DNA of 52,818 nucleotides from Mycobacterium sp. Root265 (GTDB taxonomy: Bacteria; Actinomycetota; Actinomycetes; Mycobacteriales; Mycobacteriaceae): positions 359,001 to 411,818 of the forward strand of contig NZ_LMJA01000022.1 of the NCBI RefSeq assembly GCF_001428895.1. Direction: 5' to 3'. The notes under the pieces were generated by a model that worked only from the letters and a program-made list of their open reading frames with translations, was not told the DNA's origin and ran no database searches. Both the position numbers and the translations under genes were made by a program. Numbering within the stretch: the first letter of the stretch is position 1; the number at the start of each line of letters is the position of its first letter. Positions 1 to 52,818 of this stretch are shown here, in pieces.

Positions 1-108
1 GGCCTGCCGCAGCTTCCCCCGCCGCCCCCGCTCGGCCTGCCGCAGCTTCCCCCGCCGCCCACGATCGGCCTGCCGCAGCTTCCCCCGCCGCCCACGATCG
101 GCCTGCCC
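1..108. repeat. 33-bp tandem repeat, three units plus a partial fourth
   Basis: Units start at 1, 34 and 67, and a partial unit starts at 100. Units 2 and 3 are identical at the DNA level; unit 1 differs only in its last codons (CCGCTC instead of ACGATC). The period is a multiple of three, so copy-number change keeps the reading frame of the proline-rich protein. The array may extend further upstream. Confidence 0.9.
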
Positions 109-168
109 AGGTTCGGCAACACGAACATCTGCGGACCGCAATTGCTGTTCTTCCGGCCCTGCCTCTGA
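1..168 (+). CDS. C-terminal part of a proline-rich repeat protein (5' end outside window)
   Basis: The frame is open from the first base to a TGA at 166-168. It encodes three copies of an 11-residue unit, GLPQLPPPPTI or close variants, followed by a short tail containing two cysteines and ending FFRPCL. Such Pro-rich tails occur on exported or wall-associated mycobacterial proteins, but no signal peptide or domain can be judged because the start lies outside the window. The next gene begins 3 nt after the stop, so the two may be co-transcribed. Function unknown. Confidence 0.6.
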   Translation, partial: GLPQLPPPPPLGLPQLPPPPTIGLPQLPPPPTIGLPRFGNTNICGPQLLFFRPCL

Positions 169-171
169 GCC

Positions 172-597
172 ATGCCGCTCTCTCGGGAAGAACGCGAACA
201 GTTTCTTGCTGAGCCCCACGTGGCCGCTCTGTCGGTGAGTGCCGGGAAAGATCGCGGCCCGTTGACCGTGCCGATCTGGTACCAGTACACGCCGGGCGGT
301 CAGCCCTGGTTCATCACCGGCACCGGATCGCGCAAGCACCGCCTCATCGAGGCCGCCGGCTATCTGTCGCTGATGGTCGACCGGGTCGAACCCACCGTGC
401 GTTATGTGGCGGTGGACGGTGCGGTCGACCGGATCGAAGAGGGCACCGACGAGCAGCTCGTCGAGATGACCAAGCGCTACCTGCCGCCTGAGGCGGTCGA
501 ACCGTATCTGGAGATGGCCCGCCGCGAGCACGGCCCCAGCGTGGCGGTGTATCTGAAACCGCAGCACTGGTTGTCGGCCGATATGGGCGGCTTCTAA
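172..597 (+). CDS. PPOX-like (FDOR) flavin/deazaflavin-binding protein
   Basis: A 141-residue protein of the pyridoxamine 5'-phosphate oxidase-like split beta-barrel fold. The N-terminal pattern (an LAEPHVAALSV-type strand, then GPLTVPIWYQY and a GSRKHRLI segment) is typical of this superfamily, which is very abundant in mycobacteria and binds FMN, F420 or heme. The length fits a single-domain member. Which cofactor it uses and its substrate cannot be read from sequence. The ATG lies 3 nt after the upstream stop. Its stop overlaps the convergent TetR gene by 4 bp. Confidence 0.75.
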   Translation: MPLSREEREQFLAEPHVAALSVSAGKDRGPLTVPIWYQYTPGGQPWFITGTGSRKHRLIEAAGYLSLMVDRVEPTVRYVAVDGAVDRIEEGTDEQLVEMTKRYLPPEAVEPYLEMARREHGPSVAVYLKPQHWLSADMGGF

Positions 598-1133
598 CTC
601 AGCCCCAGCGCGGCCAGCGCCCCGGTGATACCGGCGGCCCGCAGTTCCTCGGCGGGCGCATCCGCAAACTGCATGCAGCAGTCCTGCAGTCCGCCCAGCG
701 CGATGACGGCGCGCACCGCTTGCTCCAGGGTCTGATCCGGCCCGAAGATCACCCGGCCGAGTCGCTCACGCCAGGCCAGCATGCTGTCGATCAGCCCGAG
801 ATCGGCGATGGTGCTCAGTTCGGACACCACGGTCACCAGGTCGACCCGGTGGGCGTAGAAGTAGTCGAAGTAGCCCTCCAGCAGCCGGGTGGGCGTCAGG
901 CCAGGGGTCTGCTCGCACTCCACCACGAACTGTTCGCCGCCGTCGATCAGCGGCGCGACGATGCTGCGCACCAGGTCTTCCCGCGACGAAAAGTGGTAGT
1001 ACAGCGCCGGTTTGGTGATGCCCAGCCTGGCCGCGATGTCCTGCAGGCTGGTGCGCTGCACGCCCTTTTCCGCGAAGAGTTCGCGGGCCACATTCTGGAT
1101 CCGTTGGCGGGTGTCCGACCGTGGCGCGCTCAC
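594..1133 (-). CDS. TetR-family transcriptional regulator
   Basis: A 179-residue TetR protein. The N-terminal helix-turn-helix is clear: RQRIQNVARELFAEKG, then TSLQDIAARLGITKPALYYHF and the SREDLV segment. The C-terminal half is a helical ligand-binding domain of unknown specificity. The start is GTG at 1131-1133, with a TAGGGT -10-like box (1140-1145, minus strand) only 6 nt upstream, so the mRNA may be leaderless. The gene diverges from the FAD monooxygenase, and two palindromes occupy the intergenic space. It most likely represses that gene and itself. Confidence 0.85.
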   Translation of the reverse strand: MSAPRSDTRQRIQNVARELFAEKGVQRTSLQDIAARLGITKPALYYHFSSREDLVRSIVAPLIDGGEQFVVECEQTPGLTPTRLLEGYFDYFYAHRVDLVTVVSELSTIADLGLIDSMLAWRERLGRVIFGPDQTLEQAVRAVIALGGLQDCCMQFADAPAEELRAAGITGALAALGLS

Positions 1134-1146
1134 GTACCCACCCTAA

Positions 1147-1196
1147 CTGACCGATCGTTAAGTAAGGTGGGGTACAGTCACTTACCGACCGTTAAG
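1147..1196. promoter_or_regulatory. Two TetR-type operators and divergent promoters
   Basis: Two related imperfect palindromes lie at 1147-1162 (CTGACCGATCGTTAAG) and 1181-1196 (CTTACCGACCGTTAAG), both followed by GTAAGG. A TACAGT -10 box for the monooxygenase (1173-1178) sits between them, so site 2 would cover its transcription start, and the monooxygenase ribosome-binding site (AAGGAG, from 1198) follows directly. Site 1 abuts the -10 box of the tetR gene. Binding by the adjacent TetR is inferred. Confidence 0.6.
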
Positions 1197-1209
1197 TAAG
1201 GAGCGTGAC

Positions 1210-2418
1210 ATGCGGGTTCTCATTTCCGGAGCGAGCATTGCCGGACCGGTGCTGGCCTACTGGCTGAACCGTCGTGGTTTCGAGGTCACCGTGGTCGAGC
1301 GCGCACCGCACCTGCGCAAGACCGGCGGGCACGCGATCGACCTGTTCGGGCCGGCCATGGAGATCGCCGAGAAGATGGGTGTGCTCGACGCCGTGATGGC
1401 CCACGCCACCGGCACCGAGCGGATCTACTTCCACCGCCGCGGCGCCCGGCGTCCGGCGTATATCGACTACGGAAAGTTGTCGTCCGCGCTGTCGGACCGT
1501 CACGTCGAGATCATGCGTGACGATTTGAGCGAGATCTTCTACGACGCCGGCCGCGAAGCGGTCGAGTACCTGTTCGGCGATCACATCACCGGCATCGGCG
1601 AGGACGGCGAGGTGACGTTCGCCCACCATGCGCCGCGACGGTTCGATCTGGTGATCGGCGCCGACGGGCTGCACTCCGGGGTGCGGCAGCTGGTCTTCGG
1701 ACCGGACTCGGGACACACCGAGTTCCTGGGCGCCTACCTCTCGGTGGTTTCGGTGCCGAAATCGCTTGCCCGCGATGGGGACATGACGGGATACATCGAC
1801 GTGGACCGCACTGCGATGATCTACACCGCCGATCATCTCGATGACGGGCGGGCGGTCTTTCTCTTCCGGCCGGCGAACGACTTCCGCTACGACCACCGCG
1901 ATACGGCGAGCCAGCAGCGCCAGCTGCACGACCGGTTCGCCGGGATGAGCACCGAGGTGGACCGCTGGCTCGACGAGCTCGGGCGCACACCGGCGTTCTA
2001 TTTCAATGCCATCACCCAGCTGCAGCTGACCAGCTGGTCGCGAGGCCGGGTGACCCTGGTCGGCGACGCCGGCTACTGCCCGGGCCCCGCGGTCGGCGGC
2101 AGCACCAGCCTCGCGGTGATCGGTGCCTACGTGCTGGCCGGCGAGCTGCAACGGGCCGGGGGCGATCCGGCCGTCGGGTACGCCGCCTACGAGCGGGTGA
2201 TGCGCGAGCCGGTGATCGGCGCCCGGGCGCTGGCCAAATCCATGGCCAAGAGCATTCTGCCGTCCTCACCGCTCGGGGTCCGGGCGCTGATCGGTGCGGG
2301 TCGGCTGATCTCGGTGTTGCCGGAGCCGCTGACCGCCGCGCTGGCGGGGTTGAACAGCAAGGGCATCCGGCTCTACGACTCGATCGAGGTGCCGCAGTAC
2401 GCGTCAACCGGCGTCTGA
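1210..2418 (+). CDS. FAD-dependent aromatic-type monooxygenase (PHBH fold)
   Basis: A 402-residue class A flavoprotein monooxygenase. The N-terminal Rossmann motif is GASIAGPVLAYWL, the middle DG-type motif is near LVIGADGLHSGVR, and the third FAD motif is LVGDAGYCPGPAVGGST. This layout matches the p-hydroxybenzoate hydroxylase/TetX group, which uses NAD(P)H and O2 to hydroxylate small molecules. The substrate is unknown; control by a TetR regulator suggests induction by a xenobiotic or phenolic compound. The ATG follows a good AAGGAG site. The 3' end overlaps the convergent GGDEF gene by 15 bp. Confidence 0.85.
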   Translation: MRVLISGASIAGPVLAYWLNRRGFEVTVVERAPHLRKTGGHAIDLFGPAMEIAEKMGVLDAVMAHATGTERIYFHRRGARRPAYIDYGKLSSALSDRHVEIMRDDLSEIFYDAGREAVEYLFGDHITGIGEDGEVTFAHHAPRRFDLVIGADGLHSGVRQLVFGPDSGHTEFLGAYLSVVSVPKSLARDGDMTGYIDVDRTAMIYTADHLDDGRAVFLFRPANDFRYDHRDTASQQRQLHDRFAGMSTEVDRWLDELGRTPAFYFNAITQLQLTSWSRGRVTLVGDAGYCPGPAVGGSTSLAVIGAYVLAGELQRAGGDPAVGYAAYERVMREPVIGARALAKSMAKSILPSSPLGVRALIGAGRLISVLPEPLTAALAGLNSKGIRLYDSIEVPQYASTGV

Positions 2419-3375
2419 GCCGCCGCGGCGCGCACTGTCGCGTCCCCGGTACAGCTCGGTGTCGGCCTGCGCGTACAGATCGGCGATGTCGACCGGTCCC
2501 GACGTCCGGGTGGCGGTGCCGATGCTGACCCGCGGTGTCCTCGACCGCACGTCAGCCAGGAACCCCTCCACGTTGTCCCCGGCGATACAGGCTGCGAACT
2601 CGTCACCGCCGAGCCGCGCGAGCACGGCGCCCTTCGGCGCCGCGCGTGCCCAGTGCCGGGCGTACTCGACGATCAGACGGTCCCCCGCGGGGTGGCCCTG
2701 GGTGTCGTTGAGCCCCTTCAGATCATCGATGTCGAGCGCGACGATGGTGAGCGCCGACGGTCCGCGGCCCGCGGCGAGCAGGTCGGTGGTCGCGATCTCC
2801 CACCCGGCCCGGTTCAGCAGCCCGGTGAGCGGATCGGTGCAGGCCGCGGTGAACATCGCCCGCATCAGCAACCCGAAGGATTCGGCCGCACCGGCGACCG
2901 CCACCACGATGATCAGGAAGGTGATGACTCCCACGTGCGGCGCCGGCGCGACGGCGACCGCCACCACACAGGCCAGGATCAGGAAGCCGATGAGCACCCA
3001 CGCCTGCCGGGGCGGATGAAAGGCCCGGATGTACATCGCCAGAAACATCGGCGCGATCAGGCAGACGTACTCAGCGGTGATGCTGATGTGAAACGCCATC
3101 ACGATGGGGGTGGCGATGACGGCCACCGCGGTGGCGAACATGGCCCGGTTCGGCCTGACGGCCAGCTGCGCGAGGCCCAGCACACCCAGCACGATGGCGA
3201 TGATGCCGCCGACGGGGTTGCCGTAGGTCAGATCGGTGCGGACCGGGAAGAGGGTGAAGACCACACCGTAGGTGTAGAGAAATGTCGTCGCGCCAAGGTA
3301 GATGCGCAGCAGTATGACACGTTGCTCGACGACGAAATGACTTCTCGCCCCGGCGAGCGAGGTGATGCGGGACAT
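2404..3375 (-). CDS. Membrane GGDEF protein, probable diguanylate cyclase
   Basis: A 323-residue protein with about six hydrophobic segments in residues 20-180 and a C-terminal GGDEF domain (about 185-315). The signature is intact: ALDIDDLKGLNDTQGHPAGD contains the metal-binding and nucleotide-binding residues, and ARLGGDEFAA is the active-site loop. I see no RxxD inhibitory site at the usual position before GGDEF, so product inhibition may be lacking. It would make cyclic di-GMP from two GTP in response to a membrane signal. It follows the AMP-ligase gene by 15 bp on the same strand, suggesting one operon. Confidence 0.85.
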   Translation of the reverse strand: MSRITSLAGARSHFVVEQRVILLRIYLGATTFLYTYGVVFTLFPVRTDLTYGNPVGGIIAIVLGVLGLAQLAVRPNRAMFATAVAVIATPIVMAFHISITAEYVCLIAPMFLAMYIRAFHPPRQAWVLIGFLILACVVAVAVAPAPHVGVITFLIIVVAVAGAAESFGLLMRAMFTAACTDPLTGLLNRAGWEIATTDLLAAGRGPSALTIVALDIDDLKGLNDTQGHPAGDRLIVEYARHWARAAPKGAVLARLGGDEFAACIAGDNVEGFLADVRSRTPRVSIGTATRTSGPVDIADLYAQADTELYRGRDSARRGGSDAG

Positions 3376-3390
3376 GACCGACAGCCTGCT

Positions 3391-4863
3391 CTACGTCGCG
3401 GGCCGATACAAAGCGACCACACCGGGCGCGCTCACCTTGAGCGACGGGGTGCGCGGCAGCTCGTCGACGAAGGTGACCGACACCGGGACATGATGGGCCG
3501 GTAGCGCTTCGCGCACCGCCGCCAGCAGATCGTCTTCGGTCACGGTGGCGCCGGGAACGGTCTCGACGGCCGCGAAGGGCACCTCGCCGAGCCGGGCATC
3601 GGGCACCCCGACCACGCCGGCGTCGCGCACCTCGGGGTGCGAGATGAGCACGCCCCGAACGGTTTCCGGTATGATCTTGAAGCCGCCCCGGTTGATCGCG
3701 CCATCCGCGCGGCCGTGCAGGGTGATGAACCCGTCCTCGTCGACCGATGCGATATCGGTGGTGCGCACCCAGTCCGGGCCCAACAGGGGCACCTTCGCGG
3801 TGAGGATGCCCTGCTCACCGGTCGGCACCGCGGCACCGGTATCGCCGTCGATGATGCGGACCTCGACACCGGGCAGTGCGCGCCCGGAACTGGCGCGTTT
3901 GCGCGCGCCGAACTCGCGGTAGAGATCCGGTGTCCAGGTGCACACCGATCCGGCGAACTCCGTTGCACCGTAGGCGGTGAGCACCGGGATGCCGTAGCGC
4001 TGCTCGAAGGCGTCGCGGGTGGGTACATCGAGCGGACCCGACGCGCTCATCACGTACTGCAGCGAGGACAGGTCGGCGGCGGGCAGCTCGGCCTCCAGCA
4101 ACATGCGCACCACCGCGGGTTGCACCCCGACGCGTTGCAGGCCATGGGTTTTGACCACGTCCACCCAGGCAGGCACGCTGAAGCGCTCCATCAGCACCAT
4201 GCGCTTACCGACGTAAACCCCGGTGACCAGCTGACAGACCCCGCCGATCCCGCCGAGCGGCCAGTAGACCAGTTCCGGGGGTTCGTCGGGCGCGGCCTGT
4301 CCCCCGGTCACGCTGAACACGGTGTGCTCCAGCACCGCGGCGCGGACCACGAAACGCTTTGGCGGGCCGGTGGTTCCGCTGGTGAGGATGGCCAGGGCGC
4401 CATCCAGCCGCGGACGCTGCCGGGTGGTGCCGGCTGCGGTGAGGGCGGTCACTTCGGCACCCAGCGAGACGCCGGCCGCGCCGATGCGGTGGATCGCGGT
4501 CGTGACGGCGTCGGTCCAGTCCTGCGGGTCGGCCAGTACCGCGGCGACATCGAGGCGTTCGATGTCGGCGGCGATCGCCTCGGGTGACTGGAAGGAGTAG
4601 ATCATCGCCACCGGTCGTCCGGTCGCCAGCGCCGCGATGGTCGCAGCGGCGTGCGGATAGCGGTTGCGCACCACCAGGCCGACGGGTGCGTCCGGGGCGA
4701 GGCCGGCGGCGTCGAGCAGCGCGGTGACGGCGGCGCCGTACGCGGCGACCTCGTCACCGGAATACCAGCGGCCCCCGAACTCGATGCAGGGCCGGTCACC
4801 GTAGCTCGTCAGCCCTGCCGCAAACCTTTCGGTAAAGCTTTCGGTCACCGGCCCATTGTGCAC
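3391..4863 (-). CDS. AMP-forming acyl-CoA synthetase/ligase (ANL superfamily)
   Basis: A 490-residue ANL enzyme, a FadD-like relative that adenylates a carboxylic acid and usually transfers it to CoA. Motifs seen are the phosphate loop ILTSGTTGPPK (160-169), YGATEFAG, TTDIASVDEDGFITLHGR, the hinge GRADGAINRGGFKI, and the C-terminal LPRTPSLKVS with the likely catalytic lysine. The substrate is unknown. The start used here is GTG at 4863, 6 nt after the stop of the GlxA-type regulator; a second GTG at 4848 is also possible. It probably shares a transcript with the regulator and the GGDEF gene. Confidence 0.8.
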   Translation of the reverse strand: MHNGPVTESFTERFAAGLTSYGDRPCIEFGGRWYSGDEVAAYGAAVTALLDAAGLAPDAPVGLVVRNRYPHAAATIAALATGRPVAMIYSFQSPEAIAADIERLDVAAVLADPQDWTDAVTTAIHRIGAAGVSLGAEVTALTAAGTTRQRPRLDGALAILTSGTTGPPKRFVVRAAVLEHTVFSVTGGQAAPDEPPELVYWPLGGIGGVCQLVTGVYVGKRMVLMERFSVPAWVDVVKTHGLQRVGVQPAVVRMLLEAELPAADLSSLQYVMSASGPLDVPTRDAFEQRYGIPVLTAYGATEFAGSVCTWTPDLYREFGARKRASSGRALPGVEVRIIDGDTGAAVPTGEQGILTAKVPLLGPDWVRTTDIASVDEDGFITLHGRADGAINRGGFKIIPETVRGVLISHPEVRDAGVVGVPDARLGEVPFAAVETVPGATVTEDDLLAAVREALPAHHVPVSVTFVDELPRTPSLKVSAPGVVALYRPAT

Positions 4864-4869
4864 CCGGTG

Positions 4870-5832
4870 CTACCCGGTGAAGCAACTGCGGTAATCGCTG
4901 GGCGTGGTGTGCATCTGCTTGACGAAGTGGTGACGGAAGGTCACCGGGGACTCGAACCCGACCCGCGCCGAGATCTGTTCGACCGAGAGGTGGGAGGACT
5001 CCAGCAGCGCGAGGCTGGCCTGGATGCGCTGCTCGATGAGCCATTTGATCGGCGTGGTCCCGGTGGCCTTGGCGAACTGGCGCAGATAGCTGCGCCGCGA
5101 CATCGCCGACTGGGCAGCCAGCTCGTCGAGGGCGATCGGCTTGTCGAGATGCTCGATGGCCCAAGCCATTCCGGCGGCGATCCGGCCATCGGCGGTGGGC
5201 TCGGGAACGGGCGTGTCGATGTACTGCGCCTGCCCGCCGGCACGGTGCGGTGAGATCACCAGGCGCCGCGCGACGTCATTGGCCGCCCGCATCCCGTGAT
5301 CGGTGCGCACGATGTGCAGGCAGAGGTCCAGGCCCGCGGCACAGCCCGCGCTGGTGAGTACCCGCCCGTTGTCGACGTACAGCGGCGCCGGGTCGACGTC
5401 GATCTCGGGGTACCGCCGGGCCAGCAGGTCGGCATAGATCCAGTGGGTGGTGGCCGTGCGGCCGTCCAGCACACCGGCGGCGGCCAGTGCGAAGGCTCCG
5501 GAGCAGATCGAGACCAGCCGGGCGCCGCGGCCGTCGGCGGCCCGGATCGCCTCGACGAGTCCACCCGAGGGCGGTTGATCCACATCGCGCACGCTGGGAA
5601 TCAGCACGGTATCCGCGGCGGCCAGGTCCTCGATGCCGTAGGACGTGCGCACCACCGCCCCGCCGAGCATCCGGATCTCGGGCTGTTCCGAGCACAATTT
5701 CACCGCGTATCCGGTGGGCGCGACGCCGGCGGAGAATCGGCCGGCCAGTTCGGCCATGCCGAAGATCTCCGCGGCCAGCCCGGACTCGAAGCCCGTCATG
5801 CCGTCGTAGGCCAGGATCGCGACCGTGTGCAT
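4870..5832 (-). CDS. GlxA-type AraC regulator with DJ-1/PfpI domain
   Basis: A 320-residue regulator with an N-terminal DJ-1/PfpI-like domain (about 1-190) and a C-terminal AraC helix-turn-helix domain (about 215-315). The elbow motif VSICSGAFALAAAGVLDGR and TTHW are typical of GlxA/FtrA-type regulators, where the N-terminal domain senses rather than catalyses. The DNA-binding part contains ISARVGFESPVTFRHHFVK, the second AraC recognition region. It heads an operon with the AMP ligase and GGDEF genes, so it probably controls them. The ligand is unknown. Confidence 0.85.
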   Translation of the reverse strand: MHTVAILAYDGMTGFESGLAAEIFGMAELAGRFSAGVAPTGYAVKLCSEQPEIRMLGGAVVRTSYGIEDLAAADTVLIPSVRDVDQPPSGGLVEAIRAADGRGARLVSICSGAFALAAAGVLDGRTATTHWIYADLLARRYPEIDVDPAPLYVDNGRVLTSAGCAAGLDLCLHIVRTDHGMRAANDVARRLVISPHRAGGQAQYIDTPVPEPTADGRIAAGMAWAIEHLDKPIALDELAAQSAMSRRSYLRQFAKATGTTPIKWLIEQRIQASLALLESSHLSVEQISARVGFESPVTFRHHFVKQMHTTPSDYRSCFTG

Positions 5833-5838
5833 GTCACT

Positions 5839-5844
5839 ATCTTA
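5839..5844 (-). promoter_or_regulatory. -10 box of the GlxA-type regulator, leaderless
   Basis: TAAGAT on the minus strand ends 6 nt before the ATG at 5832, so transcription would begin at about the start codon. No Shine-Dalgarno sequence lies in the short gap. This is the common mycobacterial arrangement for leaderless mRNAs. No -35 box is obvious. Confidence 0.45.
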
Positions 5845-5903
5845 ACGAACAGAGGCCTCAGTGCCACTGTTCGACCCGGTGCCCTTCCGGCATCGTCGAG
5901 AAC

Positions 5904-6068
5904 ATGACGAAGCAACGCAAGCCTTTCCGCACTCTCGCGGCCTTCGCCGCCGGCCTGCACACCGCCCACGGCCTGGCTCACGGGGTGCGCCCCGCCAAGG
6001 CCTCGAACGCAAGAAACCCCCGGGCTCGCCGCTTCGAGGACGGTGAGGCCGGGGGTTCTTGGGTCTAG
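5904..6068 (+). CDS. Possible small basic protein (54 aa), doubtful
   Basis: An ATG-started frame encodes 54 residues, beginning MTKQRKPFRTLAAFAAGLHT, rich in Arg, Ala and His. Only a weak purine stretch precedes it. Its last third runs through the hairpin that appears to terminate fadB, which argues against it or means the hairpin serves both strands. I recognise no family. Confidence 0.25.
   Translation: MTKQRKPFRTLAAFAAGLHTAHGLAHGVRPAKASNARNPRARRFEDGEAGGSWV
6011..6060. terminator. Hairpin terminator after fadB
   Basis: An inverted repeat with AAGAAACCCCCGG on one side and CCGGGGGTTCTT on the other forms a long GC-rich stem with one bulged A. It lies 12 nt beyond the fadB stop on the minus strand. 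The stem is extended by further partial pairing toward the loop. There is no long U tract, as is usual in mycobacteria. Confidence 0.65.
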
Positions 6069-6072
6069 CTGG

Positions 6073-8220
6073 TTACGCCTCCAGCGAGGCGGGCGGGTTG
6101 AACCGGTCGCCGTAGCGGGCGGCCAGTTCCTTGGCCCGGGCCACGAACGCGGCCTTGCCGACACCGAGGGGTCCCTCGTAGCCGACGATGAACTGCGCGG
6201 AGCCACCGGTGTACGGCGGGAAGCCGATACCCATGATGGAGCCGATGTTCGCGTCGGCGGTCGTGGTGAGCACGCCCTCGTCGATGCACTTCTGGGTTTC
6301 CAGCGCCTCGGCGAAGAGCATGCGGTCGATCGCGTCCTGCAGCGGGATCTCGGTGGTACCCGAGTTGAAGGTCTCCTTCAGTCCCGGCCACAGCCCGGTG
6401 CGCTTGCCGTCGACGTACTCGTAGAAACCGGCGCCCTTGAGCCGCGAGGGGCGCCCGATCTCGATCATCTTCTCCACGACGGCCTCGGCCGGGTGCGGCA
6501 CGTGGGTGCCACCGGCCTCTTCGACGCCCTGGCGGGTCGCGACGGCGATCTTGTGCATGAGCTCCAGGTTGAGCTCATCGGAGAGCTGCAGCGGTGCCGC
6601 CGGGTAACCGGCCTGCGCGCCCGCCTGCTCGATGCTGGCGGGCTCGACGCCCTCACCCAGCATCGCCAGTGCCTCGTTGACGAAGGTGCCGATGACCCGG
6701 CTGGTGAAGAAGCCGCGGCTGTCGTTGACCACGATCGGGGTCTTCTTGATCGCCAGGGTGTAGTCGAACACCCGGGCCAGCGCCTCGTCGGAGGTCTTCT
6801 CGCCCTTGATGATCTCCACCAGCGGCATCTTGTCGACCGGCGAGAAGAAGTGGATACCGATGAAGTCCTCCTGGCGCTTCACCCCACTGGCCAGGCCGGT
6901 GATGGGCAGCGTGGAGGTGTTGGAGCCGAGGAGGGCGTTGGGCTCGACGATGTCCTCGATCTCCTGGAACACCTTGTGCTTGAGTTCCTGGCTCTCGAAG
7001 ACGGCCTCGATCACGAAGTCGACACCGGCGAAGTCCGCCGCGTCGGCCGTCGGGGTGATCTTCGAAAGCAACGCAGCAGATCGTTCTTCGGTGGTCTTGC
7101 CACGCTTGAGCGCCTTGGCCTCGATGGCCTCGGAGTAGGCCTTGCCCTTCTGGGCGGCTTCGATGGTGACGTCCTTGAGCACGACGTCATAGCCGGCCTT
7201 GGCCGAGACGTAGGCGATACCGGCGCCCATCATGCCCGCGCCCAGCACGCCGATCTTGCGGATCTCGACCGGCGCGATGCCCTCGGGCCGCGAGGCACCG
7301 CCGTTGATGGCCTGCAGATCCAGGAAGAACGCCTGGATCATGTTCTTGGCGACCTGGCCGGTGACCAGCTGGGTGAAGTAACGGCTCTCGATGCGGGTGG
7401 CGGTGTCGAAGTCGACCTGCGCGCCCTCGACGGCCGCGTTCAGGATCGCTCGCGGCGCCGGCATCGGTGCACCCTTGAGCTGCTTCTTCAGCAGCGCCGG
7501 GAAGGACGGCAGGATGCCGGCCAGGCCGGGGCTGGACGGGGTGCCACCGGGCATCTTGTAGCCCTTGACATCCCACGGCTGCACGCCACCCTCGGGGTTG
7601 TCCTTGATCCACTTCTTCGCGGCCGGAACCAGCTCGTCGACACTCTTGACGAGCTCGTCGACCAGCCCGATCTCCTTGGCCTTGGCCGGGCTGAACCGCG
7701 TGCCCTGGCTCAGGACCTCCATGAACGCCTTCTGGATGCCGAACAGCCGCACGGTGCGGGCCACGCCGCCACCGCCGGGCAGCAGGCCCAGGGTCACCTC
7801 GGGCAGGCCGATGACGACGCCCTTGACGTCGGCGGCGATGCGGTGGTGGGTGGCCAGCGCGATCTCCAGGCCACCACCGAGCGCGGCGCCGTTGATGGCG
7901 GTGACGACGGGCTTGCCGAGGGTCTCCAGCTTGCGCAGGTCGGCCTTGATGAACTCGACCTCGTCGAACGCCTGCTGGGCGTCATCGGGACCGATGTTGA
8001 TCATGCCCTTGAGGTCGCCGCCGGCGAAGAAGGTCTTCTTCGCGCTGGCGATGACCACGCCGGTGATCGAATCCTTCTCGGCCACAAGGCGTTCCACCGC
8101 ATTGTGCATGGATTCCTTGTAGTGCTCGTTCATCACGTTGGCCGAGCCGGTGGGGTCGTCCAGCGTCAGCGTGACGATGCCGTCGGCATCCTGGTCCCAC
8201 TGAATGGTGTTCTCTGCCAT
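6073..8220 (-). CDS. fadB: Fatty acid oxidation multifunctional protein FadB
   Basis: A 715-residue fusion of enoyl-CoA hydratase and 3-hydroxyacyl-CoA dehydrogenase, the alpha subunit of the trifunctional beta-oxidation complex. The hydratase part shows AALGGGLEIALA and LGLLPGGGGVAR with the two expected glutamates. The dehydrogenase part begins at IGVLGAGMMGAGIAYVSA (NAD-binding), followed by SNTSTLPI and GIHFFSPVDKMPLVEII. It follows fadA by 9 bp, as in the M. tuberculosis Rv0859-Rv0860 pair, and its length is close to Rv0860. The product forms a complex with FadA in the cytoplasm. Confidence 0.95.
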   Translation of the reverse strand: MAENTIQWDQDADGIVTLTLDDPTGSANVMNEHYKESMHNAVERLVAEKDSITGVVIASAKKTFFAGGDLKGMINIGPDDAQQAFDEVEFIKADLRKLETLGKPVVTAINGAALGGGLEIALATHHRIAADVKGVVIGLPEVTLGLLPGGGGVARTVRLFGIQKAFMEVLSQGTRFSPAKAKEIGLVDELVKSVDELVPAAKKWIKDNPEGGVQPWDVKGYKMPGGTPSSPGLAGILPSFPALLKKQLKGAPMPAPRAILNAAVEGAQVDFDTATRIESRYFTQLVTGQVAKNMIQAFFLDLQAINGGASRPEGIAPVEIRKIGVLGAGMMGAGIAYVSAKAGYDVVLKDVTIEAAQKGKAYSEAIEAKALKRGKTTEERSAALLSKITPTADAADFAGVDFVIEAVFESQELKHKVFQEIEDIVEPNALLGSNTSTLPITGLASGVKRQEDFIGIHFFSPVDKMPLVEIIKGEKTSDEALARVFDYTLAIKKTPIVVNDSRGFFTSRVIGTFVNEALAMLGEGVEPASIEQAGAQAGYPAAPLQLSDELNLELMHKIAVATRQGVEEAGGTHVPHPAEAVVEKMIEIGRPSRLKGAGFYEYVDGKRTGLWPGLKETFNSGTTEIPLQDAIDRMLFAEALETQKCIDEGVLTTTADANIGSIMGIGFPPYTGGSAQFIVGYEGPLGVGKAAFVARAKELAARYGDRFNPPASLEA

Positions 8221-8229
8221 GACTTTTCC

Positions 8230-9438
8230 TTAGACCCTCTCGATGATGGTGGCCACGCCCATGCCGCCGCCGACACACAGCGTGATCAGGGCGCGCTTGA
8301 GGCCGCGGCGCTCCAGCTCGTCGACCATGGTTCCGGTGATCATGGCGCCGGTAGCGCCGAGCGGGTGGCCGAAGGCGATGGCGCCACCATTGACGTTGAG
8401 CTTCTCGTCCGGGATGTTGAGGTCCTTCTGGAACTTCAGCACCACCGAGGCGAAGGCCTCGTTCAGCTCGAACAGATCGATGTCATCGACGGTCAGCCCG
8501 GCGCGGTCGAGCACCTTCTTGGTGGCCGGGGTCGGTCCGGTCAGCATGATGACCGGGTCGGCACCACTGGTGGCGGTGGCCACGATGCGGGCGCGCGGGG
8601 TCAGGCCCTGCGACTTGCCTGCGGCCTCGTTGCCGATGAGCAGCAGGGCGGCGCCGTCGACGATGCCCGAGCTGTTGCCGCCGGTGTGCACGTGGTTGAT
8701 CTTCTCGACGTAGTGGTACTTCTGCAGCGCCACATCGTCGAAGCCGCCCATTGCGCCGATACCGTCGAACGCGGTCTTCAGTTTGCCCAGGCTCTCCACG
8801 GTCGACGACGGACGCATGTGCTCGTCGTGGTCCAGCACGACGAGGCCGTTCTGGTCCTTGACCGGGATGACCGACTTGGCGAAGTAGCCGCCCGACCATG
8901 CGGCCGCGGCGCGCTCCTGCGAGCGTGCGGCGTAGGCGTCGACGTCCTCGCGGGAGAAGCCCTCGATGGTGGCGATCAGGTCGGCGCCGATACCCTGCGG
9001 GACGAAGCCGATGCGGTAGTTGGTGTCGGGGTCAGATGCCCAGGCACCACCGTCGGCGCCCATCGGGACGCGGCTCATCGACTCGACGCCGCCGGCGAGC
9101 ACCAGGTCGTCCCAACCGGAGGCGACCTTCTGGGCGCCCAGGTTGACGGCCTCCAGGCCGGAGGCGCAGAAGCGGTTCAGCTGGAAACCACCGGTGGTCT
9201 CCGGCAGGCCGGCCACCAGGCCGGCGGTGCGGGCGATATCGCCGCCCTGGTCACCGACCGGGGAGACGACACCCAGGATCAGGTCGCTGATCAGGTTCTC
9301 GTCCAGGTCGGGGTAGCGGGCGCGGATCTCGTCGATCAGGCCGACGACCAGGTTGACGGGCTTGATCTCGTTGAGGGCGCCGCCGCGCTGCTTGCCGCGC
9401 GGCGTGCGGATCGCCTCATAGATGAAGGCATCGGACAT
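8230..9438 (-). CDS. fadA: Acetyl-CoA acyltransferase (3-ketoacyl-CoA thiolase) FadA
   Basis: A 402-residue thiolase, the beta subunit of the trifunctional complex, cleaving 3-ketoacyl-CoA with CoA to give acetyl-CoA. Motifs seen are the nucleophile [25 protein letters not shown], the catalytic histidine in [15 protein letters not shown] and the second cysteine in LCVGGGMG. The ATG at 9438 ([16 protein letters not shown]) has an AAAGGGAA site upstream and gives the family length. A longer frame starting at 9492 would add 18 residues not expected in thiolases. It is first in the fadA-fadB operon. Confidence 0.95.
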
Positions 9439-9501
9439 GTGTTGTTCCCTTTCGGGTGGGTGACAGGGGACGTCCATCGGACGGTGGTCCACTGATCGCG
9501 C

Positions 9502-9534
9502 AGCTTAACAAAACCGCAAACCAACCTGTTGGTT
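9502..9534 (-). promoter_or_regulatory. fadA promoter with a 16-bp palindromic operator
   Basis: TAAGCT on the minus strand (9502-9507) is a likely -10 box for fadAB. The palindrome AACCAACCTGTTGGTT (9519-9534; 7-bp arms, 2-bp centre) covers the expected -35 region. This shape is typical of TetR-family repressor sites. No tetR gene adjoins it, so the regulator would be encoded elsewhere. Confidence 0.55.
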
Positions 9535-9557
9535 GGGCGTCCTTTCCGCTATACGCG

Positions 9558-9610
9558 AATGGCCACTTATCGCACGCCTCCGGGGAGAGAACGTGCCACA
9601 AGTGGCCATT
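9558..9610. repeat. Perfect 11-bp inverted repeat between fadA and the Old Yellow Enzyme gene
   Basis: AATGGCCACTT (9558-9568) is matched by AAGTGGCCATT (9600-9610), separated by 31 bp. It lies 13 nt beyond the stop of the Old Yellow Enzyme gene on the minus strand. It could be a long-loop terminator hairpin or a pair of protein half-sites upstream of fadA. The sequence does not decide between these. Confidence 0.5.
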
Positions 9611-9622
9611 GAGCGCCGGAAA

Positions 9623-10729
9623 TCAGGCGGTGCGGGCTTCTTCCAGCTCGTCAAGCGTCAGGTAATCGATGTAACCCGCGGGGCCGGACGCGTAGAAGGT
9701 GCCGGCGTCCGGTTCGTTGAGCTCTGCCCCGAGCACCAGCCGGTCGATGAGGTCGGGGTTGGCCAGCCAGGTGCGCCCGACGGCGACGGCGCTGGCGGCG
9801 CCCCAGTCGGCCAGGCTTTCCAGCTGGCAGAAGTCGGTGCCGGTGTCGCGGCCGGTGTTGAGCACCAGGGTGTCGCTCCACAGCGCCCGCAGCGCCCCGA
9901 ACGTCTGGGTCGACGGATCGATCAGCACGTGCAGGTAGGCGATGCCCAGACCCGTGATGCGGCCGAAGAGGGCCTCGTAGGTGCCGACGGTGTCGTTCTC
10001 GCGCATGTCCCCGGCAGTTCCCCCGGGTGAGATCCGCAGCCCGACCCGCTCGGCGCCGATCTCGTCGGCGACGGCCTCGACGACCTCGGCGGTGAACCGG
10101 GCCCGGTTCTCCGGGGAACCGCCGTAGGCGTCGGTGCGGACGTTGACGACATCGGAGAGGAATTCGTGCAGCAGGTAGCCATTGGCGGAGTGGATTTCCA
10201 CCCCGTCCATCCCGGCGTCGACGGCACGGCGCGCGGCCGAACGGAACTGCCCGACGATGGACTCGATCTCGTCCACCCGCAGCGCCCGCGGGACCGTCAG
10301 CTGCTGCTTGCCCGACGGGGTGTGGGTCACGGCGTTCGCGGCGATGGCCGACGGGGCGACGACGTCGAAGCCGCTGATCTCGGGATGGGCCATCCGGCCG
10401 ACGTGCCAGAGCTGGACGAACATCTTGCCGCCCTTGGCGTGCACCGCCGAAGCGATCTCGGCCCACACGGCCTGGTGGCGGTCGGTGTAGATGCCCGGGG
10501 TGTTCATGTAGGCACCGTTGGCCTGCTCGCACACCGCGGTGGCCTCACTGATGATGATGCCGGCGCCGGCCCGCTGCGAGTAGTACTCGGCGGCCAGATC
10601 CGATGGGGTGCCGTCGGATTGGGCACGCGAGCGGGTCAGCGGCGCCATGAAGATCCGGTTGGCGGCTTCGGTCGCGCCGACGCGCAGCGGCTTGAGCAGG
10701 GTGGCATCGGGGGCGAGCGTGAACGTCAT
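9623..10729 (-). CDS. Old Yellow Enzyme-family ene-reductase (NemA-like)
   Basis: A 368-residue FMN-dependent TIM-barrel oxidoreductase. The substrate-binding and proton-donor motif is present as HSANGY (H180, N183, Y185), as are the FMN-contact region IFMAPLTRSRA, FVQLWHVGRMAHP and AVAVGRTWLANPDL. The family reduces activated C=C bonds, nitrate esters or nitroaromatics with NAD(P)H. It lies 58 bp after the E2 gene on the same strand and is probably the last gene of the E1-E2 operon, so it may reduce an unsaturated pathway intermediate. The physiological substrate is unknown. Confidence 0.85.
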   Translation of the reverse strand: MTFTLAPDATLLKPLRVGATEAANRIFMAPLTRSRAQSDGTPSDLAAEYYSQRAGAGIIISEATAVCEQANGAYMNTPGIYTDRHQAVWAEIASAVHAKGGKMFVQLWHVGRMAHPEISGFDVVAPSAIAANAVTHTPSGKQQLTVPRALRVDEIESIVGQFRSAARRAVDAGMDGVEIHSANGYLLHEFLSDVVNVRTDAYGGSPENRARFTAEVVEAVADEIGAERVGLRISPGGTAGDMRENDTVGTYEALFGRITGLGIAYLHVLIDPSTQTFGALRALWSDTLVLNTGRDTGTDFCQLESLADWGAASAVAVGRTWLANPDLIDRLVLGAELNEPDAGTFYASGPAGYIDYLTLDELEEARTA

Positions 10730-10787
10730 GCTGGTCTCAGCGCCGCCACCGGGGCGTTCATTCCCGGCGTAGACAACGTCACATTTC

Positions 10788-11993
10788 TCAGATCAGGATG
10801 GTCAGCGGATTCTCCATCCTGCGGGTGAAGGCCGCCATCCACTGCGCGGCCACTGCGCCGTCGATGGCCCGGTGATCGGCCGACAGGGTCACGGACATGA
10901 CCGTGCCGACGGCCAACTCACCGTCGATGACCACGGGCCGCTGGGAAGCGCCGCCGACGGCGAGGATGCCCGAGTGCGGCGGGTTGAGAATGGCCGAGAA
11001 TGCGTCGACGCCGTACATACCGAGATTCGACACCGAGAAACTGCCGCCTTCGAGTTCCTGCTGCTTGATCCTGCCCGCACGGGCACGAGCGGCCAGGTCG
11101 GCCACCTGGGCCGCGACCGAGGAGATCGGTAGCCGGTCCACGCCACGCAGAACCGGGGTGAGCAGTCCACCGTCGACGGCGACGGCCACCGCGATGTCCG
11201 CGCCGTCGAACCGGCGGATCGAATCGCCGTGCCAGATCGAATTCGCCTCGGGCACTTCGACAAGGGCTGCCGCCACCGCCTTGAGGACGAAGTCATTCAC
11301 CGACACCTTGGCGGGGGCGGCTGCATTGACGTTCCTGCGCAGTTCCAGCAGGGCGTCGACCCGGCAGTCGGCACTGACATAGAAGTGCGGCACCGTGGTC
11401 TTGCTCTCGGTGAGCCGCCGCGCGATCGCCTTGCGCATGCCGGTCAGCGGAATGTCGATGTAGCCGGTCTGCCCCTGATCAGCCGCCGTCACGGCCGGAG
11501 CCGGAACCGGGACGGGTTCGGGGGCGGGCAACCGGTCCAGATCACGGCGGACGATGCGGCCCGACGGCCCGGTGCCTGTCACCGTCGTCAGGTCGATCCC
11601 CTTCTCACGGGCGATCTTTCGAACCAGTGGAGTGGCAAAGAGGCGGTGGCCGTTTGCCTGTGGCGCCGACTCGGCGATTTCGGCGATCTTCTCGATCACC
11701 GGCGCCGCCGACTCCGGGTCCCGTGCGCTGGTGTCGACCGCGTCGGCCGTCTCGCCCGGCGCCGTCACCACGGCGATGGGTTCACCTACCGCGATGGTTG
11801 CGCCCTGCTCGGCCACCAGCTGGGCGATGATGCCCTCGACTTCGGCCGCGTACTCGACGACCGCCTTTTCCGTTTCGATTTCGGCGATCGGGTCGCCGAT
11901 GGCGATCTCCTGACCGACCGATACCAGCCAGGTCTGAATGATGGCCTCGCCGGAGTTGGCGAGCACCTCGGGCATCCGTACCACGGTGGCCAT
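10788..11993 (-). CDS. Dihydrolipoamide acyltransferase (E2) of a 2-oxoacid dehydrogenase
   Basis: About 401 residues in the canonical E2 layout: one lipoyl domain (1-80) with the lipoyl-lysine K43 in IETEKAVVEY, a linker, an E3/E1-binding domain near FATPLVRKIAREKGIDL with GTGPSGRI, and a catalytic domain ending in SADHRAIDG, the HxxxDG active site. It transfers an acyl group from E1 to CoA. The ATG at 11993 shares one base with the E1 stop (TGATG); the longer frame upstream lies inside the E1 gene and was dropped. Acyl specificity (acetoin, pyruvate or branched chain) is not clear. No E3 gene is in the window. Confidence 0.9.
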   Translation of the reverse strand: MATVVRMPEVLANSGEAIIQTWLVSVGQEIAIGDPIAEIETEKAVVEYAAEVEGIIAQLVAEQGATIAVGEPIAVVTAPGETADAVDTSARDPESAAPVIEKIAEIAESAPQANGHRLFATPLVRKIAREKGIDLTTVTGTGPSGRIVRRDLDRLPAPEPVPVPAPAVTAADQGQTGYIDIPLTGMRKAIARRLTESKTTVPHFYVSADCRVDALLELRRNVNAAAPAKVSVNDFVLKAVAAALVEVPEANSIWHGDSIRRFDGADIAVAVAVDGGLLTPVLRGVDRLPISSVAAQVADLAARARAGRIKQQELEGGSFSVSNLGMYGVDAFSAILNPPHSGILAVGGASQRPVVIDGELAVGTVMSVTLSADHRAIDGAVAAQWMAAFTRRMENPLTILI

Positions 11994-14179
11994 CAGGACC
12001 GTCCCATCGCGACGCGCATCTTCTCCAGGCCGACCACGATCTCCTCGGTGCCGGCGATGGCCGCCCGCTCCAGTACCCGAGAGATGCTGGGCGAGGCTTC
12101 CTCCCCCGACACCCGTTCGATGGGCTGATCGAGCCAGTCGAAGAGCCGCCGTTGGATCTCGTCGGCGAGCCACCCGCCGTAGGAGCTGCCCCGTGCCCCC
12201 TGTTCGACGATCAGCACCGCATTCGTTTTCTTCACACTCGCTTCGATGGTGCGCCAGTCGATCGACGCCCGGTCCAGCCAGCGCAGGTCGATCAACTCGG
12301 CGTCGATGCCGGTCTGTTCGATGGCCTCGGCGCAGCGCGCCACCATCGACAGGTAGCTGATGACAGTGACTTCGTTGCCGGTGCGGCGAATGGCGGCGGT
12401 TCCTGGCGCGATGATGTAGTCGAGCTCGCCGTCGGGAATCCTGTCAGCGGTGCCGTACAGGTCGACGTGCTCGATGACCAGAACTGGATCTTGCAGCGCC
12501 AGAGCCGCATTCATCAGACCCACATAGTCGGCGGCCGTCGACGGCGCGACGATCCGCCACCCAGGGCTGGTGGCGAAGATCCCGGCGGGGTCCATCAGGT
12601 GCTGAGAGCCGTAGCCCGAGCCCATGGCCACCTTGGTCCGCAGCACCAGCGGCACCGCGTTGTCGCCGCCGAACATGTGGCGCGCCTTGCCGATCTGATT
12701 GAACACCTGATCAGCTGCCACCCACATGAAGTCCGGATACATGAACTCCACCACCGGCCGGAAGCGGCCGTCGAGTGCGAGGCCGCCGGCCAGGCCGGTG
12801 AAGGCGTTCTCGCTGATGGGCGTGCCCACCAGGCGTTGCCCGCCGTACTTGGCCAGGCCCTTGGTGGCGCCGTTGGTGCCGCCGTTGAGGCGGTGGACGT
12901 CCTCACCGAAGATCACGATGCGCTCGTCGGTGGCCATCCGCCGGTCCATCACGCCGGCGACGGCTTCGATGAACTTCACTTCGCGCCATGGCCCTTGGTG
13001 CGCCGTGGGTTCCAGCACCTCGAGTGCGGTCAGCTCGCCGGCGTCGCCACGAACGCCGACGTTGACGAAGCTCGGGTCGGGCCACAGTTCGGGCCGGATG
13101 CGCCGCTTGCCCGGCGACTCCGGATCGGTCTCCAGCAGCTCGGCCACTGCGGCGGTCATCGCCTGCTGGGCCTGCCTGCGCAGTTCGGTCACGCCGGCCT
13201 GATCGATAAGCCCCCGCCTGACCATCTGGGTGGCCATCTTGTCCAGCGGGTCACGCGCTCGCCACTGCGACTCTTCGTCCTTGTTGCGGTACCCGAACGC
13301 ACTACCGGGGTACGAGCCGTTCTGGTGGAAGAAGCGGTACACCTCGACCTCGATGACAGCAGGTCCCTCGCCCCCGCGCATCCGTTCGGCCGCCTGCATC
13401 GTCGCCAGGTGGACCGCGAGTGGATCCATTCCGTCGACCCGCCAGCCCGGGATGCCGAACCCCTGACCCCGGACCGACAGCCGTGGATCCGCGGTGATCT
13501 CGTCGACCCGCGTCGAGACGGCGTACAGGTTGTTCTCGATGAAGAAGCAGAACGGGAGCTTCCAGGCTGCGGCCAGGTTCATCGACTCCAGTACCGAACC
13601 GATCTGGCTGGATCCGTCTCCGAAGTAGCTGATCGTCAGATCGGTGGTGCCGCTGTGCTTTTGCGCCCAGGCGTTCCCGGCGCCCATCGGTACGCCGCCG
13701 CCGACGATGGCATTGGTGCCCAGCGCTCCGGCCTCGAACCATTGCAGGTGCATGGATCCACCACGCCCTCGGCAGTAGCCCTGCGCCAGCCCGAGGATCT
13801 CGGCCAGGGTGCGTTGCAGCACCCGCTGAACCTTCGGGGTGACGGCGGCTGCGGGATCGATGACCCCACCGGACACATGGGTGAGCGCCTTGGCCAGGAA
13901 CTGGTGATGACCGCGATGGGAACCGTTGACCGCGTCGGTGGACCGCAGCCCGACGATGGATCCGACCGCCCCGCCCTCCTGCCCGATGCTGGAGTGGGCG
14001 GGCCCGTGTACCAAGCCTTCCCCTGCCAATTCGAGGACGGTTTCCTCGAAGGCCCGGATGAGGTGCAGTTGGCCCAGCATGGTGCCGAGCAGTACCGGGT
14101 CGGCGGCGTCGTAGTCCGCGTCGGTGGTGCCGAGTTCGATCCACGGAGAGCCCGTCTCCAGGCGGGTTTCGGTTGGCAT
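11993..14179 (-). CDS. Fused alpha-beta E1 component of a 2-oxoacid/acetoin-type dehydrogenase
   Basis: A protein of 728 residues, twice the size of a single E1 subunit. The N-terminal half is E1 alpha, with the thiamine diphosphate motif starting YFGDGSSQIG and ending IENN, and GGSMHL before it. The C-terminal half is E1 beta, with IVIFGEDVHRLNGG, GTPISENAFTGLAGG and PVLVIEHVDLYG. It would decarboxylate a 2-oxoacid or acetoin and pass the acyl group to the downstream E2. The ATG at 14179 follows a GAGGG site; an earlier start at 14236 would lie close to the promoter and operator. It diverges from the VOC-GntR operon. Confidence 0.88.
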   Translation of the reverse strand: MPTETRLETGSPWIELGTTDADYDAADPVLLGTMLGQLHLIRAFEETVLELAGEGLVHGPAHSSIGQEGGAVGSIVGLRSTDAVNGSHRGHHQFLAKALTHVSGGVIDPAAAVTPKVQRVLQRTLAEILGLAQGYCRGRGGSMHLQWFEAGALGTNAIVGGGVPMGAGNAWAQKHSGTTDLTISYFGDGSSQIGSVLESMNLAAAWKLPFCFFIENNLYAVSTRVDEITADPRLSVRGQGFGIPGWRVDGMDPLAVHLATMQAAERMRGGEGPAVIEVEVYRFFHQNGSYPGSAFGYRNKDEESQWRARDPLDKMATQMVRRGLIDQAGVTELRRQAQQAMTAAVAELLETDPESPGKRRIRPELWPDPSFVNVGVRGDAGELTALEVLEPTAHQGPWREVKFIEAVAGVMDRRMATDERIVIFGEDVHRLNGGTNGATKGLAKYGGQRLVGTPISENAFTGLAGGLALDGRFRPVVEFMYPDFMWVAADQVFNQIGKARHMFGGDNAVPLVLRTKVAMGSGYGSQHLMDPAGIFATSPGWRIVAPSTAADYVGLMNAALALQDPVLVIEHVDLYGTADRIPDGELDYIIAPGTAAIRRTGNEVTVISYLSMVARCAEAIEQTGIDAELIDLRWLDRASIDWRTIEASVKKTNAVLIVEQGARGSSYGGWLADEIQRRLFDWLDQPIERVSGEEASPSISRVLERAAIAGTEEIVVGLEKMRVAMGRS

Positions 14180-14234
14180 TGCCCTCAATCTCCATCGGCC
14201 GGACGTCCGGGTGGCGGTGTGTGATGCACATCCC

Positions 14235-14318
14235 ACGGTAGCCCAATTGGATCCACTTTGGCCATATCTACTCCAAAATCGTGAACTTGGGCGCTACTAT
14301 TGCCAACTATTGGATCCA
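14235..14318. promoter_or_regulatory. Divergent promoters with two TTGGATCCA operators for the GntR regulator
   Basis: Two near-identical sites lie at 14246-14261 (ATTGGATCCACTTTGG) and 14309-14324 (ATTGGATCCATTTGGG), with palindromic cores TGGATCCA 63 bp apart, about six helical turns. A TACCGT -10 box for E1 (14235-14240, minus) lies next to the first, and TACTAT (14295-14300, plus) lies before the second. The core resembles the VanR-type FCD-GntR operator ATTGGATCCAAT that I recall from Caulobacter. Binding by the GntR gene next door is inferred. Confidence 0.65.
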
Positions 14319-14336
14319 TTTGGGAAGGTTCATTGC

Positions 14337-14861
14337 ATGCCGCTGCCCGGCCTGGTCGGTACTGACCACATCGGATTCACCGTGCCCGACCTGGACGAGG
14401 CGCACGACTTCTTCGTCCGCGTACTCGGGTGCGCACACGTCTACACGCTGGGCCCCTATGCCCATGGCGACGACTGGATGGCCGAGCACCTCAACGTCCA
14501 TCCCCGTACGGTCATGCGCGAGTTGCGGTTCTACCGGTGCGGCACCGGCGCCAACTTCGAGGTGTTCCAGTACGAGGCCGCCGACGGCCAAGCGGCGCAA
14601 CCCCGCAACAGCGATATCGGCGGGCACCACCTGGCCTTCTACGTCGACGATATCGACGCCGCTGTCGCGTACCTTCGTGCCGAGGGGATCCGCGTGCAGG
14701 GCGCCCCGACCGCCAGCAGAAACGCCAGCGAGGGGCAGCGCTGGGTGTACTTTTTGAGCCCGTGGGGCATGCAATTCGAACTGGTCAGTTTCCCGAGCGG
14801 CAAAGCCTACGAGGCCAATGCACCGGTGTTGCTGTGGAATCCGAATCACCCGGCGAGCTGA
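14337..14861 (+). CDS. VOC-family (glyoxalase/extradiol dioxygenase fold) protein
   Basis: A 174-residue protein with paired beta-alpha-beta-beta-beta modules. Likely metal ligands are the histidine in GTDHIGFTV, the histidine in GHHLAFYVDDID and the glutamate in MQFELVSFP. The family includes lyases, isomerases and dioxygenases that use a divalent metal. The ATG at 14337 follows a GGGAAGG site and the GntR operator. It is the first gene of the VOC-GntR-ALDH-AhpD operon; the gntR ATG follows its stop by 1 nt. The reaction is unknown. Confidence 0.8.
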   Translation: MPLPGLVGTDHIGFTVPDLDEAHDFFVRVLGCAHVYTLGPYAHGDDWMAEHLNVHPRTVMRELRFYRCGTGANFEVFQYEAADGQAAQPRNSDIGGHHLAFYVDDIDAAVAYLRAEGIRVQGAPTASRNASEGQRWVYFLSPWGMQFELVSFPSGKAYEANAPVLLWNPNHPAS

Positions 14862-14862
14862 C

Positions 14863-15525
14863 ATGACTCAACCTCCGCCGGTGCGCGACGGGATCACCGG
14901 GGCCCGAGTCGCCGACGAACTGCGCGAAGCGATCCTGACCGGCGGCTACCCGCCGGGCACCCGGCTGCGACAGGAGGCGCTGGCCGAACGGTACGGCGCC
15001 AGCCGGGTGCCGGTTCGGGAAGCGCTGCGCATCCTGGAAGCCGACGGCCTGGTGACGACGGTGGCCAACGCCGGCGCGTGGATCGCCTCACTCAGCCTCG
15101 ACGAATGCGTGGAGCTCTACCAGGTCCGCGAGCGCATCGAGCCGCTGCTGCTGCGGTACAGCCTGCCGCACCTCGATGACCCGAGCGTCGAGCGGTTGGC
15201 CGAACTCGCCGAGCAGATGCGCCGCACCAGCGACGTCGAGCAGTTCCTGGCACTGGACCGCGAGTTCCACCTGGGCAGCTATGCCGGTGCCGGAACCTCT
15301 TTCCTGGGGCCCACCGTGGAGCGGCTGTGGAACACCACTCAGCACTACCGTCGCGCGTTCACCCGGCTGCTCGACGATGACAGCCACCGCATCGTGCACG
15401 ACGAACATCACATGCTGGTCGCGGCGATCCGCGATCAGGACTCCGAGGAGGCCGAACGTGTACTGCTCGGCCATATCCGGCGTACTCGGCGCCAACTCGC
15501 GCGCCACCCAGAAGTTTTCGACTGA
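14863..15525 (+). CDS. GntR-family regulator with FCD domain
   Basis: A 220-residue regulator. The N-terminal winged helix is typical: VADELREAILTGGYPPGTRL, then LAERYGASRVPVREALRILEADGLV. The C-terminal part is an FCD domain, with the YQVRERIEPLLL region and HHMLVAAIRDQD carrying histidines that often bind a metal and an organic acid. It lies inside the operon it probably controls and beside two VanR-like palindromes. Inducers of FCD regulators are often carboxylic acids, which fits a 2-oxoacid pathway; this is inference. Confidence 0.88.
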   Translation: MTQPPPVRDGITGARVADELREAILTGGYPPGTRLRQEALAERYGASRVPVREALRILEADGLVTTVANAGAWIASLSLDECVELYQVRERIEPLLLRYSLPHLDDPSVERLAELAEQMRRTSDVEQFLALDREFHLGSYAGAGTSFLGPTVERLWNTTQHYRRAFTRLLDDDSHRIVHDEHHMLVAAIRDQDSEEAERVLLGHIRRTRRQLARHPEVFD

Positions 15526-15549
15526 GCCGTCCCCCGAGAGAAGGAATTC

Positions 15550-16926
15550 ATGGCAATCGCAACGATCAATCCGGCGACCGGTGAGACGGTCGAGACCTTC
15601 GAGGCACATTCCGCGGACGAGGTGCAGCGACGAATCGCGCAAGCCTTCGACGCGAGTCAGAAGCTGCGCAGCACCAGCTATGCGCAGCGCGCCCGCTGGA
15701 TGCACGCGACCGCGGACCTGCTGGAGGCCGACGTCGACAAGGCCGCGGAGATGATCACCGTCGAGATGGGCAAACCCATCGCCCAGTCGCGGGCCGAGGT
15801 GCTCAAGTGCGCCAAGAACATCCGCTACTACGCCGACAACGCCGAGTCCTTCCTGGCCGCAGAGGAACTGGCCGATCCGTCGTCGGTGGCGGCGTCGGCC
15901 GCGGGCACGGTGTGGCAGCCGCTGGGCGTGGTGCTGGCGGTGATGCCGTGGAATTACCCACTGTGGCAGGTGATCCGCTTCGCCGCCCCGGCACTGATGG
16001 CGGGCAACACCGGGCTGCTCAAACACGCATCGAACGTCCCGCGGTCTGCGCTCTATCTCGACGACCTCTTCGAGCGGGGTGGTTTTCCGGCCGGCTCGTT
16101 CCGCACCCTGCTGATCGGCGCGGGTGACGTCGCGGCCGTGATCGAGGACAGCCGGGTCACCGCCGTCACGCTCACCGGCTCCGAACCCGCTGGGCGTTCG
16201 GTGGCTGGTATCGCCGGGCAGCAGATCAAGAAGGCTGTCCTCGAACTCGGCGGCTCCGACCCGTTCGTCGTGATGCCCAGCGCCGACATCGAAGCAGCGG
16301 CCACCACCGCAGTGAAGGCCCGCATCTCCAACAACGGTCAATCCTGCATCGCGGGAAAGCGTTTCATCGTCCACGCGGACGTCTACGACGAGTTCGCCCG
16401 ACTGTTCGTCGCCAAGATGAATGCGCTCAAGGTCGGTGACCCGCTCGACGAGTCCACCGATGTCGGCCCGCTGGCCACCGAGTCAGGCCGTGTCGACGTC
16501 GCCGAAATCGTGGACGATGCGGTTCTGAAAGGCGCCGAGGTGCTCGCCGGTGGCAGCGCACCCGAGCGGGCGGGTTGGTACTACAACCCGACCGTATTGG
16601 CCGGGCTGACCGACGATATGCGGATTGTGTTGGAGGAGACATTCGGACCGGTCGCGTCGGTGTACAAGGTGGCCGATCGCGAAGAGGCCGTCAGGATCGC
16701 CAACCAGACCACCTTTGGGCTGAGTTCGGCGGTGTGGAGCAACGACCCGGAGGAACAGGATTGGTTCGTCGCCAACCTCGATGCCGGTGCGGTGTTCCTC
16801 AACGGCATGACGGTGTCCTACCCCGAGCTGCCGTTCGGCGGCATCAAGGACTCCGGCTACGGCCGCGAACTCGCCGCGGCCGGCATCCGCGAGTTCTGCA
16901 ACCTCAAGACGGTCTGGAAGGCGTAA
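15550..16926 (+). CDS. Aldehyde dehydrogenase, succinate-semialdehyde dehydrogenase-like
   Basis: A 458-residue NAD(P)-dependent aldehyde dehydrogenase. It has VMPWNYPLWQ, the general-base glutamate in LELGGSDPFVV, the nucleophile in NNGQSCIAGKRF, and EETFGPVA. The length of about 455 residues and the starting INPATGE resemble the short GabD1-type succinate-semialdehyde dehydrogenases of mycobacteria. A GAGAGAAGG stretch precedes the ATG by 7 nt. Its position in the GntR operon suggests it oxidises a semialdehyde or aldehyde formed in that pathway; the actual substrate is not known. Confidence 0.85.
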   Translation: MAIATINPATGETVETFEAHSADEVQRRIAQAFDASQKLRSTSYAQRARWMHATADLLEADVDKAAEMITVEMGKPIAQSRAEVLKCAKNIRYYADNAESFLAAEELADPSSVAASAAGTVWQPLGVVLAVMPWNYPLWQVIRFAAPALMAGNTGLLKHASNVPRSALYLDDLFERGGFPAGSFRTLLIGAGDVAAVIEDSRVTAVTLTGSEPAGRSVAGIAGQQIKKAVLELGGSDPFVVMPSADIEAAATTAVKARISNNGQSCIAGKRFIVHADVYDEFARLFVAKMNALKVGDPLDESTDVGPLATESGRVDVAEIVDDAVLKGAEVLAGGSAPERAGWYYNPTVLAGLTDDMRIVLEETFGPVASVYKVADREEAVRIANQTTFGLSSAVWSNDPEEQDWFVANLDAGAVFLNGMTVSYPELPFGGIKDSGYGRELAAAGIREFCNLKTVWKA

Positions 16927-16928
16927 AG

Positions 16929-17516
16929 ATGGCACGTATCAGCTATGTCCGGCCGGAGAGCGTCACCGAGCCCGATCTGGTCGACATCCTGGCGCAGTCC
17001 CGCACCTTCGGCACGCCCCGGCTGGAAAGTCAGGCCATCCGCGCACATGTGCCCGCTGTGCTGCGCACCTTCACCGCGTCGTGGCAGCAGACGTTCCGCG
17101 ACGGTGTGCTCGACCATTCGATCAAGGAACTCGCGCGCGTGTTCATCGCCAAGAGTCTGGACTGCGGCTACTGCGCGGGGCAGCGGTCACACCTGGGCGC
17201 CGAGGCGGGCCTGACCGAGCGGGAGTTCGACGAGGTGATCGAGTTCCGTGATTCGACCGTGCTCGGTGACCGGGAGAAATCGGCGCTGATGTGGGCCGAG
17301 GCCATCGCGTGGGATCCCAACCTGGCCGACGACGCGCTGTGGGCGGAACTGCACGCCCACTTCACCGAACCCGAACTGGTCGAACTCGGCTATTTCATTG
17401 CGCTGACCATGGGCCAGCAGAAGTTCCTCAAGACCCTGGACCTGCGCCACGGGGACCTCGGGGTCGAGAGCCTCGCCGGACTGTCCCCCGAGGTCGCCGA
17501 GCGGCTGCGGGGCTAG
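16929..17516 (+). CDS. Carboxymuconolactone decarboxylase/AhpD-like protein
   Basis: A 195-residue helical protein of the CMD/AhpD superfamily. The redox motif CGYCAGQRSH has the CxxC pair and following histidine of AhpD-like alkylhydroperoxidases, so a thiol-redox role is more likely than decarboxylation. AhpD proteins take electrons from lipoylated E2 proteins in mycobacteria, and an E2 is encoded 5 kb away. The ATG is 2 nt after the aldehyde dehydrogenase stop, so the genes are co-transcribed. The stop overlaps the convergent M24 gene by 4 bp. Confidence 0.8.
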   Translation: MARISYVRPESVTEPDLVDILAQSRTFGTPRLESQAIRAHVPAVLRTFTASWQQTFRDGVLDHSIKELARVFIAKSLDCGYCAGQRSHLGAEAGLTEREFDEVIEFRDSTVLGDREKSALMWAEAIAWDPNLADDALWAELHAHFTEPELVELGYFIALTMGQQKFLKTLDLRHGDLGVESLAGLSPEVAERLRG

Positions 17517-18754
17517 TACTCGTTGGCCACGAACAGCTCCTGGGCCGGGAACTTGGTGAGGATCACCGGACCGTCGTCGGTGACCACCACTTCCTCCTCG
17601 ATCCGGGCCGCCGACGTCCCGTCCGAAGCCGGGCAGTACGTTTCCATCGCGAACACCATGCCGGCCTGCAACTCGACCGGATTCTCCAGCGAGTTCAGCC
17701 GCGAGATGATAGGCCGCTCGTGCAATCCCAACCCCAGACCGTGGGCGAACTGCAGACCGAAGGCCGCCATCTCGTTCTCGAATCCGAAGTCCTCGGCCTT
17801 GGGCAGCAGCCGGGCGATGTGATCCGACCCCACACCGGGGCGGATCGCTTCGATCGAGCGGTCCATCCACTCCCGCGCGGTCTTGTAGGCATCCCGTTGA
17901 CTCTGGGTCGCCGAACCGACGCCGAAGGTACGGTAGTAACAGGTCCGATACCCGTTGTAGGAGTGGATGATATCGAAGAACGCCTGATCTCCCGGACGGA
18001 TGATCCGATCGGTGAAGTTGTGCGGATGCGGATTACACCGCTCTCCGGAGATCGCGTTGACGGCCTCCACCTGGTCGGATCCGAGCTCGTAGAGCCGCTT
18101 GTTGGCCAGCGCGACGATCTCGTTCTCGCGCACACCGGGTTTGAGCACGTCGACGATGTCCTGGTACACACCGTCGACCATGGCCGCGGCCTGATTGAGC
18201 AGCATGATCTCGTCGGAGGACTTGATCACCCGGGCATCGAGCATGCTCTGCTGCGCGTCCACCACGGTCAGACCCTGGCGCTGCATCTCGAACAGGAAAG
18301 GTGGCTCGACGATGTCCATGCCCACCGGGGCGTCGGCGACCCCGGCTTCGACCAGGATGGACTTGATCTCGGTGACCGCGTCGCGCATCAGACCCGCGTC
18401 CGGGGCCACCGCTCCGCGGAAGCCGAGGAACCCGGCCCGCCAGTTCTCCTGCGGCAGCCACGGGCTGTAGAGCTTGTGGTGGCGCACCGCCGAACCGAAG
18501 TCCCACAGGATCGGATCCCGGTCGCGGGTCAACAAACAGTAGCGAATCATCTTGTCGCCCAACGCTCCGCCGATCCACGTCTGCGTGGTGTAACGGATGT
18601 TGTAGAAATCGAACAGCAGGAAGGCGCCACAGCCACTGGCTTCCAGCGCCGCCTTCGCCCTCGAGATCCGGTAGTCCCGGAGTCGGGCGAAGTCGACGCG
18701 CTCCTCGTAGTCGACGCCCATGTGGCCGGGCGCCCCGAGTTGCCGCGTGCTCAC
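17513..18754 (-). CDS. M24 (pita-bread fold) family enzyme, creatinase/DddP-like, altered metal site
   Basis: A 413-residue protein of the M24/creatinase superfamily. Its N-terminal domain (LLFDFYNIRYTT, LWDFGSAVRHHK) resembles the DMSP lyase DddP and other non-peptidase M24 proteins. By eye, the five metal-ligand positions read D261, C272, H338, E371 and E386; the second aspartate is a cysteine. The catalytic histidine H345 is kept in HGLGLGLHERP. It is therefore unlikely to be a standard aminopeptidase and may cleave a small molecule. The GTG at 18754 overlaps the upstream stop by 4 bp; ATG at 18721 is an alternative. Last gene of the Liv-type operon. Confidence 0.75.
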   Translation of the reverse strand: MSTRQLGAPGHMGVDYEERVDFARLRDYRISRAKAALEASGCGAFLLFDFYNIRYTTQTWIGGALGDKMIRYCLLTRDRDPILWDFGSAVRHHKLYSPWLPQENWRAGFLGFRGAVAPDAGLMRDAVTEIKSILVEAGVADAPVGMDIVEPPFLFEMQRQGLTVVDAQQSMLDARVIKSSDEIMLLNQAAAMVDGVYQDIVDVLKPGVRENEIVALANKRLYELGSDQVEAVNAISGERCNPHPHNFTDRIIRPGDQAFFDIIHSYNGYRTCYYRTFGVGSATQSQRDAYKTAREWMDRSIEAIRPGVGSDHIARLLPKAEDFGFENEMAAFGLQFAHGLGLGLHERPIISRLNSLENPVELQAGMVFAMETYCPASDGTSAARIEEEVVVTDDGPVILTKFPAQELFVANEY

Positions 18755-19695
18755 GTGTGCACCGGCGGGGTCAGGCCGTCGTCGACGGCGACGTTCTCGG
18801 CCGCAAGCTCGAGGCCCGCGCCGCGGGCCACCTCGAGCAGCAGTGTCGCGAAGTCCTCCTCGACACCCACACCGGCGCCGGCGGCCTGAGCCACGATCTG
18901 CCGGGTGGCCGACGCGATGGGCATGGGCGACTTGAGCTGGTAGGCGGCTTCGAGTCCGAGGTCGAAGTCCTTCTGCAGCAGCCCCATGGTGAACGTCGGC
19001 GTGAAGTCGAGGTTGACGAAGGCCGGCGATTTGTACTGTGTGAAAGTCGATCCCATCACCGAGTCGTTGAGGAATGCCAAGAAGTCGGCGCGGCTCACAC
19101 CGCCCTTCTCGACCAGTACGGTGATTTCGGCCAGGCACTGGGTCACCACGCCGAGCATCAGGTTGTGGGCGATCTTGACCAACCGCGCCACCTCCCCTTC
19201 GCCCACGTAGGTGACGCTGCGGCCGAACACCTGCAGCACCGGTTCCACGGTCTCGAAGACCTCACGCGGGCCCGACACCGCGACGGTGAGTTTGCCCGCC
19301 GCAATGACTTTCGGGTTTCCACTGACCGGAGTGGCCAGGAAATCGCACCCACGGGAGTTGGCCGCTTCCCGGATCTTGGCGCTGGCCTCGGCGGAGACCG
19401 TCGACGAGTCGGCGATGACCCGCGGCGAGGCGCTACCGGTCAGCAGACCACCTTCCCCCAGCATCACCTGCTCGAGGTCGGCCGACGTGGACACCATCGC
19501 GAACACCAGGTCCCGGTCGGCCAGGTCCACCGGCTTGGTGACGACCTTGGCGCCCTTCTCGACCAGTGCGGCGGCCTTGGCGGCGGTGCGGTTGTACACG
19601 GTGACGTCATAGCCCGCGTCCAACAGTCGGGTGACGAGCTGGGCACCCATCCGGCCTGCGCCGATCCAGCCGATCTTCAGATTCGAGGTAGACAT
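18751..19695 (-). CDS. NAD(P)-dependent beta-hydroxyacid dehydrogenase (3-hydroxyisobutyrate dehydrogenase family)
   Basis: A 314-residue protein with the N-terminal Rossmann motif IGWIGAGRMGAQLV, the DSSTVSA substrate region, PVSGNPKVIAAGKL and the catalytic lysine in LVKIAHNLMLG, all typical of 3-hydroxyisobutyrate, tartronate-semialdehyde and related dehydrogenases. It would interconvert a beta-hydroxy acid and a semialdehyde or ketone. Two aldehyde dehydrogenases encoded nearby could take the product further. It starts 20 bp after the ABC ATPase gene and overlaps the M24 gene by 4 bp, indicating translational coupling. Confidence 0.87.
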   Translation of the reverse strand: MSTSNLKIGWIGAGRMGAQLVTRLLDAGYDVTVYNRTAAKAAALVEKGAKVVTKPVDLADRDLVFAMVSTSADLEQVMLGEGGLLTGSASPRVIADSSTVSAEASAKIREAANSRGCDFLATPVSGNPKVIAAGKLTVAVSGPREVFETVEPVLQVFGRSVTYVGEGEVARLVKIAHNLMLGVVTQCLAEITVLVEKGGVSRADFLAFLNDSVMGSTFTQYKSPAFVNLDFTPTFTMGLLQKDFDLGLEAAYQLKSPMPIASATRQIVAQAAGAGVGVEEDFATLLLEVARGAGLELAAENVAVDDGLTPPVHT

Positions 19696-19715
19696 GTTCA
19701 GGTTCCTATTCTTTG

Positions 19716-20474
19716 TCAGGCTGTCGGTTGTGTTGCCGGGATGTCGGATGTGCTGGGTGCATGCACCGCACCACCGAAGTAGAGGTCGGCGATCTCAGGG
19801 TTTTCCAGGACCGATCGCGCGGGGCCGGTGAGGAGCACCCGGCCGCTTTCCATCACAATGCCGGTCGATGCCATCCGAAGTCCGAAACGGACGTTCTGTT
19901 CCACCATCAGGATGGCCTTGCCCTGCGACCGCATGATCGCGACGGCCTCGTCGATCACCGTAAGCGACTTGGGATCCAGTCCGAGCGACGGTTCGTCGAG
20001 CAGCACCAGTTTCGGGTCCAGCATCAGCGAACGCGCGAATTCGACCATCCGGCGCTGGCCACCGGAGAGGTTGCCGCAGCGGATCCCCGTCTTGTCTTTC
20101 ACCAGCGGGAACATGCCGAGCACCTCGTCGTAGCGCTGCTTGACCAGGGCCCGTTGCCGGCGGATGACGTAGGCGCCCATCAGGATGTTCTCTTTGACGG
20201 TCAGCGTCGGAAACAACCCGTTGCTCTGCGGCACCTGCGTGACGCCGCACCCGAGCACCTCATCTGGGGCGAGACCGGTGATGTCTTTGCCGTCCAGCAG
20301 AATCCGGCCCGCACTGGGCTTAAGGATGCCACTGACGGCGCGCAGCACCGTGGATTTTCCTGCGCCGTTGGGACCGACGATGCAGCCGAGTTCGCCCGGG
20401 CCCACCTCGAGATCGACACCTTGCAGGACATTGCCGCCGCCGTAGCCGGCAACCACCCCTTCCAGTTTGATCAT
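19716..20474 (-). CDS. Liv-type ABC transporter ATP-binding protein (LivF-like)
   Basis: A 252-residue ATPase with Walker [10 protein letters not shown], the signature LSGGQRRM, Walker [14 protein letters not shown] and the switch histidine region replaced by VEQNVRFGL, as is normal for LivF-type subunits. The ATG at 20474 overlaps the stop of the permease-ATPase fusion by 4 bp. It is part of a branched-chain amino acid-type importer whose true substrate is unknown; this transporter class also carries amides, urea and aromatic acids. The C-terminal 20 residues are a variable tail. Confidence 0.88.
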
Positions 20475-22351
20475 GCTGGGTTTCCTTCCCGGATTCTTTG
20501 AGCAACAGGTGCTTTCGAGCCCTTCGATGGCGCTTCGAGCAGGTAGTCGTCGCCGAGGTAGGCGTCGAGCACCAGCGGGTCCTTCTGGATCTGCTCCGGG
20601 CTGCCCTGCGCGATCACCGCTCCGCGGGCGAGCACCCGGATCGGATCGCACAGGCCGACCACGAACGGCATGTTGTGCTCGACCAGCAGGAAGGTCTTTC
20701 CGCCCGCGTTGAGTTCGCGGATCAGATCGCCCATCCGCTCGATCAGCGTTGGGTTGATGCCGCCTGCGGGTTCGTCGAGCAGGATCAACTTCGGATCGAG
20801 CATCAGGACCTGGGCGAGTTCGACGAGCTTCTGCTGGCCATAGGACAGTGCCCCGGCTTGCGCATCGCGGTAGGCGGCCATCCCGACGAACTCCAGGAGT
20901 TCCTCGGCCCGAGCAGCCTCGGTGCCGCTGACCGCGCCGAGCCCCAGCTGGGACACCGAGAAGTCCCGTAGCGGTGCGACGACGTTCTCCAGCACCGTCA
21001 TCTCGCGGAACAGGCGGGTGATCTGGAACGTCCTGCCCAGTCCCCGGTGTGCCCGCGACCACGGTGAGAGCGCCTCCATGTGCTCTCCACCCAACAGGAT
21101 CTCGCCCTTGTCCGGGGCCATGGTGCCCGAGATCAGATTGAACACCGTCGTCTTTCCCGACCCGTTGGGTCCGATCAGTGCGGTGATGGATCCTTCGGGA
21201 ACGGTGAAGCTGCAATCGTTGACGGCGTGGTTGCCACCGAAACTCTTGAACAGCCCGCGCACCTCCAGGATCGTCTTGCCGGTCGGCTCGGGTCTGCGCA
21301 GCTCGGTGCGGACCAGTGGGCGGTCGAGAGGATTGAGACGTGCACCGGAAAGTCCCACTGTACCTTTGGTTCTGGCCTTCTCGATCAGTGCGGCCGCCGT
21401 CGGCAGGATCCCCTTCGGCAGCAGGATCACCAGCAGCACCAGCAGACCGCCGAAGAGCACCAGTCGCGCGTTGCCACCACCGAACGCCTGGTTGGCGTAG
21501 ATGTTGACCGGCTGAATGATGAAGGCGCCCAGGACCGGACCCCACAACGTGCCACGGCCGCCCAGAATCACCGCCAGCACGATCAGCGCGCTGGTGATGA
21601 TCGAGAACATGCCGATCGGGTCGACGAAGGACAGGTAGTACCCGTACACCGAGCCTGCCATCCCGACGAACAGCGCGGACAGACCGAAGGCCAGCAGCTT
21701 GTAGACGGGTGCGTTCACACCGATGGTGCCGGCCTTGCCCTCGTCCTCACGGATGGCGATCAGGCCCATACCGAACTTTGTGCGCCGGATCCACCACGTC
21801 ATCGACACGGAGGCGGCCAGCAGCGCGACCAGGATCAGATGGAAGGGCCAGTTACCCCACGCCTCTGGCCAATCCGGCAGCGGCAGCGTCAGACCCGAAC
21901 TGCCGTTGGTGACCGAAACCCATTCGATGGCGACGAACTGGATGAGGAACAGGAACGCCACGGTGATGATGACGAACGCCGGGCCGCGGGACCGGTAGGT
22001 GACGAGTCCGAGAAGCATCGCGATGAGCGCGGCGATCACGCCGGCCACCGGCACCCACACCAGGGGTTCGATATCGGGGAACCGGTTGGCCATGATGGCG
22101 CCGACATACGCGCCGATGCCGATGAACGCGCCCTGACTCAGGGACAGGTATCCGGTGAATCCGGTGATGATGTTCAGCCCGCTGGCCCCGATTGCCAACA
22201 CCAACGACAGGATCACTATGTTCTGTGCGGACATGCTGGGCGACAAGGGAAACAGCAGGATCACGAGGGCCGCGACGGTGAGCACACCGCGGCTCACCCT
22301 CGTGTGCAGTCTGGGATCGAGCAGCCGTGAACCGGTATCGGAGGTACTCAT
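20471..22351 (-). CDS. Fused Liv-type permease and ATPase (LivM-LivG)
   Basis: A 626-residue fusion. The N-terminal 330 residues form a LivM permease with about ten hydrophobic helices and the [18 protein letters not shown] and [17 protein letters not shown] motifs. After a linker, residues about 365-600 are a LivG ATPase with [19 protein letters not shown] and [13 protein letters not shown]. Such fusions occur in some actinobacteria and proteobacteria but separate genes are more common. It overlaps livH-like and livF-like neighbours by 4 bp each. It resides in the inner membrane. Confidence 0.9.
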
Positions 22352-23229
22352 GCGACCGCGTCCTCTCGGAGCCGGGTGCCCATCAGGCCCTGTGGCCGGG
22401 TGATCAGCACGACGATGATGACGAGGAAGGGCACCGCGACGGGCCAGGCCGCTCCGATGTAGGCGGTGGCCGCCATCTCACCGATGCCGATCACCAGCGC
22501 GCCGAGCACCGCGCCCGGCAGGCTGCCGAGGCCACCGAGGACGACGATCGCGAGCAGTCGGGCGATCCACTGGTAGTGGGTGCCGGGCAGGAATGGATAG
22601 ATGGTGGACAGCATCGCGCCGCCGGCGCCGAGGGTGGCCACGCCGATGGCGAAGGTGAGTGCGGCGATGGTCGCGACGCTCACCCCCACCAGCAGCGCGC
22701 CACTCTCGTTGGAGGACGCCGCGCGAATCGCCCGGCCCGCCCAGGTATGATTGAGCAGGAGGTAGAGCCCGCCCATCACCGCGGCCGCGATGACCGCGGC
22801 GATGAGCATGGCCTGCGGAATATAGATCGACCCGAGCGTCAGCGACGCGTCGGTGTAGGACACCACCACCGTGGTCGAGGTGTTGCCCCAGATGAAGCCC
22901 ATGATGCCCTCGAGCATCAGCGCGATTCCGAAGGTGGCCAGCACCGTCATCGTCACGTGGGCACCGCGGACGTGCCGGATGACCAGCACGTACACCAGCC
23001 AGCCGAACCCGAACATCACCACCATGACGATGGGGATGGACAGCAGCGGGTCAAGGCCGAGGCTGCGCCACAGCGTGAAGGTGAGGAACGCCGCGAGGAC
23101 CGCAAACGCGCCGTGGGCCAGATTGATCACCCGCATGACCCCGAAGATCAGTGTCAGTCCGGATGCCATCAGCGCGTACAGCGCGCCGACGAGCACTCCG
23201 AGGATGAGCGTTTGCACAAGGGATGTCAT
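22348..23229 (-). CDS. Liv-type ABC transporter permease (LivH-like)
   Basis: A 293-residue integral membrane protein with about eight helices. The motifs LIFGVMRVINLAHGAF and VLGGLGSLPGAVLGALVIG are diagnostic of the LivH permease family. It pairs with the fused LivM-LivG protein to form the translocation channel. The ATG at 23229 is 30 bp after the solute-binding protein gene, and the stop overlaps the next start by 4 bp. Confidence 0.9.
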   Translation of the reverse strand: MTSLVQTLILGVLVGALYALMASGLTLIFGVMRVINLAHGAFAVLAAFLTFTLWRSLGLDPLLSIPIVMVVMFGFGWLVYVLVIRHVRGAHVTMTVLATFGIALMLEGIMGFIWGNTSTTVVVSYTDASLTLGSIYIPQAMLIAAVIAAAVMGGLYLLLNHTWAGRAIRAASSNESGALLVGVSVATIAALTFAIGVATLGAGGAMLSTIYPFLPGTHYQWIARLLAIVVLGGLGSLPGAVLGALVIGIGEMAATAYIGAAWPVAVPFLVIIVVLITRPQGLMGTRLREDAVA

Positions 23230-23259
23230 GAGAGAGGCTCCTAGTCAGGTGTGCCGGAA

Positions 23260-24471
23260 TCAGATATCCCCGCCGCGCCAGCGGAAGATCTGATCTGAGG
23301 TCGCCACCTCGGTGGGAAGGACGACTTGGGAGACACCGGCCTGCCACTGGCCGACCAGGAAGTCGCCCTTGGGGCTGCCGTCCTCGTTCCAGCTGAGGGT
23401 GCCCAACAGGGTGTCGACACTGTTGCTGCGCAACCAGTCTGCGAGGGCTGCCTGGTCGTCGATGGAGCCGACTGCGGTGACCGCTGCGGCGAGCACCTGC
23501 CCGGCGGCGAACCCGTCAGCGGCGTCCTCGGGCGGGCTCTGGCCGAACTTCTCCTCGAAGCGCTCGACGAACTCGGCGTTGTCGGTGGTGTCGGACAGCG
23601 GGCTGTAGCTCGAGGAGAAGAACACACCTTCGGCGTTGTCGGCACCGACGGCGTCGAGGTACTGCTGGCCGTAGGTGGGTGAGCTGCTCTGGTACAGAAT
23701 TTCCGGCTGGTAGTTGGCACGGTTCATCGACCGGATCATGTTGACCCCGTCCTCGAATTGCGCGCCCTGCACCACGATTTCGGCGCCGGCATCACGCATG
23801 GCGTTGACCACCGAGTCGAAATTCTTGGTGGTGGCAGGGTATTTGTCCTTGTAGACGGTCCGGATGCCTGCTGCGGACAGGATCTTCTCGGCGCCGTCGA
23901 CCACCGGGCCGGCGAAGGGGTCGTCCAGCGTCGGGTAGGCGGCGGTCGTCGGGCGCTGCTCCGGTGGCAGCGCGGCGACCCAGTTGGCGAATACCTTGGC
24001 TTGGTCGGTGGCGATGGCCTGCTGGGAGAAGAAGATGTAGGAGAAACCGCGGCTGAACATGTCCGGCGAACCGCAGGACGGGCAGACGAAGAGCTTCTTG
24101 TTCTTCTCCGCGATGGCCGAGGCCGGGATGTTCAGCAGCGACGACTGACTGCCCAGCAACAGGTCTACCCTGTCCTGCGAGATCAGGTTGTTGTAGTTGC
24201 TGACCGCTGTTTCCTGCTGGGTGGCATCGTCTTTGACGATGATCCCGACCTGCTTGCCGAGCAGTCCGCCCTTGTCGTTGGTCATCTCGACCCAGGTCTC
24301 ATAGCCCCGCTGGGTGTCCAGGCCACCCTGGCTGAACTCGCCGGTCAGCGGCAGCGAGGCGCCGATCCGGAGGGTATCGCCGGCACCGCCCCCGTCCGCA
24401 GAACACGCCGACACAGTCAACGCGATCGCCGCAGTCGCGGCGATCGCGCCAAATACTTTGGTAAAGCGCAT
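23260..24471 (-). CDS. Liv-type substrate-binding lipoprotein
   Basis: A 403-residue type I periplasmic binding protein. It has a lipoprotein signal peptide ending in the lipobox LTVSAC, then IGASLPLTGEFSQGG, typical of LivK/AmiC-like proteins. The ATG at 24471 follows an AGAGAGG site; a TTG two codons earlier is less likely. It starts the operon livK-livH-livMG-livF-dehydrogenase-M24. The ligand cannot be read; the gene content suggests a small hydroxy or amino acid-like compound. A LacI-type palindrome lies 63 bp upstream. Confidence 0.88.
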   Translation of the reverse strand: MRFTKVFGAIAATAAIALTVSACSADGGGAGDTLRIGASLPLTGEFSQGGLDTQRGYETWVEMTNDKGGLLGKQVGIIVKDDATQQETAVSNYNNLISQDRVDLLLGSQSSLLNIPASAIAEKNKKLFVCPSCGSPDMFSRGFSYIFFSQQAIATDQAKVFANWVAALPPEQRPTTAAYPTLDDPFAGPVVDGAEKILSAAGIRTVYKDKYPATTKNFDSVVNAMRDAGAEIVVQGAQFEDGVNMIRSMNRANYQPEILYQSSSPTYGQQYLDAVGADNAEGVFFSSSYSPLSDTTDNAEFVERFEEKFGQSPPEDAADGFAAGQVLAAAVTAVGSIDDQAALADWLRSNSVDTLLGTLSWNEDGSPKGDFLVGQWQAGVSQVVLPTEVATSDQIFRWRGGDI

Positions 24472-24533
24472 GTCCAACCTCTCTGTCAGACCGATTGCCC
24501 CGATGGCGGTGGCCGAGTGTTGCCCACATCACT

Positions 24534-24547
24534 TGCAATCGATTGCA
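24534..24547. promoter_or_regulatory. LacI-type operator A, upstream of the Liv-type operon
   Basis: TGCAATCGATTGCA is a perfect 14-bp palindrome with the central CG expected of LacI/PurR-family operators. It lies 63 bp before the binding-protein start. Three further copies lie at 24697, 28284 and 29451, the last upstream of a lacI gene. Confidence 0.75.
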
Positions 24548-24551
24548 GTGA

Positions 24552-24570
24552 ATCGTCACACAGTGACGAT
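24552..24570. promoter_or_regulatory. Second palindrome beside operator A, regulator unknown
   Basis: ATCGTCACACAGTGACGAT has perfect 8-bp arms around ACA and starts 5 bp from operator A. It does not fit the CRP or GlnR consensus as I know them. It may bind a second regulator of the divergent Liv and aldehyde dehydrogenase operons. Confidence 0.45.
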
Positions 24571-24686
24571 GTGTAGTCAACAGCTTCCAGGGAGTCTGTT
24601 ACCGCAACCGCATACTCCCAACGGCACATACGCCACGACAGCCCGGCGATCTGCCACAAGCGCTTCCCCGGAGGTGCGGCCAGGTC

Positions 24687-24710
24687 TATAGTCGACCGCA
24701 ATCGATTGCA
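24687..24710 (+). promoter_or_regulatory. Aldehyde dehydrogenase promoter with LacI-type operator B
   Basis: TATAGT (24687-24692) is a good -10 box. Operator B, CGCAATCGATTGCA (24697-24710), differs from operator A at one base and covers the expected transcription start, a standard repression geometry. The ATG follows 28 nt later. Confidence 0.7.
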
Positions 24711-24737
24711 GCATCCCTGACTCGCGATGGAGCGTCC

Positions 24738-26246
24738 ATGACCCAGGCCGACACCAGGACCACCCGGCCCGCGCCGCTGCGGCGCTCTGAATGGGGCGCC
24801 TTCATCGACGGCGGCTTCGTCCCGGTCGGCGACCTGCCGACATTCGAGGTGGTCGAGCCGTCGACTGCCACGGCCCTCGCCACCGTCGTCTGCGCGGATG
24901 ACGCCCTGGTCGACCGCGCGGTGCGGTCGGCCCGCGCGGCGCTGCCCGCCTGGCGCGACCTGTCGGGCCGGCAGCGCGGCGCCTACCTCAAGCAGGTCGC
25001 CGAGCGCATCCGCGCGCACGCCGACGAACTGGGCGAGTTGGTGTCCCGGGAGAACGGCAAGCCGAAACGGGATGCGCTGGCCAACGACGTGGCCTTCAGC
25101 TCCAACTGTTTCGAGTTCTTCGCCGGCCTCGGCGACAGCCTGCCCGGTGAGATCATCGACCAGGGCCCGATCGAGACCCGGGTGGTCTACGAACCTTACG
25201 GTGTCGTCGCCTGCATCCTGCCGTTCAACTGGCCGCCCATCCATTTCGCCAAGAAGGGCGCACCCGCGCTGATCACGGGCAACACCGTGGTCATCAAGCC
25301 GGGCGAGCAAGCCCCGCTGACGGTGCTGCGGCTCGTCGAGATCGCCAACGAGGTCCTGCCCCCGGGTGTGCTGAACGCCGTGCCCGGATTGACCGCCGGG
25401 GCCGCGCTGGCCGGCCACCCCGGCGTCGAGCGCATCAGCTTTACCGGTGCCACCGCCACCGGCAGGCGCGTGCTGGAGACGGCCGCACAAAATCTGACCT
25501 ATGCGACCATGGAACTCGGTGGCAAGAACGCCCTGATGGTCTTTCCCGACGCCGACCTCGAGCTGGCGGTCACGGTGTCGATCGAGGCGATGTTCTACAA
25601 CCAGGGCGAGGCCTGCACATCGACGGCACGGATCCTCGTGCAAGACGCCGTGTATGACACCTTCCTGGAGAAGTTCACCGCCGCGGCAACAGCGCTCGTG
25701 GTGGGTGACGGTTTGGACGCGCACACCGATATCGGTCCGATGGTCGATGCCAGACACCGCGACCGGGTACTGGATTACCTTCAGACCGCCCTCGACGAGG
25801 GCGCCCGCATCGTCGGGCAGGGTGCGGTGCCCACCGAGGCGCCCTATGCCGACGGTTACTGGGTGCCCCCGACGGTGCTCGCCGACGTGGCCCCCGATTC
25901 GACTGCCGGACAGGAGGAGATCTTCGGCCCGATCGCGCTGCTGATGCGATATCACACCCTGGACGAGGCGGTCGAGATCGCCAACGGCACGGCCTACGGC
26001 CTCACCGCCGCCATGATCACCCGCGACGAGGCGGCGGCCTGGCACATTGCGCAACGCCTGGAGGCCGGCATGGTGTTCGTGAACAACTACATGCGCCGTT
26101 CCTTCCTCGGGTCGCCGTTCGGCGGCCAGAAGGGCAGCGGGTTCGGCCGGGAGAACGCTCCGGAGACGCTGCACGAGTTCGTCCGGTCGAAGGCCGTCCG
26201 GTTTCGGTCCGGTCGTGGAGAGGTGCCGGTGTGGCCGCCTAGATGA
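24738..26246 (+). CDS. Aldehyde dehydrogenase (betaine/succinate-semialdehyde type)
   Basis: A 502-residue NAD(P)-dependent aldehyde dehydrogenase with ILPFNWPPIHFAKK, the base glutamate in MELGGKNALMVF, the nucleophile in NQGEACTSTARI and EEIFGPIALL. It is distinct from the shorter enzyme at 15550. The gene is divergent from the Liv-type operon and shares its LacI-type control. Its stop overlaps the MFS start by 4 bp. Likely role: oxidation of an aldehyde formed from the imported compound, perhaps by the dehydrogenase at 18751; the substrate is unknown. Confidence 0.85.
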   Translation: MTQADTRTTRPAPLRRSEWGAFIDGGFVPVGDLPTFEVVEPSTATALATVVCADDALVDRAVRSARAALPAWRDLSGRQRGAYLKQVAERIRAHADELGELVSRENGKPKRDALANDVAFSSNCFEFFAGLGDSLPGEIIDQGPIETRVVYEPYGVVACILPFNWPPIHFAKKGAPALITGNTVVIKPGEQAPLTVLRLVEIANEVLPPGVLNAVPGLTAGAALAGHPGVERISFTGATATGRRVLETAAQNLTYATMELGGKNALMVFPDADLELAVTVSIEAMFYNQGEACTSTARILVQDAVYDTFLEKFTAAATALVVGDGLDAHTDIGPMVDARHRDRVLDYLQTALDEGARIVGQGAVPTEAPYADGYWVPPTVLADVAPDSTAGQEEIFGPIALLMRYHTLDEAVEIANGTAYGLTAAMITRDEAAAWHIAQRLEAGMVFVNNYMRRSFLGSPFGGQKGSGFGRENAPETLHEFVRSKAVRFRSGRGEVPVWPPR

Positions 26247-27370
26247 TCCTGATCATCGGCGCCTTCGTCTCCCTGATCGACCGTTCGGTGATGCCGCCAC
26301 TCGTCCCCGTCATCGCGGCGGACTTCGGTACCCCGATCGAGGCGATCGGCCACTCGCTGACGGTCTACGCGGTGGTCTACGCGGCGTCCCAACTGATCTG
26401 GAGCACGCTGGCCGCGCGCTACGGCCGGATCCGCATCCTGGTCATCTCGACCATGCTCGGCGGATTGGCCAATCTGGCAACGGCATTCACCCAGGACGCA
26501 GCGTCCTACAACATCGCCCGCGCCGTATCGGCGGCCGCGTTCGCGGCGACCATCACCACGGTGTTGATCTACTACGGTGAGACCCTGACGGTCAGACAGC
26601 GTGCGGTCGCCACCGCCAACCTCGCCGCCGCTATCGCGATCGGCCTGTCCGCGGGCACGGTGGGGGCCGGCGTCATCGCCCAATGGCTGGGCTGGCGCTG
26701 GGTTTACGTGGTGATCTCCGCGATGTCACTGGTTCTGGCGCTGGGCTTCACACGACTCAAGGGGTCGGCGAACGACGTGCCGGAGCGTCTGGTCCCCTCG
26801 CTGCGCCGACTGGCGGGCAATGGGTGGGCCCTGGCGATCTTGGCGTTCACGGTCGCCGAAGGTGCATTGTTGGTCGGGGTGTTCAATTACCTGGCGGTGG
26901 CGCTGCAGACGACAGGCGCCTCGGTGCTGGTGGCCGGGGTGGCGACCGCCATGTTCGGCGCCGCGGTCGTGATCGTCAGCCAGTCGATGAAGCTCATCCT
27001 GGACCGCTGGCCCAGCTGGGTGTTGATGCTGTTGGCCGGGTTGAGCACGGTGACCGCGTATGTGGCGGTGGCGCTTCAGATCTCGCTGGGCACCGTGTCT
27101 GCCGCCGCGATCCTGCTCGGAGTGGCCTGGGCCTGCGGGCACACCACGATGCAGACCTGGATGACCGACGCTGCGGCCGACAGTCGTGCCATCGGGATGT
27201 CGTTCTTCTCGATCGCATTGTTCGTTGGCGCATCCGCCGGCGCCGCGGCAGGCAACATCGCGACGGGCGCCGACCGCTTCGGGACACTGTTCGCACTCGC
27301 CGCGGTCGCGTCGGTGGTCTACGCAGGCGTCACCACTGCGGCCCGCGGGCGCTATGTCGTCCGAGAGTGA
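26243..27370 (+). CDS. Major facilitator superfamily transporter
   Basis: A 375-residue membrane protein with about twelve hydrophobic segments. The first loop carries the MFS-A type pattern AARYGRIRIL between helices 2 and 3, and the first helix begins LIIGAFVSLIDRSVMPP. The ATG overlaps the aldehyde dehydrogenase stop (ATGA). It is somewhat short for the family because the N-terminus begins right at helix 1. It may import or export a pathway compound. It ends 5 bp from the convergent NMT1/THI5-like gene. Confidence 0.85.
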   Translation: MILIIGAFVSLIDRSVMPPLVPVIAADFGTPIEAIGHSLTVYAVVYAASQLIWSTLAARYGRIRILVISTMLGGLANLATAFTQDAASYNIARAVSAAAFAATITTVLIYYGETLTVRQRAVATANLAAAIAIGLSAGTVGAGVIAQWLGWRWVYVVISAMSLVLALGFTRLKGSANDVPERLVPSLRRLAGNGWALAILAFTVAEGALLVGVFNYLAVALQTTGASVLVAGVATAMFGAAVVIVSQSMKLILDRWPSWVLMLLAGLSTVTAYVAVALQISLGTVSAAAILLGVAWACGHTTMQTWMTDAAADSRAIGMSFFSIALFVGASAGAAAGNIATGADRFGTLFALAAVASVVYAGVTTAARGRYVVRE

Positions 27371-27375
27371 CTCAT

Positions 27376-28278
27376 TCAGCCCGCCAGCACGCCCGGACGT
27401 ACCACCTCACCGAACCGCGCGGCGAGACCGTCGAGCTCCGGCATCGGCAGGAACTGCCTGCGCAACCCGACCAGGGTGCCCAGCGCAGCCACCTCGACCG
27501 CGCCATTGCCGATCAGTCCCCTCAGCGGATCCTTCAGCACACCAACATGTTCGGCGGCCAGCTCCGGACCGAGATCGAGCAACCTGGCGGCGGACTCACC
27601 GGCCGGACCGTCCAGCGCCCCGGAACGGATGGATCGTGCCGTCTCACCCAGTACCTCGACCAGCCGGTCGACCGCGCCCGCGCCGGCGCCGTCACGCAGC
27701 CGGGCCACGACGGTACCCAGGTAGGGACCCAACCGCGTCACCTCGGCGAGCAGCAGACAGCCGTGCGCGCGCGCCGTCAGCTCGTTACCGGCGTTGAGCA
27801 CCGTCAGATCGCAGCCGCCGCCGTGTAAGGCGTTGGCCCGCTTGGGTGTGGAACCCAGCGCGAGGACCTCCAGGTTGTCCCGCGAGATCCCCAGCTCGGC
27901 GAGCAGCGCGTAGGCGACGAAGGCGAATCCCGAGTTCGCGACATCGACGCCCAGGCGTCCGCCGGCGACCTCACTGAGTCCTGTCACGCCCGGCCGCGCC
28001 GCCAGACACAGCCGCAGCCCGCGGTCGATGCCGGCGACGATCTCGACGTCGAGCAGCTCCCCCAGCGGGTTTCTCGGCAAGAACCGGTAGGCGAGAACGT
28101 TGTCGGGACTGGTGAATACGGCGTCGAACTCGCCCGCGCGCAGGGAGGCGAACTGGGCGGGCGAGGAGGGCACCGGCACATCGCGCACCTGGAGTCCGGC
28201 GTCGGAGAGCCGACCGGTTTTGCGGGCGACGTCGAGCAGCACCGACGGGCTGAACACTCCGAGCGTGATCTGATCCAT
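27376..28278 (-). CDS. NMT1/THI5-like periplasmic-binding-fold protein without signal peptide
   Basis: About 300 residues with the type II binding fold of SsuA/TauA/THI5-like proteins: MDQITLGVFSPSVLLDVARK, then an AGEFDAVFTSPDNVLAYRFL segment and GRLGVDVANSGFAFVAYALL. No signal peptide or lipobox is present, so the protein should be cytoplasmic, unlike ABC-importer binding proteins. It may be a sensor or an enzyme. The ATG at 28278 lies 5 nt from LacI operator C; an upstream extension to 28335 would run through the operator and was rejected. Confidence 0.65.
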   Translation of the reverse strand: MDQITLGVFSPSVLLDVARKTGRLSDAGLQVRDVPVPSSPAQFASLRAGEFDAVFTSPDNVLAYRFLPRNPLGELLDVEIVAGIDRGLRLCLAARPGVTGLSEVAGGRLGVDVANSGFAFVAYALLAELGISRDNLEVLALGSTPKRANALHGGGCDLTVLNAGNELTARAHGCLLLAEVTRLGPYLGTVVARLRDGAGAGAVDRLVEVLGETARSIRSGALDGPAGESAARLLDLGPELAAEHVGVLKDPLRGLIGNGAVEVAALGTLVGLRRQFLPMPELDGLAARFGEVVRPGVLAG

Positions 28279-28283
28279 GACTC

Positions 28284-28318
28284 TGCAATCGATTGTAGGA
28301 ATGCTCCACCGGAGCTTA
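28284..28318 (-). promoter_or_regulatory. LacI-type operator C and promoter of the NMT1/THI5-like gene
   Basis: Operator C, TGCAATCGATTGTA (28284-28297), differs from operator A at one base. TAAGCT on the minus strand (28313-28318) is a likely -10 box, which places the operator in the short leader just before the ATG. Repression by blocking elongation or initiation would fit. Confidence 0.65.
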
Positions 28319-28340
28319 GCGCGACCCGGCCGCACACCGG

Positions 28341-29360
28341 TCAGTTCTTCGCCGGCCCCGTGGAACCCCGCGCCACCAGCGATACCGGCAGCGTCAGGGT
28401 CGCCGCCTCCTGCTCGCCCGCCTCGATTCCACGTAGCAACAGGCGGGCGGCCTCGGCGCCGATCTCGCGCAGCGGCATCCGCACCGTGGTCAGGGGCGGC
28501 CAGAAGTCGCCGGCGAACGGCATGTCGTTGAACCCGACCACCGAAACGTCCTCCGGGCAGTGCAGGCCCTCGGCACGCAGCCGGCGGATCAGGCCCAGCG
28601 CCACCAGATCATTGCCCGCGACCAGAGCCGTGGGATTGATCGTGTTGTGGGCCAGAAGTTGGTCAGCGGCAGCCACCCCGGCCTCGATGGTCAGTGCCGA
28701 TGCGTAGATCGTCTGATGTTGCACACCGGCCCTGGTGGCCGCGGCCTCGAACGCCTCGGCCCGTGAACGCGTCGTGGAGAAATTCGTCGGCCCCGCGGCG
28801 TGGATGATCCGGCGGTGCCCCAGTTCGACCAGATGCTCCAGAGCCAACTCGATACCGCGGGCATTGTCACCGGTCACCAGGGGGAAGTCGCCGAGTCCGG
28901 CATCGCGGTTGACCAGCACCACCGGCACGGCCGCGGCCGCTGCCTCCTCGACCACAGATTGGTCATCGAGCCGGCCGGTGGCCAGCAGGAAACCGTCGAC
29001 CCGGCGTTGCAGCAGCGACTCGAAGACCGAGATCTCGACGTCATCGTGGGAATCGGTGTTGGCGATGAGCACGGTGTAGCCCTGCGCCTGCAGCACATGC
29101 TCGATCCCCCGGATGATCGGCGGGAAGATCGGATTCATCAGATCCGGGATGATCACACCGATGGTCATCGACCTGCTGGTCCGCAGGCTGCGAGCCATGG
29201 CGTTGGGGACGTATCCCAGTTGTCGGGCAGCCCGTTTGACCCGCTTGAGTGTCTCGGCGTTGACCTGATCGCGCGTGCGGGCGTTGAGCGCCCTCGACAC
29301 CGTGGCCTTGTGCACCTCCGCGAGGCGCGCCACATCGTCGATGGTCACTCGTCGCGGCAT
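28341..29360 (-). CDS. LacI-family transcriptional regulator
   Basis: A 339-residue LacI/PurR-type regulator. The helix-turn-helix is VTIDDVARLAEVHKATVSRA followed by LNARTRDQVNAETLKRV and the hinge LGYVPNAMARSLRTSRS. The ligand domain has IGVIIPDLMNPIFPPIIRGI and the VVGFNDMPFAGDFWPPLTTV signature. ATG at 29360 gives the usual family start; GTG at 29387 is possible. The conserved hinge leucine position is occupied by MARSL, so it should bend DNA at a central CG, matching the four palindromes of this region. It is the likely repressor of the Liv, aldehyde dehydrogenase-MFS and NMT1-like units. Confidence 0.92.
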   Translation of the reverse strand: MPRRVTIDDVARLAEVHKATVSRALNARTRDQVNAETLKRVKRAARQLGYVPNAMARSLRTSRSMTIGVIIPDLMNPIFPPIIRGIEHVLQAQGYTVLIANTDSHDDVEISVFESLLQRRVDGFLLATGRLDDQSVVEEAAAAAVPVVLVNRDAGLGDFPLVTGDNARGIELALEHLVELGHRRIIHAAGPTNFSTTRSRAEAFEAAATRAGVQHQTIYASALTIEAGVAAADQLLAHNTINPTALVAGNDLVALGLIRRLRAEGLHCPEDVSVVGFNDMPFAGDFWPPLTTVRMPLREIGAEAARLLLRGIEAGEQEAATLTLPVSLVARGSTGPAKN

Positions 29361-29450
29361 ACCCGGCGTTCCCCCACCCCTGCTCACAGCCCCGGCTGTC
29401 GGGCTCAGAGGTCAGATTACCGCGCCACATCCACCGTTCCCGGCAGGCGG

Positions 29451-29464
29451 TGCAATCGATCGCA
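29451..29464. promoter_or_regulatory. LacI-type operator D upstream of lacI
   Basis: TGCAATCGATCGCA differs from the perfect palindrome at one base. It lies about 90 bp before the lacI start and upstream of a TAATCT box (29414-29419, minus), so autoregulation from about -50 is possible. Confidence 0.6.
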
Positions 29465-29471
29465 TCCGGGG

Positions 29472-30479
29472 CTAAGCGCTGCGGGCGGCCGATTCATTCC
29501 CGGCCAGCAACCGGCCCGACACCAAACCCCACGAGACCGCCTGCGACACACAGGACGCCCGGTTTCCGGCACCGAGCTTGGCCATCGCGCTTTCCAGGTG
29601 GTGACCTGCGGTGCGGACACTGATGAACAGCCGCGCGGCGATCTGGTTGTTCGTCAGACCCTGGGTCGCCAGGGTCAGCGCGTCCAGTTCGCGCGGGGTG
29701 ATCGCGAACGGCAACGGGTCGGCGGTGATCAGTATCACCGCGTCCAGGCTGTCCTGGTGGTAGCGCGGAGCGGTGGCGATGTGGCGGACGTGCAGCCAGC
29801 CGGTGCCATCGTTCCAGCGGGTGGTCTCGGGGCGGAAGCCCAGCCCGGGGGTGTGCGCCGCCAGCGCCATATCGGCCACCAGGTCGCGGTCGATCGGCCG
29901 GTCGAAGGTGTCACCGAGGCTCAGCAGATGGGCACGGCCGGCGGCATCCACCGCCCATGCCTGGGCCTGGGGTGCCAGCAGTTCGGCCACCATCCGGGGC
30001 CGCACCGAGAAGTCCAGATGCTCGGCCATCTGTGCGCGCAGCGAATTGATCTCGCCCACATCGTTATCGCTGGGGTAACGGGCGTCGTCACAGTTGACGT
30101 GGATGGTGCCGGCGTAGGTGCCGTCGGCGGTGATCAGTCGCGCGGACAGGCCCTCGTCGAAGCCGGCGGGCGCGAAAACACCCTGTACCGAATAGGTGTC
30201 GCGGTACTCGGGGAAGTCCCGCCAGCGCAGCGCGCCGAGACCACGGGCCCGCATGGTCTCGAAGAGCGGATCGTGATCGATGAACCAGGTGTTCAGGTGA
30301 TCCATCACCGCGTCGGGATATCCGTGGTTGGCCACCGCGACATGGCAGCGCCGGATGGGATCCCACAGGCTGATCGCCGACGCCGAGGACGCCGCTTTGG
30401 CGCCGAGCGCGTCCAGCATCTCGTGCGCCCGGGTCTCGATACTGGACGTGCTGCCCAGCACCTCGCCGTATGCTCCCAT
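29472..30479 (-). CDS. LuxR-family transcriptional regulator
   Basis: A 335-residue regulator with a C-terminal LuxR/FixJ helix-turn-helix (about 265-325): ITPRELDALTLATQGLTNNQ then IAARLFISVRTAGHHLESAM. The N-terminal 200 residues look like a GAF/PAS-type sensory part, with GYPDAVMDHLNTWF and DHDPLFETMR, as in several mycobacterial LuxR proteins. No receiver aspartate motif is visible. It is divergent from urtA-ureABCGDEF, so it is the best candidate for controlling urea or related nitrogen use. Confidence 0.85.
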   Translation of the reverse strand: MGAYGEVLGSTSSIETRAHEMLDALGAKAASSASAISLWDPIRRCHVAVANHGYPDAVMDHLNTWFIDHDPLFETMRARGLGALRWRDFPEYRDTYSVQGVFAPAGFDEGLSARLITADGTYAGTIHVNCDDARYPSDNDVGEINSLRAQMAEHLDFSVRPRMVAELLAPQAQAWAVDAAGRAHLLSLGDTFDRPIDRDLVADMALAAHTPGLGFRPETTRWNDGTGWLHVRHIATAPRYHQDSLDAVILITADPLPFAITPRELDALTLATQGLTNNQIAARLFISVRTAGHHLESAMAKLGAGNRASCVSQAVSWGLVSGRLLAGNESAARSA

Positions 30480-30581
30480 CGGTCATCCTTCGCGTGGTTC
30501 TGCCCCTCGAAAGCATCATGTGCAGGCCATGTTTCGAGGATGTTTCCGGGCTGCGGCGGACACGAAACGGTGGCGGCACAA

Positions 30582-30628
30582 ATGGGAGATTCCTCCCATA
30601 GCCCCCGGCCACCTGGCATTCCTACGCT
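30582..30628 (+). promoter_or_regulatory. urtA promoter with an inverted repeat, probable LuxR activator site
   Basis: ATGGGAG and CTCCCAT (30582-30588 and 30593-30599) form a perfect inverted repeat around ATTC. TACGCT (30623-30628) is a likely -10 box; no good -35 is present. The repeat would be centred near -44, a position typical of activators that replace the -35. The divergent LuxR regulator is the obvious candidate. Confidence 0.5.
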
Positions 30629-30665
30629 GGGCGCCAACGATCCCTGACCTCGAAGGCGGCTCCTC

Positions 30666-31904
30666 ATGAAACGACTGCGCGTCGGCGTGGCACTGCTCGC
30701 GGCGACCACCATGCTCACCGCCGGATGCGGCAGCCGGGCCGGTGACACCGACACCGCGGCCGCACAGGACTGCGTGGACACCTCGGGCCCCAGCGTGAAG
30801 GTCGGGGCGGTCAACTCGCTGTCCGGCGGTCTCGCGGTCAGCGAATCAGTGATCCACGACGCCATCGTGATGGCCGTCGAGCAGATCAACGCCGAGGGCG
30901 GGGTCATGGGCAAGCAACTCGACCTGCTCTCCGAGGATGGCGCCTCAGAGCCGACCACGTTCGCCGAGAAGGCGCAGAAGCTCGTCAACAGCGACTGTGT
31001 CGCAGCGGTTTTCGGTGGATACACCTCGGCCAGCCGCAAGGCGATGCTGCCAGTCTTCGAAGGTTCGGACGCGCTGCTGTACTACGGCCAGCAGTACGAG
31101 GGCCTGGAATCCTCGCCCAACATCTACTATTCGGGCGCCACCACCAACCAGCAGATCATTCCCTCCCTGGACTATCTCAAGGAGCAGGGCTTGAAGTCGC
31201 TGTACCTGGTGGGCAGCGACTACGTGTTCCCGCGCACCTCCAATGCCATCGTCAAGGCCTACGCCGCGGCCAACGGCATCGAGATCAAGGGCGAGGACTA
31301 CGTGCCGCTGGACAGCACCAACTTCTCCACCATCGTCAACAAGATCCGCTCCGCCGATGCGGACGCCGTGTTCAACGTCGTCGTCGGCGGGTCCCTCACC
31401 TCCTTCTTCCGCGAATACAACAGCGCCGGGCTGACTCCCGAGATGATGCCGGTCATGTCCATGTGCGTCGGCGAGGAAGAGGTGAAGAGCATCGGCGCCA
31501 CCTCCCTCGTGGGGCAGCTGTCCTCGTGGAACTACTACCAGACCCTGGACACCCCCGCGAACGCCGCGTTCGTCGCGGACTTCAAGCAACGCTTCGGTGC
31601 CGACCGGGTGACCTCCGATCCGATGGAATCCGCTTACACCGCAGTGAAACTGTGGCAGGCCAGCGTCGAGAAGGCGCAGTCGTTCGCGGTTCCCGACATC
31701 CAGGGCGCGGCCGGCGGCGTCAGCGTCGACGCACCGGAGGGCACCGTCACCATCGACGGCGAGAACCATCACGTCACCAAGACCGCACGCATCGGGAAGG
31801 TCGCGCCGGACGGCCTGATCCAGCAGGTGTGGGAATCCCCGCAGCCGATCACCCCGGACCCCTACCTCAAGGAATACCCCTGGGCCGAAGGCATCACGGG
31901 CTGA
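30666..31904 (+). CDS. urtA: Urea/amide-type ABC substrate-binding lipoprotein (UrtA-like)
   Basis: A 412-residue binding protein with a lipoprotein signal (lipobox LTAGCG), then [20 protein letters not shown], and the C-terminal [10 protein letters not shown] typical of UrtA/FmdD-like proteins. UrtA delivers urea or short amides to the UrtBCDE permease. None of urtB-E follows; ureAB begins 4 bp after the stop. It must use a permease encoded elsewhere, the Liv-type system of this window, or act as a sensor. Co-transcription with urease supports urea or a urea-like compound as ligand. Confidence 0.8.
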
Positions 31905-31908
31905 CACC

Positions 31909-32610
31909 ATGCATCTGACCCCCAAGGACGAAGACCGGCTACTGCTCTTCCTGGCCGCGGAACTGGCCCGCAAGCACCGCGCCGCCGGGCTGGCACTCAG
32001 CTACGCCGAGGCCCGTGCGCTGATCGCCGACGAGGTCGTGGAGGCCGCCCGCGCCGGTGCGAACGTCGCCGACGCGGCGGCGCACGGGGCGCGGGTGCTC
32101 ACCGATGACGATGTGCTGCCCGGTGTGCGCACCCTGCTGGGTTCGGTTCAGGTGGAGGCGTTCTTCGCCGACGGCCAGAAACTGGTCACCGTGCACGACG
32201 CCATCGGACCCGGGAACCGCAGCGCCGAGGAACTGGCCGTCATCCCCGGGGAGGTGTTTCCGGCCGAGGGCGATCTGGAACTCAACGACGGGCGGCCGAC
32301 CGCCACGGTCACGGTGGAGAACACCGGCGACCGCCCCATCCAGGTCGGGTCGCACTTCCATTTCTTCGAGACCAACCGGGCACTGCGGTTCGACCGGCGA
32401 TCGGCCTTCGGCATGCGCCTGGACATTCCGTCCGGCACCGCGGTGCGCTTCGAACCGGGTGAAGCACAGGATGTTTCGCTGACCAGCTACGGCGGCGAAC
32501 GGTTGGTGATCGGCCAGAACGATGTCACCAACGCACCCACCGACACGACCCCGAGCGAGGAGCTCATGACCGACATGCGCGCCCTAGGCTTCCTGGACAC
32601 GGGCTCCTGA
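31909..32610 (+). CDS. ureAB: Fused urease gamma-beta subunit (UreAB)
   Basis: A 233-residue fusion. Residues 1-100 are the gamma subunit, beginning [20 protein letters not shown] with the [15 protein letters not shown] region; residues about 125-230 are the beta subunit, with [20 protein letters not shown] and the [17 protein letters not shown] signature. M. tuberculosis encodes these separately, whereas fused forms are known from Helicobacter and from a second actinobacterial type. With UreC it forms the urease core that splits urea into ammonia and carbamate. ureC begins 1 nt after the stop. Confidence 0.9.
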
Positions 32611-32611
32611 G

Positions 32612-34327
32612 ATGGCCTATCGCATCAGCCGGGCCCGCTACGCCGAGCTGTACGGACCGACCACCGGCGACCGGGTGCGCCTGGCCGACACCGAACTGCT
32701 GGCCAAGGTCGAGGCCGACGCGACGGTCTACGGTGACGAGGCCGTCTTCGGCGGCGGCAAGACCATGCGCGAGGGTATGGCGGTGCACGGCGATCTCACC
32801 AATGCCGCAGGCGCACTCGACTTCGTGATCACCAACGCGCTGATCATCGACGCGGTGCTCGGCATCCGCAAGGCCGATATCGGGATCCGCGACGGGCGCA
32901 TCGTCGGGGTCGGCAAGGCCGGCAATCCGCGCACCATGGACGGGGTGGATCCGGAACTGATCATCGGTGCGGGCACCGACATCCGCTCCGGTGAGGGCAT
33001 GATCGCCACCGCCGGCGCCATCGATGTGCACGTGCATTTCGACAGCGCCGGACTGGTCGAGGAGGCCATCTCCAGCGGGATCACCACCATGATCGGTGGC
33101 GGCCTCGGGCCGGTCACCGTCGGCATCACCTCCTCGGGACCGAACAACCTGGCCCGCATGCTCGGTGCCGCCGAGGCCTTCCCGATGAACTTCGGTTTCA
33201 TCGGGAACGGCAGCGCCTCCAGCACCGCACCGCTGATCGAACAGGGTTTGGCAGGCGCCATCGGGTACAAGATCCACGAGGACTGGGGCGCCACCCCGGC
33301 CGCGATCCGGGCCTCCCTGGACGCCGGTGACGAACTCGACCTGCAGGTGCAGATCCACACCGACACCCTCAACGAGTCCGGGTTCTACGAGGACACCATG
33401 GCCGCGATCGGCGGCCGGCCCATCCACACCTACCATGCCGAGGGCGCCGGCGGCGGTCATGCACCCGACATCATGCGGGTGGTGGGTGAGCCGTATTGCC
33501 TTCCGTCCTCCACTAATCCGACCAACCCGTACACGCTGAACACCTTCGACGAGCACCTGGACATGGTGATGGTGTGCCATCACCTCAACCCGCGAATTCC
33601 TGAGGATGTGGCGTTCGCCGAATCGCGGATCCGGCGCGAGACCATCGCCGCCGAAGACGTGCTGCATGATCTGGGCGCCATCTCGGCGATGGGCTCGGAT
33701 TCCCAGGGCATGGGCCGCATCGGCGAAACCATCGCGCGCACCTGGCAACTGGCGTCCCACATGCGGGCCACCCGCGGGCCGCTGCCCGCCGATGAGGGCA
33801 CCGGCGCCGACAATGCCCGGATCCTGCGCTATGTCGCCAAGCTGACCATCAACCCGGCCAAGCTCTTCGGCATCGATCACGCGGTCGGTTCGCTGGAACC
33901 GGGCAAGCTCGCCGATATCGTGTTGTGGGAGCCCAAGTTCTTCGGCATCCGCCCCGAAGTGGTGTTCAAGGGCGGGTTCCCGGCCTGGTCGGTGATGGGC
34001 GAGGCGAACGCCTCCCTGATGACCTGCGAGCCGCTGAAGTACCGGCCGCAGTGGGCCGCCTACGGCCGCACCCCGGCCGATGTGTCGGTCAACTTCGTCG
34101 CCGCGGCGGCCATCGAGGCGGGCCTCGGCAACCGGCTGGGACTGAACACTCCGCTGGTGGCGTGCCGGGGGGCCCGCGCGCTCACCAAGGCCGATCTGCT
34201 GCACAACGACTACCTGCCCGAGATCAGCATCGAACCGGACACCTACCGGGTCATGGTCGACGGTCAGGTGTGTACCAGCACACCGATGACGACGGTGCCG
34301 CTGGGCCGCCGCTACACACTGAAATAG
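32612..34327 (+). CDS. ureC: Urease alpha subunit UreC, divergent type
   Basis: A 571-residue amidohydrolase. Nickel ligands and active-site residues are all present: H140 and H142 (DVHVHF), K220 for carbamylation (GYKIHEDWG), H249, H275, D363 (GSDSQGMGR), and the flap C322-H323 in MVCHHLNP. However, the normally very conserved ICPQQ after the first histidine pair reads DSAGL, and the ATTCTPG region is changed and shorter. The enzyme should be active, but belongs to an outlying clade and its substrate preference is not certain. Next is ureG. Confidence 0.9.
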
Positions 34328-34340
34328 CGAGGAGATCACC

Positions 34341-34958
34341 ATGTCTGAGGTACTCCGGGTCGGCATCGGCGGACCCGTCGGGTCGGGAAAGACCCGGCTG
34401 GTGGAGATGCTGGTACCCCAGCTCATCGGCAAGGGCCTCGGCGTCGCCGTCATCACCAACGACCTGGTCACCGACGAGGATGCCCAGCGGGTCCGCCGCA
34501 GCGGCGTCATCGACCCGAACCGGGTACTCGCCGTCGAGACCGGGGCCTGCCCGCACACCGCCATCCGCGAGGACCCGTCCGCCAACCTGGCCGCGGCACG
34601 GCGGCTGTGCGCCGAGTTCGACGACCTCGACATCATCCTCATCGAGTCCGGCGGGGACAATCTCGCCGCCACCTTCACCTCCGACCTGGTGGACTACTGG
34701 ATCTTCGTCATCGACACCGCGGGCGGTGACGACATCCCCCGCAAGAAGGGCATCGGCCTGTTGCAGGCGGATCTGTTGGTGGTCAACAAGATCGACCTGG
34801 CCGAGCTGGTGGGTGCCGATCTGGACGGCATGCGCCGCGACTGCGCCATTGCCCGCCCGGTGAAACCCACGGTGTTCACCGACCTGCGCACCGGTACCGG
34901 CCTGGACGCGCTGACCGACGAACTGTTGCGCGGTGTGATGCTCACGGCCAGAGCATGA
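34341..34958 (+). CDS. ureG: Urease accessory GTPase UreG
   Basis: A 205-residue SIMIBI-class GTPase with P-loop [13 protein letters not shown], the nickel-binding CPH motif in [18 protein letters not shown], and the base-recognition motif [12 protein letters not shown]. It delivers nickel to apo-urease with UreD, UreE and UreF, driven by GTP hydrolysis. A GAGGAG site precedes the ATG. Its stop overlaps ureD by 4 bp. Its position directly after ureC differs from the ureABCFGD order of M. tuberculosis. Confidence 0.95.
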
Positions 34959-35758
34959 TCGCGCCCGGAGAATTGACCGTGCACACCCTGGCCGATGCCA
35001 CCGGCACCACCCGGATCGCGCAGTTGCGGCAACGCTATCCGCAACGGGTGACCACCGCGCTGCACACCGACGCCGATTACCCGCGCGCGGCGGTGCTGTG
35101 CGTGCAGAGCCCCAGCGGTGGCACGTTCTCCGATGACGACCTGCAGACCACCGTCCATTGCGCGGGCGGCACCCATCTCTACCTGACCAGCCAGGCGGCC
35201 ACCCAGGTGTTCGCCGGGACAGGACCGGGCGCCCGGCACCGATTGCGTTTCGCCGTCGACGCCGGTGCCGTGCTGGAGTACCTTCCCAAAACCATCATCC
35301 CGCAGTCGGATTCGACGTTCACCCAAAGCATCGAACTCGACGTCGACGAGGGCGGAACCTATATCGGCTGGGACGCGATCGCCGCCGGGCGGATCGCGCA
35401 CGGTGAGCGTTTCCGGTACGCGGGCGTCGACAACTCCTTCACCGTGCGGGTGGGTGGCCGGGTGATCGCGCGGGACCGTCAACTGATCACCGCCGAGGCC
35501 GGTCTGGACAGCGACTATCTGGCCACCCTGCTCATCGTCACCCCCGGTCGCTCGCCCGCACCCGCACTGTCCACGGTCCGCGCCACCCTCGGTCGTTTTC
35601 CGGGCGTACTCGGCGGGGCAGGTGAACTTCCGCACCGGGCCGGTGTTTTCGCGAGGCTGACGGCCCGCCGCGCACCCGAACTGAACAAGGTGTGTCGCGC
35701 GCTGCACGCCGCGGCCCGCCACAGCGTGTTGTCCCCGCCGATCGCAAGGAGCGCCTGA
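34955..35758 (+). CDS. ureD: Urease accessory protein UreD
   Basis: A 267-residue UreD/UreH protein. Recognisable parts are [36 protein letters not shown] and [13 protein letters not shown]. UreD forms a scaffold with UreF and UreG on apo-urease and is thought to provide a nickel tunnel. The sequence is typical in length. Genes are coupled on both sides: a 4-bp overlap with ureG and 1 nt before the GTG of ureE. Confidence 0.88.
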
Positions 35759-35759
35759 C

Positions 35760-36239
35760 GTGATAGCCGATGCCGTTCTCGGAACCGCCGATGACCCGGC
35801 CTTCGCCGGGCGCCGCCGCCACCATGTCGACATCGGCTGGGGCGATGCCGGCAAGCACCGCCAGCTCGTCACCACCGACATTGGACTCGAGGTGCGGATC
35901 ATGTTGCCGCGCGGCACCTTCCTGCGCCACGGCATGGTGATCGCCGATGACGGCCACGATGCCGTGGTGGTGCGGCGCCCGCACGAACCGGCCATCCGGG
36001 TCCGCTTCGCCGACAACACCGCCCGCGCCATGCTGCTGCTGGGCCACACGCTGGGCAACCAGCACGCACCCATCGACGTCGACCATGACACGCTGACCGC
36101 GCCGCTGTTCACCAGCGCTGCCGCCGCCCGGGAGATGCTCGCCGGGCTCGGCGTGATCGGTGAGGTCACCGAGATGGTAATGGCCGCCGACGGGTGGTCT
36201 GCCACGTCAGCCGACCGCCATGCCGGCCATCACCACTGA
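35760..36239 (+). CDS. ureE: Urease nickel metallochaperone UreE
   Basis: A 159-residue UreE with an N-terminal peptide-binding domain (GLEVRIMLPRGTFLRHGMVI) and a C-terminal metal domain containing LLLGHTLGNQHAPI. The C-terminus ends in the histidine-containing HAGHHH, a nickel-binding tail. UreE hands nickel to UreG. The start is GTG at 35760. M. tuberculosis lacks a clear ureE in its cluster, so its presence is a notable difference. It overlaps ureF by 20 bp. Confidence 0.87.
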   Translation: MIADAVLGTADDPAFAGRRRHHVDIGWGDAGKHRQLVTTDIGLEVRIMLPRGTFLRHGMVIADDGHDAVVVRRPHEPAIRVRFADNTARAMLLLGHTLGNQHAPIDVDHDTLTAPLFTSAAAAREMLAGLGVIGEVTEMVMAADGWSATSADRHAGHHH

Positions 36240-36918
36240 CCCGGCCACCGCGATCGCACTGTGGGTGCAGTTGCACGACAGCGCGTTTCCGGCCGGGCGG
36301 ATGGTGCACAGCCACGGCCTGGAAGAGTGGCTGGCTCAGCGGCCGGACGCCGACGCGGAGGCGATCGAGACGGCGGTGTGTGGTTACCTCCTCCACGGGT
36401 ACGCGACGCTGGATGCCACCGTCACCGCCGCAGCGTGGCGGGACTGGCAGTCGGCGCAAAGCCTGGGCGAGCTCGACGAGCTGATGGCGTCCTACAAGTT
36501 GTTCGACAATGCCCGCACGGCGTCGGTGTCGGCGGGCAGGCAGCTGAGTGCCACCGCCTGCGATATCGGCATCGCGGCGCAGCACCCGTACCTGCGAGCC
36601 GTGCTGGCCGGCAGCACCCCCGGTCATGCCGCCGTCGTCGACGGCGTGTTGCAGGCCTATCTGGGCGTCAGCGAACAGCTCGCGGTCCTCGGATCACTGC
36701 GGTCGCTGATGGCCTCGATGCTCAGTGCCGCGGTACGGCTGGGCCGGCTCGGCCCGCTGCAGAGCCAGCGTATCCAGTTGCGTACTGCCGCAACGATGAC
36801 GCAGGCGGCGGCATCGGCGTGCGAGCGCCCGTTGTCGGAGCTGAGCAGCCTGTCCCCCACCCTCGAGATCAGCGGGATGTGTCACGAAGAGCACACGTCG
36901 CGGCTGTTCGCCACCTGA
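36220..36918 (+). CDS. ureF: Urease accessory protein UreF
   Basis: A 232-residue, all-helical UreF. Typical segments are LHDSAFPAGRMVHSHGLEEW near the N-terminus, a mid-protein helical core, and the C-terminal LSSLSPTLEISGMCHEEHTS. UreF gates GTP hydrolysis by UreG in the activation complex. The ATG overlaps the ureE end by 20 bp, so ureF is translated from the same transcript and is its last gene. It ends next to a convergent SDR gene. Confidence 0.9.
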   Translation: MPAITTDPATAIALWVQLHDSAFPAGRMVHSHGLEEWLAQRPDADAEAIETAVCGYLLHGYATLDATVTAAAWRDWQSAQSLGELDELMASYKLFDNARTASVSAGRQLSATACDIGIAAQHPYLRAVLAGSTPGHAAVVDGVLQAYLGVSEQLAVLGSLRSLMASMLSAAVRLGRLGPLQSQRIQLRTAATMTQAAASACERPLSELSSLSPTLEISGMCHEEHTSRLFAT

Positions 36919-36919
36919 A

Positions 36920-37633
36920 TCACCACGCGAGAGCGCGGGGCGGACCGGTCAGTGACTCCTTGGCGGCGACGGCGAGCTGGTCCAGGATCTCGATGTCCCC
37001 GGCTTCCAGGCCGTCGAGAGCCAGCCGGACCAGATCAGCGGGGTCGGTCACCACCTCACCGGGCAGGTCCACGCCGGTTTTCTCGGCGTAGTCGAGCAGG
37101 GTCTGGGTGCCCACCAGTCCGGGGACGAGTGCGGCGACCAGGGTGCCCTGCCCGGCGAGCTCGACACGCACTCCGTTGGTCAGGCCCCACTGCGCCGACT
37201 TGGCTGCGGCGTATGCGGTGTTGCCGTCCACGGTGTTCCACGCGACGACGGACAACACGTTGAGGATCGCACCTCCGCCATTGCGCGCAAGGATGGGCGC
37301 AAAGGCCCGGATCATCGCGAGGGTGCCGTAGTAGTTCGAATCCATCGTCGATCGGATGGCGGTCAGATCTCCGGTGACGAGATTGCCACCGGCCGTATCG
37401 GCGGCATTGTTGATCAGGACGTCGACATCCTGGGCCAGTGCGGCGGCCGCCTCCACGGACGACTGATCGGTGATGTCGAGGTGCAGCACGTCGGCACCCG
37501 GGATGTCGACCAGTTCGGGCCGCCGCGCGGTGGCGTAGACCTTGGCCCCCCGACGCAGAAGTTCGATGGCGAAATGCCGACCGATTCCCCGGTTCGTGCC
37601 CGTGACCAGGACCGTGGCGCCGCGTAACTGCAT
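36920..37633 (-). CDS. Short-chain dehydrogenase/reductase
   Basis: A 237-residue classical SDR with the cofactor motif VTGTNRGIGRHF, NNAADTAGG, a serine in NVLSVVAW and the catalytic YAAAK. It would act on an alcohol or carbonyl compound with NAD(P)H. The ATG at 37633 has a clear GGAGG site; a longer frame to 37663 would run into the operator. It is divergent from a TetR gene with two palindromes between them, so the pair is probably one regulatory unit. The substrate is unknown. Confidence 0.87.
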   Translation of the reverse strand: MQLRGATVLVTGTNRGIGRHFAIELLRRGAKVYATARRPELVDIPGADVLHLDITDQSSVEAAAALAQDVDVLINNAADTAGGNLVTGDLTAIRSTMDSNYYGTLAMIRAFAPILARNGGGAILNVLSVVAWNTVDGNTAYAAAKSAQWGLTNGVRVELAGQGTLVAALVPGLVGTQTLLDYAEKTGVDLPGEVVTDPADLVRLALDGLEAGDIEILDQLAVAAKESLTGPPRALAW

Positions 37634-37664
37634 ATGTCCTCCGAGAGTTTGACCGAAGCTCAAA

Positions 37665-37733
37665 GTGACCGATCGGTCACCTTCGTGCCGTCACCGTAAC
37701 GCCAAGGTGACCGATCGGTCAACTTGATACGCT
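37665..37733. promoter_or_regulatory. Two TetR operators and the leaderless tetR promoter
   Basis: GTGACCGATCGGTCAC (37665-37680) is a perfect 16-bp palindrome, and TGACCGATCGGTCA (37708-37721) repeats its core 42 bp downstream. TACGCT (37728-37733) is a -10 box 5 nt before the tetR GTG, so that mRNA is probably leaderless. Control of both divergent genes by the TetR protein is inferred. Confidence 0.75.
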
Positions 37734-37738
37734 GAGGT

Positions 37739-38341
37739 GTGTCCACGCCAGATCGCACGCTCCGTGCGGATGCGGCTCGCAACCGCGAGTCGCTTTTGGC
37801 TGCCGCGGAAGCCGAGTTCGCCGATCGGGGACCGTCCGCCTCGATCGCCGACATCGCCCGTCGGGCGGGTGTCGCCAAGGGCACCGTTTTTCGGCACTTC
37901 GCCTCGAAGGAGGACCTGATCGCGGCGATCGTGTCGGGTCATCTCACGACCCTCACGACGGTCGCCCACCAGCTGGAGAGCGCACCGGATCCGGGTGCAG
38001 CGCTACTGGAATTCCTGACGGTGGCCGCCGATCAACGCCAACAGCACGACCTGACATTCCTGCAGTCCGTCAGCGATCACCACCCGACGGTGACCGCGCT
38101 CCGAGACGAGTTGCACACCCGGCTCGGCACGCTCGTACACCGCGCCCGCGCTGCCGGTGCCATCCGTGATGACATCACCGAAACCGACGTCTTCCTGATG
38201 ATGTGTGCGCCGGTCCATATCGTCGAAAACCTCTCGACGCCAAAGCCTTTACTGTGGCAGCGGTACCTCGCCATCATCTTCGACGGGCTGCGCCCGCAGG
38301 GTGCGCATCCGCTCCCGCAACCGGCACCGCAGCTGTCCTGA
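37739..38341 (+). CDS. TetR-family transcriptional regulator
   Basis: A 200-residue TetR protein. The DNA-binding part is ESLLAAAEAEFADRG, then ASIADIARRAGVAKGTVFRHF and the ASKEDLIAAIV segment. The C-terminal domain is of the type found in many actinobacterial repressors of efflux or SDR genes. The start is GTG at 37739, which agrees with the -10 spacing. It is divergent from the SDR gene and convergent with the XRE-MmyB gene. Confidence 0.9.
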   Translation: MSTPDRTLRADAARNRESLLAAAEAEFADRGPSASIADIARRAGVAKGTVFRHFASKEDLIAAIVSGHLTTLTTVAHQLESAPDPGAALLEFLTVAADQRQQHDLTFLQSVSDHHPTVTALRDELHTRLGTLVHRARAAGAIRDDITETDVFLMMCAPVHIVENLSTPKPLLWQRYLAIIFDGLRPQGAHPLPQPAPQLS

Positions 38342-38363
38342 CGTCGTTGACGTAGGGGCAGCT

Positions 38364-39137
38364 TCAACCGGTCGAGACGACCGCGAACAGCACGATCGTC
38401 TGATCCCGGTGCGGGTCCATCAGGGCGTCGCAGGACAGCGTCAGACGCCCGCGCTCGGGATGGTCGAGCCGTTTGATCATGTGGGTGGTGTTCACCACCG
38501 TGGCGTCAGACCAGAGTGCGGCGAACTCCGGGCTGCCGGCCAGCAGATCGGCGATCAACCGCTGCGTACCCGCGTCCCGGGGGTAGCGGGCCGCCGTGGC
38601 GCGCAGCTGGCCCGCCACCATCCGGGAGAACTCCTGCGCCTCGCTCATGCCGTAATGCCCCTGCTCGGACAGGAAATGGCGGCGTGCGATGTTGCGCTCG
38701 GCCGGCGCCAGCGCGCCGAAATCCTCCATCAACTCCGCAGCAGCGGCATTCCAGGCCAGGATGTCGAAACGCGCGCTGAGCACCAGAGCCGCGGTGCTCC
38801 CGAGGCCCTGCACCATCGTCGCGACGCTCGGACTGACCTCCGTGCTGGGTTCGCTCCCCGCGGGGACGTTGCGGCCGGCGAGCTGGAACAGATGCCGCCG
38901 CTCATCGTCATCGAGGCGCAGCGCATCGGCCAGCGCACCGAGTACCTGCTCGGACGGGCCGCTGCCCCGGGCACGCTCCAGGTTGGTGTAGTGCTCCACC
39001 GAGATGTGCGCCAGCTCCGCCACTTCGGAGCGCCGCAGCCCGCTGGTGCGCCGCCCGTTCGCCGCGAACCCGAAGGCGCCGGGGTCGCGGCTTTCCCGAA
39101 CCGCCCGCAGGAACTCCCCGGCCACCTGTCCATCCAT
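38364..39137 (-). CDS. XRE-family regulator with MmyB-like ligand-binding domain
   Basis: A 257-residue regulator. The N-terminal helix-turn-helix (about 1-80) includes RTSGLRRSEVAELAHISVEH and YTNLERARG, and the rest (about 100-257) is an MmyB-like domain with FDILAWNAAAAELM and LTLSCDALMDPHRDQTIVLF. MmyB-like domains are PAS-like and can bind fatty acids. The ATG at 39137 starts the usual domain; longer frames lie within the upstream SDR gene. It follows the SDR by 19 bp on the same strand and probably controls it. Confidence 0.88.
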   Translation of the reverse strand: MDGQVAGEFLRAVRESRDPGAFGFAANGRRTSGLRRSEVAELAHISVEHYTNLERARGSGPSEQVLGALADALRLDDDERRHLFQLAGRNVPAGSEPSTEVSPSVATMVQGLGSTAALVLSARFDILAWNAAAAELMEDFGALAPAERNIARRHFLSEQGHYGMSEAQEFSRMVAGQLRATAARYPRDAGTQRLIADLLAGSPEFAALWSDATVVNTTHMIKRLDHPERGRLTLSCDALMDPHRDQTIVLFAVVSTG

Positions 39138-39156
39138 ACCTCGATACTGGCACGCC

Positions 39157-39897
39157 TCACCAGGCGACGAGCTCCCCCTGATCGCTGAGGAACTGACCGG
39201 TGCGGAATTCAGCGGACAGCGCAACGCCGACGATGCCGGCCGCCCCCACGGCGGGATCACCGGCGCCCTCCATCGGCTCGCCGTTGTTCAGACCGGTCCT
39301 GCGGTACCCCGGGCTCACCGATACCACCGAGATGCCCTCGTGCGCAAGCTCTTTGGCGTACAACACGGTCAGCATGTCCACGGCGCTCTTGGACGCCTGA
39401 TAGGCGGCTGCAGCCACATCGCTGTGCGGCCAATCGGGATCGTTGACCAATCGGGTCGATCCGAGCTCACTGGACACGTTCAGGATCCGCGGCCGGGACG
39501 AGGCCCGCAGCAGCGGCAGCAGGGCATTCGTGGTGGCGGCGATACCGGCCACGTTGGTGTCGAAGGTCTGCAGCAGCGAGGTGCGGCTCACCTGGGACGC
39601 CGGCAACCCGTCGCCCACGATCGCCGCATTGTTGATCAGAATGTCGAGGCGCCCATAGGTGTCGGTGATGTGGCCGACGGCGGCGGTGATGGTCTCGTCG
39701 TCGGTGACATCGAGGGTGAGGACGTCGACGTCGAGACCCTCGGCCGCCAGCTGCTGCGCGGCCGCTTTGCCGCGTTCGGGATCACGCGATGCCAGGAGTA
39801 CGCGCGCGCCGGTGCGGGCGAGTTGCTGAGTCAGATGGAAGCCGATGCCGGTGTTCGCACCGGTCACCAAGGCGATGAGGTCATCAGTGTTGGTCAT
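39157..39897 (-). CDS. Short-chain dehydrogenase/reductase, co-transcribed with an XRE-MmyB regulator
   Basis: A 246-residue classical SDR with VTGANTGIGFHLTQ, NNAAIVGDG, the serine in LNVSSELGS and catalytic YQASK, followed by VSVSPGYRRT. The pairing of this SDR type with an MmyB-type regulator is frequent in actinobacteria. The reaction is not known; a broad ketone or aldehyde reductase is the cautious reading. Confidence 0.88.
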   Translation of the reverse strand: MTNTDDLIALVTGANTGIGFHLTQQLARTGARVLLASRDPERGKAAAQQLAAEGLDVDVLTLDVTDDETITAAVGHITDTYGRLDILINNAAIVGDGLPASQVSRTSLLQTFDTNVAGIAATTNALLPLLRASSRPRILNVSSELGSTRLVNDPDWPHSDVAAAAYQASKSAVDMLTVLYAKELAHEGISVVSVSPGYRRTGLNNGEPMEGAGDPAVGAAGIVGVALSAEFRTGQFLSDQGELVAW

Positions 39898-39971
39898 GTG
39901 CTCATTCCAGCTCGGTGGGCACAGACCAGGGAGTCACACGATGTACCCCCTCGCGCGGGAATAAGAGCGCC

Positions 39972-41420
39972 TCAGCCCAGCGCCGGGCTCTTGAGGGCGC
40001 GGATGGCCAGCCAGGCGGCCGCCCGGTCGTCGGGGCTGGCCATCGACAGTCCGGTCAGCTCCTCGATGCGGCGGATCCGCGCCGCCAGCGTCTGGCGGTG
40101 CACCTGCAGCCGGCTCGCCGAGGAACCCCACGCGCCGTGCTCGGCCAGGTAGATCTCCAGCGTGCGGGTCAGGGCCCCGTGGTGGCCGCCGTCGTCGCGC
40201 AGCGGGTCGAGCACCGCGGCGACGCGGGTCATCGCGCTGTGGTCGAGGTGGTCCAGCACGTAGGAGACGGTGGCCAGCGTGCGGTACCAGACGACGGGAC
40301 GGGAGTCGACCACCGCGGTCTCCAGCGCCTGCCGGGCCTCGGCGGCGCTGCGGGCCAACAGCTGTGGCGTCGCGGCCGATCCCAACCCCATCCGCAGCGG
40401 CAGACTCGCATCGGAGGTGAGCCGCTCCACCATGGCGGCGAGTTCGGGGGCACGGTCTGCGCCGATGAAGCCGAGCACCCGCCCCCGCTCGGCGGAGACC
40501 ATGTGAACGGCTCCCAGCTCGTCGAGCCAGCGGATGGCTTGGCGCTCCGGATCGATCGCAGTCGACCTCGACGCCACTGCGAACGCCGTCAGTGACTGTT
40601 CGCGAACGCCCCAGCGGCGCAACAGCGTTGCCGCCTCGGCGCCGCCGCGCAACAGCGTCGACATCATCACTTCGCGGCCCAGCCGCTCGGTGGCCGGATG
40701 GTCGGCGGTGTGCAGCAGCAGATCCAGCAGGGCCGCCACCTGCGAGGCCAGATCACGGCTGCGGCTGGTGGAACCGCGAGCACCGATGACCAGATAGGCG
40801 CTGACATCTTCGCCCTGCCCGACCGGGTGCACCTGCAGCCCGGGGTGACGGATCCGCACCCGGCGCCCGAACGCCACCGAGCCGGCGTCCCGCACGTGCA
40901 GGCTGCCGGCGCCGGCGGTGGTGATCACCTCACCGTGCGCGTCGAGAAGCACTGCCCAGCCGTCGATCCGGTGCGCCAGCTCGGCCACCACCGCGACCAC
41001 GCCACCGCGCCGGGCCACCTGGGTGAGCACCTTGGTCCCGGTGGTGACCCTGCGGTCCTCGGCCGCCTGGTCGGCTGCGACCAGCGCCGTGAGCCGGGCA
41101 TGCACCACGTCGGCGCCCAGATCGGGCACCACGACTGCGGTGATCGCCCTGTCGACGAGGACCGTGCGCAGCGTGTCGGCGGCGGTGCCACCGGCGATGA
41201 TCGCGACGGATCCGGCGAGCGGCGTCCGCCCGTCGCCGGACTCCAGTGCTGCCGCCCAGTCCGTCGGGGTGGCCACCACCAGCGTGGCGTAACCGGGCGA
41301 GCTCGCCAGCGCCAGGTCGGCCAGGGCCACGCTGCCCTCCACCGGCGTCGCGCCGTCGACGGCACCGGTGATCAGCTCGGCACCGAAATGCTCGGCGATC
41401 GCTCGCACGTCATAGGCCAC
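39972..41420 (-). CDS. PucR-type transcriptional regulator
   Basis: A 482-residue regulator with an N-terminal PucR-like domain (about 1-150), a middle GGDEF-like/CdaR-type region and a C-terminal PucR helix-turn-helix (about 420-478) containing LEIYLAEHGAWGSSASRLQV then HRQTLAARIRRIEELTG. PucR regulators control purine, amine and other nitrogen compound use. The start is GTG at 41420, with a leaderless promoter. It is divergent from an alcohol dehydrogenase and an amino-acid permease, its probable targets. Purine genes (alc, puuE) lie 8 kb away. Confidence 0.88.
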   Translation of the reverse strand: MAYDVRAIAEHFGAELITGAVDGATPVEGSVALADLALASSPGYATLVVATPTDWAAALESGDGRTPLAGSVAIIAGGTAADTLRTVLVDRAITAVVVPDLGADVVHARLTALVAADQAAEDRRVTTGTKVLTQVARRGGVVAVVAELAHRIDGWAVLLDAHGEVITTAGAGSLHVRDAGSVAFGRRVRIRHPGLQVHPVGQGEDVSAYLVIGARGSTSRSRDLASQVAALLDLLLHTADHPATERLGREVMMSTLLRGGAEAATLLRRWGVREQSLTAFAVASRSTAIDPERQAIRWLDELGAVHMVSAERGRVLGFIGADRAPELAAMVERLTSDASLPLRMGLGSAATPQLLARSAAEARQALETAVVDSRPVVWYRTLATVSYVLDHLDHSAMTRVAAVLDPLRDDGGHHGALTRTLEIYLAEHGAWGSSASRLQVHRQTLAARIRRIEELTGLSMASPDDRAAAWLAIRALKSPALG

Positions 41421-41425
41421 GGCCG

Positions 41426-41431
41426 AGTGTA
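41426..41431 (-). promoter_or_regulatory. -10 box of the PucR gene, leaderless
   Basis: TACACT on the minus strand ends 5 nt before the GTG start at 41420. No ribosome-binding site fits in the gap. Confidence 0.45.
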
Positions 41432-41496
41432 CAAAATGATGGATCAGGCTCCTCGGATCACACTTTTTGCGGCTGTCGCCGGCGCTGCGCGCTCCC

Positions 41497-41528
41497 TACG
41501 ATTCGGTGGATTCCCGCTTGTAAAGGAG
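41497..41528 (+). promoter_or_regulatory. Promoter and ribosome-binding site of the alcohol dehydrogenase gene
   Basis: TACGAT (41497-41502) is a likely -10 box and AAAGGAG (41522-41528) a strong ribosome-binding site before the GTG at 41533. No good -35 box is seen, which suggests activator dependence, for example on the divergent PucR protein. Confidence 0.5.
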
Positions 41529-41532
41529 CACC

Positions 41533-42630
41533 GTGAAAGCGATCGTCTTCCGAGATCCCGCCACGCCCATCGAGTACGTGGACGTCGACTTGGCCGGCCC
41601 CAAACCCGGCGAGGTGCGGGTGCGGATCGCCGCCGCCGGGGTGTGCCACTCGGATCTGCACGTCAAACGCGGCGAGTGGGACGCACCCGCGCCCCTGGTC
41701 ATGGGGCACGAAGGGTCCGGCGTGGTGACCGAACTCGGTGAGGGCGTCACCACGCTCGCGGTCGGTGACCATGTGGTGCTCTCCTGGGTACCGCCGTGCG
41801 GCGAGTGCCGCTACTGCCGGTCCGGCCACGAGGCGCGCTGCCAGAAGGTTGCCACCGTGGTCGCACCGCTGGGCACCCTTTTCGACGGCACCTCGCGCCT
41901 GTCGCGCAACGGCGAGGTGGTCCACCACTATCTCGGGGTGTCCTCCTTCGCCGAAGAGGTCGTCGTCCCGGCGTCCGGCGCGGTGAAGGTGCGTGAGGAT
42001 GCGCCGCTGGACGTCATCGCGCTGGTCGGGTGCGCCGTGGCGACCGGGGTCGGCGCGGTGCTCAACACCGCCGCGGTCGAGCCAGGTGCCTCCGTTGCGG
42101 TGATCGGCTGCGGCGGCGTCGGTCTCAACGTCATCCAGGGCGCGAAGCTGGCCGGCGCCAGCCGGATCATCGCCATCGACGTCCGCGACGACAAGACCAA
42201 GATGGCCGTGCAGTTCGGCGCCACCGACCGCATCAATGCCTCTGCCGGCGATGCCGAGGAGCAGTTGCGGGAGTTGATCCCCGACGGCGTCGACTACGCC
42301 TTCGACGCATTCGGCCACACCGGCACCACCGAGCAGGCCATCCGGATGCTCGGACTGGGCGGGGCGGCCGTCGTGGTCGGTCTGCCGCCCACCGGGGCCA
42401 AGGCGTCGTTCGAACCGCTGGTGCTGGCCGAAGCCGATCAGCGCATCCTCGGCTCGAACTACGGATCGGTGCGTCCCTCTATCGACATACCCGCGCTCGT
42501 CGATCGCTACATGGACGGCCAGCTCAAACTCGATGCGCTGGTCTGGGCCAGCCGACCGTTGGAGGAGGCGGCGGCAGCGTTCGACGACCTGGAGTCCGGC
42601 GAAGCGCTACGTACCCTGCTCATCCCCTGA
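41533..42630 (+). CDS. Zinc-dependent alcohol dehydrogenase (class III-like MDR)
   Basis: A 365-residue medium-chain dehydrogenase. The catalytic zinc site is GVCHSDLH and GHEGSGVV, and the structural zinc lobe is intact with four cysteines in PPCGECRYCRSGHEARC. The NAD motif is VIGCGGVGLNVIQG. It oxidises an alcohol or reduces an aldehyde, possibly via a thiol adduct as in mycothiol-dependent relatives. It is followed 41 bp later by the permease gene. Together they suggest uptake and oxidation of an amino alcohol or amine-derived compound, which is inference. Confidence 0.9.
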   Translation: MKAIVFRDPATPIEYVDVDLAGPKPGEVRVRIAAAGVCHSDLHVKRGEWDAPAPLVMGHEGSGVVTELGEGVTTLAVGDHVVLSWVPPCGECRYCRSGHEARCQKVATVVAPLGTLFDGTSRLSRNGEVVHHYLGVSSFAEEVVVPASGAVKVREDAPLDVIALVGCAVATGVGAVLNTAAVEPGASVAVIGCGGVGLNVIQGAKLAGASRIIAIDVRDDKTKMAVQFGATDRINASAGDAEEQLRELIPDGVDYAFDAFGHTGTTEQAIRMLGLGGAAVVVGLPPTGAKASFEPLVLAEADQRILGSNYGSVRPSIDIPALVDRYMDGQLKLDALVWASRPLEEAAAAFDDLESGEALRTLLIP

Positions 42631-42671
42631 AACCTTTCGCCGATAACGACTTTCGAATCTCAAGGAGCCGA

Positions 42672-44093
42672 ATGGCCACCGAAACCCCTCCCGTCGACGC
42701 CGGCCTGCGCCACGGTGTGATGTCGGGTCCCGAACTGGCCGCGCAGGCCATCGCGAACATCGCGCCCAGCGCCGTCATCGCCTTCACGGCGGCGGCCATC
42801 TACCTGAGCGCGGGCACCGGCACCATCGTGTCGTTTGCGCTGGCGACGGTGGTCATCCTGTCGGTCGGGTACTGCGTGGTGGTGTTCGCCCGCCGCAATG
42901 CGTCGGCCGGCTCGCTCTACACCTATGTGTCCAAGGGCCTCGGGCCGTTCGGGGCCTACCTGGCGGGAGTGGCACTGTTGGTGGGCTGCTGGGGCATCGC
43001 CGCCGGCTCGCTCGGCGGGGCGATCTCCTACACCAGCGATTTCCTGATCTCCCTGGGGATTCCGGCAGGCGGCGTCGGGTCGACGATCGTGCTCGCGATC
43101 GTCCTGGGCGGTCTGGCAACGCTGTTCACCATCCGTGGCATCCGGCTCTCGGCGCGGGTATCGCTGACCCTGGAGTTGGTCTCGGTCACCATCATCACGG
43201 TCCTGCTGGTGCTGGCCCTGGTGTGGGCGGGACCGGCCGCCTGGGATCCGTCCCAGTTCTCGTTCAGCAACATCCCCGGACAGGGTGTGGCCGCGGGCAT
43301 GGTGCTCGGCATCCTCGGTTTCGTCGGGTTCTCCTCGGCCGATGCGCTGGGCCGGGAGGCACGCAACCCGTACACCGCCATCCCCCGCGCCATCATGTGG
43401 AGCGCGCTGGTGGTGGGTGTGCTGTACGTGTTCGCCGCCTACACCCAGATCGCGGTGCTCCAGGAAGGGCTGGCCGACAGCGCCAATCCGTTGCAGGACA
43501 TCGCGATTCTGATCGGCATGCCCTCGTGGTTCAATCCGATCCTGCTGTTCGGAGTCGGCGCCTCGTTCTTCGCGGTGGTGGTCGCCCCGCTGAACGTCGT
43601 CGGCCGCATCGTCTACGTGATGGGCAAGGAAGGCGTGGTCGCCGACAGGTTCGGCCGCACCCACGAAGGCCACCTGACGCCGCACCGGGTGCTGCTGATC
43701 GCCGGGCCGGCAGCCATCGTCCTGGACGTCGTCCTGCTGGCCGTCGGTGTGCATCCGATGGACATCGTGGTGTGGGTCGACACCTATGCCACCTACGGAT
43801 ACATGGTCGCCTACTCGCTGGTCGCCGCCGCCTGTGTGGTCTACACCCGGCGCACCGGCCAGCCGAACCGGCTGGTGTGGGTCACCGCCGTCATCGCGAT
43901 CCTGGCGATGGCCTACACCTTCTTCGCCAACGTGTACCCGGTGCCCAGCTTCCCGCTGAACATCTTGCCGTACCTGTTCCTGGCGACGGTCGCCGTGGCA
44001 TTGGCTTGGTATTACCACCTGGTGCGCAACCGCCCCGAGGTCATCGCCAGGATCGGCCAGACCGAGACGGACACCCTGGAAGGCGTGGGGTGA
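42672..44093 (+). CDS. APC-superfamily amino acid/amine permease
   Basis: A 473-residue membrane protein with about twelve helices. The first helix contains ANIAPSAVIAFTAAAIY, the third the SAGSLYTYVSKGLGPFGAYL motif typical of APC permeases, and helix 6 region GFVGFSSADALGREARNPYT. The family imports amino acids or amines by cation symport. AAGGAG precedes the ATG. Its companion genes suggest a nitrogen-containing alcohol, amine or purine-related substrate; the true ligand is unknown. Confidence 0.88.
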   Translation: MATETPPVDAGLRHGVMSGPELAAQAIANIAPSAVIAFTAAAIYLSAGTGTIVSFALATVVILSVGYCVVVFARRNASAGSLYTYVSKGLGPFGAYLAGVALLVGCWGIAAGSLGGAISYTSDFLISLGIPAGGVGSTIVLAIVLGGLATLFTIRGIRLSARVSLTLELVSVTIITVLLVLALVWAGPAAWDPSQFSFSNIPGQGVAAGMVLGILGFVGFSSADALGREARNPYTAIPRAIMWSALVVGVLYVFAAYTQIAVLQEGLADSANPLQDIAILIGMPSWFNPILLFGVGASFFAVVVAPLNVVGRIVYVMGKEGVVADRFGRTHEGHLTPHRVLLIAGPAAIVLDVVLLAVGVHPMDIVVWVDTYATYGYMVAYSLVAAACVVYTRRTGQPNRLVWVTAVIAILAMAYTFFANVYPVPSFPLNILPYLFLATVAVALAWYYHLVRNRPEVIARIGQTETDTLEGVG

Positions 44094-44113
44094 TCGGCTA
44101 TTAGGCTGCAGTG

Positions 44114-44965
44114 ATGACAGGACATTTCGTAGTGCTGGGCGCCACCGGCGCGCAGGGCGGTGCGGTGGTCAGGGCGCTGCTCGAAAGCGGGGCGACGGTG
44201 CGCGGGATCACCCGCCGCACCGACTCCGCCTCGGCCCGACGTCTCAGCGCAGCCGGTGTCGAGGTCGTCGCCGCGGATCTGTCCGATGAGACCTCGGTGG
44301 CACAGGCCTTCACCGGGGTCGACGGCGCCTACGCGTTGACCACGCCGTTTGAGGACGGTCCCGAGGCCGAGGTCGCCCAGGGCCGGACCATCCTGGACGC
44401 CGCGCTGGCGGCGCAGGTGCCGCACCTGGTGTTCTCCTCGGTCGCCGATGCCGACCAGCACACCGGCATACCGCATTTCGACAGCAAGGCTGAAGTGGAG
44501 GAGTCACTCGCCCGGTCCGGGCTGTCGTACACCATCGTCGGGCCCTCGTACTTCTACGACAACATGCTCGGCGGCCTCGACGACATCAAGGCCGGGGTGT
44601 TCGCGTTGCCACTGCCCGCCGACACGACGCTGCAACAGTTGTCCCGTCGCGATCTCGGGCGGTTCGTCGCGGCGGTGCTCACCGATCCGGATCCGGTCCG
44701 CGGCATGCGTATCGACATCGCCTCCGACGAACCGACTCCGCAGCAGATGACCGCGGCGATCGCGGCGGCACTGGGCAAGCCGGTGCGGCTGGCCACCAGC
44801 GACCCGGACGATATCGGCTCCGACGACATGCGGGCCATGTTCGGATTCCTGGCCGCCGGCGGCTACACCGTGGACATCCCGGCACTGCACGCGCAGTACC
44901 CGCAGGTCGGCTGGCAGAGCTTCACCGACTGGATCGACACCGATCTGCGCCCGCTGCTCAGCTGA
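44114..44965 (+). CDS. NmrA-like NAD(P)-binding protein
   Basis: A 283-residue protein of the atypical SDR/NmrA family. It has the N-terminal motif VLGATGAQGGAVVRALLESG and then GITRRTDSASARRL, FSSVADAD and GPSYFYDNML. Members act as redox sensors or as quinone or isoflavone-type reductases. A TAGGCT -10 box (44102-44107) lies 6 nt before the ATG at 44114, which supports a leaderless mRNA and this start over the GTG at 44111. It overlaps the convergent alcohol dehydrogenase-like gene by 8 bp. Confidence 0.82.
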   Translation: MTGHFVVLGATGAQGGAVVRALLESGATVRGITRRTDSASARRLSAAGVEVVAADLSDETSVAQAFTGVDGAYALTTPFEDGPEAEVAQGRTILDAALAAQVPHLVFSSVADADQHTGIPHFDSKAEVEESLARSGLSYTIVGPSYFYDNMLGGLDDIKAGVFALPLPADTTLQQLSRRDLGRFVAAVLTDPDPVRGMRIDIASDEPTPQQMTAAIAAALGKPVRLATSDPDDIGSDDMRAMFGFLAAGGYTVDIPALHAQYPQVGWQSFTDWIDTDLRPLLS

Positions 44966-45872
44966 CCGACAGCGCCGCCTTGCCGGCGACCCGGCGGCCC
45001 AGCAGGGCATCGATCGCCGCGTCGAGGTTGTCCCATGAATCGCGGTAGCCGACCTGGGCGTCCAACTGTCCGCGGCCGGAGAGGTCCAGGACGTACTGAA
45101 GCTCCTCGCCCACCGGCCAGCTCGCCATGAACGACTCGATCCTGTTGTTCTTGTGCGCCATTCGCGCCGCCTCGAAGTCGATCACCGTCGACTGACCGGA
45201 TGCCGCACCCACGGAGATCACCGTGCCGCCGTCTTCGAGCAGACCGTACGCGTCGGCCAGCATGGTGCCGCCGACGTGTTCGAGCACGCCGTGCACCGGG
45301 GCCACCCCGTCCAGGCCGACCACGATCTCGTCGGCCCCGAGTTCGTGTAGGCCCGCACCGCGCTCGGGGCTGCCGACCGCGGCGATCACGTGTGCGCCCG
45401 CCCGGGCGGCCAACTGGACTGCCAGCCGGCCGACACCGCCCGATGCGCCGGTGACCAGCACCCGTTTGCCGAGCACGGGTCCGAGCCGGCGGATGGTCTG
45501 CACGGCGGTCACCCCGGCGACCGGCAACGCGGCCGCCGTCTCGAAGTCGACCGAATCAGGAATCACCGCAACGTTTTCCGCTGCCAGCACCCGTCGCTGC
45601 GCCCAGCCCTGCGACCAGGCGGCACCGGCCACCCTGGCGCCCACCGGCGGGCCCGATCCGTCCGCGGCGGCGGTGACCACGACGCCGGCACTGTCCCAGC
45701 CGGGGATGTCGCCGGGGTGTTCGGCGTTGTCGCCGTAGTACACCTCACCGAAGTTAAGCGAGATGGCCTTGACGTCGATGAGCAATTCGTTCGGCGCCGT
45801 GGGCACCGGGTCGGGGGCGTCGGCGATCGCGAACTTGCGCGGAGCGTCGGGGTCGAAGACGATGGCGCGCAT
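44958..45872 (-). CDS. Zinc-free alcohol dehydrogenase/quinone reductase-like MDR protein
   Basis: A 304-residue medium-chain dehydrogenase lacking the structural zinc lobe, with ISLNFGEVYYGDN, PGWDSAGVV, the cofactor motif VTGASGGVGRLAVQLA and a C-terminal DNLDAAIDALLGRRVAGKA. It resembles quinone oxidoreductases and enoyl reductases that use NADPH. The ATG at 45872 shares one base with the stop of the ridA-like gene (TGATG), so the two are translated together under the divergent MarR promoter. Confidence 0.85.
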   Translation of the reverse strand: MRAIVFDPDAPRKFAIADAPDPVPTAPNELLIDVKAISLNFGEVYYGDNAEHPGDIPGWDSAGVVVTAAADGSGPPVGARVAGAAWSQGWAQRRVLAAENVAVIPDSVDFETAAALPVAGVTAVQTIRRLGPVLGKRVLVTGASGGVGRLAVQLAARAGAHVIAAVGSPERGAGLHELGADEIVVGLDGVAPVHGVLEHVGGTMLADAYGLLEDGGTVISVGAASGQSTVIDFEAARMAHKNNRIESFMASWPVGEELQYVLDLSGRGQLDAQVGYRDSWDNLDAAIDALLGRRVAGKAALSVS

Positions 45873-46300
45873 CAGTTTTCGATCACCGCGGTGACGCGGA
45901 TCTCGATGCGCATCCGGGGCGCGCCCAGCGCGGTGACGCCGATCTCGGTCCAGATGGGCGGCCGGTCCGGCGTCCACTTACGCAGCTGCGCGAACATGAC
46001 CTCGTTGTGGGCGTCGAAGTTCTCGTCCGGCTCGTGCAGCACGTGGTAGGAGTTCACCTGCACCACATCGCGCCAGGATGCGCCTGCTGCGACCAGCGTG
46101 CGTTCCACGTTTTCGAAGGCCCGGATGATCTCGTCCTCCAGCGACTCCGGGAAGTTCAGGTCGTCGTCCCAGCCGCCCTGGCCGGAGATCTCGACGCGGT
46201 CGCCGATCCGCACGGCCTGGTGGTAGTGGCGCTCGACCAGGGCCGTCTCGCCGTAACCGGGCGTGGTGAAGAACTCGATGTCTCGTTTTACTTCATGCAT
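45872..46300 (-). CDS. RidA/YjgF family protein
   Basis: A 142-residue Rid-family protein with YHQAVRIGDRVEISGQGGWD, the FENVERTLVAAGASWRDVVQVN core and the C-terminal TEIGVTALGAPRMRIEIRVT. True RidA needs a C-terminal arginine that hydrolyses enamines/imines; here an arginine is present in PRMRIEI. The ATG at 46300 lies inside a 28-bp perfect palindrome and 7 nt after a TACGTT -10 box, so the mRNA should be leaderless. It may remove a reactive imine or act in a catabolic route with the reductase that follows. Confidence 0.85.
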   Translation of the reverse strand: MHEVKRDIEFFTTPGYGETALVERHYHQAVRIGDRVEISGQGGWDDDLNFPESLEDEIIRAFENVERTLVAAGASWRDVVQVNSYHVLHEPDENFDAHNEVMFAQLRKWTPDRPPIWTEIGVTALGAPRMRIEIRVTAVIEN

Positions 46301-46340
46301 GAAGTAAAACGTACACCCGATGACTTCATGCGTAAAGTCA
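46284..46340. promoter_or_regulatory. Two MarR operators overlapping twin leaderless promoters
   Basis: Site 1 (46284-46311) is a perfect 28-bp palindrome whose left half is CGTTTTACTTCATG. Site 2 (46321-46340) is TGACTTCATGCGTAAAGTCA, an imperfect copy of its core. The centres are 33 bp apart, three helical turns. TACGTT (46308-46313, minus) serves ridA and TAAAGT (46333-46338, plus) serves marR; each ends 7 nt before its ATG. Both -10 boxes overlap an operator. Confidence 0.8.
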
Positions 46341-46345
46341 TGGGG

Positions 46346-46825
46346 ATGGCGAGCGGCGATGACCCCCAATGGCTGTCCGAGGACGAGAAGCAGGCGTGGA
46401 CCGGTCTGATCTCGCTGATCCTGCTCATGCCGGGGAAGCTCGAGGCGCCGCTGCGGGAGGTCGACCTGACCCTCTTCGAATACCTGACGCTGAGTCACAT
46501 CTCCGACGCCCCGGATCGGCGAATCAGGATGAGCGAGTTGGCGTTCCTGGCCAACGGATCCCTGTCCCGACTGTCCAATGTGGTGAAGCGCTTCGAGCAG
46601 CGCGGCTGGGTGACCCGCTTCCCCGACCCCGACGACGGCCGCTACACGCTGGCCGAACTGACCGACGACGGCTACCGGCTGGTGATCGCGGCCGCGCCGA
46701 TCCATGTGCGGGCGGTCCGCGAACTGGTCATCGACCCACTCACCAGCGCCGACCTGGCGGCCCTGACCCGGATCGCCGGCAAGCTGCGGGTGGTGCCGCC
46801 CGGCTTCAAGTCCCAGCACGGATAG
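46346..46825 (+). CDS. MarR-family transcriptional regulator
   Basis: A 159-residue MarR protein with TLFEYLTLSHISDAPDRRIR, MSELAFLANGSLSRLSNVVK, RFEQRGWVTRFPDPDDGRYT and LAELTDDGYRLV forming the winged helix. ATG at 46346 is 7 nt after a TAAAGT box, indicating a leaderless start; ATGs at 46295, 46328 and 46340 are in frame but would place operators inside the gene. It is divergent from ridA and likely represses both genes through the two palindromes. Confidence 0.88.
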   Translation: MASGDDPQWLSEDEKQAWTGLISLILLMPGKLEAPLREVDLTLFEYLTLSHISDAPDRRIRMSELAFLANGSLSRLSNVVKRFEQRGWVTRFPDPDDGRYTLAELTDDGYRLVIAAAPIHVRAVRELVIDPLTSADLAALTRIAGKLRVVPPGFKSQHG

Positions 46826-46835
46826 GGTCGACGCC

Positions 46836-47996
46836 ATGACCGTGCGCAGACTCCAGCCGTACGCGGTGACGATTTTCGCGGAGATGTCGGCACTGGCTGC
46901 CCGCATCGGTGCGGTGAACCTCGGCCAAGGCTTCCCCGACGAGGACGGGCCCGCGGGCATGCTGAAGATCGCCCAGGACGCGATCGCCGAGGGCACCAAC
47001 CAGTACCCACCCGGCCTGGGCATCCCGGCACTGCGCGAGGCCATTGCCGGTCAGCGCCGGCGGCTCTACGGGGCCAGCTACGACCCCGACTCGGAGATCC
47101 TGGTCACCGTCGGGGCGACCGAGGCCATCGCCGCATCGGTCATCGGGCTGGTCGAACCCGGCTCCGAGGTCCTGGTGATCGAGCCGTTCTACGACTCCTA
47201 CTCCCCGGTGATCGCGATGGCCGGCTGTCACCGGGTCGCGGTGCCGATGGTGGCCGACGGCCGCGGGTTCGCCATCGACGTCGAGGCGCTGCGCGCTGCG
47301 GTGACGCCCAACACCCGGGCGCTCATCCTCAACTCGCCGCATAATCCGACCGGCACCGTTGCCTCCGCCGAGGAGCTTGCCGCGATCGCCGAGCTCGCGA
47401 TCGCGCACGACCTACTGGTGATCACCGACGAGGTGTACGAGAACCTGGTCTTCGACGGCCTGCGGCACCTGCCGCTTGCGGCGCTGCCCGGGATGGCGGA
47501 GCGCACCGTCACCATCTCCAGTGCGGCCAAGATGTTCAACGTCACCGGCTGGAAGATCGGCTGGGCGTGCGGACCCGCCGACCTCATCGCGGGCGTGCGG
47601 GCGGCCAAGCAGTACCTGAGCTATGTGGGTGGCGCCCCGTTCCAGCCCGCCGTCGCCCAGGCCCTCAACGACGAGGACGGCTGGTCGCTGGCGCTGCGCG
47701 ATACCTTCGAGGCCCGGCGTAACCGGCTGGCCGCCGCGCTGACCGATATCGGATTCGCCGTGCACGACAGCCACGGCACCTATTTCTTGTGCGCGGACCC
47801 CCGGCCGCTCGGATACGCCGACTCCACCACATTCTGCGCTGAACTCCCCGAGCGCGCCGGGGTGGCGGCGATCCCCATGTCGGCGTTCACCAGCGGCGAT
47901 CATGGCTGGAATCACCTGGTGCGCTTTGCTTTCTGTAAACGCGACGAGACGATGGACGAGGCGATCCGCCGCCTGGAGGTGCTCAAGTCACGCTGA
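46836..47996 (+). CDS. dapC: PLP-dependent aminotransferase, DapC-like
   Basis: A 386-residue fold-type I aminotransferase with NLGQGFPDEDGP, YPPGLGIPALREAI, NSPHNPTGTV, TDEVYENLVFDG and the PLP lysine in SSAAKMFNVTGWKIGWA. It closely fits the Rv0858c/DapC type, annotated as N-succinyldiaminopimelate aminotransferase for lysine and peptidoglycan synthesis, though kynurenine- or methionine-type activity is also seen in this group. It begins 10 bp after the marR stop. In M. tuberculosis this gene is divergent from fadA; here fadA is 37 kb to the left. Confidence 0.82.
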   Translation: MTVRRLQPYAVTIFAEMSALAARIGAVNLGQGFPDEDGPAGMLKIAQDAIAEGTNQYPPGLGIPALREAIAGQRRRLYGASYDPDSEILVTVGATEAIAASVIGLVEPGSEVLVIEPFYDSYSPVIAMAGCHRVAVPMVADGRGFAIDVEALRAAVTPNTRALILNSPHNPTGTVASAEELAAIAELAIAHDLLVITDEVYENLVFDGLRHLPLAALPGMAERTVTISSAAKMFNVTGWKIGWACGPADLIAGVRAAKQYLSYVGGAPFQPAVAQALNDEDGWSLALRDTFEARRNRLAAALTDIGFAVHDSHGTYFLCADPRPLGYADSTTFCAELPERAGVAAIPMSAFTSGDHGWNHLVRFAFCKRDETMDEAIRRLEVLKSR

Positions 47997-48013
47997 CACG
48001 GCAGGATGGACCG

Positions 48014-49225
48014 ATGCCCGCTGTGCGCCGAGTCCCCGAGGACACGCTCACACGCGTCGACGCCCTGCTCGAGGGTGTCGATGCGGCGCTGGCGGCCAGG
48101 TACCCGGGTGATCGCCCTGGCAGCCAGCCCGTGCACACCGTGTACATCAGCGCCGCCGACGCGAGCCCGGCCACCGTCATCGAATGGGGCGCGCACGCGC
48201 TGGAACTGCTGGACCGCCACCCCGAGGTGTTCGCCGAGCTCGGTGACGAAACCACGTTGGCGATGGTCAGGGACCGGCTGCGCACCGCACCCATCGCGGA
48301 TCTGCGGCTGGATTTCGAGGACGGTTACGGGCGGCGCGCCGACGAGGCCGAGGACGCCGACGCGGTGCAGGCCGGGGACACTCTGCGTGCGCTGGCACTG
48401 GGCAGTTCGGGCATCCGGATCAAGGGGTTGACCGCCGCGGACCGGCGACGTTCGGTGCGCACCCTGGAACTGGTGCTCGATGGCGGCGTACCGCCCGGTT
48501 TCGTGTTCACCGTGCCGAAACTGCGTGCGGCCGAACAGGTTACCGCCACCGTCTGGCTGTGCGAGGCCCTCGAGCAGGTACATGACCTGGCGACGGGCAC
48601 GCTGCAATTCGAACTGCAGATCGAGAGCCCGCAGGCCGTCATCGGTGCGGATGGCGCCGCGACGGTGGCCCGTGCCATCGAGCTGGCCAACGGCCGGTGC
48701 AGCGGATTGCATTACGGCACTTACGACTACAGCGCGGCGTGCGGTATCGCGCCGCAGCAGCAGTCCCTGGATCATCCCATCGCCGACCACGCCAAGGCCG
48801 TCATGCAGACCGCCGCCGCGCAGACCGGGGTGTGGATCGCCGACGGCTCCACCCAGGTGTTCCCTGTCGGTGACGACGACCAGGTGGTGGCCGCGATCCG
48901 CAGGCATCACCGGCTGGTGACCCGGGCCCTGGAACGCGGCTACTACCAGGGCTGGGATATGCACGCCGGCCATCTGGTGACCCGATGGCTGGCCACCTTC
49001 ACCTTCTTCCGCGCGGCCGTCGTTGCGGCGGCACCCCGACTGCAGGCCTACCTGGAGCGACGGGGCGGCGCGATCGTCGACGAGCCTGCCACCGCGGAGG
49101 CACTGTCGACGGTCGTGCTGCGCGGATTGGACTGTGGCGCGTTCGACGCCGACGACGTCCTGACCCTGGCCCCCGCGGCCACCATCGATGTACTGCGAAA
49201 TCTCAAGGACCGGAAGCTGACATGA
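48014..49225 (+). CDS. HpcH/HpaI-like aldolase/lyase family protein linked to allantoicase
   Basis: A 403-residue TIM-barrel protein resembling CitE/HpcH-type aldolases and malate synthase-like enzymes, in the group I know as DUF6986. Parts seen are LRLDFEDGYG (metal-binding acidic residues), FVFTVPKLRAAEQV, QFELQIESPQAVIG with a second acidic ligand, and LHYGTYDYSAACGI. No activity is established to my knowledge. Its stop overlaps the allantoicase start by 4 bp, so it likely acts on ureidoglycolate, glyoxylate or a related product of ureide breakdown. Confidence 0.75.
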   Translation: MPAVRRVPEDTLTRVDALLEGVDAALAARYPGDRPGSQPVHTVYISAADASPATVIEWGAHALELLDRHPEVFAELGDETTLAMVRDRLRTAPIADLRLDFEDGYGRRADEAEDADAVQAGDTLRALALGSSGIRIKGLTAADRRRSVRTLELVLDGGVPPGFVFTVPKLRAAEQVTATVWLCEALEQVHDLATGTLQFELQIESPQAVIGADGAATVARAIELANGRCSGLHYGTYDYSAACGIAPQQQSLDHPIADHAKAVMQTAAAQTGVWIADGSTQVFPVGDDDQVVAAIRRHHRLVTRALERGYYQGWDMHAGHLVTRWLATFTFFRAAVVAAAPRLQAYLERRGGAIVDEPATAEALSTVVLRGLDCGAFDADDVLTLAPAATIDVLRNLKDRKLT

Positions 49226-50184
49226 CCGAATCCCTACCCGACTTCACCTGGCTGCCGGACCTGGCGCTGCGCACCCTCGGCGGCGCCGTCGTCTGGGCCA
49301 ATGACGAATCCTTCGCCGAGAAGGAGAATTTGATCTCCCAGGGGCCCTCGACGTACCGGCCGGCCTCGTTCGGGCACAAGGGCCAGGTGTACGACGGTTG
49401 GGAGACCCGCCGTCGCCGGGAAACCGGTCATGACACCGCGATCGTCCGGCTCGGGGTGCCCGGAGTGATCCGGGGCGTGGTGGTGGACACCGCGTGGTTC
49501 AAGGGCAACTACCCGCCCGCCATCTCGCTGGACGCCCTCGAGGTCGACGGCTACCCCACCGCCGATCAGCTGGCCGCCGACCAGAACTGGACGCCGCTGA
49601 TCGAACGCAGCCGTGCCTACGGGGACACCCGCAACAACTTCGAGGTCAACTCGGACAACCGGTGGACCCATGTGCGACTCAACATCTACCCCGACGGTGG
49701 GGTGGCCCGGCTGCGGGTGCACGGCGAAGGCCTGCCGGACAAGCGGTTCTTCGGCGTCGGGCCGCTGGACCTCGCCGCGCTGGAGAACGGTGGCCTGGTC
49801 CTGGACTGCTCCAACCGGTTCTACAGTTCCCCGCAGAACCTGATCTTCCCCGGCTACGCCCAGGTGATGGGCGACGGGTGGGAGACCGCACGCCGCCGCG
49901 ATGACGCCAACGACTGGGTGCGTTTCCGGCTGGCCGGCCCCGGGCGGATCAATCTCGCCGAGATCGACACCTCCTATTTCATCGGCAACAGCCCAGGATC
50001 GGCCGCACTCACCGGCTTTCGCGCCAACGGCGACCGGGTCGAACTGCTGCCCCGCACCAACCTGCTGCCCGACACCCGGCACAAGTTCCTGATCGAATCC
50101 GACGATGTGCTCACCGAGGTACGGCTGGACATCTACCCGGACGGCGGGCTGGCACGGCTGCGGCTGTACGGAGAGTTGGCGTGA
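49222..50184 (+). CDS. alc: Allantoicase
   Basis: A 320-residue allantoicase that hydrolyses allantoate to urea and (S)-ureidoglycolate. Two homologous jelly-roll halves are visible: each has a GWETxRRR segment (GQVYDGWETRRRRETGHD and GDGWETARRRDDANDW), a DTAWFKGN/DTSYFIGN motif, and a VRLNIYPDGGVARLR/VRLDIYPDGGLARLR end. The overlap with both neighbours by 4 bp (ATGA and GTGA) shows tight coupling with the aldolase-like gene and puuE. The urea formed can be used by the urease of this window. Confidence 0.93.
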   Translation: MTESLPDFTWLPDLALRTLGGAVVWANDESFAEKENLISQGPSTYRPASFGHKGQVYDGWETRRRRETGHDTAIVRLGVPGVIRGVVVDTAWFKGNYPPAISLDALEVDGYPTADQLAADQNWTPLIERSRAYGDTRNNFEVNSDNRWTHVRLNIYPDGGVARLRVHGEGLPDKRFFGVGPLDLAALENGGLVLDCSNRFYSSPQNLIFPGYAQVMGDGWETARRRDDANDWVRFRLAGPGRINLAEIDTSYFIGNSPGSAALTGFRANGDRVELLPRTNLLPDTRHKFLIESDDVLTEVRLDIYPDGGLARLRLYGELA

Positions 50185-51080
50185 CCTATCCCCGCGACCT
50201 GATCGGGTACGGGCGCAACACCCCCGATCCGATGTGGCCGGGCGGCGCGGCGATCGCCGTGCAGTTCGTGCTCAATTACGAAGAGGGCGCCGAGAACTCG
50301 ATCCTAGACGGCGATCCGGCGTCGGAGACGTTCCTGTCCGAGATCACGCCGGCCGAACCGTTCGGCAACCGGCACATGAGCATGGAGTCGATGTACGAGT
50401 ACGGCTCGCGGGCAGGGCTGTGGCGGATACTGCGGATCTTCGAGCAGCGTGGCTTGCCGCTGACGATCTTCGCGGTGGCACGTGCCATGCAGCGCAATCC
50501 CGAAGCCGTGGCGGCGTTCTCGGAGCTGGGCCACGAGATCGCCTGCCACGGCCTGCGCTGGAAGTCCTACCAGCTGATCGGCGAGGACACCGAACGTGCA
50601 CACATGGCCGAGGCGATGCAGATCCTGACCGAGCTGACGGGCAGCGCGCCGCTGGGCTGGTACACCGGCCGGGATTCCCCGCACACCCGCGAGCTCGTGG
50701 TCGAACACGGCGGGTTCGTCTACGACTCGGACTCCTACGCCGACGATCTGCCGTACTGGGTGAAGGTGCGAGACACCGATCATCTGGTGGTGCCCTACAC
50801 CCTGGACACCAATGACATGCGGTTCTCCTCGCCCGCCGGGTTCGCCAACGGTGACGAGTTCTACGCGCATCTGCGCGATGCCTTCGATGTGCTCTACGCC
50901 GAAGGCGTTGCCGGACAACCGAAGATGCTGTCGGTCGGTCTGCACTGTCGACTGGTCGGCAGGCCCGCCCGAGCGGCGGCGCTGCAGCGCTTCCTGGACC
51001 ACGTGCAGTCGCATGACCGGGTCTGGGTGGCCCGGCGCATCGAGATCGCCGAGCATTGGCGGGCCGTTCACCCCGTCTAG
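50181..51080 (+). CDS. puuE: Allantoinase, PuuE type (polysaccharide deacetylase fold)
   Basis: A 299-residue NodB-fold hydrolase of the PuuE type, which opens allantoin to allantoate without the metal site of classical allantoinases. Marks are YPRDLIGYGRNTPDPMWPGG, QFVLNYEEGAENSIL, HEIACHGLRWKSY and YTGRDSPHTRELVVEHGGF. The GTG start overlaps the allantoicase stop by 4 bp. Gene order (aldolase, allantoicase, allantoinase) is the reverse of the pathway order. Uricase and a hydantoin/OHCU pair are not in the window. Confidence 0.92.
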   Translation: MTYPRDLIGYGRNTPDPMWPGGAAIAVQFVLNYEEGAENSILDGDPASETFLSEITPAEPFGNRHMSMESMYEYGSRAGLWRILRIFEQRGLPLTIFAVARAMQRNPEAVAAFSELGHEIACHGLRWKSYQLIGEDTERAHMAEAMQILTELTGSAPLGWYTGRDSPHTRELVVEHGGFVYDSDSYADDLPYWVKVRDTDHLVVPYTLDTNDMRFSSPAGFANGDEFYAHLRDAFDVLYAEGVAGQPKMLSVGLHCRLVGRPARAAALQRFLDHVQSHDRVWVARRIEIAEHWRAVHPV

Positions 51081-51136
51081 CGCTCCTCGGTGACCAGAAC
51101 TCCTCGAAATGCCGCCGATTTCTTGACGGATAACCC

Positions 51137-51180
51137 TTGCGCGCCAACGATGTGCAGCGTAGCATCGAACACAAGTTCGA
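51137..51180 (+). promoter_or_regulatory. LexA (SOS) box and promoter of the 13E12 gene
   Basis: TCGAACACAAGTTCGA (51165-51180) is a perfect match to the mycobacterial LexA box TCGAAC-N4-GTTCGA. TTGCGC (51137-51142) and TAGCAT (51160-51165) form a promoter with 17-bp spacing whose start falls inside the box. LexA would repress until DNA damage. The leader to the ATG is about 150 nt; I see no other gene in 51081-51323. Confidence 0.8.
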
Positions 51181-51323
51181 ATGCGATGTTGCTCCCACAT
51201 CTCGACGGTGAGCTTCAGACCGCGACTCCGGTCGCCGAGAGGTTCGATGGTCCTGCGGGACCGTGCGAGCCGTATTGACTGATCGTGCCCGTTGGGCACC
51301 TTCTGTGAAAGTCGGTATCCAAC

Positions 51324-52634
51324 ATGGACGCCACCCATCTCGACATGTTCATTGGTGCGCTCATCGATGACCTCACCCCGGCACCCTTGCCCGACGACGA
51401 CGGTGATCGCCGGCTGTGCCACCTACTCGACAGCCCGCGCCGAATTCTTGATGAACAGCCGCTGCTGGCGGTGCTGGCGGCCGCGGTCACCGCCCGCAAC
51501 CTGGTCGATCATGTGATCGCCCAGGCGGTTGCGGCCGCCGAGCGGCTCGGGGTTCCGGCACGTAAGCACCTGCGTTCGGGAGCGGATCTTCTCACCCTGT
51601 TGGGTGTTTCCCCCGGCGCCGCCCACCGAGCCGCGCGGGTCGGGCGGGCGGCACACATGCTAACGGCGTTGACCCGGGCCCAGCGCCTCGGCGGGATCGG
51701 TATCGAGTTCGCCGACGCCATCGGGAAGGGCGTCGCCCACGTGCACAGTCGGGTGCCCTTGTCCGAGGAGGACCGGGCCGAGGTGGTCAGAAAGTTGATG
51801 ATCGAGACCACCCCGGCCGCCGTGGACGAGAAGGCCCGCGAGATCGCCATTAGCCGCTGCACCGCAGCACCTTTGGAGGGCGCGGCGGTGCCGGTGGCCG
51901 AGAACGCGGACCTCAACGAGATGACGTTGGTGGTTACCGAGGAAGGGCGTGTCGCTGCGACTTTCGATGTGGACGCGCTGACCGGTGAGGAACTCCTCAC
52001 CGCCCTGGACCCACTGTGCCGACCCATACCACTTCCCGACGGCTCGCCGGACCCGCGTCCGGTCGGTAAGCGTCGCGCGGACGCTCTCGGACAAGTCGTG
52101 CGGACCTACCTCTCAAATTCGCGGCGACCGGCCTCGGGCGGGGTGCTGCCGCATGTCACGCTGATCCGGCCCGCCGCAGCAGGGTTCGTCAACACCCTGG
52201 GTTTCACCGGGCCCGTGAGCGCCGGCACAGCCGACCTGATCACCTGCGACAGCACGCTCACTTCGGTGACTGTTGATGGGGCTGGGGCCCCGCTGGATGT
52301 GGGGCGCGCCGAGCGACTGTTCACACCCGCGATCCGAAAAGGGTTGGCAGTGCGCGACGGTGGCTGCGCCCACCCGGGCTGTGGGCGGCCGGTGTCCTGG
52401 TGCGACGCCCACCACATCACCCCATGGAGCAGCGGGGGCGCCACCAGCATCGACAACGGCGTGCTGCTCTGCCGACTACACCACACCGCGATCCACCACG
52501 GCGGCTGGCAGGTCTACCTCGGCGCTGACCGCCACCCCTGGTTCATCCCACCCCACAAATCAGACGAACCCGAGCCGACGCACCTGCGCTCCCACGCACG
52601 ACGCACCATGACCGACCTGCCCGTCGCCGCATAA
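51324..52634 (+). CDS. 13E12-type DUF222/HNH endonuclease-like protein
   Basis: A 436-residue protein of the mycobacterial 13E12 repeat family: an N-terminal DUF222 domain (about 30-320) and a C-terminal HNH domain (about 345-395), with CAHPGCGRPVSWCDAHHITP and DNGVLLCRLHHTAIH, giving the zinc cysteines and catalytic histidines. Several 13E12 genes of M. tuberculosis belong to the LexA regulon, which agrees with the SOS box upstream. The precise role is unknown; a damage-related nuclease is plausible. It is a multicopy family, often near mobile DNA. Confidence 0.88.
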   Translation: MDATHLDMFIGALIDDLTPAPLPDDDGDRRLCHLLDSPRRILDEQPLLAVLAAAVTARNLVDHVIAQAVAAAERLGVPARKHLRSGADLLTLLGVSPGAAHRAARVGRAAHMLTALTRAQRLGGIGIEFADAIGKGVAHVHSRVPLSEEDRAEVVRKLMIETTPAAVDEKAREIAISRCTAAPLEGAAVPVAENADLNEMTLVVTEEGRVAATFDVDALTGEELLTALDPLCRPIPLPDGSPDPRPVGKRRADALGQVVRTYLSNSRRPASGGVLPHVTLIRPAAAGFVNTLGFTGPVSAGTADLITCDSTLTSVTVDGAGAPLDVGRAERLFTPAIRKGLAVRDGGCAHPGCGRPVSWCDAHHITPWSSGGATSIDNGVLLCRLHHTAIHHGGWQVYLGADRHPWFIPPHKSDEPEPTHLRSHARRTMTDLPVAA

Positions 52635-52677
52635 GCCTTGCGCACCTTGACAACTACACAGTGACGAACAACCCAGC

Positions 52678-52713
52678 GGCGGGAACCGGCACCGACAGAG
52701 AGCCGGACCCGCC
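52678..52713 (+). terminator. Possible hairpin after the 13E12 gene
   Basis: GGCGG and CCGGC on one side pair with GCCGG and CCGCC on the other, with a small internal mismatch and a loop of about 11 nt. No U tract follows. The rest of 52635-52721 holds nothing else I can identify. Confidence 0.4.
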
Positions 52714-52720
52714 ACGACGG

Positions 52721-52818
52721 ACTAGTGTCCTGAGTCATTAATTCGGGTGCAGTAGTTGGCGATGCTGGCCAGGATTTGGTCGGCGGTTTTGGTCCAGACG
52801 TAGGGCTTGGGGTTGTCG
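52721..52818. mobile_element. End of an IS630-like insertion sequence (partial)
   Basis: The transposase stop lies within the terminal bases, and ACTAGTGTCCTGAGTC marks the likely outer end with a TA near the expected IS630 target. The exact border and inverted repeat cannot be fixed without the other end. Confidence 0.5.
52722..52818 (-). CDS. IS630-family transposase, C-terminal end only (cut by window edge)
   Basis: The minus strand reads in from the window edge to a TAG at 52722-52724 and encodes about 31 residues: PKPYVWTKTADQILASIA, then NYCTRINDSGH. This matches the C-terminal end of IS630/Tc1-type transposases common in actinobacteria (KTADQILAS...RINDSGH pattern, from memory). The rest of the element is outside the window. 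Confidence 0.72.
   Translation of the reverse strand, partial: DNPKPYVWTKTADQILASIANYCTRINDSGH

Follow-up and report, generated by a model that had tools for sequence, protein, structure and literature searches.

A probable catabolic pathway with two regulatory arms around a DddP-related M24-fold enzyme in Mycobacterium sp. Root265

Genes of the locus

The window, i.e. the whole stretch of 52,818 nucleotides of Mycobacterium sp. Root265 that was analysed, harbors two adjoining gene sets, each with its own regulatory gene. The first one begins with two genes on the minus strand, which encode an E2 protein containing lipoyl, E3-binding and 2-oxoacid_dh acyltransferase domains (10788-11993; seen in 28/54 long loci) and a fused E1 alpha-beta protein of 728 aa containing E1_dh, Transket_pyr and Transketolase_C domains (11993-14179), by Pfam a ThDP-dependent 2-oxoacid or acetoin-type dehydrogenase. 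They are followed on the plus strand by the genes of a VOC-fold protein (14337-14861; 35/54 long loci), a GntR regulator of the FCD subfamily with GntR HTH and FCD domains (14863-15525; 29/54 long loci), the SSADH-type aldehyde dehydrogenase 1 (ALDH, 15550-16926) and an AhpD/CMD-fold protein (16929-17516). These assignments were made by Pfam, except for ALDH, which exceeded the cut-off of the NCBIfam SSADH model NF006915 (769 against 730 bits). No NCBIfam equivalog cut-off was reached by E1/E2, and no E3 was found among the scanned genes of the region.

The second set starts on the minus strand with the M24-fold enzyme (17513-18754) and a beta-hydroxyacid dehydrogenase (HIBADH-like, 18751-19695; 50/54 long loci), along with a LivF-type ATPase (19716-20474), a LivM-LivG fusion permease/ATPase (20471-22351), a LivH-type permease (22348-23229) and the Liv-type binding protein SBP (Peripla_BP_6, 23260-24477), all four assigned by family matches. 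Aldehyde dehydrogenase 2 (ALDH2, 24738-26246) and an MFS transporter (26243-27370), both identified by Pfam, lie on the plus strand, while an NMT1-like protein (27376-28278, likely start ATG 28278) and a LacI-family regulator with LacI HTH and Peripla_BP domains (28341-29387; Pfam) are again encoded on the minus strand. As the 3' ends of the AhpD gene (plus strand) and the M24 gene (minus strand) share 4 bp, the statement of the earlier note that a GntR-linked set abuts a LacI-linked set tail to tail is literally true. The families it named, fused E1, E2, VOC, ALDH, AhpD, Liv, HIBADH, M24, ALDH2 and MFS, were confirmed within the interval it gave as well.

Two of its assignments had to be revised. 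The Old Yellow Enzyme (OYE, 9623-10729) counted among the set is encoded outside the interval delimited in that note. Since OYE was detected in 6/54 long loci and in 0/42 outside a hand-made mycobacterial list (16 loci, of which 12 belong to the 54), it does not count as a member of the conserved system. The FadAB, urease and LuxR neighbours inside the window were not conserved either, and OYE, FadAB and urease do not belong to the core; UreC, encoded beside the pathway, occurred near M24 in 1/54 long loci. The gene of the NMT1-like protein is indeed present, but neither Pfam nor NCBIfam gave any match at E <=0.001 that would back its name, and the PDB gave no convincing one (best E 0.17); in one related locus a true NMT1-family protein is encoded near a homologue of the NMT1-like protein. 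All gene counts for the long loci (n=54) depend on identity thresholds chosen gene by gene, and cluster counts are lower bounds because the simple, GC3-based ORF caller misses genes.

Putative operators and conservation of the two halves

A CG-centred palindrome is located at the promoter of the LacI gene itself and represents a putative operator. Allowing <=1 mismatch, TGCAATCGATTGCA was found at 77 sites in 80 loci, while 60 permuted palindromes yielded a mean of 0.08 and a maximum of 1 site. On the plus strand of the window, a perfect copy (24534-24547) resides in the promoter of SBP-Liv-HIBADH-M24, and three copies with 1 mismatch each are situated in the promoter of ALDH2-MFS (24697-24710), directly upstream of the NMT1-like gene (28284-28297), a position shared by other mycobacterial loci, and upstream of LacI (29451-29464). 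Six one-mismatch sites of the LacI core exist elsewhere in the source genome. Other loci revealed a perfect box 18-42 bp before HIBADH (L068, L077, L082) or a box before E1/VOC (L070 with 1 mismatch, L054 with 2 mismatches), whereas L055 did not contain any. In L026, L027 and L031, the AhpD orthologue is accompanied by LacI-type boxes (2 mismatches) and an adjacent second LacI. LacI presumably binds to the TGCAATCGATTGCA boxes.

The GntR gene likewise has a palindromic box, a putative operator, at the adjacent divergent promoter. Out of 45 sites matching ATTGGATCCAAT, 40 lie beside E1/VOC, and 59 permutations gave a mean of 0.42 and a maximum of 4 sites. The window contains two copies on the plus strand, ATTGGATCCACTT (14246-14258) and, 63 bp from it, ATTGGATCCATTT (14309-14321), both corresponding to a box kept in E1/VOC promoters. 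GntR boxes preceded E1 in 32/44 cases, a tally that includes the looser pattern ATTGNNNNCAAT, on which the permutation control does not bear. GntR probably recognizes the ATTGGATCCAAT-type boxes. In the window, no box of either type was found in the half that belongs to the other regulator, so the two gene sets may be induced separately in this organism.

To describe conservation, M24 relatives were divided by identity into the forms A (>=60%, assigned by reading the result rows; G261 was placed here from a fragment) and B. In a sample of 374 class genomes, 19/21 M24-A genomes also contained the fused E1, which was present in 28/374 genomes altogether (Fisher about 3.5e-23), and among 148 relatives it accompanied M24 in 15/15 cases at a total of 17 E1 genomes (Fisher 1e-18); both tests ignore relatedness among the genomes. 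The earlier note had named a lack of joint conservation as an argument against its proposal, and these numbers reveal that the halves do co-occur. E1 and M24 were located on one contig in 24/29 genomes possessing both, 0.6-36.5 kb apart, and at a distance of <=11.5 kb in 22 of the 29. Moreover, four other loci carry both gene sets on one strand, in the order SBP-Liv-HIBADH-M24-ALDH-VOC-E1-E2 (L055), HIBADH-M24-VOC-E1-ALDH (L068 and L077, in whose loci E2 was not seen) or HIBADH-M24-ALDH-E1-E2 (L082). Of the class genomes having the NMT1-like protein, 11/13 also carry M24-A. Because of the co-occurrence and the operator statistics, the gene set is more than a product of chance. The association is not complete. 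E1 was absent from 2/21 M24-A genomes and from 25/49 M24 genomes of the class sample overall, the non-A genomes mostly having the sister form M24-B. An E1 covering 40% of the query was lacking in 22/54 long M24 loci, and 18/54 did not show any E1 match within about 10 kb. Conversely, the fused E1 occurred without any M24 in 4/28 class genomes, and no M24 accompanied it in the displayed segments of plasmids from proteobacteria and from Citricoccus; thus the E1 module also serves elsewhere.

The importer type varies among the loci, the Liv importer being interchangeable. Amidohydrolases, a CN-hydrolase (L072, with a nearby LacI-type box of 2 mismatches), RidA and a C-C hydrolase represent feeder enzymes that have LacI boxes or are encoded close to the core, and they hint at a nitrogenous, carbonyl-rich substrate. 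They vary, however: any of the N-type enzymes searched for was present in 30/80 loci. Amidohydro_3 was encountered in 14/80 and a FrsA-like feeder in 18/80 loci, both together in 0 (chance about 0.02), an exclusion that is confounded by lineage.

Motifs of the M24 enzyme and the HIBADH

The M24 enzyme clearly matched PF00557 (Peptidase_M24; 123 bits, cut-off 23). Its best NCBIfam match was DddP, though with 101.9 bits it stayed far below the equivalog cut-off of 600. Of the PDB matches, those to 4rzy, 4rzz, 4s00, 4s01 and 4b28 extended over the N-terminal domain as well; these entries are annotated 'Peptidase M24', and we take them to be DddP structures. The canonical dinuclear site of the M24 fold consists of five ligands, D-D-H-E-E. 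In alignments to prolidases, the second Asp was replaced by Cys272, so the canonical site is not intact. DddP binds its metal by Asp295, Asp297, Asp307, His371, Glu406 and Glu421 according to PMC4108388, and measured against this set, two of the six ligands do not have an equivalent, as Cys272 stands opposite Asp307 in the alignment and Asp297 lies within a two-residue insertion. The Cys was invariant in 20 aligned sequences including that of the window, and likewise in 11 relatives carried on plasmids, of which three are archaeal. By sequence comparison, the M24 enzyme belongs to a distinct DddP-related clade, characterized by the motif GYR[TS]CYYRTF, in which Cys occupies the expected position of a metal-ligand Asp. 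Among the matches listed, at least 589/596 pattern-matched stretches encode an M24 relative, and public plasmid records label such relatives 'Xaa-Pro peptidase'.

The HIBADH possesses NAD_binding_2 and NAD_binding_11 domains and the catalytic Lys region. Typical substrate motifs of beta-hydroxyacid dehydrogenases are SGG and KxxNN; the enzyme of the window contains SGN and KxxHN instead, and its orthologues exhibited SGN in 68/69 and KxxHN in 69/69 cases. Among five aligned relatives, only 3cky disclosed both typical motifs; the others vary, N-PAC sharing SGN with the HIBADH of the window. By these alignments, the HIBADH of the window has an active-site signature of its own.

Proposed pathway, alternatives and known systems

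The region probably encodes a single inducible catabolic pathway that is regulated in two arms, and not two unrelated regulons. Sequence comparison shows that the genes form one set, where the boxes lie, and how the M24 and HIBADH motifs are altered; for the order of reactions, the substrate and the effectors we infer the following scheme. Core enzymes would be the unusual M24 enzyme, the beta-hydroxyacid dehydrogenase, the SSADH-type ALDH, VOC and the PDH-like E1/E2, the latter probably borrowing a housekeeping E3. What enters by the interchangeable importer (Liv-type here) may be a small molecule, perhaps a nitrogenous one rich in carbonyl groups; where feeder hydrolases are present, they would trim it. 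The M24 enzyme would break a C-N, possibly a C-C, bond, leaving a hydroxy acid to be oxidised by HIBADH, and E1/E2 would convert the resulting 2-oxoacid or hydroxyketone into an acyl-CoA, perhaps after isomerisation by VOC, while ALDH may oxidise the aldehyde released. LacI might respond either to the substrate or to an intermediate formed early, and free uptake and the first steps through TGCAATCGATTGCA; GntR might sense a later acid and free E1-E2 and VOC-GntR-ALDH-AhpD through the paired ATTGGATCCAAT-type boxes.

That the region holds two separate pathways often travelling together, a general 2-oxoacid or acetoin-type module (E1/VOC/E2/ALDH) and an M24-HIBADH route degrading another compound, would agree with the E1 modules lacking M24 and with the different regulators and boxes of the two arms in the window. 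However, E1 is usually encoded near M24-A where both occur, the one-strand runs and the LacI box before E1/VOC connect the halves in other loci, and the remaining window neighbours are not conserved, which makes this explanation distinctly unlikely. The claim of the earlier note that the two halves constitute one catabolic system is corroborated by the same observations. As to the chemistry, the M24 enzyme might be a DddP-like lyase acting by beta-elimination and not a hydrolase, with an unsaturated acid, or the hydroxy acid derived from it, being handled by the remainder. Its top NCBIfam match and the PDB matches spanning both domains speak for it, yet the low DddP score and the two ligands without equivalent in the set from PMC4108388 render it unlikely.

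A pathway for pantothenate or a pantoyl amide is very improbable. Such a route proceeds by amide hydrolysis and pantoate oxidation (here by HIBADH and ALDH) to 2-oxoisovalerate (for E1/E2), and the hydrolase, HIBADH, ALDH and E1/E2 as well as the CN-hydrolase of L072 would fit. Against it, no candidate for a dimethylmalate dehydrogenase was recognized among the scanned proteins in a scan not aimed at this enzyme, RidA, the C-C hydrolase and an amine oxidase of related loci do not fit, and none of the papers listed by an open-access literature search, 6 of 366, dealt with such a pathway. Creatine-like and sulfonium substrates, which the earlier note had suggested, found no support: the creatinase entries matched weakly (7yto, E 2e-8; 1chm, E 5e-6), UreC is rarely close to M24, and the DddP model was far from being reached, which also disfavors DMSP. 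Ectoine was rejected on account of the ectoine hydrolase model DoeA (61 bits, NCBIfam cut-off 613). Products of sulfonamide antibiotics were considered since M24-B occurs on Paenarthrobacter plasmids, but a term search of PMC10873849 gave no hit for Xaa-Pro, pyruvate dehydrogenase, RidA or amidase. For ephedrine, nothing relevant appeared among the papers listed by an open-access search.

Returning to the single pathway with two arms, no description of such a gene set was found among the papers listed by open-access searches, in line with the earlier note, which had called it undescribed. The chances are about even that it is an undescribed, actinobacteria-wide pathway for a common natural compound, its outline being shared by roseobacters and perhaps haloarchaea, and that it combines a new M24 activity with a Cys metal site, a new HIBADH subfamily, a ThDP-dependent C-C cleaving enzyme and a phylum-wide LacI operator. 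Some actinobacterial carriers have genomes of 1.5-1.8 Mb. If this is true, the LacI operator could be used as a tag to locate feeder enzymes and would make the regulon, hence the substrate, directly testable. A conserved pathway whose key enzyme is labelled as a peptidase would mark a knowledge gap in carbon, perhaps nitrogen, turnover, and a changed metal site in an M24 clade would mean new chemistry on a well-studied fold.

Among known systems, the DMSP lyase DddP, which shares the M24 fold, resembles the M24 enzyme most in NCBIfam and two-domain PDB matches. It differs by the score (102 against 600 bits), by Asp307 in place of Cys272 and by Asp297 (ligands from PMC4108388), and the M24 enzyme is here partnered by HIBADH, VOC and E1/E2. 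The M24 amidohydrolases DoeA and creatinase have the fold and a catabolic role in common with it, but other gene partners. The HIBADH agrees with 3-hydroxyisobutyrate, 2-hydroxymethylglutarate and tartronate-semialdehyde dehydrogenases in fold and catalytic Lys region but scores below their equivalog cut-offs, and its family has SGN and KxxHN where the 2-hydroxymethylglutarate dehydrogenase 3cky has SGG and KxxNN. Acetoin and pyruvate dehydrogenase complexes contain the same E1 alpha and beta domains and the same lipoyl and E3-binding domains of E2, whereas in the system studied here the E1 halves are fused, score below the PDH equivalog cut-offs and, like E2, are tied to M24 and HIBADH. The same logic, M24 together with E1, E2 and SSADH, is displayed by roseobacter plasmids (n=4), on which M24, E1a, E1b, a lipoyl protein, SSADH and E2 are arranged in a single row.

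Gene content of the window

Genes of the window, which belongs to a genome of 6.67 Mb, were called by ORF and GC3 analysis and assigned by family scans. The families named in the earlier note were borne out, except for the NMT1-like protein, which gave no family match at all. Judged from the sequence, E1-E2, perhaps including the Old Yellow Enzyme gene (OYE), is likely a leftward transcription unit sharing a divergent promoter with a rightward unit VOC-GntR-ALDH1-AhpD. Likewise, SBP-LivH-LivMG-LivF-HIBADH-M24 (leftward) and ALDH2-MFS (rightward) probably share a divergent promoter, and NMT1-like and LacI are likely transcribed leftward. The two halves indeed meet tail to tail, the 3′-ends of AhpD and M24 sharing 4 bp; 2 bp separate AhpD from the preceding GntR-linked ALDH1. 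By eye, no signal peptide was seen in the NMT1-like protein (27376-28278), which may be a soluble sensor or enzyme instead of a transporter part.

Association of the two halves in other genomes

The proposal that the GntR and LacI halves constitute one catabolic system is well supported and, in our judgement, highly probable. Among 148 relatives, 15 carry M24 (E values up to 1e-60) and 17 the fused E1 (E values up to 1e-100), with E1 present in all 15 M24 genomes. Within the window's own genus both genes are patchy in presence, yet still paired; the window M24 is 96% identical to those of Mycolicibacterium chubuense and M. chlorophenolicum, the best of the listed matches from named genomes, and its source is probably a Mycolicibacterium-like mycobacterium. 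Of 374 class genomes, 49 had M24, 21 of them in the close form M24-A (at least 60% identity), and 28 had E1. E1 accompanied M24-A in 19 of 21 genomes (Fisher 3.5e-23; this and the other co-occurrence tests ignore shared ancestry), the exceptions being G166 and G205. Taking all 49 M24 genomes together, 24 possessed E1 and 25 did not; most of the latter have the sister form M24-B. Nine E1 genomes had no M24-A, five of them containing M24-B and four neither form. The NMT1-like protein (E values up to 1e-20) was detected in 13 class genomes, 11 of which had M24-A. In both samples pooled, M24-A and E1 shared a contig in 24 of the 29 genomes having both: no more than 11.5 kb apart in 22, and 21 and 36.5 kb apart in the other two. 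The remaining five had them on separate contigs. In two class genomes as small as 1.5 and 1.8 Mb the pair is retained within 0.6 kb, an argument for a common natural substrate. M24-B (L020-L022; matches at 53-60%) shows the same Cys motif, is frequent in the class sample and partly adjoins the fused E1, partly not. The fused E1 of genome G288 (C1:1952468-1954663) contains one internal TGA in its reading frame.

Gene neighborhoods were compared in the best 80 named M24 loci of at least 589 confirmed stretches. In the 54 loci of at least 20 kb, using per-gene identity thresholds of our choice, we found HIBADH in 50, an ALDH of some kind in 42, LacI in 37, VOC in 35, E1 in 32, GntR in 29, E2 in 28 and NMT1-like in 27. 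E1 covering 40% of the query was absent within about 10 kb in 22 of these loci, and any E1 match in 18. Close homologues of the Liv genes were present in 16-19; the remaining loci contained other Liv-type, NMT1-type ABC, Opp-type or MFS importers. Other window neighbors were not kept (FadA in 3, FadB in 2, LuxR and UrtA in 0 of 54), and OYE, which had been counted among the set, resided near M24 in just six. A UrtA-type urea binding protein (above the NCBIfam cut-off) and subsequent urease-like genes, named by eye as a UreAB fusion, UreC, UreG, UreD, UreE and UreF, occupy 30666-36918; this cluster adjoins the pathway, yet is not kept with it (UreC near M24 in 1/54).

Several loci join genes of both halves on one strand. 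A Nocardioidaceae MAG (L055) exhibits SBP-LivH-LivM/G-LivF-HIBADH-M24-ALDH-VOC-E1-E2; a LacI box was not found in this locus. HIBADH-M24-VOC-E1-ALDH with short gaps occurs in two uncultured actinobacteria (L068, L077), in whose loci E2 was not found, and HIBADH-M24-ALDH-E1-E2 in Actinocrispum (L082). In L063, GntR-ALDH1 is followed by M24, and in L076, VOC-GntR by HIBADH-M24. A Streptomyces plasmid combines LacI, NMT1-like, HIBADH, M24, ALDH, VOC, E1 and E2, and a 42-kb Paenarthrobacter plasmid E2, E1, VOC, an amidase, a Liv importer, RidA, a HIBADH-family protein (32%) and the sister M24. The latter plasmid is also annotated with a cyclase plus Pycsar effector (L103:14635-15964). On four roseobacter plasmids M24 (61-62%), E1a, E1b, a lipoyl protein, SSADH and E2 form one row with a sugar-type importer, adjoined in three by ThuA and a HIBADH-like gene (27-28%). 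Three haloarchaeal plasmids harbor an M24 of the window's clade near a thiamine-diphosphate-binding protein; the 'NAD(P)-dependent oxidoreductase' on two of them did not match HIBADH. The fused E1 (60-69%) was also encountered with SDRs, VOC, E2, Lpd or SSADH in Proteobacteria and Citricoccus (L108, L109, L115, L116, L117, L121), where M24 was not present near it in the stretches shown; this is another use of the module.

Candidate operators

Between the genes of the LacI half we identified the palindromic motif TGCAATCGATTGCA, four copies of which (up to one mismatch) lie ahead of SBP, ALDH2, NMT1-like and LacI. With three mismatches allowed, the window contains five sites, a number reached by 4 of 100 shuffles; this count is unremarkable, so it is the comparison between loci that makes the case. 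The exact 12-base core occurs twice in the whole genome, both times in the window, and with one mismatch at eight places, two in the window and six elsewhere. In the 80 loci, 77 sites had no more than one mismatch, 19 of them being perfect, while 60 permuted palindromes averaged 0.08 sites and gave 1 at most. Up to two mismatches yielded 155 sites, of which 37 fall within a called ORF and are not followed by a gene start; 70 loci had at least one such site, some inside genes. Among site-gene pairs no more than 350 bp apart, HIBADH was the most frequent gene behind the site (25), followed by NMT1-like (24), SBP (20), LacI (14) and an FrsA-like hydrolase (9). In other loci the box also lies near genes of the GntR half: L070, with one mismatch, and L054, with two, carry it 38-81 bp ahead of E1 and VOC, and AhpD of the mycobacterial loci L026, L027 and L031 has LacI-type boxes (two mismatches) alongside a second LacI. 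This paralogue (48-49%) is located between AhpD and ALDH1 (L026:4641-5618, L027:14588-15571, L031:12009-12992); the window showed none at the corresponding position.

Two ATTGGATCCA(C/T)TT boxes, 63 bp apart, lie in the window's E1/VOC promoter; they presumably fit FCD-type GntR proteins. This box or the looser ATTGNNNNCAAT, a form without control, was present in 32 of 44 loci with a readable E1 start. Allowing one mismatch to ATTGGATCCAAT, 45 sites were obtained in the 80 loci, whereas 59 permuted palindromes averaged 0.42 and never exceeded 4. Forty of them lie beside E1/VOC, three ahead of ALDH1, one ahead of SBP and one without a known gene nearby.

Substrate and conserved enzymes

Putative feeder genes, which had a LacI box or shared the neighborhood, comprised Amidohydro_3 (14/80 loci), Amidohydro_1 of the TRZ/ATZ type (9/80), an FAD amine-oxidase/CrtI-like enzyme (13/80), RidA (8/80), CN_hydrolase (2/80) and an amidase (1/80). 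The FrsA-like hydrolase (18/80) best matched 2,6-dihydroxypseudooxynicotine hydrolase and AntI in the PDB, which we take to be C-C hydrolases. On a Salipiger plasmid, RidA, an amidase and an isochorismatase-type hydrolase adjoin E1/E2. Together these genes hint at a nitrogen-containing substrate rich in carbonyl groups; 50 of the 80 loci contained no N-type enzyme among those searched for, and we consider a nitrogen compound about evenly balanced against other substrates. The order of the reactions is proposed more tentatively. Our searches of an open-access library gave no description of this catabolic set.

Domains of E1 and E2 are complete and PDH-like; E3 was not found among the scanned genes of the region. 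The M24 proteins of 20 actinobacterial sequences, window included, have a mean column identity of 84%, and GYR[TS]CYYRTF is kept in the window M24 and in 11 actinobacterial, roseobacter and haloarchaeal relatives with identities as low as 36%. All 69 HIBADH orthologues have KxxHN, and 68 of them have SGN. These conserved features of M24, HIBADH and E1/E2 suggest one specific substrate.

The best NCBIfam match of M24 was DddP, yet with 102 bits versus a cut-off of 600. PDB entries matching its N-terminal domain as well were 4rzy, 4rzz, 4s00, 4s01 and 4b28, presumably all DddP structures. The metal ligands of DddP include Asp307 (PMC4108388), and Cys272 of the window M24 aligns with this metal-binding Asp of prolidases and DddP. 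The HIBADH subfamily of the window differs from 3cky, one of five relatives aligned, which has SGG and KxxNN; the other relatives vary, and N-PAC shares SGN with the subfamily.
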